From the NCBI RefSeq assembly GCF_000003815.2, contig NC_049995.1:17903075-17967074 (forward strand): a stretch of DNA of 64,000 nt, given 5' to 3'. Shown piece after piece: positions 1-64,000 of the stretch (positions within the stretch are counted from its first letter, which is position 1; every line of letters starts with the position of its first letter). Below the pieces are notes generated by a model. The model was not told the origin of the DNA and did no database searches. It saw only the letters and a program-made list of their open reading frames with translations. Source of the stretch: Branchiostoma floridae. Taxonomy: Eukaryota > Chordata > Leptocardii > Amphioxiformes > Branchiostomatidae. The position numbers and the translations under genes were made by a program.

Positions 1-75
1 CTGACCCTGATGTTTGTTTAGATGCTGTACGTGCCTGACCCTGATGTTTGTTTGTTTAGATGCTGTACGTGCCTG
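1..75 (+). repeat. Acceptor-boundary array, TLDc gene exon 1 of window
   Basis: About two visible copies of a 34-38 bp unit contain TTTGTTTAG plus the first exon bases ATGCTGTACGTGCCTGAC. The array continues off the left edge. The 3'-most copy joins the full exon at 60. Confidence 0.85.
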
Positions 76-3000
76 ACCCCGATGCCTGGACCGATGAGGA
101 AACGTCCGTGTCCAGCAGTCCTGCCTCCCCCCCACCCTCGCCTGCAAGCACAGAGATTCCTTCGAGGAGATTCGTAAGTTCTTAGATTCCCTTAGAGGAG
201 TTCCTGTGTTTGGGGAGAGCCACACCCAACACACATTAAAGAACCCACCGCACTTATTGAAAAGCGTAGGGGACCTTACCGATGTGATTGGATCAAACCA
301 ACAGACTGGTCTCCTTGTTGACATCTTTGAAAGGTGATAGTCACCTGTTTTGTCAATCCCTCCACAAATGTGGTAAATCTAAATATTAAATAAACAAGTT
401 TTTTTATTCCTTCCAGGAGATTTGTAAGTTTTCACTAGATTCCCTTAACAAGATCTCTTTTGCTATTCTTAGCATTCTTTTATTAACATTTTTTAGTCAA
501 TACCATGTTTATTTACAAATGTGTGTGTTCATGACACGTTTGTTGATTGACATTTTTAACTTGCCTCTTGTTTTTCCCAAGGATTTGCCAGTTGTACGGG
601 AAAAGGAACCCGCCGTAAGTTGCTCTCCTATGTAATCTTCAAGACTCAAAAGACCTGAAATTTTTCTTACACTGCTGAGTAGAAAAACAAAGAAACAATG
701 CTGCTAGTAAGAGAGCATTAATTTTTGGGACGGTAGACAAGAAGAGGCTAATAACAAAGAGAGCCTTAACAAATCAGCACTTGCAATTAGCCCTCGGGAA
801 AGAACTTGCGAAGAACTATTAAAGTACCCTATTAACGCATGTTTCCAACTTCAGTCGCAGGACCCAGGTCATGTGACCAGCCCCGCCCAGGTCGTGACCC
901 CCAGCAGCAGCAGGCAGTCGTCGCTGGACGAGCTCGGCAGCCAGAAGGAAGACGAGTTCCACGAGCAGTTCCTCAAGATCAACGTCAAGTACATCACAGC
1001 TGGCAAGGTGAGTTCCTCAAGATCAACGTCAAATACATCACAGCTGGCAAGGTAAGTTCCTCAAGATCAACGTCAAGTACATCACAGCTGGCAAGGTGAG
1101 TTCCTCAATATCAACGTCAAGTACATCACAGCTGGCAAGGTGAGTTCCTCAAGATCAACGTCAAATACATCACAGCTGGCAAGGTAAGTTCCTCAAGATC
1201 AATGTCAAGTACATCACAGCTGGCAAGGTCAGTACATCACAGCTGGCAAGGTCAGTACAGCACTCTGTATCTGTATCTGTATAGCCGGTATAACCGTCCT
1301 TCGGCGTAACACACCAGCACTGCTGGCAAGGTCAGACAAGGCCGAGTGTTCACAGCTGCCAGGGTAAATACGGCACTGCTAAAAAGGTCAGTCAAGGTCA
1401 GTACAGCATAGCTGGCAAGGTCAGTACAGCACTGCTGGCAAGGTCAGTACAGCACTGCTGGCAAGGTCAGTACAGCACTCTGGCAAGGTCGGTCAAAGTC
1501 AAGTACAGCACTGTTGGCAAGGTCAGTCAAATCAAGTACATTACTGCTGGCAAGGTCAGTCAATGACAAGCACATCAAGGACAGTTCTGAATATCCAAGT
1601 CAAGTCAATGTGAGACTATAATGAAGGATATGTCATCTCAGTTCCCAAAAGACTAGTCTTGTCTTGTTATGTTGCTTAGCTTATTAATTACCATTTCACT
1701 TTAATGCGATTATGGGAAAAATTACATTTATAGCTAATTCCATTATGTTCCTCTCGGCATCAATTTCATTTTCCTGCAAACTGCAATTACAGGAAAACTT
1801 GTGTGACCTTTTGTAGGGGTCGATTGCTAATCAAAATGCTGAGCGGCAATAATTAAATCTTCTTTTGATGAGTGGCTCTTCGAGGACACGGTCGGTGTTT
1901 GGGAGGCAAAATGTTTTCCCTCTGTGGCAAAATTGCCTGTATTTTTTTTTGCAGTTAAAATCCTGTGTGCACCTGTATATTACAAGTATATATATATATA
2001 TATATGATACACCAGATTGAGTAACTATTTTTGGCGTATGATACACCAGGATTTTAAGAATTGGAATTCAGAAATAAAATCAGGCCTTAGAGAAGACTTT
2101 CCTCTGTAAAACTGCAACTATATTGTAAAGTTTTTCCTGCAATTTGGTAAAAAAAGTATGCAAGTATTCGCCTAAGAGTTAGTTCGCTTCAGAAAATGTA
2201 CAGCAATAGCTTCAAAGTTGTACTTTATTTATTACTAGTCACACTTCTTTCAGCTTGAATAATACAGACTACGGTAACACCGAACGTGATTGTGTCCCAA
2301 ACGCACATTAAGTATCTCCTGGAAATCAAGTTTAGGGATGAGGAGTGGTTTTATTTATCTGTCGGATTGTGACTTATCGTGTTTCCGACCGTTTAAAGGC
2401 ATGTTAAGCGGCGTTCTCCTGGTCACACTGATTGCGATCGTGTTCAACCAGCACAAGTCAAATCTGCTGATCATAGAGAAGGGATGAGAAGAGTATGGAC
2501 ACAGATCTTATATCGTGTTTCCGACTGTTTCAGGGCACGGTAAGCGGCATTCTTCTGGTCACGCCGAACGCGATCATGTTCGACCCTCACAAGTCGGACC
2601 CGCTGGTCATCGAGTTTAGGGATGAGGACAGAGTGGTCTTCTATATATCTGTCGGATTCTGACCCTTCTTGTTTCTGACCATTTCAGAGCATGTTAAGCG
2701 GCATTCTGCTAGTTATGCCGAATGCAATCATTTTCGACTTGCACAAGTCTAAATCTACTGGTCATAGAGTTTAGGGATGAGGAGAGAGTGGCCTGATATG
2801 TCTGTCAGATTCTGACTCGTTGTGTTTCCGACCGTTTAAAGGCATGTTAAGCGGCATTCCAATCTACTGGTCATCGAGTTGAGTGATAAGAAATGTTTCG
2901 TCTATGTCTGTCAGATTATGACGCGTCTCGTTTCCGACCGTTTCAGGGCACGGTAAGCGGCGTGCTTCTGGTCACGCCGAACGCCATCATGTTCGACCCT

Positions 3001-6000
3001 CACAAGTCGGACCCGCTGGTGATCGAGACGGGATGCGAAGAGTACGGCCTCATCTGCCAGATGGACACGGTTCTGTCCGCAGCCATGTACCACGATATCA
3101 GGCCCATGATGGAACCACACAAAAGGTAGGACACACAATAAACAAACAAACAAACAACAGCCACCATGTACCACGATATCAGGCCCATGATGGAACCACA
3201 CAAAAGGTAGGACACACAGTAAACAAACATACAAACAAACAACAGCCACCATGTACCACGATATCAGGCCCATGATGGAACCACACAAAAGGTAGGACAC
3301 ACAGTAAACAAACAAACAAACAAACAAACAACAGCCACCATGTACCACGATATCAGGCCCATGATGGAACCACACAAAAGGTAGGACACACAGTAAACAA
3401 ACAAACAAACAAACAAACAAACAACAGCCACCATGTACCACGATATCAGGCACATGATGGAACCACACAAAAGGTAGGACACACAGTAAACAAACAAACA
3501 AACAAACAAACAACAGCCACCATGTACCACGATATCAGGCCCATGATGGAACCACATAAAAGGTACAATAAATGAATAAACAACAGTACCATTGTTCAGA
3601 TATTTATTACAAAATGTTTTGCCTTTTTGTGTAAGCTCAGTTCGTTTTGGAGTATGTGTCATTGTTGTTAAGTGGTTGGTTAAGTTACTTTGATAATTAG
3701 TTTGATTGATTGATTGTTTAATTGATTGATTGATTGATTGACCATTGCAGAGATGAGATTTACAAGTCAGGTGACTACAGCCAGGAGGAGACCGAACCAA
3801 CCAGCTCCTCCAGGAGCAGTTGCCACGGCAACGGCGGAGCCCCGTTGCCGGGACAGCGGTCGGAGAGTTTGGAGGACGAGGTTTTCGGCGGTGGCGGTGT
3901 TCCCAAACCCCCGGCGGGACCTGGCGTAGAGGTGGCACAACTGGTGGATTTGGGGGACACGATAGCGGATGGCGGGGGCGTGGTAGCGGACAGCGGTGGC
4001 ATTCTCGTGGCAGAGGGTTCGACGGAGGGTTCGATGGAGGATTCTAACGTGCCAAAGCCGCAGAAGTTCGTTGAGGAGCTGGTACCGATTATCGAGGAAA
4101 AAGTGGACCCAAACAGACTCAGCCCTCGCGTGCTCAGTCCTGATGCAGGGATCGATGAGGAAACGGACACAAAGGGCGCGGGAAAAGGACCACCGGACAC
4201 GGTCGCAGACCAGGTCAGGAAAAGCGGCTGTAGCGACGCCAGCGACACGGGGAGCGTAGAGAGCGGCATCGCGGAAATGGTGGACTCAGCGAACCAGAAG
4301 GATAGCGTCAGGCCGGACAACAACGGTGCAATTTCCGAGACGTCGTCGTCCGGGCAACCCGGGTTGCCGGGCGTCGACCCTGCCACAGACACGGCAACAG
4401 ACGGTGTTAACGTGCAAGAGAGTTTAAACTTTGTAGACTTTTCGTGCGGCCTGTTCACCACAGAGGCGAACAGGTCTGGCGTACAGGACATCTCGGAGGT
4501 GATTCCGCAGGACTCCAGCGTACAGGAGGAGATCGCACTCCTTAAAGACGCCTCCAAACTCTCGGAACCCTCGGAAGACTCGGAGCTGAGGATGACAGAG
4601 ACGGTGCGAGAGAGGCCGACATTCCTTCCCTCCTTAACGGGCTCCTTCGATGGTTGGTGGCTTTTATTTCTTATCTATATCCACCGCACTACAAAATACT
4701 GTAAATGCATGTAAGTTTGCGGGGATTTAATTTCGCGGTAGCGGGAAAAAGGACTTTTCGCGGTGGATTTAATTTTGCGGTAACACCATAGACTGCAGTC
4801 TTATATCATGATAGAAAAATATTCGCGGTGGATTTAATTTCGTGGTGAAGTGGTCACCGCGAAAACTGCGAACATTAGTCCACCGCGAACATTTCTGCAT
4901 TTACAGTATGCCTTTTCTTATTTTCCTTGAACACAGAATACTGATCTTTCAGCAAGAATATTATTCTGTATATACAAGAATCCCTGTTTAGTGTTTTGAG
5001 AAAATTCAAGAAACCCAAGGCATATTTTTCTTGTGCAAAGAATTTTTGGTTTGTGGTTTTCATTTCAAATATTTACGTCGTTCACTTTTATTAGTCTTTT
5101 CCTGCGAAGTAATACAGTTTCTTTTTTCCAGCTGATTTGCCAAATCTCATCCTCAAGCTGATTGGCAAAGACATTTCAGCTGCAAATTTAGTGCTAAAAG
5201 ATACATTTGTATCTCTGAATTTTTGCAAGAGTCCAATTCAATTAAGATTGAAAACTAGAGTTGATAAATTTTTTCCCAGCCCCAGTTAAATGACATTGAA
5301 TGACCCATGTTGTAATTTGGCTAACAACCCATAACCTGTCTGTACCACAGAGCTCCTGCAGACCCAACCCTAGTTGGAACACAATGACGCAAACTGTAAC
5401 CCATCTTATGACCCACGTTTTAAGTTTAACCCATCTCATCTATTGACCAACACAGTAAACCATCTAATGGCCCTGCCACTTTTAATTCATGTATCATTTT
5501 AAACCAACATTGTTCACCATCTAATGACCCATGTTGCAACCCATCTGGTGACCAATGCAGTTACCCATTTCTCTGCCCCACAAAGCTTGTCATCCCAGCC
5601 CCAGTTAGAACATTATGACCCATGCCCTTACTCATCTAATGACTAAATCCTGTATCCTATATAATGAGCAACATTGTAACCCATCTAATGACCCATAACC
5701 CATATCAACACCCATAATGACCCACGCTGTAACCCATTTCTTTGCCCCACAGAGCTGCTGCGGTCCCAGCCCCAGTTAGAACATTATGACCCATGCCCTT
5801 ACTCATCTAATGACCAAATCCTGTATCCAATATAATGAGCAACATTGTAACCCATCTAATGACCCACGTTTTAACCCATCTAATGTCCCATATTAACACC
5901 CATCTAGTGACCCACGCTGTAACTCGTCTCTGTCCCACAGAGCTTCTGCCGTCCCAGCCCGTTAGAACATTATGACCCACGCAGTAACCCGTCTCTCTGT

Positions 6001-9000
6001 CCCACAGAGCTGCTGCCGTCCCAGCCCGTTAGAACATTATGACCCACGCAGTAACCCGTCTCTCTGTCCCACAGAGCTGCTGCCGTCCCAGCCCGTTAGA
6101 ACATTATGACCCACGCAGTAACCCGTCTCTCTGTCCCACAGAGCTGCTGCCGTCCCAGCCCCAGTTAGAACATTATGACACACGCAGTAACCCGTCTCTC
6201 TGTCCCACAGACCTGCTGCCGTCCCAGCCCCAGTTAGAACATTATGACCCACGCAGTAACCCGTCTCTCTGTCCCACAGAGCTACTGCCGTCCCAGCCCC
6301 AGTTAGAACATTATGACCCACGCAGTAACCCGTCTCTCTGTCCCACAGAGCTGCTGCCGTCCCAGCCCCAGTTAGAACATTATGACACACGCAGTAACCC
6401 GTCTCTCTGTCCCACAGAGCTGCTGCCGTCCCAGCCCCAGTTAGAACATTATGACCCATGTTGTAATCCATCTTGCGACCCATGCTGTAACCCATCTCTC
6501 TGCCCACAGACCTGCTGCCGTCCCAGCCCCAGTTAGAACATTATGACCCATGCAGTAACCCGTCTCTCTGTCCCACAGAGCTGCTGCCGTCCCAGCCCCA
6601 GTTAGAACATTATGACCCACGCAGTAACCCGTCTCTCTGTCCCACAGAGCTGCTGCCGTCCCAGCCCCAGTTAGAACATTATGACCCACGCAGTAACTTG
6701 TCTCTGTCCCACAGAGCTGCTGCCGTCCCAGCCCCAGTTAGAACATTATGACCCATGCTGTAACCCATCTCTCTGCCCACAGACCTGCTGCCGTCCCAGC
6801 ACCAGTTAGAACATTATGACCCATGCAGTAACCCGTCTCTCTGTCCCACAGAGCTGCTGCCGTCCCAGCCCCAGTTAGAACATTATGACCCACGCAGTAA
6901 CTTGTCTCTGTCCCACAGAGCTGCTGCCGTCCCAGCCCCAGTTAGAACATTATGACACACGCAGTAACCCGTCTCTCTGTCCCACAGAGCTGCTGCCGTC
7001 CCAGCCCGTTAGAACATTATGACCCATGTTGTAATCCATCTAGCGACCCATGCTGTAACCCATCTCTCTGCCCACAGACCTGCTGCCGTCCCAGCCCCAG
7101 TTAGAACATTATGACCCATGCAGTAACCCGTCTCTCTGTCCCACAGAGCTGCTGCCGTCCCAGCCCCAGTTAGAACATTATGACCCACGCAGTAACCCGT
7201 CTCTCTGTCCCACAGAGCTGCTGCCGTCCCAGCCCCAGTTAGAACATTATGACCCACGCAGTAACTTGTCTCTGTCCCACAGAGCTGCTGCCGTCCCAGC
7301 CCCAGTTAGAACATTATGACCCACGCAGTAACTTGTCTCTGTCCCACAGAGCTGCTGCCGTCCCAGCCCCAGTTACAACATTATGTGACCCATGTTGTAT
7401 CCTATATAATGATTGTAACCCATCTAGTGACCCACACAGTAACCCATCTCTCTGCCCACAGAGCTGCTGCCGTCCCAGCCCCAGTTAGAACATTATGACC
7501 CACGCTGTAACTCGTCTCTGTCCCACAGAGCTGCTGCCGTCCCAGCCCCAGTTAGAACATTATGACCCATGTTGTAACCCATCTAGCGACCCACGCAGTA
7601 ACCCATCTCTCTGCCCACAGACCTGCTGCCGTCCCAGCCCCAGTCCCTCAGCTCGCCCCAAGGTCCTCCGCTCTTCCTGTGTCTCAAGGTCATGCAGATG
7701 AAGAAGTCCTTCACCGGCGGCAAGGAGGTCGTTAACCCAGGGAGCACCAAGTTGCCTGAATACTGGTTCGCCATCCCGAAGGACAGGTAAACTCCGGTGG
7801 GAGACACAATTTTGTCAACATTGGTGGGAGACACTGATTCAATGGCTGGGGTTGCAGAAACATCTGTTGGAGATATTCAGTATATTTTGGTTTGCCATCC
7901 TGAAGGACAGATAAACTCCAGTGGGAGACACAATTTTGTCAACCTTGGTGGGAGACACTGATCATTCACTTTGGTAGGAGGCAGTCAAACCTAAGAAGAC
8001 ATACAATGGTATGAGACACTGGTTAGAGTTGCAGAAACATTGATAGGAGATATTCAGTATATTTTGGTTTGCCATCCCAAAGGACAGGTAAACTCCGATA
8101 GGAGACACTGATACACTTCAGTAGGAGACAGTTCAACATTGGCATGAGACACTGGTTGGGGTGCAGAAACATTGGTAGGAGATATTGTGGTCACAAATGT
8201 ATTACCTAAAGCTTGTTAAAGCTGCTCAAATTGGTGTGAGACTGATAAACCTTGATGAGAGACGGTAAACAATGGCAGGGAAAATGTCATTTATGTACAG
8301 GACTCTCCTGACTGTTTGAATTAGAGTGATATTGCCAAAATATTGGGTTGTTAAGTTTCTGAAAACGTGGGTCTAAATCACAGTAAAGAACCATGGTCCA
8401 AACTAAAGCACTAGAGACTGCTCAGACAATGCTAAAAGTAAATGTAGCTAGAAAAGACTGTTTAGAGTCATATTGCCAAAACATTGGGTTGTTGAGGTTC
8501 TAGACGTTAGAGTCTAAATCACAGTTAAGCCCCGTTTACAAATCAAGAATTTAGTTGGCCGAGTTNNNNNNNNNNNNNNNNNNNNNNNNNNNNNNNNNNN
8601 NNNNNNNNNNNNNNNNNNNNNNNNNNNNNNNNNNNNNNNNNNNNNNNNNNNNNNNNNNNNNNNNNNNNNNNNNNNNNNNNNNNNNNNNNNNNNNNNNNNN
8701 NNNNNNNNNNNNNNNNNNNNNNNNNNNNNNNNNNNNNNNNNNNNNNNNNNNNNNNNNNNNNNNNNNNNNNNNNNNNNNNNNNNNNNNNNNNNNNNNNNNN
8801 NNNNNNNNNNNNNNNNNNNNNNNNNNNNNNNNNNNNNNNNNNNNNNNNNNNNNNNNNNNNNNNNNNNNNNNNNNNNNNNNNNNNNNNNNNNNNNNNNNNN
8901 NNNNNNNNNNNNNNNNNNNNNNNNNNNNNNNNNNNNNNNNNNNNNNNNNNNNNNNNNNNNNNNNNNNNNNNNNNNNNNNNNNNNNNNNNNNNNNNNNGCG

Positions 9001-12000
9001 AGTTGTCAGCGAACTCTAAAGTCACGAGGAGGCATGCCCCTGATTTTTTGGAGAAAACGGCAGAGTTTCTTCGTCGGCATCAGGGTCATACCTCCTCATA
9101 ATTTAGAGTTCGCTGACAACTCGGCCGAGCTAAATTCTTGATTTGTAAACGGGGCTTAAAGAACCATGGTCCAAACTAAAGCACTACGGACTGCTCAGAC
9201 TATGCTGCATGTAGCTAGAAAAGAGGATGTTTTCTTCCTTACCAGAGCCGACCACCTCTACGCGTTCTTCCTGCAATGGTCGCCGGACGTGTACGGCCAC
9301 GAGGTCAACAAGGCCGACCTGGAAGTGTCCGGTTTCGTCGTGCTCGGGGAGGAGACGGACTCGCTGGAGGTCGTCGACGACTTCTACTCATCAGAGTCAA
9401 GTCTGTACAAGGACTGGGAGGTCAGTTTGTTTGTTTGTTTGTTATTATGAAAAACAAGCTGTCGGGTTTCATGGTGCTCGGAGAGGAGGCGGACTTGCTA
9501 GAGGTCATCAATCATTGCTACTCCGAGGAATCGAGTCTGTACAAGGACTGGGAGGTCAGTTTGTTTGTTTGTTTGTTTGTTTTTATTTAATATGACTGAG
9601 AAGGGGTTCGTGGTGCTCGGCGAGGAGACCGACTCGCTGGAGGTCGTCGATGACTTCTACTCTTCAGAGTCGAGTCTGTACAAGGACTGGGAGGTCAGTT
9701 TGTTTGTTTGTTTGTTTGTTATTATTTATATGAAAAACAAGCTGTCGGGATTCGTGGTGCTCGGAGAGGAGGCAGACTTGCTAGAGGTCATCAATCATTT
9801 CTACTCCGAGGAATCGAGTCTGTACAAGGACTGGGAGGTCAGTTTGTTTGTCCGTTTGTTTGTTTGTTTTTATTTCATATGACTGAAAAGGGTTTTGTGG
9901 TGCTCGGCGAGGAAACAGACTCGCTGGAGGTCGTCGATGATTTCTACTCTTCTGAGTCGAGTCTGTACAAGGACTGGGAGGTCAGGGGTCACATTCTTGA
10001 TAAGAATGAAAAAAATGACATTTTTTTGCAGGTTGATTTCTCGTGTTATTTTGTTTGAAATGAAGATTGATTGCTCGAAGAAAATTATGATTGGAAACTA
10101 AAGTGAGCTGGGTTTTTCCTAACAGGTGTGTAAGGCTGGTTCTCCTACCTGAAAAATCGTGCCTTCCTAAATGAGAGGGGTTGGAAGTATATTTAATGTT
10201 ATGTCATATGCAGTTCTCGACTTTAGGTGCTATTTCACAACGACAATGATATTAGAAAAAGAAAATGTATCAAAGTTAACCAAACCAGATTTCCTTCTAA
10301 GAGATTCTGAGCATGATAGAGATTACAGCTGCCACACGTACAAGAATTTACAGTTTGTTTATTTTGTTGTTTACATCAGATCGTCACGGCGATGGAGGCC
10401 AGGCGTAGGTTGTCCATGCTGGAAGTTGAGGACAGTTTACCGCAGCCAACACTCCTGGGCAAGAGCAACCTACTGGACTCCAAACATGTCTCACTGGTAA
10501 GACTGAACTCTGAACTCCAACCCCTAACCTTCCTTAGCCAACACTCCTGAGCTAGACTCCAAACACGTCTCACTGGTAAGACTGAACTTTGAACTCCAAC
10601 CCCTAACCTTCCTTAGCCGACACTCCTGGGCAAGAACAACCTGCTGGACTCCAAACACGTCTCACTGGTAAGACTGAACTTTGAACTCCAACCCTTAACC
10701 TTCCTTAGCCGACACTCCTGGGCAAGAGCAACCTGCTGGACTCCAAACATGTCTCACTGGTAAGACATGTTCCCCCAGCTTGTCATTGACAGGTGTCATG
10801 TTCCCCAGCATGTGATTGACAGATGCCATGTTCCCCAGCGTGTGATTGACAGATGTCATGTTCCCCAGCATGTGATTGACAGATGCCATGTTCCCCAGCG
10901 TGTGATTGACAGATGTCATGTTCCCCAGCATGTGATTGACAGATGTCATGTTCCCCAGCTTGTGATTGACAGGTGTCATGTTTATAACTGTGTGTGATTG
11001 ACAGGTGTCATGTTCCCCCAGCTTGTGATTGACAGGTGTCATGTTCCCCAACGTGTGATTGACAGGTGTCATGTTCCCCCAGCTTGCCCAGTTCCTGCCC
11101 CCGAGGACCGAGGGTTACGCCTGGATGCTGATATACTCCACGTTTGAACACGGCATCAGTTATGACTGTGTGATTGACAGGTGTCATGTTTATGACTGTG
11201 TGTGATTGACATGTGATTGACAGGTGTCATGTTCCCCCAGCTTGCCCAGTTCCTGCCCCCGAGGACCGAGGGTTACGCCTGGATGCTGATATACTCCACG
11301 TTTGAACACGGCATCAGCCTCACCACCATGTACAAGAAGATGGTCGGAGTGGACTCACCTGTGCTGCTCGTGGTGCAAGACTCGGAAAATAACGTAAGTC
11401 ACAAGAATGGATGAAGGGATGGAGGGATTTGATGGGTGAATGGAGGGAGGGAGGGAGGGAGGGAGGGAGGGAGGGAGGGGTGAATGATTGAATGGATTAT
11501 GAGTGGACTGTTGGATGAATGAATGAGAATGAATTGGTGGATGGATGGATTTGTGGATGGATGGATGGGTGGATGGATTGATAGTTGTATGGATGAGTAT
11601 ATTTAATGAGTGGATGGATGAGTGAATGAATGAGTGAATGGATGAATGCACTTTGAAATTTGTATCAGATTCTAATCGAAATTATATGATATTGATTGAA
11701 ACCTGTCTATCCTCAGGTGTTCGGAGCTCTGACGTCCAGTCCAGTTAAGATCAGCGAGCATTTCTACGGCACAGGAGAATCTTTCCTTTTCACCTTCTTC
11801 CAAGACTTCAAGGTAAGTGTAGGAAGTGTAGTAATTGTCTTAAGTTGGACTTGACATTTCATTATTAGGAGGTCTGTTGGACTGTAGATTAAGTGTTGGG
11901 TTAATCTTATGTATGTTTTATGATTTTGAGGTTGCCCCCAAACCATGTCTGATGTGAAATTCTGCGTAAAATACCGGTATGGCGTGCAAAACTCTGCAAA

Positions 12001-14347
12001 ATGTGTATACAGATTGCAGTATCCTAAAGTCAAAATTTGATGCAGAATTCTGTGTACTACACAATTCTGCCTCTAAATGTACAATTCTGCAGAACTGACT
12101 TATATAAGTTCCACGAAATCTATGAAATGTAATCATCATATGAAGGAACTATGCAATGTACAATGTACATGTATACCCTAATAATTAGAGTCCTCCAAAT
12201 TGAAGATGGTAATGAAAGTAGTCCGAATTCAAAATAGTAGTTACTCTGGATTTATAATCATATTAATGTCACATGTTTAAGGAAACAGTGGAATATTTGG
12301 AGTTTGTTGGAAACTCTCCTCACCTGAGACTGTGCTCCTTCCCCAGGTTTACAAGTGGACAGGTGACAACACTTTCTTCATCAAGGGGGACAAGGACTGT
12401 CTGGCCATCGGGGGAGGAGAGTAGGTCACGTCTTATACACCTTCTTAGATCCTCACATTTTCGTTAAGACATCCTTACTATGGCTTTCTTTGGGGGAGGA
12501 GAGTAGGTCACGTCTTATACACCTTCTTAGATCCTCACATTTTCTTTAAGACTGTCTGGCCATCGGGGGAGGAGAGGAGGTCACGTCTTATACACCTTCT
12601 TAGATCCTTAGAGAATTTTCCTTAGGACATTCTCGTTATAGCCTGGTATCCTGCCATATAATAGCTCCTGAGTCTCCGATCCTCTCTGCAAGGACTGTCT
12701 GGCCATCGGGGGAGGAGAGTAGGTCACGTCTTATACACCTTCTTAGATCATCAAATTTTCTTTAAGACATCCTTATTATGGCTTTCTTTGGGGGAGGAGA
12801 GTAGGTCACGTCTTATACACCTTCTTAGATCATCAAATTTTCGTTAAGACATCCTTATTATGGCTTTCTTTGATTTTCTTATACACCTTCTTAGATCCTA
12901 CCATTTTCATTAAGACATCCTTATTATGGCTTTATTTGATTTTCTTATACACCTTCTTAGATCCTCACATTTTCTTTAAGACATCCTTATTATGGCTTTA
13001 TTTTATTTTCATGGTGTCATGTTTCCGCTCCTCCCTGTGATTGGATGAGATGTTATGACTGACTGTATGATTGACTTATTAGATCCTCAAATTTTCCGTA
13101 TGGTATTCTTATTGTAGCTGTGTGTTGCTGTCGTATGATATGATTGACAGGTGTCATGTTTCCCCTGGCTGCCTGTGGTTGGATGAGATGTTATGACTGT
13201 ATGATTGACAGGTGTCATGTTCCCCCCCAGCGGCCAGTTTGGCCTGTGGTTGGACGAGATGTTATGACTGTATGATTGACAGGTGTCATGTTTCCCCCCA
13301 GTTCGGCCTGTGGTTGGCCGAGATGTTATGACTGTATGATTGACAGGTGTCATGTTTCCCCCAGTGGCCAGTTTGGCCTGTGGTTGGACGAGATGTTATG
13401 ACTGTATGATTGACAGGTGTCATGTTCCCCCCCAGCGGCCAGTTCGGCCTGTGGTTGGACGAGATGTTATGACTGTACTGTATGATTGACAGGTGTCATG
13501 TTTACCCCCAGTTCGGCCTGTGGTTGGCCGAGATGTTATGACTGTATGATTGACAGGTGTCATGTTTCCCCCAGTGGCCAGTTCGGCCTGTGGTTGGACG
13601 AGATGTTATGACTGTATGATTGACAGGTGTCATGTTTCCCCCCCAGCGGCCAGTTCGGCCTGTGGTTGGACGAGATGTTATGACTGTATGATTGACAGGT
13701 GTCATGTTTCCCCCCCAGCGGCCAGTTTGGCCTGTGGTTGGATGAGATGTTATGACTGTATGATTGACAGGTGTCATGTTTCCCCCCCAGCGGCCAGTTT
13801 GGCCTGTGGTTGGACGAGATGTTATGACTGTATGATTGACAGGTGTCATGTTTCCCCCCAGTTCGGCCTGTGGTTGGCCGAGATGTTATGACTGTATGAT
13901 TGACAGGTGTCATGTTTCCCCCAGTGGCCAGTTCGGCCTGTGGTTGGACGAGATGTTATGACTGTATGATTGACAGGTGTCATGTTTCCCCCCCAGCGGC
14001 CAGTTCGGCCTGTGGTTGGACGAGATGTGGTGCCTGTATGATTGACAGGTGTCATGTTTCCCCCAGCGGCCAGTTTGGTCTGTGGTTGGACGAGATGTTA
14101 TGACTGTATGATTGACAGGTGTCATGTTTCCCCCCAGCGGCCAGTTCGGCCTGTGGTTGGACGAGATGTTATGACTGTATGATTGACAGGTGTCATGTTT
14201 CCCCCCAGCGGCCAGTTCGGCCTGTGGTTGGACGAGATGTTGTACCACGGAAGAACCCACGCCTGTACGACCTTCAACAACCGGCTGCTGACCTCCCAGG
14301 AGGACTTCACCATCAAGGGGCTGGAGGCCTGGGGCTTCGAGATGTAA
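60..14347 (+). CDS. OXR1: OXR1/NCOA7-like TLDc-domain protein (5' truncated by window edge)
   Basis: Twelve exons assemble with matching phases: 60-173, 582-614, 855-1007, 2947-3125, 3751-4652, 7621-7786, 9246-9420, 10380-10496, 11241-11393, 11717-11812, 12347-12420, 14209-14347 (stop TAA 14345-14347), about 766 residues in the window. The first exon starts MLYVPDPDAW, the conserved segment just after the LysM domain of OXR1/NCOA7, so that domain should lie off the left edge. Exons 3-4 encode the GRAM-like part (FLKINVKYITAGK, then GTVSGVLLVTPNAIMFDPHK). Exon 5 is a long, poorly conserved Ser/Glu/Gly-rich linker. Exons 6-7 carry FAIPKDR and DHLYAFFLQWSPDVY. Exons 9-12 form the C-terminal TLDc domain (residues about 614-766: LPPRTEGYAWMLIYS, YGTGESFLFTF, YKWTGDNTFFIKGD, GLWLDEMLYHGR). 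The family protects against oxidative stress, and TLDc proteins bind the V-ATPase. One invertebrate gene usually represents both OXR1 and NCOA7, so the symbol is approximate. Nearly every exon boundary carries a tandem array. Confidence 0.93.
160..450 (+). repeat. Duplicated donor boundary, TLDc gene exon 60-173
   Basis: The exon end and donor (CCTTCGAGGAGATTCGTAAG, 162-181) recur with a few substitutions at about 409-428, together with the following intronic TAGATTCCCTTA. This is a two-copy, partly decayed boundary duplication. Confidence 0.6.
964..1560 (+). repeat. Donor-boundary array, TLDc gene exon 855-1007
   Basis: Six copies of a 44-bp unit (junction at about 1007, 1051, 1095, 1139, 1183, 1227) each carry the exon end ATCACAGCTGGCAAG and a GTGAGT or GTAAGT donor. 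Shorter, decayed units built on CTGGCAAGGTCAGTACAGCA continue to about 1560. A single copy of the 56-bp satellite unit found at 45070-45906 lies inside at about 1264-1316. Confidence 0.93.
2375..2960 (+). repeat. Acceptor-boundary array, TLDc gene exon 2947-3125
   Basis: Four upstream, partly degenerate copies (from about 2378, 2518, 2661 and 2826) repeat intron end plus up to about 100 nt of exon, including GTTAAGCGGCATTCT or GGTAAGCGGCATTCTTCTGG. The period is about 140 bp. Only the second upstream copy keeps a clean TTTCAG acceptor. Confidence 0.88.
3083..3565 (+). repeat. Donor-boundary array, TLDc gene exon 2947-3125
   Basis: Six copies (including the exon) of an 82-93 bp unit contain CCACCATGTACCACGATATC, the exon end CCACACAAAAG and donor GTAGGA, followed by a variable (AAAC)n tract. 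Length differences between copies come mostly from the AAAC tract. Confidence 0.94.
4699..4906. mobile_element. Mariner-like MITE (CTGTAAATGCA ends)
   Basis: Ends CTGTAAATGCA / TGCATTTACAG are flanked by TA on both sides, 208 bp, with internal TTCGCGGTGGATTTAATTT repeats. A second member lies at 19791-19981. It lies in the intron after the long linker exon of the TLDc gene. Confidence 0.75.
5560..7650 (+). repeat. Acceptor-boundary array, TLDc gene exon 7621-7786
   Basis: About 25 copies of a 66-70 bp unit contain a pyrimidine tract and acceptor (TCTCTGTCCCACAG), the exon start AGCTGCTGCCGTCCCAGCCC, and intronic TTAGAACATTATGACCCA. The oldest-looking copies lie at the 5' end (5560-5960) and the most uniform at 6000-7350. 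Some units carry a roughly 23 bp insertion (about 6465, 7030, 7400, 7575). Confidence 0.96.
7763..8170 (+). repeat. Donor-boundary array, TLDc gene exon 7621-7786
   Basis: The exon end and donor (CATCCCGAAGGACAGGTAAA) recur at about 7890-7912 and 8070-8092, each followed by CTCCGGTGGGAGACAC-like sequence. There are three decayed copies of about 150 bp. Confidence 0.82.
8529..9155. mobile_element. TTAA-flanked foldback MITE (interrupted by gap)
   Basis: Long terminal inverted repeats (GCCCCGTTTACAAATCAAGA ... its reverse complement) are flanked by TTAA at 8525-8528 and 9156-9159. The right arm contains a nested palindrome around CGTCGGCATCAGGGTCATAC. TTAA targets suggest a piggyBac-type mobiliser (inference). 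The centre is N. Confidence 0.78.
8566..8997. other. Assembly gap (432 N)
   Basis: Run of N inside the TTAA foldback element, in a TLDc gene intron. Open frames across it are meaningless. Confidence 1.
9330..9990 (+). repeat. Donor-boundary array with alternating A/B units, TLDc gene exon 9246-9420
   Basis: Five junctions at 9420, 9554, 9693, 9837 and 9980 share CTGTACAAGGACTGGGAG followed by GTCAG. Copies 1, 3 and 5 are type A (protein EETDSLEVVDDFYSSE); copies 2 and 4 are type B (EEADLLEVINHCYSEE or the NHFYSEE variant). This is a higher-order repeat of about 275-285 bp. Confidence 0.93.
10440..10770 (+). repeat. Donor-boundary array, TLDc gene exon 10380-10496
   Basis: Four copies of a unit of about 75-92 bp share exon end GACTCCAAACATGTCTCACT, donor GGTAAG and an intronic CTTTGAACTCCAACCC-type tail. 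Confidence 0.92.
10767..11245 (+). repeat. Acceptor-boundary array, TLDc gene exon 11241-11393
   Basis: About ten short (30 bp) units of GTCATGTTCCCCAG plus GTGATTGACAG lead to a first pseudo-exon copy (acceptor 11081-11082, then 77 nt of true exon sequence, 11083-11159). A second intronic stretch and the real acceptor at 11240 follow. Confidence 0.92.
11400..11650. repeat. (GGGA)n and (GGAT)n/(GAAT)n tracts
   Basis: About eleven GGGA units at 11441-11480, then GGATG/GAATG-rich sequence, in the TLDc gene intron after exon 11241-11393. Confidence 0.9.
12395..13090 (+). repeat. Donor-boundary array, TLDc gene exon 12347-12420
   Basis: The exon end CCATCGGGGGAGGAGA with donor GTAGGT and the following TCACGTCTTATACACCTTCT recur at about 12490, 12555, 12700 and 12788. 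Intron-only partial units continue to about 13090. Confidence 0.9.
13130..14235 (+). repeat. Acceptor-boundary array, TLDc gene last exon
   Basis: Sixteen copies of a unit of about 68-75 bp contain GATTGACAGGTGTCATGTT, a C-tract with CAG, and exon start CGGCCAGTTCGGCCTGTGG plus TTGGACGAGATGTT. Only the 3'-most (14209) continues into the real exon. Variant order (GGCCG-type unit followed by AGTGGCC-type unit) recurs at about 13300, 13510 and 13870, indicating block duplication. Confidence 0.96.
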
Positions 14348-15402
14348 TCCGACCCCCACACGGCTTCAACAAGGAACCCGACACCGACAGGGCTTCAATA
14401 CGTAACCTGATATACCCATTGGCTTCAAATGTTGTACCTGATCTTTAGCGAAAAGTCCCAGAGGAACCTTGAATTTACAGTTTTGGATGATTCTGAAATG
14501 TAACCTGATCTTATGCAGTTGTAATCTTATCTCACTGCTAGGGTGGTGAGATGTAACCTGATCTTACAGCTGGGCTTGTGAGGTGTTACTTGATCTTATG
14601 CAGGTGTAACCATATCTTAATGCTGGTGTTGTGAGACGTAATGTGATCTATCACAGAGATGTAATCTGATCTTACACAGCTGTAACCTTATCTCGTCCCT
14701 GCCCTGCACTGTTGTTGTACTTAGTTAGCTGCAGGGTGAGTAACAGTTGCACATCCATGTAGTTTTGTATGGGGAAAGGTGCATCCACTTCAGGCTGTTG
14801 GGCTAAACTGAGGCAAATTCTAGGCAAATTCTATTCACTCTGTTCTTCTTAGATCCCAGCTGTGTGCAAGCATGTCAATTCCGTCTGACTAGAGAAAGTT
14901 GGTCCAGGTGCTATATCCACGCATCCAACAGTCTGTAAAGACCTTTGTTCTCTTTATGTCAACGTACTTGTGGCTGAATTCCATAGAATTTGATCACTAT
15001 CATGGTTCCAACCTTGACAGCAAGTATTCAATGCCAGAGGACGCCCCCCCCCTCTACAGTATCAAGTTTCCTACCAAACAGGCTGCAATGCTGCAGACCG
15101 AAGTAGTTTCTTCTGTTCAGCTTCATCAGTGCCTAATGACTATACCTGGAGTTACTATTAGAAGGAAATATGAAATAGGGAGACAAAAGATTGGGCCTCA
15201 GCAGTTAAATTCATTGTTTTTGGACGCAAGTGTCAAATGGGATTCCTAAAGGTATCAGACATGAAGCTAATACAATGGGTTGTAAAGTACAGTCCGATCT
15301 GACTGTGTTCACTCTCAGAAACTGAATGAGCCAAATTGAAGACCATGGAAGACCCTGTTTTATATTTCAAATTTTAACATGTTTTGTTTCTGAGATAAAC
15401 TT

Positions 15403-15806
15403 GCCTGGTTACCAAACCTCAGCCCGATCTCAAGTATCTATCGTGCAGGGGTCTGGCAGGATGACATGGGAACTCTTCTCAATTTTGCCCCTTATAGTGG
15501 GCAAAAAACTCCACCAATAGAACAGTAGCAGGATCAGCAGGAGGTAACTACACCCCACCATGATTGGTTAAAGACCCCAACTGTATTTTTTGAATCCATA
15601 ACAGTGACCACTAAGTACTTGATTCGCTTAACTGTGATAGCCTGCTGACCAACTGTGGTGTGTTGTAGCTGGCTACCTGTGGTGTGAGTGGTCATCAATC
15701 CTAGGTTCTCCTCCCTCTGATCAAGGGCCTTCGAGAACCTTTCTACAGCCATCCTGCCAGACCCCAACACGAAAGATATCTGAGGTTGGGGTATGGTATC
15801 CAGGCT
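15403..15806. mobile_element. Inverted-repeat element (GCCTGGNTACCA ends)
   Basis: Ends TGCCTGGTTACCAAACCTCA and TGAGGTTGGGGTATGGTATC-CAGGCTA are imperfect inverted repeats. A shorter relative is at 20969-21154 (AGCCTGGATACCAG / TGGTAACCAGGCTA). No clear target duplication was resolved. Confidence 0.55.
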
Positions 15807-15953
15807 AGAGATAGACCAACTACAGGTTCGATTCACAGATGTGGCATGAGAGATGGGGCACCTAGACTGACTGTGAGAAGTGTACTAAGCTGATGTACAT
15901 AATTCATCTTGCTTATAAAATTATACATTATTTACATATTACTGGATCATCAG

Positions 15954-15959
15954 AATAAA
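15954..15959 (+). promoter_or_regulatory. Candidate polyadenylation signal, TLDc gene
   Basis: AATAAA about 1.6 kb after the stop codon. An interspersed element (15403-15806) would then lie inside the 3' UTR. Confidence 0.3.
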
Positions 15960-16176
15960 TCATATTACCATATATTTGGACATTTAGGCTATGTTGAGTT
16001 ACTTTACTTTAACTTTATTTGATTGTTGTATATGTTACTTGGACAGTGAACTTTTTTTTTCAACATTGTCTGTCACACGTCAAGCAGTTTTGGCACTGCA
16101 TTTTACGTTGACCTACTCTCAACTTCTTGTACTAAAGTGCACGAATCTCTCTATCCAATGCTGAGATAGTCTTCAC

Positions 16177-16517
16177 CAGGGCTCTAGCCAGCGTCCATTT
16201 TTCCGTCAATTGACGGAAATTTGCTGCGTGTGACGGAAAATTTTTAAAACCAATCCGTCAACCTTGACGGACAAAAATCCTTGGTGGAAGCTACAGGCAG
16301 CTTGGGGACACTGTCCACGGTCGGAAAGCCACACACTGTTTGTTTTGCTATTGTTATGATTGATGACTTAGTGTGTCGGCGACCTTTCGCATACGATAAT
16401 CTCATTAAAAACCTGTATTGCAAGGTCTCAGTTCCGTCTTTCTAACTTAATTTTTGCCGTTTTCGTGACAATGGGAATTGGCTGACGGAAAAAAATGTCG
16501 AGCTGGCTAGAGCCCTG
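16177..16517 (+). mobile_element. hAT-like MITE, 341 bp
   Basis: Ends CAGGGCTCTAGCCAGC / GCTGGCTAGAGCCCTG with an exact 8-bp target duplication GTCTTCAC (16169-16176 and 16518-16525). CAGGG ends and 8-bp duplications are hAT hallmarks. Copies at 43846-44185 and 56917-57249. Confidence 0.9.
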
Positions 16518-17423
16518 GTCTTCACACATGTCTACGTAAATGTGTGACAGTGACTTGACTGAAGCTTGTCCCGACTACTGCTAGCGATGAAAGTGTGACG
16601 GAAGTCGCAAAATCATATACGACGCAGTACATTATTTATTAGAAGTGGGCCCATATGGGGGTACTTGGATCTAGAAAAGGATTCTTGTCGAAAAGACGAG
16701 GTAACTTTGTGAAAAGTAGGGTGCATTTTGTATCCCCCCAAATGTATTATCTATCGGAAAGTAACAGTTCCATTTGGAGTGGAATGCCCCCTCTATATAT
16801 AAGAGCAGGTGCGAACAGCTAAAATTGAGTACATTTAAGTCCATGCAGTATGTTTAGCAGTGTTTAACTCATTTGCATATAACCAGTTCTTAATGACTTC
16901 TGTTAATTAGTGGGGTTGAGGCAGGAAGCTAGAGTCAAAGTATAGCCACCATGGCTGTAGCCAAGATGTATGTAAAAATGCTGTTAAGTAAATTAGAGTA
17001 TAGAAAACTCTTTATTTTCTTAATATAGAAAAGGAAGTATTGTCATTCCAGAATGATTGTAAAACAGAAAGATTTATTATAAACGGGCACAGTGCTTATG
17101 CCTTATGCTTTTCATGTCAATATGCTGTTATATATGTATCGCTAAATGTATAAATCTAACTATGATTGGCACCAGTTTGCTCATAAAGATTAATCTATGA
17201 GTCATTCTAAGATGTTATTAGAGAGAGTTCGGTCCAACAGAAGGAAAAGTGGTGACTAGAATTTTACTCATCACAATTTTAGTCAGCATGTATAGAGAAC
17301 AAGCTCCTAGGTGGTCGTGACCCACTATTTGTTGTGTCTTACTATGGCTGCCTGTCAAAATCAGCAATTTTGCATTCCTAAACTTTATTTTGTTGTTTGC
17401 AGTAACTGTTGTACATCATGTAA

Positions 17424-17707
17424 AGGTGGGGTCACACGTGCGTATATATTTAAGCCCGTATGAGGCGCGCATGGGAGTATTTACCTCCACCAGGCCCCAT
17501 AGGTCGCTGGAAAAATAATAGAAATTGGACAAACGTAAACAGGTAACATGTCAGGCGAGTCAGCTAACTCATCTAGAATGTTATGTATGTATATTTGTCC
17601 AATTTGTACTATTTTTCCCGCGACCCGTGGAGCCTGGTAGAGACTAAGAAAGAGCTTCATACGCACCTCAAATGGACTTGAATATATACGCATGTGTGAC
17701 CCCACCT
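17424..17707. mobile_element. Harbinger-like MITE, 284 bp
   Basis: Ends AGGTGGGGTCACACGTGCGT / its near reverse complement, flanked by TAA on both sides (17421-17423, 17708-17710). The trinucleotide TAA duplication suggests PIF/Harbinger (inference). Confidence 0.7.
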
Positions 17708-18028
17708 TAAATGGCTAAAGCCACACAATGTAATAATTGTAACCCTTAGAAGGAATTTCATGTCATCATATTTCTTAACGTCGGGCTGAGCTTTTGCTTA
17801 ATTTTGATAAAATGAATCTTAATATGTGAATGCCACATCTCTGATTATAATCTAAACTGCTAATATGCATTTCATTTGTCACTAAGGGTCAAATCAGAAA
17901 TATTGTTGAAAGCAGCACGAATGCAATACCTGGGTTTCTGTTTTGATTTATTTTTTAAGACATCTTCAGTAGGAGAAATTGTGATTGTACATGAGAAAAG
18001 GTCACAGCCATTTCTGATAACTGATATA

Positions 18029-18199
18029 CTGTAAAACTTTAAACTTTCGTGGAGGTTTTATTTTTGCCGTGATCTTTCCTCTGTCACTAAGAAAATCTGT
18101 ATTATTGCTTTAGTACAGAATTGTTCCAACCGCGAACTCACAGCGAAAACCTCCTTCTACCGCCAAATAAAACGTCCGCAAAAGTATAGAGATTTACAG
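18029..18199. mobile_element. Mariner-like MITE (CTGTAAA ends)
   Basis: CTGTAAAACTTTAAACTTTC at the left and AGAGATTTACAG at the right, TA on both sides, 171 bp, with inverted GTGGAGGTTTT / AAAACCTCC segments inside. Confidence 0.55.
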
Positions 18200-18251
18200 T
18201 ACTTGCTCGTTGTGGCCTGGACTCCATATATTTGGCCTCCTTTGGTCAATA

Positions 18252-18648
18252 TACACCTTTCTCACCCGGCGGCCATGATAGATCGAAGATGAGGTCAATG
18301 AGGCAAACAGACAAAACTTATTTCTAAAATCAGGTCCCATTTAGTTTTCCCCCAAACCACACAATTTTTTATAATACAAGATGGAATAATAAATATTACA
18401 AGTAGTGTTATGCACTGAAAGATGTAGCGATTTAGAGTAGTGTAGACTGATCTCATAGTCCCGTAAGAGATGCAAAACAAAAACATAATAACGCAAATTT
18501 TTGATTGATTTGCAGCCATTCACTTATTGGTCACTTTCCTAATTGGCAGGTTATCATTGGCTGAACTGCTAATTATGATGGACAGTCTTTTGTTTGCCGC
18601 ATTGAACTCGTTTTAGATCTATCATGGCCGCCGCGTGAGAAAGGTGTA
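18252..18648. mobile_element. MITE with long TIR (TACACCTTTCTCAC)
   Basis: Ends TACACCTTTCTCACCCGGCG and the reverse complement near 18615-18648 extend over about 34 bp through GGCCATGATAGATC. TA flanks both sides. GGCCTCCTTTGGTCAA occurs just outside both ends (18229 and 18652). Confidence 0.7.
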
Positions 18649-19654
18649 TATGGCCTCCTTCGGTCAACCATATTGACCATGGCAAGATGCTGTAGTGTGG
18701 CCTGAACAATTCTGTAATAAGTCAGACCAGCTGCTGCAGAGATAGCCTGTTTGCTGGGAGGACGTTAGGGAAACTGTTGTAATCGTTAACTAGTCATGAG
18801 TATGTGCATATACCTGTGCATCCTGTCAGTGGGTGCAATTTCAGATACAAGTTCCCGGGCGCTTTCGACCCCACAAAACTTGGTGTATCTGAGTTGTCCC
18901 TCGTGTTCCCGGGAGAGTGTCCCTGTGGATATCCATGTATGTACAGACTAGAGTGTACAATGTACGTACGTACAAGCCAGCGCAGGACTGTAGAATTACT
19001 GTTATATGATGTATTCGCTGGCAATTAAGAGTTAAGAAAAAGTGTCTGGATTGAAAAAAAGTCCAGATTAGAAGACTGTCAATGTTCCATGTACAGAGTC
19101 AAAGTGACCATATTCGTATAGCCTCCGCGGCAGGCTTCATGGGGCCAGTTTTTGGCCTTGTCATTTCCAGGCTAACTTTTGGTATAATGCTAAAGCTAGG
19201 CTTTTTGGCTACACCTTAGTAGTGGAGCCATTACTTATAGTAATCAAACTCAGCCCAATGTGATGTAAAAAGTTGTGCAATGCATTCCCATAGAAATTTG
19301 TTGCTGTTTTTTTTTTTCTGAATGTAGCAAGTACTAATTTTGCTTATCTTTTCGCGGACAAGTCTTACGATTTTTCTGCTTCGATGTGTTATGCCTAAAA
19401 TGGTTCTCATAAAAATACCTTGAACAGGGGTTCAGAAAATGGTTCCAAAACGAAGCCTTCAAATGCTCAGACCACCTCCTGGCTACACAAGGCCTGTCGC
19501 GCGGGGAAACAGTCGTACTTAAAATACATGTACTGGCCAAGTGGGAGGTTTACATGTAGGAATACAGTGTAGATAGATAGATGTAAAATAAAAAGAAAGG
19601 TATTCTATCCAGTCCCAGTGGGCTGCAGGGCTGTAGTTCCAGCCTGGCAGTTTA

Positions 19655-20147
19655 TTACATTCTCCTATAGTACACAGAGACATCTATCTGCGCCAGCAAA
19701 CCACCTCTTGGCTGTACTCTGCTATCTTAACTGTCACCATCAGTTCCTAAATGCCCTGCTTATAAATATTAATGAACTTACCCTGATGTACTGTAGATGC
19801 ATTTATGTTTGCGGAGATTTAATTTCACGGTAGTGGGGAAAAGGACTTTTTGCAGTGGTTTTAAGTTCGGGGTAGCACCATGCACTGTAGTCTCTTACTG
19901 CCATGGAAAAATGTTTGCGGTGGTTTTAAGTTCACAGTGGTCGCGAACATTAAACCACTGGGAAAGTTTCTGCATTTACAGTATGCGAGGTCCATTTTGA
20001 AAACTGCAAGGCCTATTCTCTGATTGGCTGACATTTGATTTGTGGCGACGCCCACAGGAACTGATGGTGACGGTTGAGATAGCAGAGTACAGACAAGAGG
20101 CGGTTTGCTGGCGCCGTTGGACGTCTGCGTAGGAGAATGGTTTGTTG
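19655..20147. repeat. Inverted pair of a 90-bp interspersed repeat
   Basis: GCCAGCAAACCACCTCTTGG...CACCATCAGTTCCT (19690-19748) recurs inverted at 20056-20147, with a third direct relative at 23516-23602 in EXOSC6 intron 5. The family was not recognised. Confidence 0.6.
19791..19981. mobile_element. Mariner-like MITE (CTGTA(A/G)ATGCA ends)
   Basis: Same family as 4699-4906: ends CTGTAGATGCA / TGCATTTACAG, TA on both sides, 191 bp, intergenic. Confidence 0.72.
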
Positions 20148-20810
20148 TAACCCTCCTGTATCTGGTAGCTGGTGCAACTGGTGAAGTTTAGATTGTGCAA
20201 ATAAAGGTGACACTTTCTAGTCTTGTGTACTTTGTCTTTTTGTGTGTGTGTGTTGTGGGGGGGAGGGCGGAGGCTTGCAGCTGGTGAGTATGTCAAAGTT
20301 CAGTTCAGTTAAAAGCCTCTGGTTGACAACACGCTAAGTGCATTCTTTCAGCGTAATAGCTGTAACTTGTCTGTATTCCGCTAAAGGGCGCAGCTACGTG
20401 AGAGGCTGGCCATTTGTAGGGTATGAATGGGGGGATCTTGGTGGCCTTACGTGATAGACAGGCCAGCTAGACATCCCTGGGGCACAGCCCAGCTTTTTCA
20501 ATAAACCCCTGCCGTGATATGCTGTACTTAAAAGTATTGTTTTTTCAACAACAACAAGTATCACAGATGTATTTCATTTTGACATTAATTACACATTTTA
20601 TTCTTGGATGCTTTATAGATATGGTTTTTCCTCTGAATGAAAAAAAAATAACCTCTGTCCCCCCTCCCTCTTTACCTTTAGAACAATCCGTTAACCTCTA
20701 ACCTCTGACTCCTGGCCCCGTGCGTGCATGCTACCGGTCTACTAAAAACAGAAACCCCGTAAGACCGAAGCGATCCCGATTGAACCTGTGTCGGTGAGGA
20801 CTCGGACACG

Positions 20811-23800
20811 ATGCCGACAGACTCCAGACGGGTCCCCGGGCCGCAGGACAGCCGGTCCCCGCACTGGTACGGGAAACACGCGGTAAGGACGTAGCTTCAC
20901 TCTCCTCTCTCTGTTGCCCCCCTCCCCCCTCACACGCAGTGCAGACGGAACTGTGAGAACAGTTGTGCTAGCCTGGATACCAGTCCCTCGCTCTATACTA
21001 TAGCCCTTTCGCGCTAGTGTATAATCCTTATCCCAGGGAAGGCCACAAGCCCCAGTCTCTATTTGCACTCAGTACCATACCCCAACCTCAAAATATATCT
21101 TTCGTGTTGCATGATAGATACTTGAGATCAGGCTGGGGTTTGGTAACCAGGCTAAATGGCACCCGGTTTCTGATAACTATTGTACAGTGCACAGGTACAA
21201 AACCGGTTTTTCTTATTGTACCGGTCCGGAAAAACCGGACCTGAAAACATTTGGTGGACCGGATGTTGGACCTTTTCGAAAATGAACAGACTATATGATC
21301 AGGAATTCACGCATTCGGGGCCTTACCGATCGAAGAAAGTAACAAGAGCGAAGCAGACTACAGTCATTTCTACAAAGTTTTGCAGTCAATCGTACAGAGG
21401 CAGTTATTAGTCTTGTAGGATTTTAGAACGCCAGTGGGAGTCAAATACTCCACAATGTCAAACATACTTTTTTGCAGCGAAATGGACCATTGTTTTGAGT
21501 ATCGTCCATTCATATGGTTTCACATACTGAATCAGGTCCAGGTTCAGGTCTGGACCTGAACCTGATCCTTTGGACCTGAACCGGACCTGGACCTGAATTT
21601 TCTGTTCCGGTACTCTCCCCTAATGTATACTGTTAATGTAAGGAGGCAGTGCAGAGCAGATTTAGACGTAAAAGGTTTTGTTTTTATTTCCAGACTCGGC
21701 AGGAAGGCGATACCAGACCTGACGGGAGAGGAGACCACGACCTCCGACCTGTGTGTGAGTAAAATTAACAAACAACAACAACAACAAAAATTGTACACAT
21801 ATTCTATTCCAAGCCAAAAATGTTTTGGCCTGATTTTGAGTAACACCTCCACTGTCTTTGATGCCAATTTGCCCAAAGAAGGTTTCAAAAGTCTAGTGTC
21901 AGTTTCCCGCTTGCTTGATGAGTGATCCATGTTGACTTGTTTTTTTACACTTGTTTCAGACCTCCACGCGGGCGTTGTCAGCCAGGCCACGGGGTCGGCC
22001 TACATCGAGATGGGTCAGACGAAGGTCATCGCAGCTGTGTGAGTACGACCTCTGACCTTTGCCCTTGCCAATAGACTGCTTCAGGGTTCAAACTGCTTAT
22101 GGTGCATTGTGGGTAATATGTCAAAGTTGAAACACGTCTGGACATGTATCAAGCCTTGTATTTGCCTTCACCTTTGACCTTTGAACAGGTACGGCCCGCG
22201 GGAGATTGCTCGGCGCGAGGAGTTTACGATGAAGGGTCGGCTGTGCTGTGAGCTGAAGTTCGCCACGTTTGCCTGCAGACGGAGGAGACAGCACATCCAG
22301 GTGGGTACAGCAAGGGTAGCACACTTCCATGTAATGTACAGCAAAGGTACAGCACATCCAGGTGGGTACAGCTAAGGTGTAGCAAAGTACAGCACATTCA
22401 GGTTGTACAGCAAAGGAACAGCACAGGTACAGCACATCCAGGTGGGTACAGCTCATCTAGGGAAAGCACAGCACAGCACATGCGGGTGGGTACAGCAAAG
22501 GTATAGCACATCTTGGTGTACAGCNNNNNNNNNNNNNNNNNNNNNNNNNNNNNNNNNNNNNNNNNNNNNNNNNNNNNNNNNNNNNNNNNNNNNNNNNNNN
22601 NNNNNNNNNNNNNNNNNNNNNNNNNNNNNNNNNNNNNNNNNNNNNNNNNNNNNNNNNNNNNNNNNNNNNNNNNNNNNNNNNNNNNNNNNNNNNNNNNNNN
22701 NNNNNNNNNNNNNNNNNNNNNNNNNNNNNNNNNNNNNNNNNNNNNNNNNNNNNNNNNNNNNNNNNNNNNNNNNNNNNNNNNNNNNNNNNNNNNNNNNNNN
22801 NNNNNNNNNNNNNNNNNNNNNNNNNNNNNNNNNNNNNNNNNNNNNNNNNNNNNNNNNNNNNNNNNNNNNNNNNNNNNNNNNNNNNNNNNNNNNNNNNNNN
22901 NNNNNNNNNNNNNNNNNNNNNNNNNNNNNNNNNNNNNNNNNNNNNNNNNNNNNNNNNNNNNNNNNNNNNNNNNNNNNNNNNNNNNNNNNNNNNNNNNNNN
23001 NNNNNNNNNNNNNNNNNNNNNNNNNNNNNNNNNNNNNNNNNNNNNNNNNNNNNNNNNNNNNNNNNNNNNNNNNNNNNNNNNNNNNNNNNNNNNNNNNNNN
23101 NNNNNNNNNNNNNNNNNNNNNNNNNNNNNNNNNNNNNNNNNNNNNNNNNNNNNNNNNNNNNNNNNNNNNNNNNNNNNNNNNNNNNNNNNNNNNNNNNNNN
23201 NNNNNNNNNNNNNNNNNNNNNNNNNNNNNNNNNNNNCTGGATTTTCGGAGATTTTTTTGCAGTCTGTAGATATTCATCAGAAATGCATAAATGGGGTGAC
23301 ATGAATTCATGGTTACCGTAGAAATAGCAAAGTATAACCTCATTTGAACATTTGAAGACTTACGGTATCCTGGGAAGACATCTTCTCCTTGTTTGTGTTT
23401 CAGGATAACCAGGAGAAGGACGGGGCGTTGATTGTCCTACAGGCCCTGGAGCCTGCGGTCTGCTTGGTGAGTGGAACATTTTTATCATGATCAAGATTGA
23501 CATCTAAACTGCCAATCCTCCTACGCAGGGACATCAACGACGAGACCGCCTGCTCTCTCAACCGTCATCCTTAGTTCCTGGACGCCTAGCTTATAAATAC
23601 AGTCAAACCTGTCTATAGCGGCCACTCAAGGGTTTGGAGAAATATTTACTTGTACTGATAGAAATAAGAAGTAAGATAGTGCGCTGAAGTTGTGTCGTTG
23701 TGTTTTTTGTTTTTTTGTTTTGTTTGCTTTTAGACAGATGAGGACAATGTGGCACTGCAATCAAGTTAGTAACTTATTTTAACAGTGACACAGTACAGAC

Positions 23801-26646
23801 AGAAGGTAAAGGTAGTTCTTTCTTTTACCTCCCCTCTCAGGTACCCATTTTTACACCTAGATGAAGCAAGGAAGGTCGTGTAAAGGGCCTTTCCCAAGGG
23901 AACAATGTTGGGGCACGGCAAATATCAAACTCTGGACCTCTAGATTCCCAACCCAAATGCTCTACCAGTTATGCCACACAAGACACCACAATTATAACAG
24001 TGGTTTGTAAGTTTGTTTGTTTGTTTGTTGTTTTACAGGACAGGTTCCCAAAGTCTCAGGTCGATGTTTACATCACAGTATTACAAGACGACGGCAGCGG
24101 TGGGTAAACAATAGTAAACGATCTTGTACTTTTCTTATTCTTCTACTAACACATAAGTCATGACACATGAGTCACGTAAGCTTCAAAAAGTTCAAGGCCA
24201 CCCTGACAAAGGGTAGAGGAATTTTCTGACCTCTGACAGGGCTTGAAATACCACCTGCATATGCAGGTTAGTGCAGGTAAAATTGGAGCTGTGCAGGTAT
24301 CTCTGGTGTCTACCTGCACCTAACCTGCACTGGTCCATGTACATTAGCTACATTAAAAGAAAAAATAGCAATGGTTTCTGAACTATTTTAGTATGATCCA
24401 TATTTCCTAAATTCAGAGTAGTGCAGGTAAAGTTTGTCTGGTGCATGTTCAATGTTATCTGCACCAGTTCAGGTATATGCAGAAAAAAAGTATTTCAAGC
24501 CCTGTCTGACCTCACAGATTGACAAAATCTGGTAGCATACATCGAATTTGTTGTTCATATTTTGAAACGCCGAGCTGCCGATAAAGCAAAGCCTATAAAA
24601 AGTTTCCTGACCAGTATACTGTAATTCCTGATTTTTTCAATGTACTGTTATGTTCACGGTTTTCACGGTGACGACTGTAACGTGAACTTATCATTACTGA
24701 TAACAAATAATTCACAGACTTTTTTATGTGCACTTGCCTCGACAGTGAACATTTAGTTCCGAGAACAAGTTAAATTTTCTCAGACCGTTGAAAGTTTGGT
24801 ACCGTGAAGACAAAGTGAATTACAGTATGTAATACTATGCATTAGTGTTTTCCCTGTGACATGTTTTGTTGCTGTACTTATTGATGCAACAGTTTCTTTC
24901 CCTGTGATGTGTTGTTGTTGTTGTTTATTGGTGTTGTTTTTGTTTTTGTTTACAGCCCTGGCAGCTGCGATCACCTGTGCCGCCGCGGGATTGGCCGATG
25001 CGGGAGTCATGATGTATGACATCGTGGCGGGGTGTTCCGTGGTAACCATGGTTTCCTCGACTTTTAAACAGTTATAATCATCCAATATACACTTTCAGTC
25101 GTAATTGTGAATTCAGCATTTGATGAAACCAAACTTTGACCCCTGACCTACATCTATGGTATAACCAAATCTTGACCCCTTACCTAAAGTGGAACCCCAA
25201 AACCTTGAGTGCTGACCTTTAGAGGAATCCTTAACTTGCCCCTGACCTTTTGAACCCTAACCTTGAAGCCTGGCCTATGGTGGTGAAACCTAAGATAGAC
25301 CATGACCTCTGACCTATAGTGAAACCCTAGCCTCAAACTCTGACCTTAGTGGAACCCCACCCTTTACCCTGCCCTATTGTTGAACCCTGACCTTGACCCC
25401 TGACATACAGCTTGACCCTAACCTTGACCCCTGACCTGTTCCAGAGACAGTGTGGGGAGAGACAGTTGTTGGACCCCAGTGTGGGTGAGGAGTTAAGTCA
25501 GGAGGTGAGTGGTTGACATAAAAGCCTATCCACTCAGTTTGGTGTGTAGATGGTTCTGTTAATTTTGAAAATGAAGTGGATGCTTAGCAGCCTGGGTTTA
25601 CACAATTTCTTGCTGGCTGGGGTTATGGCTCAATCTATGGCAACTATCGGACCAGCTGTTCGGAGTGCAATAACTTTTAAAATGTCACTAAGTATGAGCG
25701 AATTAAGGAATGGGTTTAAGTGCTCGTTCGAACAGGCATTCCAACACCCGAAACACCCTCCTTCCACTTGTGGGAGGGCCCATTGTTATCAAATGAGCGC
25801 TCTAGAACCTATTTTTTAATTCGCTCATTAACTGACGTTGCCACCAAACAGTTTGATAGTGCATGTCGACATCTCCAGACAGAAGCAAACATAAGAGCAA
25901 ACTACTATCCGGATGGTACCCAGGCTAGTACTGTGTATAAGGTGTTTCATTTTCAGGGGGAGAGTGCAGAGGACCATGGGATGGTGACGGTCGGACTGCT
26001 GCCATCGCTGAACCAGGTGTCGGCACTAACGTTAGACGGACATCTGCAGCAACAAACAGCTGTACAGGTCAGCACACAGTATTTGTTTGTTTCTTTCTTT
26101 GTTTATTTGTTAATCAAGTGTTATGACTCTACTTCTGCTCTGCATCTATGTCAAAAGGTTCGGGCAGACCCCCACCCATACTGTTTTGAGAACTTTCCAG
26201 TCCCACAGACACACACAGAAGGACATGCACACACACCAATACACACACAGACACACACACAGACAAACACAGACACACACAGACAGACACACACAGACAC
26301 ACACACACACACAGACCAACACACACACACACACATATACACACACAGACATGCTAAAAACAACACCTTGCTATTACAAAAGGTAAGTAAAGTTGAACTA
26401 TAAAGCACCAATCTGACAACTCCGAACTTAGGGAGATTCATTTGAAGTGACCACAATATCTTAGACAAATTCCTTCTAAGACCATGCTTCTTGTGTCCCC
26501 AGGCCGTGAAGACGTGCATCGGTGGATGCCAAGGAATCTACCCCATCCTTAAAGACTGCTTAGTCACGTCTACAAGAAAGAAGATCCCCGCCTTGGATCC
26601 GAAGTCGAGCCATGCGAGCACAGAGGGACAAAACGGGCAGACATGA
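20811..26646 (+). CDS. EXOSC6: Exosome complex component MTR3 (EXOSC6)
   Basis: Ten phase-consistent exons: 20811-20882, 21694-21754, 21960-22038, 22189-22300, 23404-23466, 24039-24099, 24956-25041, 25445-25504, 25957-26067, 26503-26646, giving 282 residues (human protein about 272). It is a catalytically inert RNase PH-fold subunit of the six-subunit ring of the RNA exosome, acting in nuclear and cytoplasmic 3'-5' RNA processing and decay. Diagnostic segments are the N-terminal MPTDSRRVPGPQDS, the RNase PH core (GVVSQATGSAYIEMGQTKVI, then AVYGPREIARREE), the basic run CRRRRQH, QALEPAVCL, DDGSALAAAITCAAAGLADA with GVMMYDIVAGC, and the C-terminal LLPSLNQVSALTLDG. The true reading frame of exon 2 (ending GDHDLRPV) differs from the longest open frame there; the splice phases select it. 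The start ATG follows GGACACG. Exon 4's donor is embedded in a tandem array that runs into an N gap. Human EXOSC6 is intronless, as I recall, which contrasts with ten exons here. Confidence 0.94.
20969..21154. mobile_element. Inverted-repeat element, relative of 15403-15806
   Basis: AGCCTGGATACCAG at the left and TGGTAACCAGGCTA at the right, with shared internal CCCCAACCTCAAAATATATC and ACTTGAGATCAGGCTGGGG. Lies in EXOSC6 intron 1. Confidence 0.5.
22284..22524 (+). repeat. Donor-boundary array, EXOSC6 exon 4
   Basis: Irregular units of about 20-40 bp repeat exon end CAGCACATCCAG and donor GTGGGT plus ACAGCAAAGGTA. They run directly into the N gap at 22525, so the copy number is unknown. Confidence 0.88.
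22525..23236. other. Assembly gap (712 N)
   Basis: Run of N at the end of the EXOSC6 exon 4 donor array. The flanking exons 4 and 5 join in phase without needing a hidden exon. Confidence 1.
23825..23985 (-). mobile_element. tRNA-derived SINE
   Basis: On the minus strand, TGGCATAACTGGTAGAGCAT resembles a pol III A box and a degraded B box (AGAGTTTGATATTTG) follows about 40 nt later, then CCTTGGGAAAGGCCCTTTAC. The layout is SINE-like; a functional tRNA gene is excluded. Confidence 0.6.
24237..24504. mobile_element. hAT-like MITE, 268 bp
   Basis: Ends CAGGGCTTGAAATAC / GTATTTCAAGCCCTG, with internal GTGCAGGTA repeats in both orientations. The target duplication is not exact (ACCTCTGA versus TCTGACCT). 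Lies in EXOSC6 intron 6. Confidence 0.68.
24619..24825. mobile_element. Mariner-like MITE (CTGTAATTC ends)
   Basis: CTGTAATTCCTGATTTTTTC at the left, AAGTGAATTACAG at the right, TA on both sides, 207 bp. An inverted relative lies at about 63649-63856. Confidence 0.72.
25100..25444 (+). repeat. Degenerate intronic array before EXOSC6 exon 8
   Basis: Roughly ten loose units of about 20-35 bp resembling AACCCTGACCTTGACCCCTG fill the intron up to the acceptor of exon 8 (CTGTTCCAG). No exon sequence is included, so this is an intron-only array. Confidence 0.6.
25588..25930. repeat. Interspersed repeat (GCCTGGGTTTACAC)
   Basis: Begins GCCTGGGTTTACACAATTTC and ends near GGTACCCAGGCTAG, imperfect inverted ends. 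Parts recur at 31137-31200 (GTTTGAACAGGCGTTCCAAC) and 38163-38230 (TTACACAATCTCTCGCTGGC). It lies immediately before EXOSC6 exon 9 and creates misleading open frames. Confidence 0.6.
26205..26350. repeat. (CA)n-rich microsatellite
   Basis: CACACA/CAGACA tract in EXOSC6 intron 9. Open frames on both strands here are low-complexity artefacts. Confidence 0.9.
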
Positions 26647-27404
26647 GAGTACATATAAGCCACTTCACCGTATGAACTGCTCATGCACAAGGTCAAAGGT
26701 CATATTAGAAGATGAACGGACGGACATGAGACTGAAGAGACCAGCAGGCTTTTAGCCAGGCATGCGTCATGGCGTCATCTGGACGCGCTTTTCTTAAAAT
26801 AACAAGAAATTGTACGCACTAGATGCTCTTACACTGGGGAGCAGATCCTCTGACAAGCATGAAATTCTGATTGACCAGGGATGCCACCAGGTCATTTGTG
26901 GTCACAGTCTTCTACTATGACCTCTTTCACAGTCCACTTTCAATGCCCCCCCCCCCCCCCCCCCCCGCCCCCCAAGAAAAAACCCAGCCCCATTCGAAGA
27001 TTGCAACCGAGTCTAAGAAAACCTCAACTTTAGCTGTTTCTCACACTGTTGTAAGAAAATGTTGCTGCCATCCTGTGAAACTGGTATGGTACAGTAGAGC
27101 GGCAAGTAAAACAGATAAACACTTAACAAAACAGATACGGAAGTAATAAATGAATTGTCCATTTTGCTTGGGAGTAGTTTTGGTATAAACTATTTTTTCA
27201 CATATGTAAGCTAAGACTTTTGAATATTCCATTATTTTATACAATGTATGGACATAGTTAAATAATCGACATGACTCTTTGTAAGGTCTACTCTATCTGC
27301 ACACAACGATACTTTAGTGCCAGTACTAGTAATTATTTTAACTATTTCCGTAAAACTAAGCTAGAAATGTATTTCGAGTCTTGAGCAAGGTCTCAATAGT
27401 CTGA

Positions 27405-27426
27405 AATAAAAAAGATAAGAAATAAA
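27405..27426 (+). promoter_or_regulatory. Candidate polyadenylation signals, EXOSC6
   Basis: Two AATAAA hexamers (27405-27410, 27421-27426) lie about 760 bp after the EXOSC6 stop in AT-rich sequence. Confidence 0.5.
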
Positions 27427-28246
27427 GAATTTATAGTTTGTGTGCCATGTTCTATGTGTTCTGTTATTTGTTCAGTATTAAACTGCCGGATCAGGTAGAT
27501 TTCATAATAAGGGTAAAATTTTTTTAGTACTCACAGTTTTGTGTTGCCCTTGAACTCATTGTAATATCCAACCAAAGAAAAATTGGACTCACCCAAATTT
27601 TCGACTGAACAGCACCAGTCTTTGTCAAGGAATGAACAACCCAACTAGCTACAACGTGCTACATAATTGATTCGACTGAGAATGCTTTACAATTTGCTGA
27701 CAACGCTTAAATCATATATACTTAGTATATATTACTAGTGGGCTTATTTAGGAGAAGGCATTACAGACCCTAAAAGTGGGGCATCTCTTGAGGACAAGGT
27801 AGAAGGAAGGTACTTAACTTTTAAAACTTTCTTTAAGTTAGAAAAAAGGATTCGTTATTTGTGTAATTATATGTTTTGTTTTGCTTTTGTTACATTTCAA
27901 CGAAAGAGGTTTAATATCCTCGTATTGAAAAATGTCCTGTGAACTCTACAACTGAAGTGCCACCTGTCCGTGTTGGGTAGAACTGCAGTGGTGACGTACT
28001 TGCTGCCATGGCGACGATAGCAAAACAAAGCATCCAACCGCATCAAAACGCCAAGACCGCCTTCATATACATGCATTTTGGTTTTAGTTTATCCGATCAT
28101 TGTAGTACTTATTAATCCACTAATACATGTACTAGTTAATTACCAAATTTTTAATTAATGATTTTAGGTCGTTTTTTTTTTCCTTGTTGTGTTGTGTTTC
28201 ACGAAAGCTGGTTGTTAAGCGTTTGGCGCGTCTTGTCCAAACGGTC

Positions 28247-28260
28247 CAAGATGGCGGCCC
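28247..28260 (+). promoter_or_regulatory. YY1-like motif over the UPF0193 gene start codon
   Basis: CCAAGATGGCGGCC matches the YY1 consensus (AANATGGCGGC) and contains the initiator ATG. Position-specific use of YY1 sites at start codons is known in vertebrates; function here is inferred. Confidence 0.5.
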
Positions 28261-31200
28261 GACAGCCCGTCGCGCGAGGAGGGATGTGGAACACTCAGCA
28301 GGCCCAGTACAGTAAGGAGACTCAGGAGCTCCTTAAAGGTGCGGGACCGAGATAAGAACACAGGGAAGGGTCTGGGGTTAAAACTGATGGTGTCTTGTGG
28401 CGATTTAAGGCGGTATCTGTGTGTGTGTGTGTGTGTGTGGTATACCAAGCGTCCGTCACAAAAATAATTTGTTGTTTTTGTTGCTCTGTTTAGCACCAAC
28501 TCTCATAAATTCCACCGGATATGCCATAATACCACCACATGGGGAAAATACATGAATTTAAAGTCATTGAAAGAGATGTACCGATGCAGTATAAGTAACG
28601 TTAATCTATCTACATGTTTTATTTAAAGAAGTCTACCTACTCTACTCTTGAAATGAAGTTGTGCCAAATTATGACATATCTTTGTTTTGAATCCCCAGTC
28701 ATGATGCAGGAGTCGAAGCTGACGAATTTCCAGCAGAGAAAACTCAAGCAGACGATGAAAGGTGCGTTTACCTGTGGTTGTGCTGGTTCAGTTTTATTTC
28801 CAGACAAATTAGACAACAAGGATCTTACTGTATTAGTACAGACTTAACAGTGAGTAATGGTACATGTAGTAGTCAGGGTTCTCCCCAGAATTTGTAGTAT
28901 AGTGGAGGGGCTGGCAAAAATAACCCGCACCAACGCGTTGCGCTTTCATGGAAATGGGTTCATTTTGCAATGACAGAGGGTGTCAAATACTACAAGTATA
29001 ATATATTGTTGTGATTCCTTTGTTGTGAAGTGGCAAAACGACTATTGTTTTGATCATTGCTCATTCACAAGTTTTTGCAGACAATGCTGACTGAAAAAGT
29101 GATGCCACTTGGCACAAAAATCTGTGAATTGTCATTAATTTTAGCAAAGGTAACAAAGAAAATAGGGAAGAAACACACTAAATTTGAAAAATAGTATAGT
29201 AGTGGAGCTGGCTGAGATTATATTGGAGGGCCTCCCTTATTCCACCCTCTAGGGAGAACCCTGGTAGTAAAAACAGTAGTTGAATGTTGTATAGTTAGTA
29301 GTTATAATTACTGTAGTAGATATACTACTAGTAGTATAGAGTCAGAACTATCAATGGTTTAGAAGAGATAGAATAAAGAAAGCTAGATGGTCATCAATTT
29401 TACCTGAGTTGAGTGAAGAAAATATGGGTCTAAAGTACATTTGCCAAACTCACAACATCCAAGGGCCTGCTGGTCTAGAGATTGGAACCAAGAATTTTGT
29501 TTAAACTAAAGCATGCAAAAAACTCATCTGTTTCTGTTCCAGATGGCGGCACCCTCCCCCTCAACTGTCCACCAACCAGCAGCCAGCGTCCCCAGCGCCC
29601 CGTCGCGCCCGTGACCCCCAGCAAAAAGGTCAACCCACGGACATACCTGGGAGGTCGGAGGTCAAAGGAAGCTTGCGAGAGCTCACCGGCCGCACAGCCA
29701 GAGGATTATAGACCCAGACCAAAGAGTCAGTACTTGTTTATTTGTTTGTGTGTTTCTTTATATTAGTGATCACTCAAGGTATAGTAGAAGCCAGTTAATT
29801 GCACAATGGATTGCCGTACACTTCTGTTAGTTCTTTAGCGGCATTCCAAAATCCAAAACCAGAGCGGTCCAGCTGGATAACTTCGCATTGTTGCACCATC
29901 TGGATAACTGCACAAAATACACTGGCAAATCGGGTGTGCAATTAAGCAGCTTCTACTGTACACACAAAAAAAAGGTTAGGGCAGCATGATGGCATATGGA
30001 GATAACATGTTTGTTTGTTTGTTTCTTTGTATTTACAGAGGCGGTGTGTACAGATAAAGAGAAGGCGCGGTTAGGCAGCTTGATGGCATATGGAGATAAC
30101 ATGTTTATTTATTTGTTTGTATTTACAGAGGCGGTGTGTACGGATAAAGAGAAGGCACGGTTAGGCAGCCTGGTGGCGTATAGTAATGTTTGTTTGTTTG
30201 TATTTACAGAGGCGGTGTGTACGGATNNNNNNNNNNNNNNNNNNNNNNNNNNNNNNNNNNNNNNNNNNNNNNNNNNNNNNNNNNNNNNNNNNNNNNNNNN
30301 NNNNNNNNNNNNNNNNNNNNNNNNNNCTTAAAAAGAGAAGTTTTTCTCACACCTTACCTCACCGGTCCCTTAGCCTCACTGGTCGTATAGGGGCAGCAAT
30401 ATAATCAGCAGAAGTTTTCCATCATACTGTAACTTGTATATAAGTTACGTGACTGTGCCCATCTCTGTTTTGTAGCCCTTGTGCACTAAAGCCCCCTTTA
30501 CAAATCAAGAATTTAGCTCGGCCGAGTTGTCAGCGAGCTCTAAATTATGAGGAGGTATGACCCTGATGCCGACGAAGAAACTCTGCCATTTGTTCGTCGG
30601 CATCAGGTTCATACCTCCTCGTAATTTAGGGCTAGTTCACTGGTTATGGTGTGTGTTCAACTACCATTCTCTTTCACAAATGCTGAGAGCAGAGAAAGCA
30701 GCATGTACCAATTTTCAGTCTTCATTATGGCATCGGTATGATCAAACTCACAACCTATCAAGTCAAGCATCCAACTTACTTTTAGCCACAGCAAATCCAC
30801 TGACCAAAATTGTAATCCTTCCATCATTGTGACAAGATGTTTGTTTGTTTATTTGTTTTGTTTATTTCCTTCTGTTTACTCTCTCTCCAGTACAAGCAGA
30901 GATTGAAGAACGGGCAGAATTTCTGGAGGAAATGGAGCAGTTAGGTCGGGGAAAAGACTACCGGACGATCATCCGTACTGAGATATCACAGGTCAGCCTG
31001 GGTACTATTTACCAGCAGCTTTTATGTTATAACGCATACACTATGCACTGTGGCTTCTTTGCTAATCCGTCGGGGAAACTTGACATCTCTAACAAATTTT
31101 GGATGAGGGCGCTGATTGGTTCCTGCTCATAAGCAAAATAGGTTCAAGCGCTCGTTTGAACAGGCGTTCCAACACCTGAAACGCCCTCTGTTTCAGCAGC

Positions 31201-31405
31201 TTAATAAAGGGACAGAGGTAGGAAAATGTAGTCCGTTTTCCTGAATTTTGTCATTTTTCTCTTGTAGAAAATCCGTGAGATGGAGGTCATCGACCGGAAG
31301 CGGACGGAGCAGCTGAAGAAGCAGATCGAGCTGCAACAAAAGCAGTCTGATCAGAGGAGACACCTAGCAGAACAGAAGGAAACTGCAGGGACATCTGAGT
31401 TGTGA
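28251..31405 (+). CDS. C22orf23: UPF0193 family protein (C22orf23/EVG1 orthologue)
   Basis: Exons: 28251-28338, 28699-28761, 29543-29725, a fourth exon in or next to the gap at 30227-30326, 30891-30991, and 31268-31405 (stop TGA 31403-31405). The protein starts MAARQPVARGGMWN and contains QYSKETQELLKVMMQESKL, NFQQRKLKQTMK, LPLNCPPTSSQRPQRP, then EFLEEMEQLGRGKDYRTII and REMEVIDRKRTEQLKK. This order matches the UPF0193/C22orf23 family of small, mostly helical and charged proteins of unknown biochemical role. Their distribution suggests a link to ciliated animals, which is family knowledge and not shown here. Copies of exon 4's acceptor and start, encoding AVCTDKEKARLGSLMAYG, appear at 30040 and 30130 and again at 30210 where the gap cuts in, so the complete exon 4 and its donor are not visible. 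The start codon sits in CCAAGATGGCGGCC, a good initiation context that is also YY1-like. Confidence 0.88.
28874..29263. mobile_element. hAT-like MITE, 390 bp
   Basis: Ends CAGGGTTCTCCCCAG / CTAGGGAGAACCCTG, flanked by GTAGTAGT and GTAGTAAA (imperfect 8-bp duplication). Lies in UPF0193 gene intron 2. Confidence 0.72.
29985..30226 (+). repeat. Acceptor-boundary array, UPF0193 gene exon 4
   Basis: Three copies of a unit of about 80-90 bp contain (GTTT)n, TATTTACAG, exon start AGGCGGTGTGTACGGATAAA and a further segment ending near GGCATATGGAGATAAC. The third copy is cut by the gap, so the true exon 4 is likely the next copy. Confidence 0.9.
30227..30326. other. Assembly gap (exactly 100 N)
   Basis: A 100-N run, probably a placeholder of unknown true size, cuts the UPF0193 exon 4 array and likely hides the complete exon 4. 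Confidence 1.
30490..30632. mobile_element. Truncated copy of the TTAA foldback MITE
   Basis: GCCCCCTTTACAAATCAAGA and the internal palindrome GATGCCGACGAAGAAACTCT / CGTCGGCATCAGG match the element at 8529-9155. The right terminal part is lost. Confidence 0.7.
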
Positions 31406-31567
31406 GGGGGCTGACTGTGACACTAATGTGTGTGTTACAAAAAAAACTTTATTCTTGAAATAGTTGTAGAGGATTTTGCAGTTTTTGTGATGATCTTCAC
31501 GAATTGACCACAAACTGTATAAAAAATAGCAAAAACCACCTCGACTGCGAAGTTGAATTCCTGCAAA

Positions 31568-31573
31568 AATAAA
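31568..31573 (+). promoter_or_regulatory. Candidate polyadenylation signal, UPF0193 gene
   Basis: AATAAA lies 163 bp after the stop codon. Other AT-rich candidates exist downstream. Confidence 0.4.
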
Positions 31574-32473
31574 TGGATTTTCGGTTGCAGACTGGTCGAC
31601 AAACCAGTTTGGTTGTGTGGGGAATGTCTATGATTTAGCTATCTTGCACTGAAATGATTTGTACAGTGTTTCTTTGGTGTATAGATTTGTTGATGAAATA
31701 ATGAGTCATTTCAGCATGACATTCCAGATGTTACTGTAGGTAATGTTAAGGTTCTAAAGTCGGTTTTACATTCTATAGTGTGGTGAGGCGGGTATGGTAT
31801 TGTGTCTACAAAATGTATGTATTTTAGTTTTTTTTTTTTTACATTTTATCTAGTAGCGCCTTTCTGTATCTAAACTGTACAGTTCACTTGTTTTAAAAGG
31901 GCTTAGGTTGGTCAGGTAAAAATTGTATGTTGAAACAGTGTTTATGTCTCAAGAGATTGTTGACCATTTTAACTCTAACTGTGGTTAAAATCAAATCAAA
32001 CTGTAGGTTGTTTACTTTGCTGATAAGTATTGTTAGATTGTTAGGTATTGTTTTAACCATCTTGGACAGAGTGTGAATAATAATGGAGAATCAGTCAATG
32101 GCTTCTTTCTGACATCTTAATTTATGTCTGGGTGGATTTTTTTTTTTGCAAATGACAGGCAAAAATGATGGCTCCTCTGCTGTAAATAATTTGTTGATTA
32201 TAAAAACAAATGTTAGATCAACCTACACCAAGAAGTGAGCTTGGGTTTCATAGAAAAAGTTTGTCTGAAAAATTCTAGAGTCGGACTTACTTATATTTAC
32301 ACTAAGATGCAATCGCTGGGAACTATAGATACCTATAAGAGTCTGATGATATTTTGCTGGAATTGGTGTTTTAAGTCACTTAAGAGATTAGGAGAAAGAA
32401 ATGTCAGTGTGGATTTTTATCTTCACAAGGTGTCTAGAGAAAATGTATAGCCAATTTTAAAGAGTTACTGTCA

Positions 32474-32700
32474 TAAGCCCTTTCACAGAGATCAGGACGC
32501 ATGTGTGGCGACAGGAATTCTCGGTAATATGTCAAAGGTAAAAGCCTCAAAAAGAAAACAATACCTGTCTGGACGTTGTTAATGTTATGCAAATCGAAAC
32601 AATGGTCGAGACAAGGACTGTTTTTCTTTTTCCACACCTTTCAGTTCAGTTCACACCTTTACCTTTGACATATTCCCTAGAATTCCTGTGAGAGGGCTTA
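32474..32700. mobile_element. Inverted-repeat element (TAAGCCCTTTCACAG ends)
   Basis: TAAGCCCTTTCACAG and the right end TGTGAGAGGGCTTA form 15-bp inverted ends, about 227 bp. The interior (GACAGGAATTCTCGGTAATA, AATCGAAACAATGGTCGAGA) recurs at about 47170-47370, and a fragment is at 44736-44850. Confidence 0.65.
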
Positions 32701-33053
32701 TTAATTAAACATGTTGTTGTTGAAGCTGTTGAAGTGAAACATTCCAAAATAGCTGTTAAATGAAGGAAAGTATTATCATAGTTCATACTGTTCCTGTGCC
32801 TTTGTCTAGGAATGAAACTTAAGTTAGCTTCCTACCCACATTCCATTAAGGTCGGGGGTAACGAAAACCTTACTATATTATAGTGATACACTCTTTGAAT
32901 TTGAAATGTAGCCCTTTAATGTTGGATATAGTTTTTCCTGGGACACTGCGACTAATGTACATTATGTATTTGTCATATATTGCAATGTTACAAAATGCAA
33001 ACACTTCATTAAAAAACACAAAATGAGCATGATTGACCAGTTCTGGTTGCATT

Positions 33054-33059
33054 TTTATT
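33054..33059 (-). promoter_or_regulatory. Candidate polyadenylation signal, zinc-finger gene
   Basis: AATAAA on the minus strand lies about 920 bp after the stop codon; a plain hexamer match only. Confidence 0.3.
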
Positions 33060-33978
33060 CTTTGCATTGTACACTACAATTGCATGCTATACACAGAACT
33101 TCAGAGTTTGAATGATGAGATATATTGAAATTAATGAAGAAGGATCCCGTAATTTTCTACTGTTTATACGAAATAATCAAGTGACATGGCTACTTAGTCC
33201 TTTTACCCACCACCAATCTCATTTCAAAATGCAAATCAAAATGTATTCTCATTGACAAATTTAAAGTATTTAATGAGTTACTTCGTTAAAGCACATATCT
33301 CACTGGACAGCAGCATGTTGGCAATGTTGCATTCTAAATTAGATTTCTACTTAGTATTTTAGAGCATTCATTATTTAAAGGACAAGCAAACCCGCAAAAA
33401 GATTTCTATTTATCGCTGGAATTTGTAGAGCGCTCTCTCAAATCGCTCGGCTAAAGCAACACCGCCAACTTGCCACAGATTCAGTGAGATGTCCACTTAC
33501 ATGTATTAGTAATAACTGATCCCCTTAACTTTTACACTACCAAAAACTATCTACTGGTTCTTCTGGGTCTCAATCTGACTTACATTATTACTGACAGATA
33601 TTCCTAACCCTCTCATAAAGGACTGTTTAGCCACAGTCGACGCTGATATCTATTAGGATTTTACCATGGTCAATATTGACCGAAGAAGGCCATGTATAAA
33701 CCCTCTCATGCTTGCCATGTTGTTAATGCTCATCTTGTTTCATCTCTTGATTTTTAAATTTAAAAGTTGCATAAGATTATTATCATTTGCATATTCTTAA
33801 TATCCACTCTGCACTGAATGGACATTTCTACATTTGACTCTTTCAAGTGCGTTCGCTACAACTGTGCAAGTAGTGGTTTCATACGGCTAAACATGTACAT
33901 TGCGGATGGGCACTTCCGAAAGGTGTAAGAATGACTTCAACAAAAGCATAGATGGTGGACTGTATAAAAGTGAAACCA

Positions 33979-36900
33979 TCAGCCCAGTTTCTGGTGCACC
34001 TTTTTAGAGTGGTTGTGCAGAAGGGTCGACTGTTTGAAGCCCTTTCCGCAGATCTCGCAGACGTAGGGTGTCTCTCCGGTGTGCTGCCGAAGGTGCCTGT
34101 CCATGGAACACTTCTGAGAGAACCTGAAACATGAAATCAAAAGAAAAAAGTTTTGCTTTGTTTTTGGGTAAGCAAAGTTTGGATAACATACAAATGCATA
34201 TTATCTATAAGCCTGAGAAGAGTCTTTAACTTATTCCTACAATATGTCTTAGAATGTTTTTAATGACAATTTGGGGTAAGTCTCAACTTACAATGTATTT
34301 GTAGTGTTGGTTAATTGAAGTTTAATTCATCCATTGTGCATTGGATTTTGTACTGTAGTTTTCATTGCCGTTAGTTGCTTTGCACAGATCAATAGTCTGT
34401 ATAGAGTTATCCATTATGTTTCCATGCTGTTAAAAGTACTTTAGACATAGTTTAGTGGGGTTTTTTTCCATGACGGACCTCTGCTGATTTAATCTAAAGG
34501 ACGATTTAAATACAATTCAATCTCTACAACTGAATAAAAATGGATATTTACTTCCGAACGTTTCGAGTGACGCTGAAGAAGAGTGATGGATGTCACTTGA
34601 AACGTCCGGAAGTAAATCTCCGTTTTTGTCCAGTTGTAGAGATTGCATTGTATTTGAATATTGCTTACCTGGATGTCTAACCTTCATAAACGTCTAAAGG
34701 ACGATATCTAGGATAAGTGAGCACTCTTCCTTCTTAATGTATTACACAATTCAGCCTATAGGTTGACGGTTTTACAAATAAATGATATAAAATCCATCAC
34801 AAAGACCTTCGCTCGCAGAAGGGGCACTTGTGCGGCTGGCTCTTGTTGTGGGTCAGCTCATGTCGCTTCATGCTGGAGTACTGCACGAAAACCCGCCCGC
34901 AGTCCTTACACGAGTACTCTTTCGCTCGCGTGTGGATGTTTTCGTGAACCTGTGGATAAAAGAGAGAGAGAAATTCAACACTCGCAACCAGTAAACTACG
35001 CATGCTACCTTCCCTAGCTTCGGCAGTGTGCATGTTGTTTGCGTCATACAGCCGAGAGTCCAACTCATGGCTACTTGGTTCAGAGGCTGAGTCACTATAA
35101 CCACCGTGCAAAAACCCGCCCGCAGTACTCCTTACAGGCGTACTCCTTCGTTTGTGTGTGGATGTTCTCATGGACCTGTGGATAAAAAAAGAGAATTTAA
35201 GGTGATCTTAAACCAGTTTAGCTAATCATACACTCGTTAAGACGCATGGCATATGCTCAAAGGTTCGTTAATGCTAGCGTCAGGAAAATTTAGAAATCTA
35301 AACCCTCTGAAGCGCTATTTTCTGCATTTGGGGGGCAAATTTTGCTGGTAGACTCAGCTTGGTTGAATGGTATCTGTGCTGAATTTCTGGAGATCCTTGC
35401 AAAATTTTGTTTAATATATTTACATGCCGATTTTTGTCCATCACAGAGGATGCTGGATGGTTGTCTGAAATGGCTGACTGTTTCCAAAATCAAAAATATC
35501 CAGTTGCTTGAGTATCTGCCGTTTTGGCATACCATGTCTTCTTGGTTTAGAGACTGGTACACTAACTACTGGTCTACACACTACTTGTTGGTTCAGAGAC
35601 TATGCACAGTTTATCTACCTGTAGGTGTGCGACATCCTTGAAGCCCTTTCCGCAGTGCGGACAGAGGAAGGGCGTCTCGTCGGAGTGGATCTTGGCATGC
35701 TTCAGCAGTCGGTTCTGTTGCTCATGGTATGTGTTACACACCGCACAGTGCCACGGCGTTTCCCCCTGGGATTTAAAATATTGATAATAATCTGTGAATA
35801 GTTTCATCAGGTTGGTACATCACTGAATAAAGAGACTCTTTTTACATATATTAACCATAATCAGTGCTTTATTCTCATGTTGTGTTTTTTTATGAATAAA
35901 GGCATCCAAAAAGAGTTGAGGAGTTTTTTAATAATTAAATAGATAACAGTAAAAGACCAAACCTTTGCCACGTGTTCGTCGATGTGGGATCGGAAGGCGG
36001 GCATGGCGGGGAAGGTTTCCCTGCAGACGGGACAGGCGTGTGTGGCACCAGTACTGCAGTGTTGTGCGACGTGCTTCACATACTGGCTCAGGAACTTTGT
36101 CATCTTACCGCACACTGAACACGTGAACCGGAACTCCTGAGGGAAGGAAGGAAGAAATGAATGACTAATGAATGAATGAATGGATGAAAGGATGAGTGCA
36201 CGAATTTGTACTGCAGTGTTGGGCGACATGCTTCGCATACGGACTCAGAAACTTTGTCATCTTACCGCACACCGAACAGGTGAACCGGAACTCCTGAGAG
36301 AGGAAGAAATGAATGACTAATGAATGAATGAATGGATGAAAGGATGAGTGCATGAGTTAGTGCTACAGTGTTGGGCGACATGCTTTGCGTACTGGCTCAG
36401 GAACTTTGTCATCTTACCGCACACTGAACAGGTGAACCGGAACTCCTGAGGAAAGAAAGGAATGAATGAATGGTGAATGGATGAATGAAAGATGAATGAA
36501 TGAAAGGATGGAATGATGAATGAATGAGTTGGTACTACAGTTTTGGGCAACATGTTTCGCGTACTGGCTCAGGAACTTTGTCATCTTACCGCACACCGAA
36601 CAGGTGAACCGGAACTCCTGAGGGAAGGAAGGAATGAATGAATGACTAATGGATGAATGGATGAGTTGATACTACAGTGTTGTGCGACATGTTTTGCGTA
36701 CTGGCTCATGATCAGGAACTTTGCCATCTTACCACACACCGAACACGTAAACCGGAACTCCTGTGGGAAGGAAGGAAGAAATGAATGACTAATGAATGAA
36801 TGAATGGATGAAAGGATGAGTGCATGAGTTAGTGCTACAGTGTTGGGCGACATGTTTCGCGTACTGGCTCAGGAACTTTGTCATCTTTCCGCACACCGAA

Positions 36901-39900
36901 CATGTGAACCGGAACTCCTGAGGGAGGGAAGGAAGGAAGGAAAGAATGATGAATGGATGGATTAAACTTTAAGGATGAATGAATGAGTGAACCGGAACTC
37001 CTGAGGGAGGGAAGGAAGGAAGGAAGGAAGGAATGAAGGATGGAAGGAATGAAGGATGGAAGGAATGAAGGATGGAAGGAATGAAAGATGGAAGGAAGGA
37101 AAGAATGATGAATGGATGGATGAAAGGATGAATGAATGAGTTGGTACTACAGTGTTGGGCGTTTGCCATCTTACCGCACACCGAACACGTAAACCGGAAC
37201 TCCTGAGGGAAGGAACGAAGGAATGAAGGATGGATGGATGAAAGGATGAATGAATAAGTTGGTACTACAGTGTTGGCCGACATGTTTGGCGAACTGGCTC
37301 AGGAACTTTGTCATCTTACAGAACACGTGAACCGGAACTCCTGAGGGAAGGAAGGAAGGAAGGAACAAAGGATGAATGAATGGATGGATGAATGAATGAG
37401 TTAGTGATGCAGATTGCACGTACGGCAGGTTGTGCCCTTAGCTTTTACGACAGAGGAATTGTTTCCCACCTTCTCGCCACGACAGGTCGCCAGCTTGTGT
37501 CGCTCATAGTTTATTTATTTATTTATCGGTTTTGCTGTTCAGCACGCACAGCCAGGGCTGCCCAACTAGCCTGTGGCTATTACGAAGGGCTAGCCCTGCA
37601 AACTTATTGTTTTGAACTTGTTGTTTCCATATAGTTCCCACCTTTTCGCCACGACATGTGGCCAGCTCGTGTCGCTCGCAGTTCTGCTTCTTACGGAACG
37701 TCTTGCCGCACACGCCGCAGGCAAACGTCTTCCCATGGGTCTCAAGATGACGCAGAAAGTCTGCTTCCTTCAGAGGGAATGATTGAATGAACGTTTTATC
37801 ATGTTGCTATCAAACACAATGTACTATTATATATATATAATAATTCCTTTATTGGCTGAAATGCAGTATGACTTTAAAGGTAATCTAAAAGATAATTTTT
37901 AGAAAAACAACAACACTTATTGTTGTGCAAAGCTTATATGTATATATTTAGTAATATCTAATTTTGTATGCATTTTTCTGTATACCATTTTGCTACTTAC
38001 TAATAAATGAGTTTGTTTTGATTTGATTTATCTAATTTGTAACTGTTTCATCTTATTTTTGTTCAGGAATTGTCCTTGTCCAATCTTATGAAGCTTTTCT
38101 GTGGCACTGTGATATAAGTAACTGTACTTGAGTGCAGCGCCACTATGTCTACATCTTTTCCTAGCCTGTGTTTACACAATCTCTCGCTGGCTGGGGTTAA
38201 TGACGACTTGCCCAACTGTAGGGCTGGCTGCAAGGAGCACAATTCTAGTTAGGCTATGTCTTTGACTATTGTATTCATAATATAACAAACACAAAACAAA
38301 CCTTCAGGAACTTCTGCCCACAGACGTTGCAGGTGTGTGCAGTACCGTCGTGGAGTGCTGTGTGGCGCTGCAAGTGCAGCATAGACATGTACTTCTTACC
38401 ACACTGCTGGCAGGTGTAGCGGTGTGTGGGGCGCCTGGTCAAGTTCTTCTGTCTCCTGTACAGGCTGTAAACAAACAATCAAGTAAATAAACAAATAAGT
38501 AAATAAACAAACAGGTGTAGTGCTGCGTGAGGCGTCTGGTCCAGTTCTTTTGTCTTCTGTACACTCAGGCTGTAAACAAACAGTTAAATAAACAGGTAAA
38601 CAAACAAATAGGTAAATAAACAAACAGGTGTAGCGATGTGTGGGGCGTCTGGTAAAGTTCTTTTGTCTTCTGTACAGGCTGTTAACAAACAGGTAAATAA
38701 ACAGGTACATAAACAGATAAACAAGTAGGTAAGTAAACAAACAAGCAAGCAGGTTCTTCTGTTTCCTGACACTGTATAAACCAACAGATGGATTTTCAAA
38801 AATTTGGAAAACTTTGGAATTCTAACTGGAAATTGTAAGACTCCACTGCTCACCCAAAAACGCCTTTGGTTGGCAGGATTTTCTCGGGTAGGAAACAGGA
38901 AACACAACATTTGTTTCCTAGACCTCACCTTGACTTTCGTTTCTCGTCCTCTGAGATCTGGTCAGGATGCAGCCGGTACTTGTGATCCATTAGATCAGAC
39001 AGGATCCAGGTACGATGGCCGCAGATCTCACAAACGTGTCGCTTCAGCGCAGGGTCGTGGACCTTCGCTACATGGCCTGGAGAGCGAGGGGCAACAAACG
39101 AGGCAATCAGAGATGGCAGACTTCACCCCCTCGGGTTTGTGAAATTTTGCTACATGGCCTGGGAGGAGGGATGCCAGACATGGGAATCAGAGATGGCAGA
39201 CTTCACCCCCTTAGGATTGTAAACCTTTACTAATGGCTTGGGTGGTCAGAAATGGTACAACATTCATATCTGACTAATAGTATGTAGCCCACAAAACCTC
39301 AAATGCTTCTTTGTCAAAGTTTGTAGCAAATTGCTTAACATGTCTTCACATATAGACATACTAGTAATCAGACATTCAAGTAAACCTTGAAAAAAAAAAA
39401 CACAACAAACCTGTTTGTGGTCATGCGTTACCATGGGTCTCTAATTTAACCAACAAACAAACAAACAAACAAACAAACAAACCTTACAGCTCCTTTTTGC
39501 AGTTGAACCGTTTCCCACAGTAGTCACAAAGACAAGAATTCGTCCCCCTGTGCCTGAGTAGATGTGCCTTGAGCGAGACCATGGAAACAAGCAAACAAAC
39601 AAACAAGCAAACAAACAAGCAAACCTTGCAGCTCCTTTTTGCAGTTGAACCTTTTCCCACAGTAATCACACAGACAGGAGTTTGTCCACCTGTGCCGGAG
39701 TAGATGCGCCTTGAGCGAGACCATAGAAACAAACAAACAAACAAACAAACAAACAAACCAACCTTGCAGCTCCTTTTTGCAGTTGAACCGTTTCCCGCAG
39801 TAATCACACAGACAGGAATTCGTGCCCCGGTGCCTGAGTAGATGCGCCTTGAGCGAGACCATGGACTTGAACATGGCGCCACACTCCTCGCAGCGAAGCT

Positions 39901-42900
39901 TGCGTTCCCCGTGCGTGAGTCTTCGGTGTGTTGCGAGTGAGTGGAAGGGGGTGATGGTCTTGTGGCACTGGTGACACCAGGAGCGCCTCGCCTCGTGCAG
40001 CAGCCGGATGTGGGCATTCATGTGGAACCTGGAGTTATACACACAATGTTTTAGCTGAACAAAGAGACTATTAGCTGCAATATACCATCAATGCTTTTGC
40101 TGTAACTACCATATTTTCTTGGTTGTTGATGAGGTTGTGTAAAAAGAGTCTCTTTGTTTGTTGTATCAAGAAAGGCCAGCCAACAGAGGTAACCTCATGG
40201 CCACATAACCACATAGAGTTTGTTGTGTACTAGTACTACTTTGTGCAAGGTTTGCTTGTTGGGAGTCATGTTCATTAGCTTTTGATGCAGATAGTTGACT
40301 GCACAGCAACTTGACACAAAGAAGCACGCAAGGTTTTCTTGGGAGGTATTCGTTTGTGACAACACGATGCAGTCCCTGTATGTCTGCCAGCCGGATGTGC
40401 GCGTTCATGTGGAACCGGAAAAACATTTTACTGGTGTGAACTTCAAGTTCAAAGACAGTAAATTCATTTATCAGTTTTCATGTGGAAAATGTGTTTTGAT
40501 TATTTGTACTGAACACAAGAGGCAAATAGAAACACAGCTTGCACAACTTGAGGCATATCTTGTGAAGGTTACTATGAAACATTTAGGAGACAGTCAGTGT
40601 AATCTTTTAAGAAAGTTTACTTGCATTACATTTGTATGGATCTTTCGATGCTGTTCCGAGTGCCTCAGGTTCCTGATTTGGTCTGGGAACTTCCCATTAG
40701 GTCTGGGAAGTAACCTCAAATAAAGTGCCAACCCAACTTTGGCAACGCCTTGCGACCACTTTTGGATTTTGAAAAAGTCTAAAATATATAGTGCGTGTAC
40801 TACTTTAATCAAGAATATACAGTAAGAGTTGAGGTTACAGCATTGATGGTATATTTGAGTTAGTAACTGTTTATAAAAACCCTTGATATGTGAACTTTAT
40901 CCATTGTCACAGTGGCAGAAATATAGTTTTAACTTAAAAGATCTTCTTAATTGAGAACGCCCACCTCGTTGGTAAGAACTCTGCGCAGTACAGACACTTC
41001 TGTAAGACACTTCTGTAAGACACCCACCTTGTCGGTAAGAACTCTGCGCAGTACAGACACTTTTGCAGGTCCTTAAAGTGGTGCAGCTCCTCCAGGTGCC
41101 TCCTCAAGTCTTCCTCCTCCTTGTAAGACATCTTACAGACGGTGCACAGGTGAGGCTGGTACCCCAGGTGTTCGGCCAGGTGTTGCTCCAGCAGGTGGAT
41201 CTTGTGGAACAGCTGGTGACACTCAGGACAGATGAAGGACACAACTCCGTGCACCTGGGGACAGATTTAAAGTTTACATAATTATATAGTGGGGTTGTGT
41301 AGGCACCGTGTTCCATTCATAATCCAGAGGTTCTGGGTTTGAATCCACCAATGTACCACTAATCTTGTACCAACTGTAACATGCGTGGAAAACATGATTT
41401 ATTCCCATTTGTAACTGGATTAGAATATATTTGTATAACCTTAAAGTTTGTTTGTTTGTTTGCTTGAACCTTTGTTTAGTAACAAACTGTGACTTAACCT
41501 ACCTTCTCCTCATGCCGCGCTAGAGATTCTCGACTAGGCAGCCAGTCTCCGCACGTGTTACAGTGGTGCCGGTCGCTTCCGCTGGTCGCTGGGCCGCTGG
41601 GAACGCAGTTTGATGCCTCGTCTCTGCACGGTCCATCCTCCTCAGACATTCCTACATCAGCAGCAGCTCCCATCTCTCCTGGAATACAGCAATCATCTGT
41701 TACAGTGACAAGCAAATGGTAATTTTACCAACTTTATCTGTCACTATTCAACTGCTAAAATTCTATCAAAGCAATCATTTGAAAATGTTCTTTCTGTTAT
41801 TAAAATCAAATGCTGCGAGGTACATTTTGTACTACCTTTCCAGTAAGCTTCTAAAATTACCGATCACAAACATTAAATTTTACAGTACCTGCTCCAGTAG
41901 ATCTTTCAGTGTCATCGAATTCGCCATTACAGGTTGTGACCTCTGACCTCTCCAACAAGCTGTTCCGTTCCTGTGGTTGGGTTTCTAGCAACTCACCAAC
42001 ATCTTCAATGCGATGCAAGTTTTCCTGTACCTCTAGATCTGCACTTTTCTTCTCTGTGACATTAATTTTGTTTTCGAGAAGGTTTGGCCGTGGTTGTTCT
42101 CTGCTTTCTGCAACATTAACCACCCCATCATTCATGTGTAAGTCAAAAGTCTTCTCACTACTTTTTCTTCTAGACTCTACACCTTGCTGTAGTAGGGGCT
42201 CCAGTGTCTGTAACTCTGTAATATTCTCCATCTCACCCTGGTTGTTTCCTGAGTCTGTCTGTTTTCTTTCCTCTGTTCCAGAAAGTGACGTTGCATTTTG
42301 TTGCAGGGTTGCCCCAGCTGGCTGTAACTCATCTGTTTCACCCTCCACAGTACCTGAGTTCATTGTGATGGGATTGTTTTCTAAGACTAGGTCGGTTTGT
42401 TGTTGTGTTACCAACCTGGAGTGTGACGGACTTCCAGAGTGTGACAGTGTTTTTTCTCTGCCTGTCTTGTTTTGTGACTGTCCCAGTGGTCCAGTGTGTG
42501 TTAAAATGTCAGAGTTTGACTCATTTTCTGTCTGTTCTGTTGGTGTAGAGCTAGAGTGTGACAAAATTTCAGAGTCTGCTTCCATTTCCGACTGTTTTGT
42601 GGAGTGAGGCATGTTTTCAGAGTTTTCCGGCTGTTTTGATGGAGCAGAGCGAGACATGTTGTCAGAGCCCACCTCCTCAACAGAGTGACACATTGCCATG
42701 TGCCGCGGGATCTCACCTGCCATGTACACCTTACCACACTTTACACACCTGGCCTCGCTGGCCGCTGACTTCTTCACCTGCAAAACAAACAAATGAATAA
42801 ACAAACATAAACAAAGACAATGATCATGCAGATTATTTCTCCTCAAACTTAGAGCTCAATGTTTGAGATTAATGAAATTTCCCTTTTAGCTGCTGCAATG

Positions 42901-44532
42901 CGGCTTTTAGTTTTACATAACATACATATGCGAAGCTAAGCTCACAAAAAAAGCCCTGTGCTTTGTCTTTAGTCTGACTCTAAGGTTTGACTGCTTTGCA
43001 ATTTACAATGCGCAGGTGACAAATAAATGAGTTACCTGTTCATCCGGCCAGGTGTGTTGTATGAGCTCGTGCCGCTGTAACGCGTCCCGACGCTTGTACG
43101 ATGCGGAACACAGCTTACACTTGAACGGGCGCTCCTTGCTGTGCACCTGGACAGACAAATTCAACAACAGTCTTTAGATGACATGTGCTCGAAATACCCA
43201 CTTGCACACTTGCAGATGCAACCACATTTCTTGCTCGGCACAACATAGTTTTGCAGTTGGAACACCACTTTTGTCCCACCTTAGTGCAAGAGCTTTTATA
43301 CTTATTTCCTGATGAGACAAAAAATAAGAAGTTACATGTATCTGGGAGAAAAGATAATGGATGAGTAGCTCATTTGAAGAATGTAATAACTTGAAGTGTG
43401 GCAAACTGAAATGTTGATGACACAACCTGGCTTTTGTCTCAGGTTGTCGCCAATACCATAGAATTGAAGTTAAGTTAAGTTAAGCTTATATTTCTTTGAT
43501 TACAATATGTGTACAAAAGTATACAATTCAGTCATTGGCTGCTATGCGTTTGAATAAATCATAAAACAGTCAAATACCTCCTGATGTCGTCTCAACCAAT
43601 CGGAGCGGCTGAAGACTTTTCCGCACGTCTTACAGGGGAATGAACCAAAGGTGCGGCGCGTCTTCGTCTTGGCGGAGCGACACGTCTTGGCGGAGGTACA
43701 CGTCTGGACGTGCCTCTTGAAGTGGTGGGCCAGGCTGAAACGTCTACCGCACTTACTGCAGGTGTGGGACTCGGAGTCGTCCGATTTCTGCTAGGAGGAA
43801 TAAATCACAGTTCTTTTTTTTGTTCATCTGTTTCTACTAACTGACCAGGGCTTTAGCCAGCTCGAATTTTTTTTCCGTCAGCCAATTACAATCGTTGCGA
43901 AAACCGCAAAAATTAATTAGAAGGACTGAACTGAGACCTTGAAAAACGGGTTTTAATGAGATTATCGTATGCGAAAGGGCGCCGACACACATTGTCAACA
44001 ATCATAACAATAGCAAAACAAACAGTGTGTGGCTTTTACGGCCGTGGACGGCGTCCCCAAGCCGCCTGTAGCTTCCACCAAGGATTTTTGTCCGTCAAGG
44101 TTGACGGATTGGTTTTAAAATTTTTCCGTCAGACGCAGCAAATTTCCGTCAATTGACGGAAAAACGGACGCTGGCTAGAGCCCTGTAACTGACTAACCCT
44201 TACAAACAAACCAGCTAGGAGAGCGTCTTAAAACCTCAGAGCAAGTTTATCACAAAGTCAACAGCCATGTTCCCCATTGAGTGGCAGGAAGTGATCAAAG
44301 GAAACTTATTGTTGATCAAAACCTTACTATTATACTAGCATGATGGAATTCTTTTACAAGACACACGAGAAGTTATCACAAAACAAATTCTATTAGTATT
44401 ACAAGACAGCGCACTTGAACTTTCTGATTTCTTGAGTCGTACCTCCCGTGCCTGTAAATGCTCGTCCAGTGGGTGTTCGTCCGTTAGGGGGCGCTTCTGT
44501 CTCCTGCGCAGCGAGTACCGACACTCAGCCAT
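33979..44532 (-). CDS. C2H2 zinc-finger protein, 22 fingers
   Basis: Fourteen exons on the minus strand join with consistent phases: 44532-44443, 43787-43578, 43146-43036, 42777-41889, 41678-41503, 41254-41028, 40028-39763, 39076-38929, 38455-38302, 37767-37642, 36136-35963, 35765-35619, 34949-34807, 34123-33979 (stop TGA), giving about 1001 residues. It begins MAECRYSLRRRQKRPL. I count 22 C2H2-type motifs (for example CEICGKGFKQSTLLHNH near the end); two look like C2HC variants. At least eight fingers are interrupted by introns, and each is completed exactly by the joined exon, which independently supports the splice model. Exon 4 (296 codons) follows finger 4 and encodes a long Ser/Thr/Glu/Gln-rich linker without fingers. 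TGE[KR]P-type linkers are mostly absent, unlike KRAB-type arrays. A nuclear nucleic-acid-binding role is likely; target and orthologue are not recognised. Start region and many exon boundaries are tandemly duplicated. Transcribed divergently from RNGTT. Confidence 0.87.
34505..34660. repeat. Palindromic element with GTTGTAGAGATTG arms
   Basis: CAATCTCTACAACTG and its complement flank a smaller palindrome around ACTTCCGAACGTTTCGAGTG / CACTTGAAACGTCCGGAAGT. This is an inverted-repeat element of about 155 bp in the last intron of the zinc-finger gene. Confidence 0.6.
35095..35185 (-). repeat. Extra acceptor-boundary copy, zinc-finger gene exon 13
   Basis: A diverged copy of the intron end (ATCCACAG) and the first part of exon 13 (reads VHENIHT, then a TAC insertion disrupts the finger) lies upstream of the real exon at 34949. 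Confidence 0.75.
36060..37360 (-). repeat. Acceptor-boundary array, zinc-finger gene exon 11
   Basis: Nine copies (real exon start 36136; others near 36294, 36446, 36617, 36760, 36918, 36999, 37203, 37339) contain acceptor CTCAG, exon start GAGTTCCGGTTCACGTGTTC and, in most, about 80 nt encoding the finger start CSVCGKMTKFLSQY. They are separated by (GAAT/GGAT/GGAA)n simple repeats. Confidence 0.94.
37430..37690 (-). repeat. Donor-boundary duplication, zinc-finger gene exon 10
   Basis: A second copy of the exon 10 end and donor (GTCGTGGCGAGAAG then GTGGGA) lies about 170 bp downstream in the intron, at about 37468-37512. Confidence 0.8.
38395..38780 (-). repeat. Acceptor-boundary array, zinc-finger gene exon 9
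   Basis: Three to four copies of about 105-115 bp contain CTGTACAG, the exon start GAGACAGAAGAACTTGACCA and (TTTA/GTTT)n intronic sequence. The real exon starts at 38455. Confidence 0.9.
39060..39240 (-). repeat. Acceptor-boundary array, zinc-finger gene exon 8
   Basis: Three decaying copies of about 80 bp share CCAGGCCATGTAGC (real acceptor at 39077-39078) and intronic GGGGGTGAAGTCTGCCATCT. Confidence 0.8.
39481..39870 (-). repeat. Donor-boundary array, zinc-finger gene exon 7
   Basis: Junctions at 39763 (real), 39625 and 39483 each follow about 100 nt that still encode SLKAHLLRHR...CDYCGKRFNCKKEL, then (GTTT)n intronic sequence. The copies have no acceptor, so they cannot be complete exons. 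Confidence 0.93.
40385..40430 (-). repeat. Extra copy of exon 7 start, zinc-finger gene
   Basis: GTTCCACATGAACGCGCACA, nearly identical to the start of exon 7 at 40028, recurs at about 40400-40420. It is preceded by CCG, so it lacks an AG acceptor. Confidence 0.65.
40945..41065 (-). repeat. Donor-boundary duplication, zinc-finger gene exon 6
   Basis: The end of exon 6 (TGCGCAGAGTTCTTACCGAC, donor AGGTGGGTG) recurs about 65 bp downstream with donor-like AGGTGGGCG. Confidence 0.85.
43846..44185 (-). mobile_element. hAT-like MITE, 340 bp
   Basis: Same family as 16177-16517 in opposite orientation, with an exact 8-bp target duplication TAACTGAC (43838-43845, 44186-44193). Lies in intron 1 of the zinc-finger gene. 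Confidence 0.9.
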
Positions 44533-44645
44533 GGTGGTCCTGCTGTTATACCCAAACTCTCTAGGGGGAGTTGCTGCGCAGCGAGTACCGACACTCAGCC
44601 ATGGTGGTGCTGCTGTTATACCCAAACTCTCTAGGGGGAGCTGCT
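44500..44645 (-). repeat. Tandem duplication over the start codon of the zinc-finger gene
   Basis: Two 72-bp copies (about 44506-44577 and 44578-44645) each contain 5' UTR, ATGGCTGAGTGTCGGTACTC and CGCTGCGCAGC. Only the downstream copy (ATG at 44532) continues into the full first coding exon; the upstream ATG lies at about 44604. Confidence 0.88.
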
Positions 44646-44840
44646 GTACAGGACAGTTTCAGTCAGGACGATGGTCAGGTATGGTTTTCCTGGGGAGAAA
44701 CAGTACATACCATAACTAACGTAAGTGCATTATAGTTCGGAGTCCACATGTGCAGCGACAGGAATTGTGGGTAACATGTCAAAGGTGACGGCTCCTGAGA
44801 CATAAACAATTGCAAGTCTGGACATTGTTATGCATGTGGA

Positions 44841-44966
44841 AAAGCCCTTCAGAAGAGCCATAGGGCCTTCGCCTACCGGGGACCCAACATCTTTAACAGT
44901 CTACCACCGGACATGGACATACGCACAGCCCCAACTCTGGCTTCCTTTAAGAGATTCTTAAAGTAA
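44841..44966 (+). pseudogene. 3'-terminal fragment of a non-LTR retrotransposon ORF
   Basis: One frame reads SHRAFAYRGPNIFNSLPPDM then DIRTAPTLASFKRFLK and stop TAA. The YRGP-x-I-x-NSLP...APTLxSFKxxL pattern is the usual C-terminal end of reverse transcriptases of CR1/RTE/Jockey-type elements. No further protein sequence lies upstream, so it is a strongly 5'-truncated insertion. The 56-bp satellite follows about 100 bp downstream. Confidence 0.72.
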
Positions 44967-45069
44967 CAGAAACGATCGAAATGAACGGACTCGAATCATG
45001 TATCAACTCTCACTCTTTTTCGATTTTGGACCATATGTAATTTATATTAAAGGTTAATTAAAGGATATG

Positions 45070-45910
45070 TCTGTATTTGTATCTATATAGCCGGTATAAC
45101 CGCCCTTCGGCGTAACACACCAGCTTCTGTATCTGTATCTATATAGCCACTATAACCGCCCTTCGGTGTAACACACCAGCTTCTGTATCTGTATCTATAT
45201 AGCCGGTATAACCACCCTTCGGCGTAACACACCAGCTTCTGTATCTGTATCTATATAGCCGGTATAACCACCCTTCGGCGTAACACACCAGCTTCTGTAT
45301 CTGTATCTATATAGCCGGTATAACCACCCTTCGGCGTAACACACCAGCTTCTGTATCTGTATCTATATAGCCACTATAACCGCCCTTCGGTGTAACACAC
45401 CAGCTTCTGTATCTGTATCTATATAGCCGGTATAACCACCCTTCGGCGTAACACACCAGCTTCTGTATCTGTATCTATACAGCCGGTATAACCACCCTTC
45501 GGCGTAACACACCAGCTTCTGTATCTGTATCTATATAGCCGGTATAACCACCCTTCGGCGTAACACACCAGCTTCTGTATCTGTATCTATATAGCCACTA
45601 TAACCGCCCTTCGGTGTAACACACCAGCTTCTGTATCTGTATCTATATAGCCGGTATAACCACCCTTCGGCGTAACACACCAGCTTCTGTATCTGTATCT
45701 ATATAGCCGGTATAACCACCCTTCGGCGTAACACACCAGCTTCTGTATCTGTATCTATATAGCCGGTATAACCACCCTTCGGCGTAACACACCAGCTTCT
45801 GTATCTGTATCTATATAGCCGGTATAACCACCCTTCGGCGTAACACACCAGCTTCTGTATCTGTATCTATATAGCCGCTATAATCGCCCTTCGGCATAAC
45901 ACACCAGATA
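45070..45910 (+). repeat. 56-bp satellite array
   Basis: About 15 copies of a 56-bp unit (TATCTGTATCTATATAGCCG ... CTTCGGCGTAACACACCAGC) lie directly downstream of a non-LTR retrotransposon 3' end. Variant units (CCACTATAACCG) recur at a spacing of several units, suggesting block amplification. A single related unit occurs at about 1264-1316. Confidence 0.93.
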
Positions 45911-46458
45911 TAAGCTGTACCTCTGTTATAACATTTTGTCTGACCCTTACCTCTTCCCTCATGACGTCAATAAAAAGCAGCCTGCAGGCCCACTTGAGCT
46001 TCTCATGAATAAACAAGGCTCCAAACCAAGTCCTTGTTCAAACAACCAAAAACAAAAGACGAGTTTTTCTTCAAATTAAACCGCCAATGAACTTAACTTA
46101 TTTTGTAAAGTAACTTGTTTTCAAACCTTGTCGGACACATTGAAATCAGCCTCATCGTTTGAAAACCGTTCTTCCAAACTTAACAGTCGGTTCTCAGACT
46201 ACAGTATCTTCCCCAAAGTTGAAGTCGGTAGCCTCAAAAACAAAGAAGACGCAGACAGTTCTTCCCGCCTTTGTGTCTTGTCTTTTGCCCTTACCTTTTC
46301 CCGCCTTTTCTACGTTTCCCCGCCTATTTCCCTGAACCTACCTCACGACAATAACTCACTGGTGTAAGCCGTGTGTCTCGGTTCCTCTGTTCCAGAAAAC
46401 CCGCAGATTTGTCCCCAAAACAGGATTTCTTCGCAGGTTTACAGAAAAAAACTCTGTC

Positions 46459-46474
46459 AGGCCGCCATGTTTGC
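46459..46474 (-). promoter_or_regulatory. YY1-like motif, candidate zinc-finger gene promoter
   Basis: The minus strand reads GCAAACATGGCGGCCT about 1.9 kb upstream of the first coding exon. It could mark a non-coding first exon or promoter; the ATG there opens only MAA then stop. A second ATGGCGGCT lies on the plus strand at 46510-46518. Confidence 0.35.
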
Positions 46475-47169
46475 AGGTCAGAGGCTAGAGGTCAGAGTTT
46501 ATCAGACTGTCATGGCGGCTGGAAGACTTCATTTGGGACTCGGTACGTTTTGAAGACGGAAAATAACACGAACATCAAGGTCAGACGGCTGGAAGGAAGT
46601 TTTCTCACTTGTTAAGAAACTCTTCTTTATCTGTTGAAGGTAAGCGGCAGCGTAAAAGATGGAGAAATTGTCATATTTTGTTGTTATTTCCATCTTTTTC
46701 TCAGAAAATTTATTGTGTGTTATTGAATGTATTGTCGTGTAAGGGCATGTTCCTAATTCTTTGCCATAATTTGAGGAACATGTACTCATTTTTAAACAAA
46801 CATGTTTCATTGTGTTGTCAGGTTTCTGTGAAAGTTTTTGGACAGTTCATGAATCTATGAATGTTTGTATGGCCATGGCATTTATCTGTAAGCTATAAAT
46901 AAACAAGGCGAAGGGGGGGGGGGGGGGGGGTATGAATGATAACTGTGACAAGTCACATCTTTTACATATTTTATGGTTTGGGATTGCCCTTGAATTCCGA
47001 AATTTAAAGTTAAAGTAAGGAAGTCAGCTACAACGATACCCATAATGGGGGGGGACGTGACTCTAAGTACTGTTAGGGAATGTTGGGCAAACTTAGTAAG
47101 GATACCCCAAAAGGTTAGGGCCCCCCAACTGCAAATATTTCAGGGAAATATTCTCCAGAACAAAACCTT

Positions 47170-47370
47170 AATGTGAATTCTAGGTATCTATGTCAAAGGG
47201 TAAGGCCCTGAAATTGAAAACCAAACCTGTCTGGACATTGTTAGGCAAATCGAAACAATGGTCGAGACAAGGACTGTTTACAATTTCGGGGCCTTACCCT
47301 TTGACATATTACGTGGAATTCCTGTCGCCGCACATGCGTTCTGGCCTCTGTGATAGTGTGAAAGAGCTTA
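47170..47370. mobile_element. Copy of the TAAGCCC inverted-repeat element
   Basis: Shares AATCGAAACAATGGTCGAGA and TGACATATTACGTGGAATTC with 32474-32700 and ends GTGTGAAAGAGCTTA; the left terminus is diverged. Lies about 200 bp upstream of the RNGTT start region. Confidence 0.55.
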
Positions 47371-47560
47371 ATGCAAGGGTCTGTAATGGCAGCATGTATA
47401 CAGGGCTTGGTGACCTCAATACAACATTATTACCCCAGGTGCGGCCCTAGGGCTGAAGGTTGCAGCGCTAACTCCCGTTCACGTCTCCCCAGGACAGGAG
47501 GTAATCTGATCTGGTCAGCGGTACAGGCGTCGTCGGCGAACGGAGCGTAGACTGCGGAAA

Positions 47561-47574
47561 CAACATGGCGGTTC
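47561..47574 (+). promoter_or_regulatory. YY1-like motif over the RNGTT start codon
   Basis: CAACATGGCGGTTC contains the initiator ATG and matches the YY1 core; a GC-rich stretch surrounds it. Confidence 0.5.
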
Positions 47575-50500
47575 CGCCGCGATGGCTCAACTGTCCGCGG
47601 AAAGGGCAACTTGTGGCAGGTAATGTGACTGTTGAGATAATCGACATAATAAAACTTTTACACCTTCTTTCTGTACACAAAGTAAACTTTTTAAGCTCTT
47701 ACTTAAAAGTTAGAGAAAGGACACATTTTTGATGAAAATCCAGGATGTTTCCAAAGAGGAGAAAGAAATATGTCAAAAGTGCAATACCTTGTTCGCATAA
47801 TGAAAGCGTTGTTTGTATAAAATGTTCGTCTAAAAATTGAAAAAAAGAAGAAGAGAGAAGAAAACTTCCAAGGTGGGACACGAACCCCCGTCCTCTAGCA
47901 TCATAGACGGTTGCACTGCTTTTTTGCTGTGCTACTGGTGCCTGTATGACGTAATGGTGATTTTTAAGATATGTACGTTTCATAACGTCATCAGCCAACT
48001 TGATTGGCTAAAGGCCACACCAATTTAATTTCTTGGTTCACGGATTTTTTCATAAAAAATATGGAGCGAGAAGGCGAAATACAAATAAAAATAAAAATTG
48101 TCAAATGCTTCGGGTAAAGGTAAGGGCTAATCCCAAACATAAAGAAAAAAGTTTTCAGCTTTGAAAAAAGTACAAAAACACTATTACTGTACAGTAACAG
48201 CACCTGTTCGTTGAAATTACAAAAGTAGTGTCAGTTTTTATGTTTGCTACACCAGAAAGTTGGTGAATGTTTTCATTAATGGTGAAAATTTGCTGAGTGG
48301 TAAGTTTTATTTTTATTTTTTTTTCCAAAAAATAGGAGCGAGCGAATCTGTGAAACAAGAAATTAAATTGGTGTGGCCTAAAGTTGGAAGAACGTGGCTG
48401 ATAGGCTGGCAAAAACAATAAGTTTTCCTTTCTACAGTGTCCGTACAGATCTGCAATAAGCTAATTTTAAACCTAAAGAATAGCGACTAATGTGGCCTTA
48501 CTTCCCTCTTCAGAGAAGTTTCTCCCGTTTAAGACACCGCTTGGCCCGCGGTACGATGACCAGGTCCCGGAGGAGAACCGGTTCCAGTGGCCGATGCTGT
48601 TCGCTTACGTAAACGGCATGGGGGTGAGATGGCTTCTCTTTGTACTGTCTGTACTCATAAGCTTATGCAGAAGCTAAGGTTGTACAGGTACAGATATACA
48701 GCTACAGGTACAGCTTGTAGTTATACTGAACCGGTTCCAGTGGCTGATGCTGTTTGCTTACGTCAACGGCATGGGGGTGAGGTCTTTGTACTTATAGTCT
48801 TAAGCTTGTACATATAACAGAAGATGTGGTTGTACAGATACAAAATGATACAGTGTACATAGTTTGTGGATTTACGATTGGTGCTTTACATCTTTTGTGC
48901 TTATGAGTGATCCAAAACATTTGCTTATATAGTATATAACTTACAAAATGTAAAAGCACTCCCTTTTATATATGAAGATGGCTTATTATTAACCTGTGTT
49001 AGTTGATAGTTTAAGCTGTGTTAGTTAATAATTTGTCTATTGACCCACAGCTGAAGATGGGTTTGGTAATTGATCTGTGTTAAAAAATTAAGCTGTGTTG
49101 GTTAATGAGTTATTTTATGTTAGTTAATAAGTTATCTATTAACCCACAGGCTAAGATGGGGCTGGTTATCAACCTGTGTTAGTTAATAAGTTAACCATTG
49201 TTAGTTAATGAGTTATCCATTAACCGAAAGGCTAAGATGGGGCTGGTTATTGACCTGTTTAGTTAATGAGTTAACCATTGTTAGTTAATAAGTTATCTGT
49301 TGCCCGACAGGCAAAAATGGGTCTGGTTATTGACCTGTGTTAGTTAATAAGTGAACCATTGTTAGTTAACGAGTTATCCATTAACCCACAGGCTAAGATG
49401 GGGCTGGTTATCGACCTGTATTAGTTAATGAGTTAACCATTGTTAGTTAATAAGTTACCTGTTATCCCACAGGCTAAGATGGGTCTGGTTATCGACCTGT
49501 GTTAGTTAATAAGTTAAGTCATGTTAGTTATTGAGTTATCCATTAACCCACAGGCTAAGATGGGTCTTGTTATCGACCTGTGTTAGTTAATAAGTTATCT
49601 GATTTTAGTTAATAAGTTAACAATTGTTAGTTAATAAGTTAACGATTGTTAGTTAATAAGTTAACCATTGTTAGTTAACCATTGTTAGTTAATGAGTTAA
49701 CCATTGTAAGTTAATAAGTTAACCATTGTTAGTTAATAAGTTACCTGTTATCCCACAGGCTAAGATGGGTCTGGTTATTGACCTGACCAACACCAACAGG
49801 TTTTACAACAAGGAACAGGAAGTGGAGAGGAATGGAGTCAAACATGTCAAACTGCAGTGTCGGGGGTGAGTTTTCATTTCTGCATTTCTAAAGTTGATTG
49901 TTATAAATCTTATAATTGTCTCATCTCTACCAGCAAATAACCTATATATATATATATTCATGTGTATGTCATTTACTAGATCACACACATGGATTTTTTT
50001 CAGAAAAATGTGTCAAGAGAGACCTCCAAAGCCAAGTCCCCCAGTATACTGCACTCCTGTATGTCAAAACTGTGCATACCTGGGGGTTCTGCACTCTCAA
50101 ACATGCTGCAATTAGTTTAAATTGAATAGAAATAGATGCATGTAACCTGGTGTGTATAACTGTTATTGAACTGAATACTTTTGTATAACTGCCATTTGAT
50201 TTTATCTAATGAAGGTTCCCGTCCTGATTAGTAATGAAAGTTTCCATTAATGAAGTCTGACATTTTTGTCCCCCTTGTATACAATATTTTGTATGATGCA
50301 TGTCACCTTTATGATTCATTCATTCATTCATTCGTCCCATAGCCTTTTAATCGGCCATAGGCTGATTAATCAGCCGTAGGGGCAGCACAACATGCTGTGC
50401 TGTATCAATAGGCATTTTAGTCCTCTGGCGGCGCCTATCTCCTCTCCGGGGCATGGTGAATGATGTAAATCACCGTATGGCTGATACGACACGAAGGTTC

Positions 50501-53500
50501 GCCAGGCCTCCGTCCGGGTGATTTTTAGTGAATCACCAACTCCAGACAGAATGGTTTGCTCCATCGCACACCACACCATCGCACGTGTGGGGGTTCTTTA
50601 ACAATATTTTTATGAAAAGATAAATAAAAGACATTTTTGTTTCACCCACAGTCATGGAGAGACCCCTAACGAAGAACAGACGTCAGCATTTGTGAACCTC
50701 TGTGCCAACTGGACAGCCAGGAACCCCACAGATCTCATAGGTAAGGCTTCCTTCTTAAATAACTTATAAGGAAGAAGTTGTTACATGTTTGATACATTTG
50801 GGGCTGCATTCTTCACACTGTAACAGCGATACCTAGCTGCAGTTTGGAGTACTGCATCAGGGACACCCATAGCTACAGTGCAATGTTATTAGTTATTGGG
50901 TGGGCCGACTACTCTCTTTTTGCAGCCAGGGGCTGAATTGCGAGAAGCTTATAATAGGCAGGGCTAAATCGCAAGTGTCTGGAGCGAGCTGCCATTCGGC
51001 GCCACTCAGGTGACCTCAATACGACAGTAATTGCCCCAGGTGCGGGCATGGGACTGTAGGTTTTGAACCATTCAGACTGGGAAGGACCCCTACTTTTTGA
51101 GATAAGTGTGGTGGGTTCTTTAATGTGCTCAAGGTGTAACCACTCAAGTGAACGAGTCCATCCTAGTGCAAGAGCACCTTTACCTGTTTAAGTCTAACCC
51201 TTTGTTCTCACCTGCCACAGGTGTTCACTGCACCCACGGGTTCAACCGGACAGGTTTCCTCATCGTGGCTTACCTGGTGGAGAAACACTCTTGGAGGTGA
51301 GGTCATAGCTTTCTGTGTACCGCCGCTGGTAAAGTCACTTATTTCGGTGTACTTTCAATTGACTGGTGACATCACTGATTTCTGTACACTTACATTGGTG
51401 ACACCTCTTGTGTCTGTGCACTGCTGCTGGTGACATCACTAATTTCTGTGCACAAATATCACAGTGTCAAATCAACTATTCAGGCCTTTAGAGTTGATAA
51501 CTGTTTACTTCTGCTAATTACATCACTGATTGTTGTGCACTTCTGCATGTGACATCACTGATCTGTGCACACACATTGCAGTGTCGAGGCAGCTGTCCAG
51601 GCCTTCACTGTCGCTCGGCCCCCTGGGATGTATAAAGGTCACTACCTGGAGGAGCTGTTCCGTCGCTATGGCGATGCAGACGATGCCCCGCCCGCCCCGC
51701 CGCTCCCTGATTGGTGCACGGAGTCTGATGACTTGGACGATGATGGAAACCCGACCCAGCAGCCATCCAATGGGATGAAAGGTCAAAGGGCAGGGGGCAC
51801 GACCTATAAGGTAACTGTGCTGATAGATGAAGTCTTTCTTCTTATATTTTGTTCCTTTTTTGAGCTAGTTACAATATGGCACACTGTGTAAACATTTAGG
51901 CTGGTCAAATGTTATTTACATTGTGTCAAGTTCTTCCTATAATTGTAAGACTTGTACTAAATTTTCAGCATGATTGGAAATTCAACAAGCAAATATCTGC
52001 CATAATTTCTGTTGACAACAGCTTCATTTAAACAAAATAAAAAATGTTGCTAGACTAAGTATAGGATCAAATCTTTGGTGTTGATAATAAATGTTAGCTT
52101 GTCTAGTATTTGTTTTGCTTTCTCTGTATTTGCAGGTTTGTATGAAAGATAATTTTGATAGTAAATGATATTGTTTCATTATAGCTCTTATGTTAACACT
52201 GATTACATTTTGTATAATATTACGAATGTTGGTAACTTTTAAAGTTAGTTTTTCTGTCCCCCAGCCCTTTATGGACGGGCTGGTACCCGGAGTGGACACC
52301 GTCACGGACCAGCCGCGGCTACGCAACGTGCAGCAAAAAGTACAGCACATGTGTGGCTGGCACAAGTGAGTACTGTTTCTGTGCTACTGTTGTACTGTTT
52401 CTGTACTACTGTTCTCTTTATTTGCACGCTGTTGCAATTTTGCCTACTGACAGTAGTTGTATGCTTTTCTATTCTACACAGTTTCAGCGACTGAATAGTG
52501 TCAGATTAGATTTTCCTCCCACCCTTCTGTTGTCATTTTGCCATTGAAATTTCTTACCTATATGTTGGTACCTCGGATGATACGAAGCACACTGTGTTGT
52601 ACATTCATTCTGTTGATTCTGTCGATTGAGGCAGACTTTCTCAGGTGCCCAGCCAGTCCCCATGTGTGTTCTACATGTTTTCTGTCCTGACATGTGTGTT
52701 CTACATGACTGTGTTCTGTCCTACAGACAGGGTTTCGCAGGCATCCAGCCGGTCTCCATGTGTGTTCTGTGTGTGTTCTTGTTCTTGTTCTGTACTGATG
52801 TGTGTTCTACGTGTGTTCTGTCCTGCAGAAATGGTTTCCCGGGTGCCCAGCCTGTCTCCATGTGTGTGTTCTGTACTTACATGTGTTCTACATGTGTTCT
52901 GTACTGACATGTGTTCTACATGTGTTCTGTCCTACAGACAGGGTTTCCCGGGTGCCCAGCCCGTCTCCATGGACAGGAAGAACCTGAGTTTTCTGGCACA
53001 GAAGCCGTACAAGGTCAGCTGGAAGGCCGACGGTGTCAGGTAAGGTCACCTAACACATGTCTGTTCTGTAAATTTGTCATTTTTGCAGTGGTCTCGTTTT
53101 GCTCAAGGGGGAAAAAGACTCTGTGATTTCTTTGCATTATTATTTTTTATTCCAATTTGGGGTTGAAACAAGTCTACAGTGCAAGGGGTGATGAGACAAT
53201 GAGACAATACAGTGTTCCATCCCCCCAGATCTCTTGGTTGTCCATTGTAATAGAACCTTGATTGTTGTTCTCAAAAGGCCAGCCTCAGAACTGCCCCCCT
53301 GTAGAAAGAGTCTGACAGACACTAACGTACCCCCCTGTACCCCCCCCCCCCCAGGTTGATGTTGTTAATAGACGGCCCCCAGCAGGTTTACCTAGTAGAC
53401 AGAGACAACACAGTGTTCCACCCCCCCCTGGAAGTACCCACCGGAAGTACCCCACTGAAGTACCCCCCTGTACACTAATGTACCCCCTGTATCCCCCAGG

Positions 53501-56500
53501 TTGATGTTGTTAATGGACAGCACCCAGCAGGTGTATCTAGTAGACAGAGACAACACCGTGTTCCCTTCCACCCCCCCCCCCCGGGGAGTACCCCCAGCCC
53601 TGTACACTAATGTACCCCCCTGTCTCCCCCCCCCAGGTTGATGTTATTGATAGACGGTGCCCAGCAGGTATATCTAGTAGACAGAGACAACACAGTGTTC
53701 CACCCCCCCCTCCTGAAGTACCCCCCTGTAGACAGACACTAATGTACCCCCCCTGTACCACCCCCCCTACAGGTTGATGTTGCTAGTAGATGGCCCCCAG
53801 CAGGTGTACCTGGTAGACAGAGACAACACAGTGTTCCATGCGCCCCAGCTCACCTTTCCCCGCAGAAAGGAACCGGACAAGCAGATCTGTAACACACTAC
53901 TGGACGGGGTAGGTGCATGATTTCTGGAATTTGTAAGAACTTGATGTAAATGCACTGCATAAGACTATTGACAATGTATGTAGTACCTGTATCTCTAAGT
54001 GTTGCAGTCCTTAGGATTAGAAATCAAGCTATTGGCCACTGTTGCAAGAATCTGACACACATATACTAACAACAGTGCTAATACACTGTTATAGTGAGCA
54101 CCTGTCTACTATGGCCATTTTCATAAAGTTACTGGTTTCCAGTGACTATAGTGCAGGTTAGTAAATCTGTGATCTACTGCTAGTTTTACTGAAAATCACA
54201 GTTTTCTAACTGTGCACAGCTGACTGTAATTGTTTTCTCCTCATGAACTAGAATAGATGGACATTTCACAGTTGATGAGGTTCTTATTAGAATAAATTAG
54301 CATTTATTTTTCCCATGTGAGAATCCTGGATTTGTGAAAAAAAATTTCAAACTCGCACAGAAGATTTTTTTCTCTTAATTTCCCAGGAGATGATAATAGA
54401 CAAGGTGGCTGGGAAGGACCGGCCGAGATACCTGGCCTATGACATCATCAAGTTTGAGGTGAAGTACTGATTCAGTTTTGTTGTGGAGTGTATACGTAGA
54501 GAGATTTCGTGGTTGGTGACTCGGAACCTGAGTTCAAATCTGTGACAGGTCTGATGTTTTGCACTTGCTTCTGTTTCCATGATTCGAGTTCTAGCCAGCA
54601 AAATTTTCCATACTACCTGGTCCCTTTTTTCTTAACAACAATACTAACAGTGCAACAATCATCCCCACCCCAGGGGCAGCCCGTGGGGGAGTGCGATTTC
54701 TCGCGGCGGCTCCTGTGCATCAGGAAGGAGATTGAGGAAACGCGGGACAGCCAGGCGCAGGCCGGCGCGCTCGACAAGTCCCGCGAACCCTTCAGCGTGC
54801 GCCACAAACCCTTCTGGGACATCACCATGTCTCCTAAGGTCAGGTCATAGGTCAGAAATTGTCACAAAAGGTCAGCTCATAGGGCACAAACTCTGACATA
54901 AGCAGACTTGCAACAATTGGAGCAAAGTGTGATTGGTAGTTGGAAGTAAAAAAAAATTGTTTCACTAGACTAAGTTGGTATATGATTACACATCCTCAAG
55001 ACATGCCATTTACCACACTCATCATCATTATGGCCCCACTACTTAACTTGCTAAATGACACACCAAAGCTAAGGAGGTTATAACCAATGCCAGATAACAG
55101 TTACTCAAGCAACGGTCAGACATTTCAAGTAGCACCCACACCATTGTACCTTTGTCTGTGACTCTGTCAGTGAAACATCTGACCATTTCCAAAATCATAT
55201 CCAGTTGCTTAAGTAACCTTCATCAATGCAATGCTATACCTTTAACTGCACCACAGTGCTGAAACACGGTCTTGCATGGGTGTGAGATTTGATCAAGTGA
55301 TGCCCACCCCCACCCCCCAACACCCCTGCTTCTAGATGATAAGTTTCCATAATCTCAATGTGTGCTCCGGAAACACGTTTTTCTGATCATTTACCTGCAC
55401 CACTTAACTGTTAACCCATGGTAACAAGGTTGTAGAGAGACATGTATAAGTTCAAATCATGGCCCCCTCCCCCCAGCTCCTGGTAACACAGGGTACATGT
55501 ATACAAACGTGTACAAATTTTTTATGACATCTACCACCACCCCTGCAGCTCCTGGATGGCAGTTTCTCCTCACAGGTTAGCCATGAGGTCGACGGGCTCA
55601 TCTTCCAGCCAGCAGGACCCAAGGATGTGAGTCTGGCTTCCTTCTGGTTCTTAAGACATGAAGAGTTTATCCTTAAAATGACATCTTCTGGGCTCTAGCT
55701 TTTCTAGGGATGTTTTACACCATGTACATTTTCAGTTACTAGGATGTAGGTCTGGGTTCCTTCTGATTCTAAATATGTGGTTCTTCATAAGATTATCATT
55801 AAGATGACCTTCTGGGCTCTAGCTTTTTATAGGGATGTTGTAAACCATGTACATTTTCAGTAAGAAAATTAGAACAGACAATTTGGATATCGAAAAAGTA
55901 CACACTGCCTTACCTGGTAGACCTTAACTCATCGACAAAGAGCATTTTTTAAGGTCTTTAACATTTAGGAAGTGTATTGTGCAGTGATTGCTTTTACTTG
56001 TTTGAAGAAGAAGATAGACAGACCAAAGACAATATCTTTACCTTCCATGAAGGCTAACATGATAAAAAGTTCAGTAGTGATCAGGCTTTTAGCTAGGATT
56101 TTATCATTGGGAGTCCAAATTTATTCGTGAGTTGTGGTGACTGTCTATTGTAGGGGGGTCTGGGGGCATCCACCCTCCATCGTGCAGAGTTTTTGATGAT
56201 TTTAAGTTAACATGGTGCATTCTAAGCATCCTAAGAGGCAAAAATACTGAATTTCATGCTTGTCAGAGGATTTTCTCCCCAGTATAAGGGTGTCCAGTGC
56301 GTCAAATTTTTTGTTATTCTAAGAAAAGAGTGTCTAGATGACGCCTTGACGCATGCCTGGCTAAAAGCCTGGTAGTGATTTATGCCTGTCTGTGGTGCCT
56401 GTGCAGAAATATGTGGGAGGGCGGTGTGACGACATCCTGAAGTGGAAGCCTCCAACGTTAAACACGGTCGACTTCAAACTGCAGATCAGAAGGGAAGGTG

Positions 56501-59415
56501 GAGAGGGGTGAGTAACAACGTTGGTCAGGATTTTTAAAAAAAATATATTTTACCAGCTGAGGGGTGACATGTCACCTCATTTTGGCGCTTTTTAATATGC
56601 CCTGGGGGTAACCCCAGACATACATGTACATCACATATCAAATATAATAAAAAGTAACATAACGATTGTGTTTGTACTGAAGGCAGCTGTGCCAGTTAAG
56701 ACTCAAAAGCCACACAATATTAAGTTAAGGGTTTTCTCTGAAACCTAACACTAAGACAGGACTGTACTCAGATAAGGATGGACCCCTATTTTTAGATCTT
56801 TTGGGATCTTAAATGTTCTCAAAGTGTTCATGTCTTCAAATATGGGACCTCCGGTCTATTGCAGTGGATGGCCCTAGCCAAATCGTAAATCACCTGAGGA
56901 CATAATGTGCACAGTACAGGGCTCTAGCCAGCGTCCGTCTTTCCGTCAATTGAAGGAAATTTGCTGCGTGTGACGGAAAATTTTTAAACCAATCCGTCAA
57001 CCTTGATGGACAAAAATTCTTGGTGGAAGCTACAGGCGGCTTGGGGACACTGTCGGAAAGCCACACACTGTTTGTTTTGCTATTGTTATGATTGTTGACT
57101 TGGTGTGTCGGCGCCGTTTCGCATACGATAATCTCATTAAAAACCTGTTTTTCAAGGTCTCAGTTTCGTCTTTCTAACTTAATTTTCGCGGTTTTCGTGA
57201 CAATGGCAATTGGCTGACGGAAAACATTTTCGAGCTGGCTAGAGCCCTGGCACATTACTAAGATTCTGATCTGAATTTGTGTATACAGTCAAACCTGCCC
57301 AAGACGACCACCCGGGGACCGGAAAAAAGCGGTCGATTTGGACAGGTGGTCGCTGAGAAGAGTATCGACTCAAAACATGCCCGATGGAAAGTATAAATGG
57401 TTTCCATTGTGCTTAATGGCATAAAGCAAGCACACTGCACGCACGCAAAGAAGCGAGGTCTTTAATCTCAAATACAACAGGCACACTGTAAACTGTAAAT
57501 TTAACCCCAAAATCCGACGCAAACTGGCCGATTTCGGCACAAAATCGTGCTAGTTATCATCAAAAATCGATGAAAACCTCAATTTTGAAAATGATGCGGT
57601 CGTTATGGGTCCCAATTTGGGCCGGTCGCGGTCGCGTTGGCCAGGTGGTCGTTGAGAAAAGGTTGCTTAATGCTTACGTCAATGGGAAAATAAATCGGGA
57701 CCGAGAAATAGTGGTCGAAATGGCCAGGTGGTCGCTGAGAGGAGGTGGTCGTTCGGGCAGGTTTGACTGTATAAGGGGACTCAAAGCAACTGCTTCATCT
57801 CTTGTTGTTCTCCTTTTTCAGAATGTTGGTGCAAACGAAAGGGTTTTTATACGTCGGAGGTTTTGAACAACCGATCGCTCAAATGAAGGTGAGTGCAAAA
57901 ATAGGTTTATGCACAAAATTTTATTCCTCGCAGCCGGTGATGTTGAACACCATTAAGATCCTCTTGGTGTTCTGAACAAAGTTCAACATACGGTAATTTC
58001 TAACACAACAAATTATTATACCCAAATTTTCGACTGATCATCACCATTCTTTGTCAAAGAATGGACAATCCCCTGCTTCTGTGGCATCATGTTATGTAGA
58101 TAGAACACATGACTCAGTGAGCAGTGGATCATAAGTTGCAGGAAGTCTATGGCACCCTCCGTCTCTGTATAGGGATGGTTGTAAAGATCTGGTGTAGCTA
58201 GTTTTTTTGATACCCTCTTTTTGTGTTTGTTTAGCTGTAAATTCCTTAGGCCTGTAGTTTTCAAAATGATAATATATGAATCCATTTGAAAGTGAAGCAT
58301 CTGTTTTTCTCTTGTTGCAGGTGACCAAAGATCTGAAGAAATACGATGGTAAGATCGTGGAGTGCAAGTTTGACGGGGCGACAAAACAGTGGCTGTTTCT
58401 CCGTGAGAGAACGGACAAGAGCTTCCCTAACTCCTACACAACTGCTGTCGGTGGGTGCTTCTCTCTAATACTTTATTAACTATATGGTAGAACCCAGGCT
58501 GCTTTCTACAAATTTGGTATGCTCTCTGGTAACTATTTTTGGGTTCATCAGGTAACTATTTCTGCCGTATGGGTTCATCAGGTTAACTATTTCTGCAGTA
58601 TGGGTTCATCAGGTATCTATTTCTGCAGTATGGGTTCATCAGGTATCTATTTCTGCAGTATGGGTTCATCAGGTAACTATTTCTGCAGTATGGGTTCATC
58701 AGGCAACTATTTCTGCAGTATGGGTTCATCGGGTAACTATTTCTGCAGTATGGGTTCATCAGGTAACTATTTCTGCAGTATGGGTTCATCAGGTTACTAT
58801 TTCTGCAGTATGGGTTCATCAGGTAACTTTTTCTGCAGTATGGGTTCATCAGGTTACTTCTGCAGTATGGGTTCATCAGGTTACTTCTGCAGTATGGGTT
58901 CATCAGGTAACTATTTCTGCAGTATGGGTTCATCAGGTAACTATTTCTGCAGTATGGGTTCATCAGGTTTACTATATTACTATTATGCGAACAGAGCCTG
59001 TAACCAGGGATATCTGATAAGTGAACAGTACTGTATGTTTGTAACCATGGAGATCTGTTCTGTTTCCCTCCCAGCTGTGTTTGAGAGCATACAGAACCCC
59101 GTAACCATGGAGATCTGTTCTGTTTCCCTCCCAGCTGTGTTTGAGAGCATACAGAACCCCGTAACCATGGAGATCTGTTCTGTTTCCCTCCCAGCTGTGT
59201 TTGAGAGCATCCAGAACCCCGTTACCAAGGAGATCCTGTTCGAGTTCATCACGAGATCGAGGTACCAGCAGCACCCTCCCCCGGGATCAATGCACCCTCC
59301 CCCTGGCTCCTCACACCCTCCCCAGTCATCGCTGGACAGTCCCCGCGGCCAGAAGAGACCACTGTCACAAGGAGACCACTTAATGCCGCCACCAGAGAAG
59401 ATGCCAAAAAGATAA
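47565..59415 (+). CDS. RNGTT: mRNA capping enzyme (RNA triphosphatase and guanylyltransferase)
   Basis: Sixteen exons with consistent phases: 47565-47619, 48514-48623, 49759-49865, 50652-50740, 51221-51296, 51582-51810, 52265-52365, 52938-53039, 53773-53908, 54387-54458, 54674-54838, 55549-55626, 56407-56507, 57822-57888, 58321-58450, 59195-59415 (stop TAA), 612 residues versus about 597 in human. The N-terminal cysteine-phosphatase-type RNA 5'-triphosphatase has the loop [10 protein letters not shown] with nucleophile C124 and R130. The C-terminal guanylyltransferase has motif I KADG with the GMP-accepting lysine at K285 (SWKADGVR; human reads KADGTR), motif III DGEMII across exons 9/10, motif IV DGLIFQP, motif V LKWKPP and motif [10 protein letters not shown]. 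The enzyme removes the gamma-phosphate and adds GMP to nascent Pol II transcripts in the nucleus. All catalytic residues are present. Five boundaries (exons 2, 3, 8, 9, 16) carry tandem arrays. Exon 16 has three in-frame candidate acceptors; the shortest form is taken here because it matches the family. Confidence 0.96.
48013..48378 (+). mobile_element. 366-bp MITE, Harbinger-like
   Basis: Ends GGCCACACCAATTTAATTTC / its near complement GAAATTAAATTGGTGTGGCC (inverted repeat about 35 bp), flanked by AAA and TAA. An inverted copy of the same length is at 60620-60985. Lies in RNGTT intron 1. Confidence 0.78.
48580..48785 (+). repeat. Donor-boundary duplication, RNGTT exon 2
   Basis: The last about 55 nt of exon 2 with its donor (AACGGCATGGGG then GTGAGA) recur at 48728-48783 with GTGAGG. 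Two copies about 157 bp apart. Confidence 0.9.
49040..49795 (+). repeat. Acceptor-boundary array, RNGTT exon 3
   Basis: Eight copies of about 80 bp contain CCCACAG, exon start GCTAAGATGGGTCTGGTTAT plus TGACCTG, then AT-rich GTTAGTTAATAAG units that are themselves tandemly repeated. Real exon start is 49759. Confidence 0.93.
50287..50600. repeat. Simple repeat plus unclassified interspersed repeat
   Basis: A (CATT)n tract at 50316-50334 precedes GC-richer sequence (TCAGCCGTAGGGGCAGCACA ... CGTGTGGGGGTTCTTTAA). The terminal GGGGGTTCTTTAA also occurs around 51110-51125 as GTGGGTTCTTTAA. Possibly a SINE-like repeat; not proven. Confidence 0.4.
51340..51582 (+). repeat. Degenerate intronic array before RNGTT exon 6
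   Basis: Loose copies of GTGACATCACTGATTTCTGT plus GCAC fill intron 5 (about 51366, 51432, 51522, 51550), the last leading into the exon 6 acceptor. No exon sequence is included. Confidence 0.55.
52625..52975 (+). repeat. Acceptor-boundary array, RNGTT exon 8
   Basis: Four copies at about 52632, 52731, 52830 and 52938 (real) contain CAG, the exon start ACAGGGTTTCCCGGGTGCCC plus AGCCCGTCTCCATG, and TGTGTTCT-rich intronic spacers. The period is about 100 bp. Confidence 0.93.
53340..53840 (+). repeat. Acceptor-boundary array, RNGTT exon 9
   Basis: Four copies with AG acceptors before 53354, 53501, 53637 and 53773 (real) share GTTGATGTTGTTAATAGACG through AACACAGTGTTCCA. They are separated by poly-C/TACCCCCCTG spacers. 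About 65 exon nt per copy stay open in frame. Confidence 0.94.
56917..57249 (+). mobile_element. hAT-like MITE, 333 bp
   Basis: Same family; target duplication GCACAGTA / GCACATTA (one mismatch). Lies in RNGTT intron 13, immediately upstream of the mariner-like element at 57286. Confidence 0.86.
57286..57769. mobile_element. Mariner-like MITE, 484 bp
   Basis: Ends CAGTCAAACCTGCCC / GGGCAGGTTTGACTG, flanked by TA, with internal GGTCG...CAGGTGGTCG inverted motifs. One end of a relative occurs at about 23602-23630. Confidence 0.78.
58525..58978 (+). repeat. 30-bp minisatellite in RNGTT intron 15
   Basis: About 15 copies of a 30-bp unit (TTCTGCAGTATGGGTTCATC plus AGGTAACTAT) occur, a few shortened to 24 bp. 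It contains a good CAG acceptor-like motif but no known exon sequence, and it is open in frames on both strands because the period is a multiple of three. Confidence 0.93.
59036..59225 (+). repeat. Acceptor-boundary array, RNGTT last exon (60-bp period)
   Basis: Three copies have acceptors before 59075, 59135 and 59195, each reading CCCTCCCAG then CTGTGTTTGAGAGCAT. The unit is exactly 60 bp, so each upstream acceptor would add 20 codons in frame. Confidence 0.95.
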
Positions 59416-59706
59416 GATGTCTTAAAGATACGAGTTTCTTATTTACTGTTTGTTGGACCTTATTTTATAGTTAGGACATTTTCTAATGTTGGTTCATTGA
59501 AATTTGGAAAGACAATGAGAATTTTTGAAATACTATTCACTGTCCCTGTAGCTATAAATGAAATGAAGATGCAACAGTTTTGTTTGTTTGTCAACCTTTG
59601 TTTGTTAAAAATGGCCTGCAAATGTTCTATGAGTTTTAGGCTATGAGGGAGATGTTAATGATAGGACAAAATATACAGGAGAGAAGCATGCCTTGACAGA
59701 CCATAC

Positions 59707-60050
59707 CAGGGTTGTAGCCAGCACCCGTCCTTTGACAGAATTTTGCAGCTTGGGAGGGAAAATTTTTTGCGCATTCCGTCTATTCCATTTGACGGACAAA
59801 AATCAATACGGAAAGATATAATAAAACTGTCTCCCTTAAGTAATTTTTCACCAATTGAAAACAGATGCTGTTAGTCTTCCATCAAAATTTAAACCTCAAA
59901 ATGCAGGATATAGCGATTCAGAGGGTCTAGATTTCAAACTTTTCCAGGGTAGAATGCGCGGACCCCTAGGAACGTCGCGCCTTTGGCACTCAGTAGGTCT
60001 GTTCAAAATTTGAGGGGACAGAAAATGACTTCAGGCTGGCTACAACCCTG
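59707..60050. mobile_element. hAT-like MITE, diverged subfamily
   Basis: Ends CAGGGTTGTAGCCAGC / GCTGGCTACAACCCTG with 8-bp duplication GACCATAC / GACTATAC. It shares termini but not the interior with the 340-bp family. Lies in the RNGTT 3' flank. Confidence 0.8.
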
Positions 60051-60619
60051 GACTATACATACAATCATACATAAAATTAGTGTACTTTTTAACAGTGCAT
60101 TAGTCACCAAGTTGTGCAACATTGTATAAAGCTTAACATCAATGTGTTGTTGACTGTTGCCGTTGAGATATTTTCAAAAACTTCTATCTTTCCAACCTGA
60201 AAAAGTGAAAAGTCTGATAAGTTTGCTGTTCTCGTTCTGAGGTTCATGTGGTAAAAGATAAGAATAGCACCCAGGTTACATTAAACTTGACAGTCATTTT
60301 TCAAATGCCGAGGCCTCCAAAGTGCAGATTTACTTAATATTGACTGTACAGTTAGGTTTGACATGTCATTAGAAATATTCAGCCCACTATGGATATGATA
60401 TCTTCTTTTATATAATATGATGGTTCTGCCCTACCATACTGTCATTCAGAGGTTTGAATCGTTGTCAGAATCGTTTACTGGTCTTCAATTAAAAAAATGA
60501 CCACCAAACTCAGTACTGGAAATCAGGTCAGACCTTCACCTCATTGTCCATTTTGCTACAAAGGATACAATATACACATGGACAGTGGTTAAAATGAAGT
60601 GTCAATTTTAGGTTAGTAA

Positions 60620-60985
60620 GGCCACACCGATTTAATTTCTTGGTTCACGGATTCGCTCGCTCCTATTTTTTTGAAAAAAATAAAAAATAAAAATGACCAC
60701 TCAGCAAATTTTCACCATTAATGAAACCATTCACCAGCTTTCTGGTGTAGCAAATTGGCCTTTATATTATAAGCTCCTTAAAGTGTGGGTACAGGTGCTG
60801 TTACTGTACAAAAATAGTGTTTTTGTACTTTTTTCAAGCTGAAAACTTTTTTTCTTTATGTTTTGGATTAGCCGTTACCTTTACCACAACCATTTTCCAA
60901 TTTTTATCTTTATTTTTATTTCGCCCTCTCGCTCCATATTTTTTATGAAAAAATCCGTGAACCAAGAAATTAAATTGGTGTGGCC
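60620..60985 (-). mobile_element. 366-bp MITE, Harbinger-like (inverted copy)
   Basis: Same termini as 48013-48378, TAA on both sides, interior in reverse orientation (GTGTTTTTGTACTTTTTTCA). Lies between RNGTT and the PTCHD-like gene. Confidence 0.8.
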
Positions 60986-61000
60986 TAAAGAAAAGTTGTG

Positions 61001-61051
61001 AATAAATGTACAATACAGACAGTCAGCATTGTGTTCAGTAGTCATTTTATT
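61001..61051. promoter_or_regulatory. Facing polyadenylation signals of RNGTT and the PTCHD-like gene
   Basis: AATAAA on the plus strand (61001-61006) and AATAAA on the minus strand (61046-61051) face each other 40 bp apart between the convergent genes. If both are used, the 3' UTRs would just overlap. Confidence 0.4.
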
Positions 61052-61597
61052 ACAAAAGTCATAAACAGATGAAGGTTGTTTCATTCTTTTTTATCTCCAT
61101 GACTCCTTTTGATTTGTAGATAGTGGTGATCATGTTACAAATGTAGCTTTATAAAAGGTTTGGTCGGGATGCTTCTTGCACCTCTCTAAAGATAGCACAT
61201 GTGGAAGAATTTTTCCACTTTTCAGTGAAAAGCAGAAGTATCTAATAGTATCGATTTTATTGTTTAAAAATGCATGTTAAGGTCCAGCAATTTCAAGTCG
61301 TTTTAATAAGTCAATCTAATTGCTTAAAGTGTATGGAAATAGGGCCAGTCCAAGCTCTCACAGTCGTTAATTTTGGGGATCCACCAATTGAAGGACAAAA
61401 CAACATCTAGCTACAGTTTTGGAATCTTAGCATCAAGATGTTCTTTTCTGCTTGTACACAAACCGTGAGTGGGGATAATGGGCGGTGCTGACAACCCTTA
61501 ATTACTTAAGATGTATTTTTGGTCAGCGTTAAGCTAGCAACCCTCAATTAGAGGTCCTTTTTAATTTGATTTGACTAACTATGCTGGACAGTTTAGA

Positions 61598-62015
61598 ATA
61601 GACAGAAGCTCCACCGCTCAGACCGCCGACACTTGGTACGGTCCGGACGACGTCTCCTTATTTGGTGTGCTGGCGGCTGAGTCCGTGAGCTCCACCCCTC
61701 AGACTGCCGACACTTGGTACGGTCCGGACGACGTTTCCTTATTTGGCGTGCTGGCGGCTGAGTCCGTGAGCTCCACCCCTCAGACTGCCGACACTTGGTA
61801 CGGTCCGGACGACGTTTCCTTATTTGGCGTGCTGGCGGCTGAGTCCGTGAGCTCCACCCCTCAGACTGCCGACACTTGGTACGGTCCGGACGACGTCTCC
61901 TTATTTGGCGTGCTGGCTGTTGAGTCTATAAGCTCCACCCCTCAGACTGCCGACACTTGGTACGGTCCGGACGACGTTTCCTTATTTGGCGTGCTGGCTG
62001 TTGAGTCTGTGATCT
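61598..62015 (-). repeat. 81-bp array spanning the stop codon of the PTCHD-like gene
   Basis: Five copies of an 81-bp unit have TGA stops (minus strand) beginning at 61944, 61863, 61782, 61701 and 61620. Each encodes DSxASTPNKETSSGPYQVSA then V and TGA. Units differ by only a few substitutions. Confidence 0.96.
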
Positions 62016-62958
62016 CCTCCTCTTTGGATGGCCCAACCACGGTCATGATCACAGGCATGACGACCAAAGCGTGTAGCAAAACCAGCGCGCACAGCGTGAA
62101 AACCGCCTGGAACAAGCTGTAGAAGATGTAGGACGGCGCCGTGGTGAACGGCAAAACCGCAAACATCAGTGTTAGACATGTCTGCACCACAGGCATACTG
62201 TAGTACACCAGGGTGGACTGCATGCACTTAGTCCTGGTGGGGCCCTGCGCGCGCACGAACGCGAACACGGTCGGAGAGGTGGCCTGGATCGTGAAGCCCA
62301 AAGCAAACACGGAGTACCCCAAGGTGGCCGGGTCAAGGTTAGTGCCAAGGACCGTGAGAAATCCGATCAGACCGGTCATGACGGACATGGTTAGGATAGC
62401 CACCCACATGCTGCTTCGGAAGTTCGTCACAGTAAACATCGCGAACACGAGAAAACAGAACCCGGTGATCCCAAGGTTCTCCAACGCTTCTGGTAGAATC
62501 GGCGCGAACTGGTCCAGGAACATGAACGCCGGGTTGTACACGGTCACGTTCAAGTCGCTTTCTCTCGCGACCTTTCGTGCCGAGGTCATCACCTCAATCA
62601 ACTCCTTGTAGTTTGCTGTTTTCTTGCTCTGTAGGAAGATCCTGCTGGCGCGAATGTTCTTCTGATTGTTTTTGAACACGATGTCATGTCTGTATCTACG
62701 GAAAGCAGTGGTGTTGAGAAACTGCCGGAGCCTCTTGATGTACTTTAGCTTGTCCGCACGTTTGCGGCCGCCAACCGTGTTTAGGAAGGCGCGGTAGTCT
62801 CGGAACCAGGCATCGGTGTCGGGCGCGGAGATGTGCGGAATGCTCTCGAACGTCCGGGTGAGGTTTTCGAGCCCGTCCTGAACCGCAGGGTCCCAGTAGC
62901 GCAGGTCGCCGCGTAGGATCACAGCGATCCTGGGCCCAAATTCCGTGAAGTAGACATC
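61942..62958 (-). CDS. Patched-domain-containing protein, C-terminal exon (PTCHD3-like)
   Basis: One exon, phase 0, runs from an acceptor (CCCACAG before 62958) to a TGA stop at 61944-61942 and encodes 338 residues; upstream exons lie beyond the right edge. It begins DVYFTEFGPRIAVILRG followed by LRYWDPAVQDGLENLT, typical of the second extracellular loop of patched-related proteins (PTCHD3 and nematode ptr families). The rest gives about five hydrophobic membrane segments (TGFCFLVFAMFTVTNF, WVAILTMSVMTGLIGFL, YSVFALGFTIQ, VVQTCLTLMFAVLPFTT, FTLCALVLLHALVVMPVIM) and the family-typical end VVGPSKEEE. The family belongs to the RND superfamily of membrane proteins; substrate unknown. The last 27 codons including the stop are tandemly repeated five times, four copies lying downstream of the first stop. 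Convergent with RNGTT. Confidence 0.87.
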   Translation of the reverse strand, partial: DVYFTEFGPRIAVILRGDLRYWDPAVQDGLENLTRTFESIPHISAPDTDAWFRDYRAFLNTVGGRKRADKLKYIKRLRQFLNTTAFRRYRHDIVFKNNQKNIRASRIFLQSKKTANYKELIEVMTSARKVARESDLNVTVYNPAFMFLDQFAPILPEALENLGITGFCFLVFAMFTVTNFRSSMWVAILTMSVMTGLIGFLTVLGTNLDPATLGYSVFALGFTIQATSPTVFAFVRAQGPTRTKCMQSTLVYYSMPVVQTCLTLMFAVLPFTTAPSYIFYSLFQAVFTLCALVLLHALVVMPVIMTVVGPSKEEEITDSTASTPNKETSSGPYQVSAV

Positions 62959-63060
62959 CTGTGGGAAGAAGAGGAGTAAGTTACAAATTGTGACCACAGC
63001 CAGCTAATGAAACACATGGAAAGGAAAAAAAAGGAAAGTGATCTCGATCCAGTTTTAGCT

Positions 63061-63322
63061 CACTGAAGAGCTAGTCTTCCACTGGTCGTGACAGAGAGGA
63101 CAGACGCTATGTACAGTATTTACAGGTTCATTGTACCGGGGAAATTCCCCTAGCTCTTTTCGACAAGCACAATGAACAGTGGACCACGGCTTAACGTCCT
63201 GTCCTAAGGACTGCAACCCTTTCCAGTAGTGTGCATGTCGGGTGAGCGACACAACCGGAATTGAATTCACGGCTTCTGGTTCCAGAGGCAGGGCCGCTAA
63301 CCACTGGACTACGCGCGCAAAG
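63061..63322 (-). mobile_element. tRNA-derived SINE
   Basis: The minus strand from 63322 reads GCGCGTAGTCCAGTGGTTAG (A box) and about 40 nt later GTGAATTCAATTCCGG (B box), then an unrelated body of about 190 bp. Head and spacing are typical of tRNA-derived SINEs. Confidence 0.72.
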
Positions 63323-63648
63323 CTAGTCTAATGGCACCTGCGGTACTCTACATGCGGTTTCATCATACTGGTATGTTATATGGAGCACACGAATATGGCA
63401 TGCGGCTTGATAATATGTCAAATGAGGATTGGTACTGGTAGTACTTGTAATGATGAGATGTTGTTGTACATGTATGTTTTGTTATGCTATGCTGTCCATT
63501 CTGGATAAAGTCTAACTGTATTTTCCAACACAAAAAATGAGACCAATTTTTTTATGCTGTGCATGTTTTCTGTCATATATTAAGTCCTGGAGAGTAGCTG
63601 CGCCCCATTCTACGTGCGACAGTTAACAAAGGAGTTAGTAAACCACCG

Positions 63649-63856
63649 TGGAAACTCAACTTTGTCTTCTCCGTACCAAACTTTTACGGTCTGAGAAAAT
63701 TTAACTTGTTCTCTGAACTAAATGTTCACGATGGCAGCAGGTGCGCATAAAAAAAGTCTGTGATTTATTTGTTATCTGTAATGATAAGTTCACGTTACAG
63801 CCGTCACAGTGAAAACCGTGAACATAAAAGTACAGTGAAAAAATCAGGAATTACAG
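63649..63856. mobile_element. Mariner-like MITE, inverted relative of 24619-24825
   Basis: GAAAAAATCAGGAATTACAG at the right end followed by TA; the interior (GAACTAAATGTTCAC, TGATAAGTTCACGTTACAG) is the reverse complement of 24619-24825. The left terminus is eroded. Lies in an intron of the PTCHD-like gene. Confidence 0.65.
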
Positions 63857-64000
63857 TATTCTTCCTACGCAAAGGTATGCACGGATCAAATTTTCAACGA
63901 CCACTGTTGCCTCCAATACTCAGTACTGATCCTGAACAAGGTAATAGTAGTTGCTAAAAATTTGCTCTGTGTATACCTTTGTGTGGAAGAAAGTTAAGCA

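What the first reader, a model, noticed from the sequence alone, without database searches (positions are those of the whole stretch)
1..62015. Systematic tandem amplification of exon boundaries in all six genes
At least 20 splice junctions, one start codon and one stop codon carry tandem arrays whose unit straddles the boundary. A strict polarity holds wherever it can be judged: in acceptor arrays the complete exon follows the last copy, in donor arrays it precedes the first copy. Copies keep AG or GT far better than neighbouring intronic positions. 'Mirage minisatellites' are known from amphioxus (Adh locus). This density across six consecutive unrelated genes suggests a genome-wide process, for example repair or replication slippage anchored at transcribed exon edges. 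Whether the copies keep weak splice function is open.
Basis: partly seen in the sequence, partly recalled or inferred. Interest (0 to 1): 0.9.

Follow-up and report, generated by a model that had tools for sequence, protein, structure and literature searches.

The report
Duplicated exon ends in amphioxus
In this stretch of an amphioxus-like genome about a fifth of the exon ends are repeated several times over next to the gene's own exons, a known oddity of these animals that is unusually crowded here, and the spare copies, few of which could simply be read into the protein, still vary in the pattern expected of protein-coding sequence.

Summary
The arrays are real. I count 19 splice junctions, one start and one stop codon with local copies, out of 110 ends of 55 known or predicted exons in six genes. 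They fit "mirage minisatellites", published for amphioxus Adh, troponin C, globins and PGBD5. The "strict polarity" is plain geometry: any tandem duplication across a boundary leaves the whole exon beside the outermost copy. The genome-wide claim at this density fails: outside the window 5 of 277 predicted exon ends have a local copy (4.6-6.3 expected), inside it 27 of 119 (Fisher 4e-11). A second test leaves room for a modest genome-wide excess (4 of 19 arrays with units of 40 bp or more, 1.25 expected; one doubtful). Unexpectedly, exon parts of the spare copies vary like coding DNA: 88 synonymous, 74 nonsynonymous variants among copies (28.5% synonymous expected if neutral, P=6e-12); non-degenerate to four-fold ratio 0.29 (bootstrap 0.20-0.41). 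Only 3 of 91 copies with intact AG/GT would keep an open frame if used as the splice site, so direct translation is an unlikely cause. I infer that copies keep exchanging sequence with the functional end, so selection on that end reaches them. No RNA, long-read or population data could be used.

The parts
967..1233 (+). Donor array, unit 44 bp, 6 copies; true donor after 1007 (exon 861-1007, OXR1/NCOA7-like gene)
   Evidence: TRF; exon; sequence
2400..2946 (+). Degenerate acceptor array, unit about 154 bp, upstream of the true acceptor at 2946/2947 (GRAM-like exon)
   Evidence: TRF 2513-2859; extended by hand on the sequence; 4 copies, 2 keep AG
3083..3565 (+). Donor array, unit about 89 bp, true donor after 3125
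   Evidence: 5 copies, 5 keep GT
5549..7644 (+). Acceptor array, unit 69 bp, about 25 copies; true acceptor 7620/7621
   Evidence: 24 of 25 copies keep AG
9334..9986 (+). Donor array, unit 139 bp in two alternating sub-types; true donor after 9420
10476..10766 (+). Donor array, unit 79-92 bp; true donor after 10496
10766..11240 (+). Acceptor array, unit 30 bp plus one larger partial copy (11066-11180); true acceptor about 11240 (TLDc exon)
   Evidence: Pfam TLD in this region
12397..12872 (+). Donor array, unit 82 bp; true donor after 12420 (TLDc exon)
   Evidence: TRF 12492-12850 and 12708-12872, extended by hand to the donor
13139..14241 (+). Acceptor array, unit 72 bp, 15 copies; true acceptor 14208/14209 (last TLDc exon)
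22288..22384 (+). Donor array, unit 31 bp; true donor after 22300 (RNase PH family gene)
   Evidence: Pfam RNase_PH E=3.7e-16
29974..30226 (+). Acceptor array, unit 90 bp, running into an assembly gap (UPF0193 gene)
   Evidence: Pfam UPF0193
36050..36962 (-). Acceptor array, unit 157 bp; true acceptor 36136 (C2H2 zinc-finger gene)
   Evidence: 8 captured copies, 8 keep AG
37463..37499 (-). Single separate copy of the donor end at 37641/37642 (zinc-finger gene)
38411..38754 (-). Acceptor array, unit 113 bp; true acceptor 38464
39448..39865 (-). Donor array, unit 142 bp; true donor 39762/39763
44504..44647 (-). Start-codon array, unit 70 bp, 2 copies, each with the ATG
49093..49758 (+). Acceptor array, unit 81 bp; true acceptor 49758/49759 (RNGTT exon 3)
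   Evidence: 7 of 7 copies keep AG
52665..52971 (+). Acceptor array, unit 109 bp; true acceptor 52937/52938 (RNGTT)
53466..53838 (+). Acceptor array, unit 137 bp; true acceptor 53772/53773 (RNGTT)
59041..59241 (+). Acceptor array, unit 60 bp; true acceptor 59194/59195 (last RNGTT exon)
61607..62017 (-). Stop-codon array, unit 81 bp, 5 copies, 4 of them downstream of the stop codon
   Evidence: copy-copy variants by codon position 1/1/6

Best explanation
These are mirage minisatellites. A stretch of some 30-160 bp that straddles an exon edge is duplicated in tandem and grows into an array. The array is tolerated because the copy joined to the rest of the exon still gives the normal message. Shown: the arrays, the geometry, the local crowding in this window, and coding-type variation in the exon parts of the copies. 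Inferred: the copies keep exchanging sequence with the functional exon end (unequal crossing over or gene conversion). A copy with an amino-acid change can therefore become the functional end and be removed by selection, so untranslated copies also come under purifying selection. A very large breeding population would make even weak selection of this kind effective. Why arrays crowd into this window is not explained.
For: Arrays. RNGTT model confirmed against solved capping-enzyme sequences, E=3.1e-240. Elsewhere 5 of 277 ends carry a copy, 4.6-6.3 expected. Coding-type variation in 19 arrays (18 window + L010): copy-to-copy variants at codon positions 1/2/3 = 42/30/90, 88 synonymous and 74 not, P=6e-12; random reading frames never reached 90 in 100,000 draws; at third positions 3 transversions in 153 two-fold columns, 27 in 153 four-fold columns, P=3e-6; non-degenerate to four-fold ratio 0.29, bootstrap over arrays 0.20-0.41. 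Against direct translation: of 91 copies with intact AG/GT in 18 arrays, 3 would keep an open frame if used as the splice site; ratio 0.31 where the unit is not a multiple of three, 0.23 where it is; copies downstream of two stop codons vary the same way, 7 of 9 variants at third positions. Effective population size about 1.7 million, synonymous diversity 0.0397, and gene conversion at heterozygous sites orders of magnitude commoner than mutation in B. floridae (PMC12862219, abstract and passages).
Against: Exchange between copies and the functional end was not observed. Copies nearer the true end are not clearly more like it: nine arrays tested, rho -0.06 to 0.80, six positive at 0.2 or more, one with p<0.05. 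Four-fold sites vary more than intron columns (0.415 against 0.214 per column), which simple neutrality at both does not predict. Seven of the nine exon-part indels are not multiples of three, so some copies are broken. The stop-codon control rests on 9 variants. Frames are inferred from homology and coding statistics, not RNA. Copies within an array are not independent. The 0.59 yardstick for neutral copies is my own estimate.
Confidence: 0.5

Rival explanations
1. The copies are, or were until recently, translated: used as alternative exon ends or cassette exons, so selection acts on them directly.
For: Variation is filtered by codon meaning. Most copies keep AG or GT, 91 of 99. Exon parts have fewer indels per base than intron parts, 9 in 4051 against 52 in 2993, though intron parts include simple repeats. 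The 9420 donor copies and most of the 36136 acceptor copies read as intact coding segments by eye. Cassette use was not tested.
Against: 3 of 91 copies with intact AG/GT would keep an open frame as an alternative splice site. The signal is as strong where the unit is not a multiple of three (ratio 0.31) as where it is (0.23), and it appears in copies downstream of stop codons. The globin paper says that its RT-PCR and the Adh3 data suggest normal splicing (PMC3087553, passages).
Confidence: 0.2
2. Copies are neutral, and the array merely samples the history of the functional exon: each copy was born from it at a different time or from a different allele.
For: Needs no selection on copies. Mirage copy number differs between haplotypes of globin gene Gb6 (PMC3087553).
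Against: By my own estimate, neutral copies born from a constrained exon give a non-degenerate to four-fold ratio of about 0.59 or more; the bootstrap reached that in 0.01% of draws. Third-position divergence from the true end reaches at least 20% (36136: 47 of at most 232 cells) and 31% (9420: 37 of at most 120 cells), far above the synonymous diversity of 0.0397 (PMC12862219).
Confidence: 0.2
3. A genome-wide process tied to transcribed exon edges makes arrays at splice sites.
For: In the window 18 of 20 arrays with units of 40 bp or more lie at exon ends, 3.5 expected. Random sample: 4 of 19, 1.25 expected, P=0.038 (P=0.13 if the doubtful L007 case is dropped).
Against: The 60-mer case-control test finds no excess outside the window: 5 of 277 against 4.6-6.3 expected per unit, 13.6-17.9 per base. 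Sliding arrays: 4 ends seen, 8.85 expected. An excess could also arise because arrays holding conserved exon sequence stay recognisable longer.
Confidence: 0.15
4. The arrays are largely assembly artefacts of a highly heterozygous genome.
For: L053 holds an apparently identical exon block on both sides of a gap, probably an artefact. Copy numbers at PGBD5 differ between two assemblies (PMC3902484).
Against: In the array sequences that I printed (covering 20 of the 21 listed parts at least in part) I saw a gap only at 30227, and copies within the arrays differ. The PGBD5 authors report that re-examined Sanger and new Illumina data confirmed the sequence.
Confidence: 0.05

Closest known systems
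Mirage minisatellites of amphioxus (Adh3, TnC, globins Gb6 and Gb9, PGBD5)
   Same: Tandem copies of exon-intron boundaries, units of tens to about 160 bp, copies often with AG/GT, true end beside the rest of the exon
   Different: The reports I saw concern single genes or one family; here 21 exon ends in six genes within 64 kb, including a start and a stop codon, with a test of how the copies vary
Intron gain by tandem duplication of AG/GT proto-splice sites (Rogers model, cited in PMC3087553)
   Same: Tandem duplication that carries splice signals
   Different: Existing boundaries are multiplied; no new intron was shown here
Concerted evolution of tandem repeats
   Same: Homogenised sub-groups of copies, proposed exchange among copies
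   Different: One member is a functional exon end under selection; the copies carry a coding-type imprint

Membership tests
Mirage minisatellites of amphioxus | Tandem array whose unit spans an exon-intron boundary | tested here: met
   19 splice junctions
Mirage minisatellites of amphioxus | Occurs in a cephalochordate | tested here: inconclusive
Species inferred from size, from the phenomenon and from recall
Mirage minisatellites of amphioxus | Copy number varies between alleles or somatically | not testable with these tools
   No second haplotype found for 49700-54500; that search was swamped by a dispersed repeat
Mirage minisatellites of amphioxus | Normal splicing despite the copies | not testable with these tools
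   No RNA data; reported for Adh and globins
Genome-wide splice-site-anchored amplification | More arrays at junctions than in neighbouring introns, genome-wide | tested here: inconclusive
   5 of 277 against 4.6-6.3 expected; 4 of 19 arrays against 1.25 expected; window-like density not seen in the sample
Genome-wide splice-site-anchored amplification | A directional process, shown by polarity | tested here: not met
   By reasoning, not by a call: polarity follows from any tandem duplication across a boundary, so it cannot show direction
Translated alternative exon copies | Coding constraint limited to copies whose use keeps the reading frame | tested here: not met
   Ratio 0.31 for unit length not a multiple of three, 0.23 for multiples; 3 of 91 copies usable in frame as an alternative site. 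Cassette use not tested

The most novel reading that the evidence does not exclude
Untranslated tandem copies of exon ends are held under purifying selection on amino-acid sequence because they keep recombining into the functional exon end. In a population of millions this indirect selection is strong enough to give a nonsynonymous to synonymous rate ratio of about 0.3 in sequence that is never translated.
Probability: 0.35. Interest if true: 0.78.

Novelty: new member of a known kind. Interest (0 to 1): 0.55.

Why it matters
Mirages have been reported gene by gene in amphioxus. This gives a small estimate of how common they are (about 2% of exon ends in a sample, about 20% in this window) and finds that the copies carry a coding imprint. 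If that imprint comes from exchange with the functional end, it is a natural case of selection reaching DNA that is never translated, and it can be tested with pedigree and population data. It also warns that coding statistics can call false exons inside such arrays.

Tried and rejected
Whole-array sliding as the only null: not used alone, because arrays grow from one unit; unit-level tests were added. Third-position excess as a CpG effect: the excess remains in columns outside CpG-type context, 30/19/56 variants in 238/236/257 columns. Base composition: expected rates from intron mutability are nearly equal at the three codon positions. One array driving the signal: ratio 0.25-0.34 in five leave-out sets. 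Crowding near chromosome ends: no clear trend in 20 random pieces, rho -0.30, p=0.20. Second haplotype for allele lengths: nothing found, the query held a dispersed repeat. Protein kinase search: 129 matches, mostly long frames, none used. Pfam scan of 1-9900 plus strand: nothing over cut-off. Pfam scans at the right end of the window gave no family; the Patched-like name there is recalled. The Monte Carlo part failed and was rerun; the codon counts were superseded. One search placed one acceptor 3 bases off (11237); one search repeats it at 11240 and is the one cited.

Rows dropped before counts: of 47 DEAD-box matches seven were not fetched (C1:28787336, C7:14754719, C2:29693646, C12:21941779, C5:11768339, C10:11936592, C137:91331: long single frames or apparent duplicates); of 142 myosin matches seven, in five loci, were fetched. 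L061 (copy of L030) was left out and L053 out. Predicted exons lying wholly inside arrays were dropped. In one search the ends of two exons (L010, L018) were corrected by hand; L007 is doubtful and L024 is a stop codon, both counted. L052 shows a diverged copy of its exon end that the 60-mer test does not count. At score 10 the exon finder keeps 13 of the 15 known exons tested.

Full report
What is there. The window lies at G000:C17:17903075-17967074 in a 513-Mb assembly of 431 contigs, which by size and content I take to be an amphioxus close to Branchiostoma floridae (inference and recall). I see six genes: one with LysM, GRAM-like and TLDc parts (OXR1/NCOA7-like; LysM lies in the left flank L067; TLD; GRAM and the gene names by recall), one of the RNase PH family, one UPF0193 gene, a C2H2 zinc-finger gene on the minus strand, the mRNA capping enzyme RNGTT (17-exon model; best match a solved mRNA-capping enzyme chain, E=3.1e-240) and, by recall only, a Patched-like gene on the minus strand.

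The arrays. TRF gives 121 rows, 39 merged arrays of period 15 or more, 20.6% of known bases, against 4.9% in 20 random 10-kb pieces (198,190 known bases). I count 19 splice junctions, one start and one stop codon with local copies among 110 ends of the 55 exons listed; some of those exons rest on prediction alone. Three of the 19 are weaker (2946, 11240, 37641).

Polarity. In a tandem duplication of a segment that spans an intron-exon edge, the copy next to the rest of the exon is the last one for an acceptor and the first one for a donor. This holds for every such duplication and says nothing about mechanism (reasoning, no call).

Is it genome-wide? I wrote a simple exon finder (acceptor + codon statistics + donor). 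It found 15 of 15 known window exons at score 6 or more, one with a shifted donor, 13 at score 10 or more; RNGTT exons had been in its codon training. In second-order Markov shuffles of the random sample it gave no exon at score 10 or more, 3 at 8 or more. Random sample: 65 exons. Anchored loci (DEAD-box and myosin): 80 exons. By sliding whole arrays, 4 ends outside the window lie in arrays, 8.85 expected; for the window 21, 25.5 expected; arrays touching an end in the window 18, 13.6 expected, P=0.057. A 60-mer case-control test gives 5 of 277 ends outside the window; expected 4.6-6.3 if each copy set counts once, 13.6-17.9 by base. In the window 27 of 119; expected 5.8-7.3 per unit, 23.1-26.4 by base. 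Window against elsewhere: Fisher 4e-11. The 27 include a few false exons inside or antisense to arrays (rows). Placing single units of 40 bp or more at random: window 18 of 20 hand-listed arrays at exon ends, 3.5 expected; random sample 4 of 19, 1.25 expected, P=0.038, or 0.13 without the doubtful L007. So mirages occur elsewhere (L010 donor, L018 acceptor, L024 stop codon, L035 donor), at about 2% of ends, with no or a modest excess over chance, and this window is a hot spot. The window was picked because it looked striking, so its own P values are inflated. In the 8-kb left flank one of three predicted exons has an acceptor array (LysM exon).

Splice signals in the copies. Both letters of AG or GT are intact in 91 of 99 copies of 18 arrays, against 0.865 for neighbouring intron pairs; 11 arrays better, 3 worse, 4 equal, P=0.057 (one search had one junction misplaced). 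By column, 3 variants in 30 AG/GT columns against 106 in 496 intron columns, P=0.17. Slight at best. Unit lengths of 18 boundary arrays modulo three (0, 1, 2): 6, 7, 5. Of the 91 copies with intact AG or GT, 3 would keep an open frame if used as the splice site with everything between included.

Coding-type variation. In 19 arrays (18 in the window, plus L010 with 2 of its 3 copies captured) the exon parts of the spare copies differ from the true end at 5.0, 3.6 and 16.1% of codon positions 1, 2 and 3; intron parts 7.5%. Copy against copy, leaving out the true end: 42/30/90 variants, 88 synonymous, 74 not, neutral synonymous share 0.285, P=6e-12. A random-frame control never reached the observed count in 100,000 draws; position 3 is the strict maximum in 11 of 15 arrays with variants. 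At third positions transversions are 3 in 153 two-fold columns and 27 in 153 four-fold columns. The non-degenerate to four-fold ratio is 0.29, 0.23 for units that are multiples of three and 0.31 for others; bootstrap 0.20-0.41. Copies downstream of two stop codons: 7 of 9 variants at third positions. Exon parts have 9 indels in 4051 bases, 7 of them not multiples of three; intron parts 52 in 2993, though intron parts include simple repeats.

Reading. Codon meaning has filtered this variation. Direct translation as an alternative exon end would break or close the frame for 88 of 91 copies and could not act behind a stop codon; cassette use was not tested. Neutral copies born from a constrained exon should give a ratio of about 0.59 or more by my estimate. 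Continued exchange with the functional end fits: a copy that changes the protein is exposed when it becomes the end. Ne of about 1.7 million and frequent gene conversion in B. floridae (PMC12862219: abstract and passages) would make weak selection effective. Exchange itself was not observed, distance from the true end predicts similarity only weakly, and four-fold sites vary more than intron columns, which I cannot explain.

Literature seen. PMC3087553 (abstract and passages): mirages in Gb6 and Gb9, earlier in Adh3 and other loci, length differences between haplotypes, concerted evolution within clusters, proposed intron gain. PMC3902484 (passages): PGBD5, and mentions of Adh and TnC. PMC12862219 as above. 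PMC2206037 (passages): tandem repeat elements noted in the huntingtin scaffolds. A PubMed id that I recalled for the Adh paper was not held. Ten searches of open papers (listings of up to 10 titles each, long lists not read through) showed me no genome-wide survey of mirages and no test of coding constraint in their copies; most papers of subscription journals are not covered.

Noticed in passing
window 45070-45907; also about 1268-1325, and L052: A 56-bp unit with 15 copies at 45070 recurs as single relatives inside the 967-1620 donor region and in another gene's intron (L052): a dispersed minisatellite-like repeat (by eye).
   Followed up: partly
window 50315-50602: Dispersed repeat of about 288 bp with at least 39 further copies at 88-96% identity; only 40 of 4500 candidates were scored.
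   Followed up: no
L053 520-1450: Apparently identical block with an exon on both sides of an assembly gap, probably an unmerged overlap rather than a real duplication.
   Followed up: partly
L024 7820-8032: Stop-codon array in what looks like the last exon of an ABC transporter (name recalled; Pfam gave nothing for the joined exons).
   Followed up: yes
L010 6702-7060: Donor array whose unit holds only about 5 intron bases (GTAAG) and 85 exon bases; exon has a weak match to the NBR1 Ig-like domain, below the curated cut-off; ILRUN-like by recall.
   Followed up: partly
G000:C1:28787336 and C7:14754719; C2:29693646 and C12:21941779: Pairs of DEAD-box matches in long open frames with identical scores on different contigs.
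   Followed up: no
window 9334-9986: Copies fall into two alternating protein sub-types, suggesting duplication of a two-unit block.
   Followed up: partly
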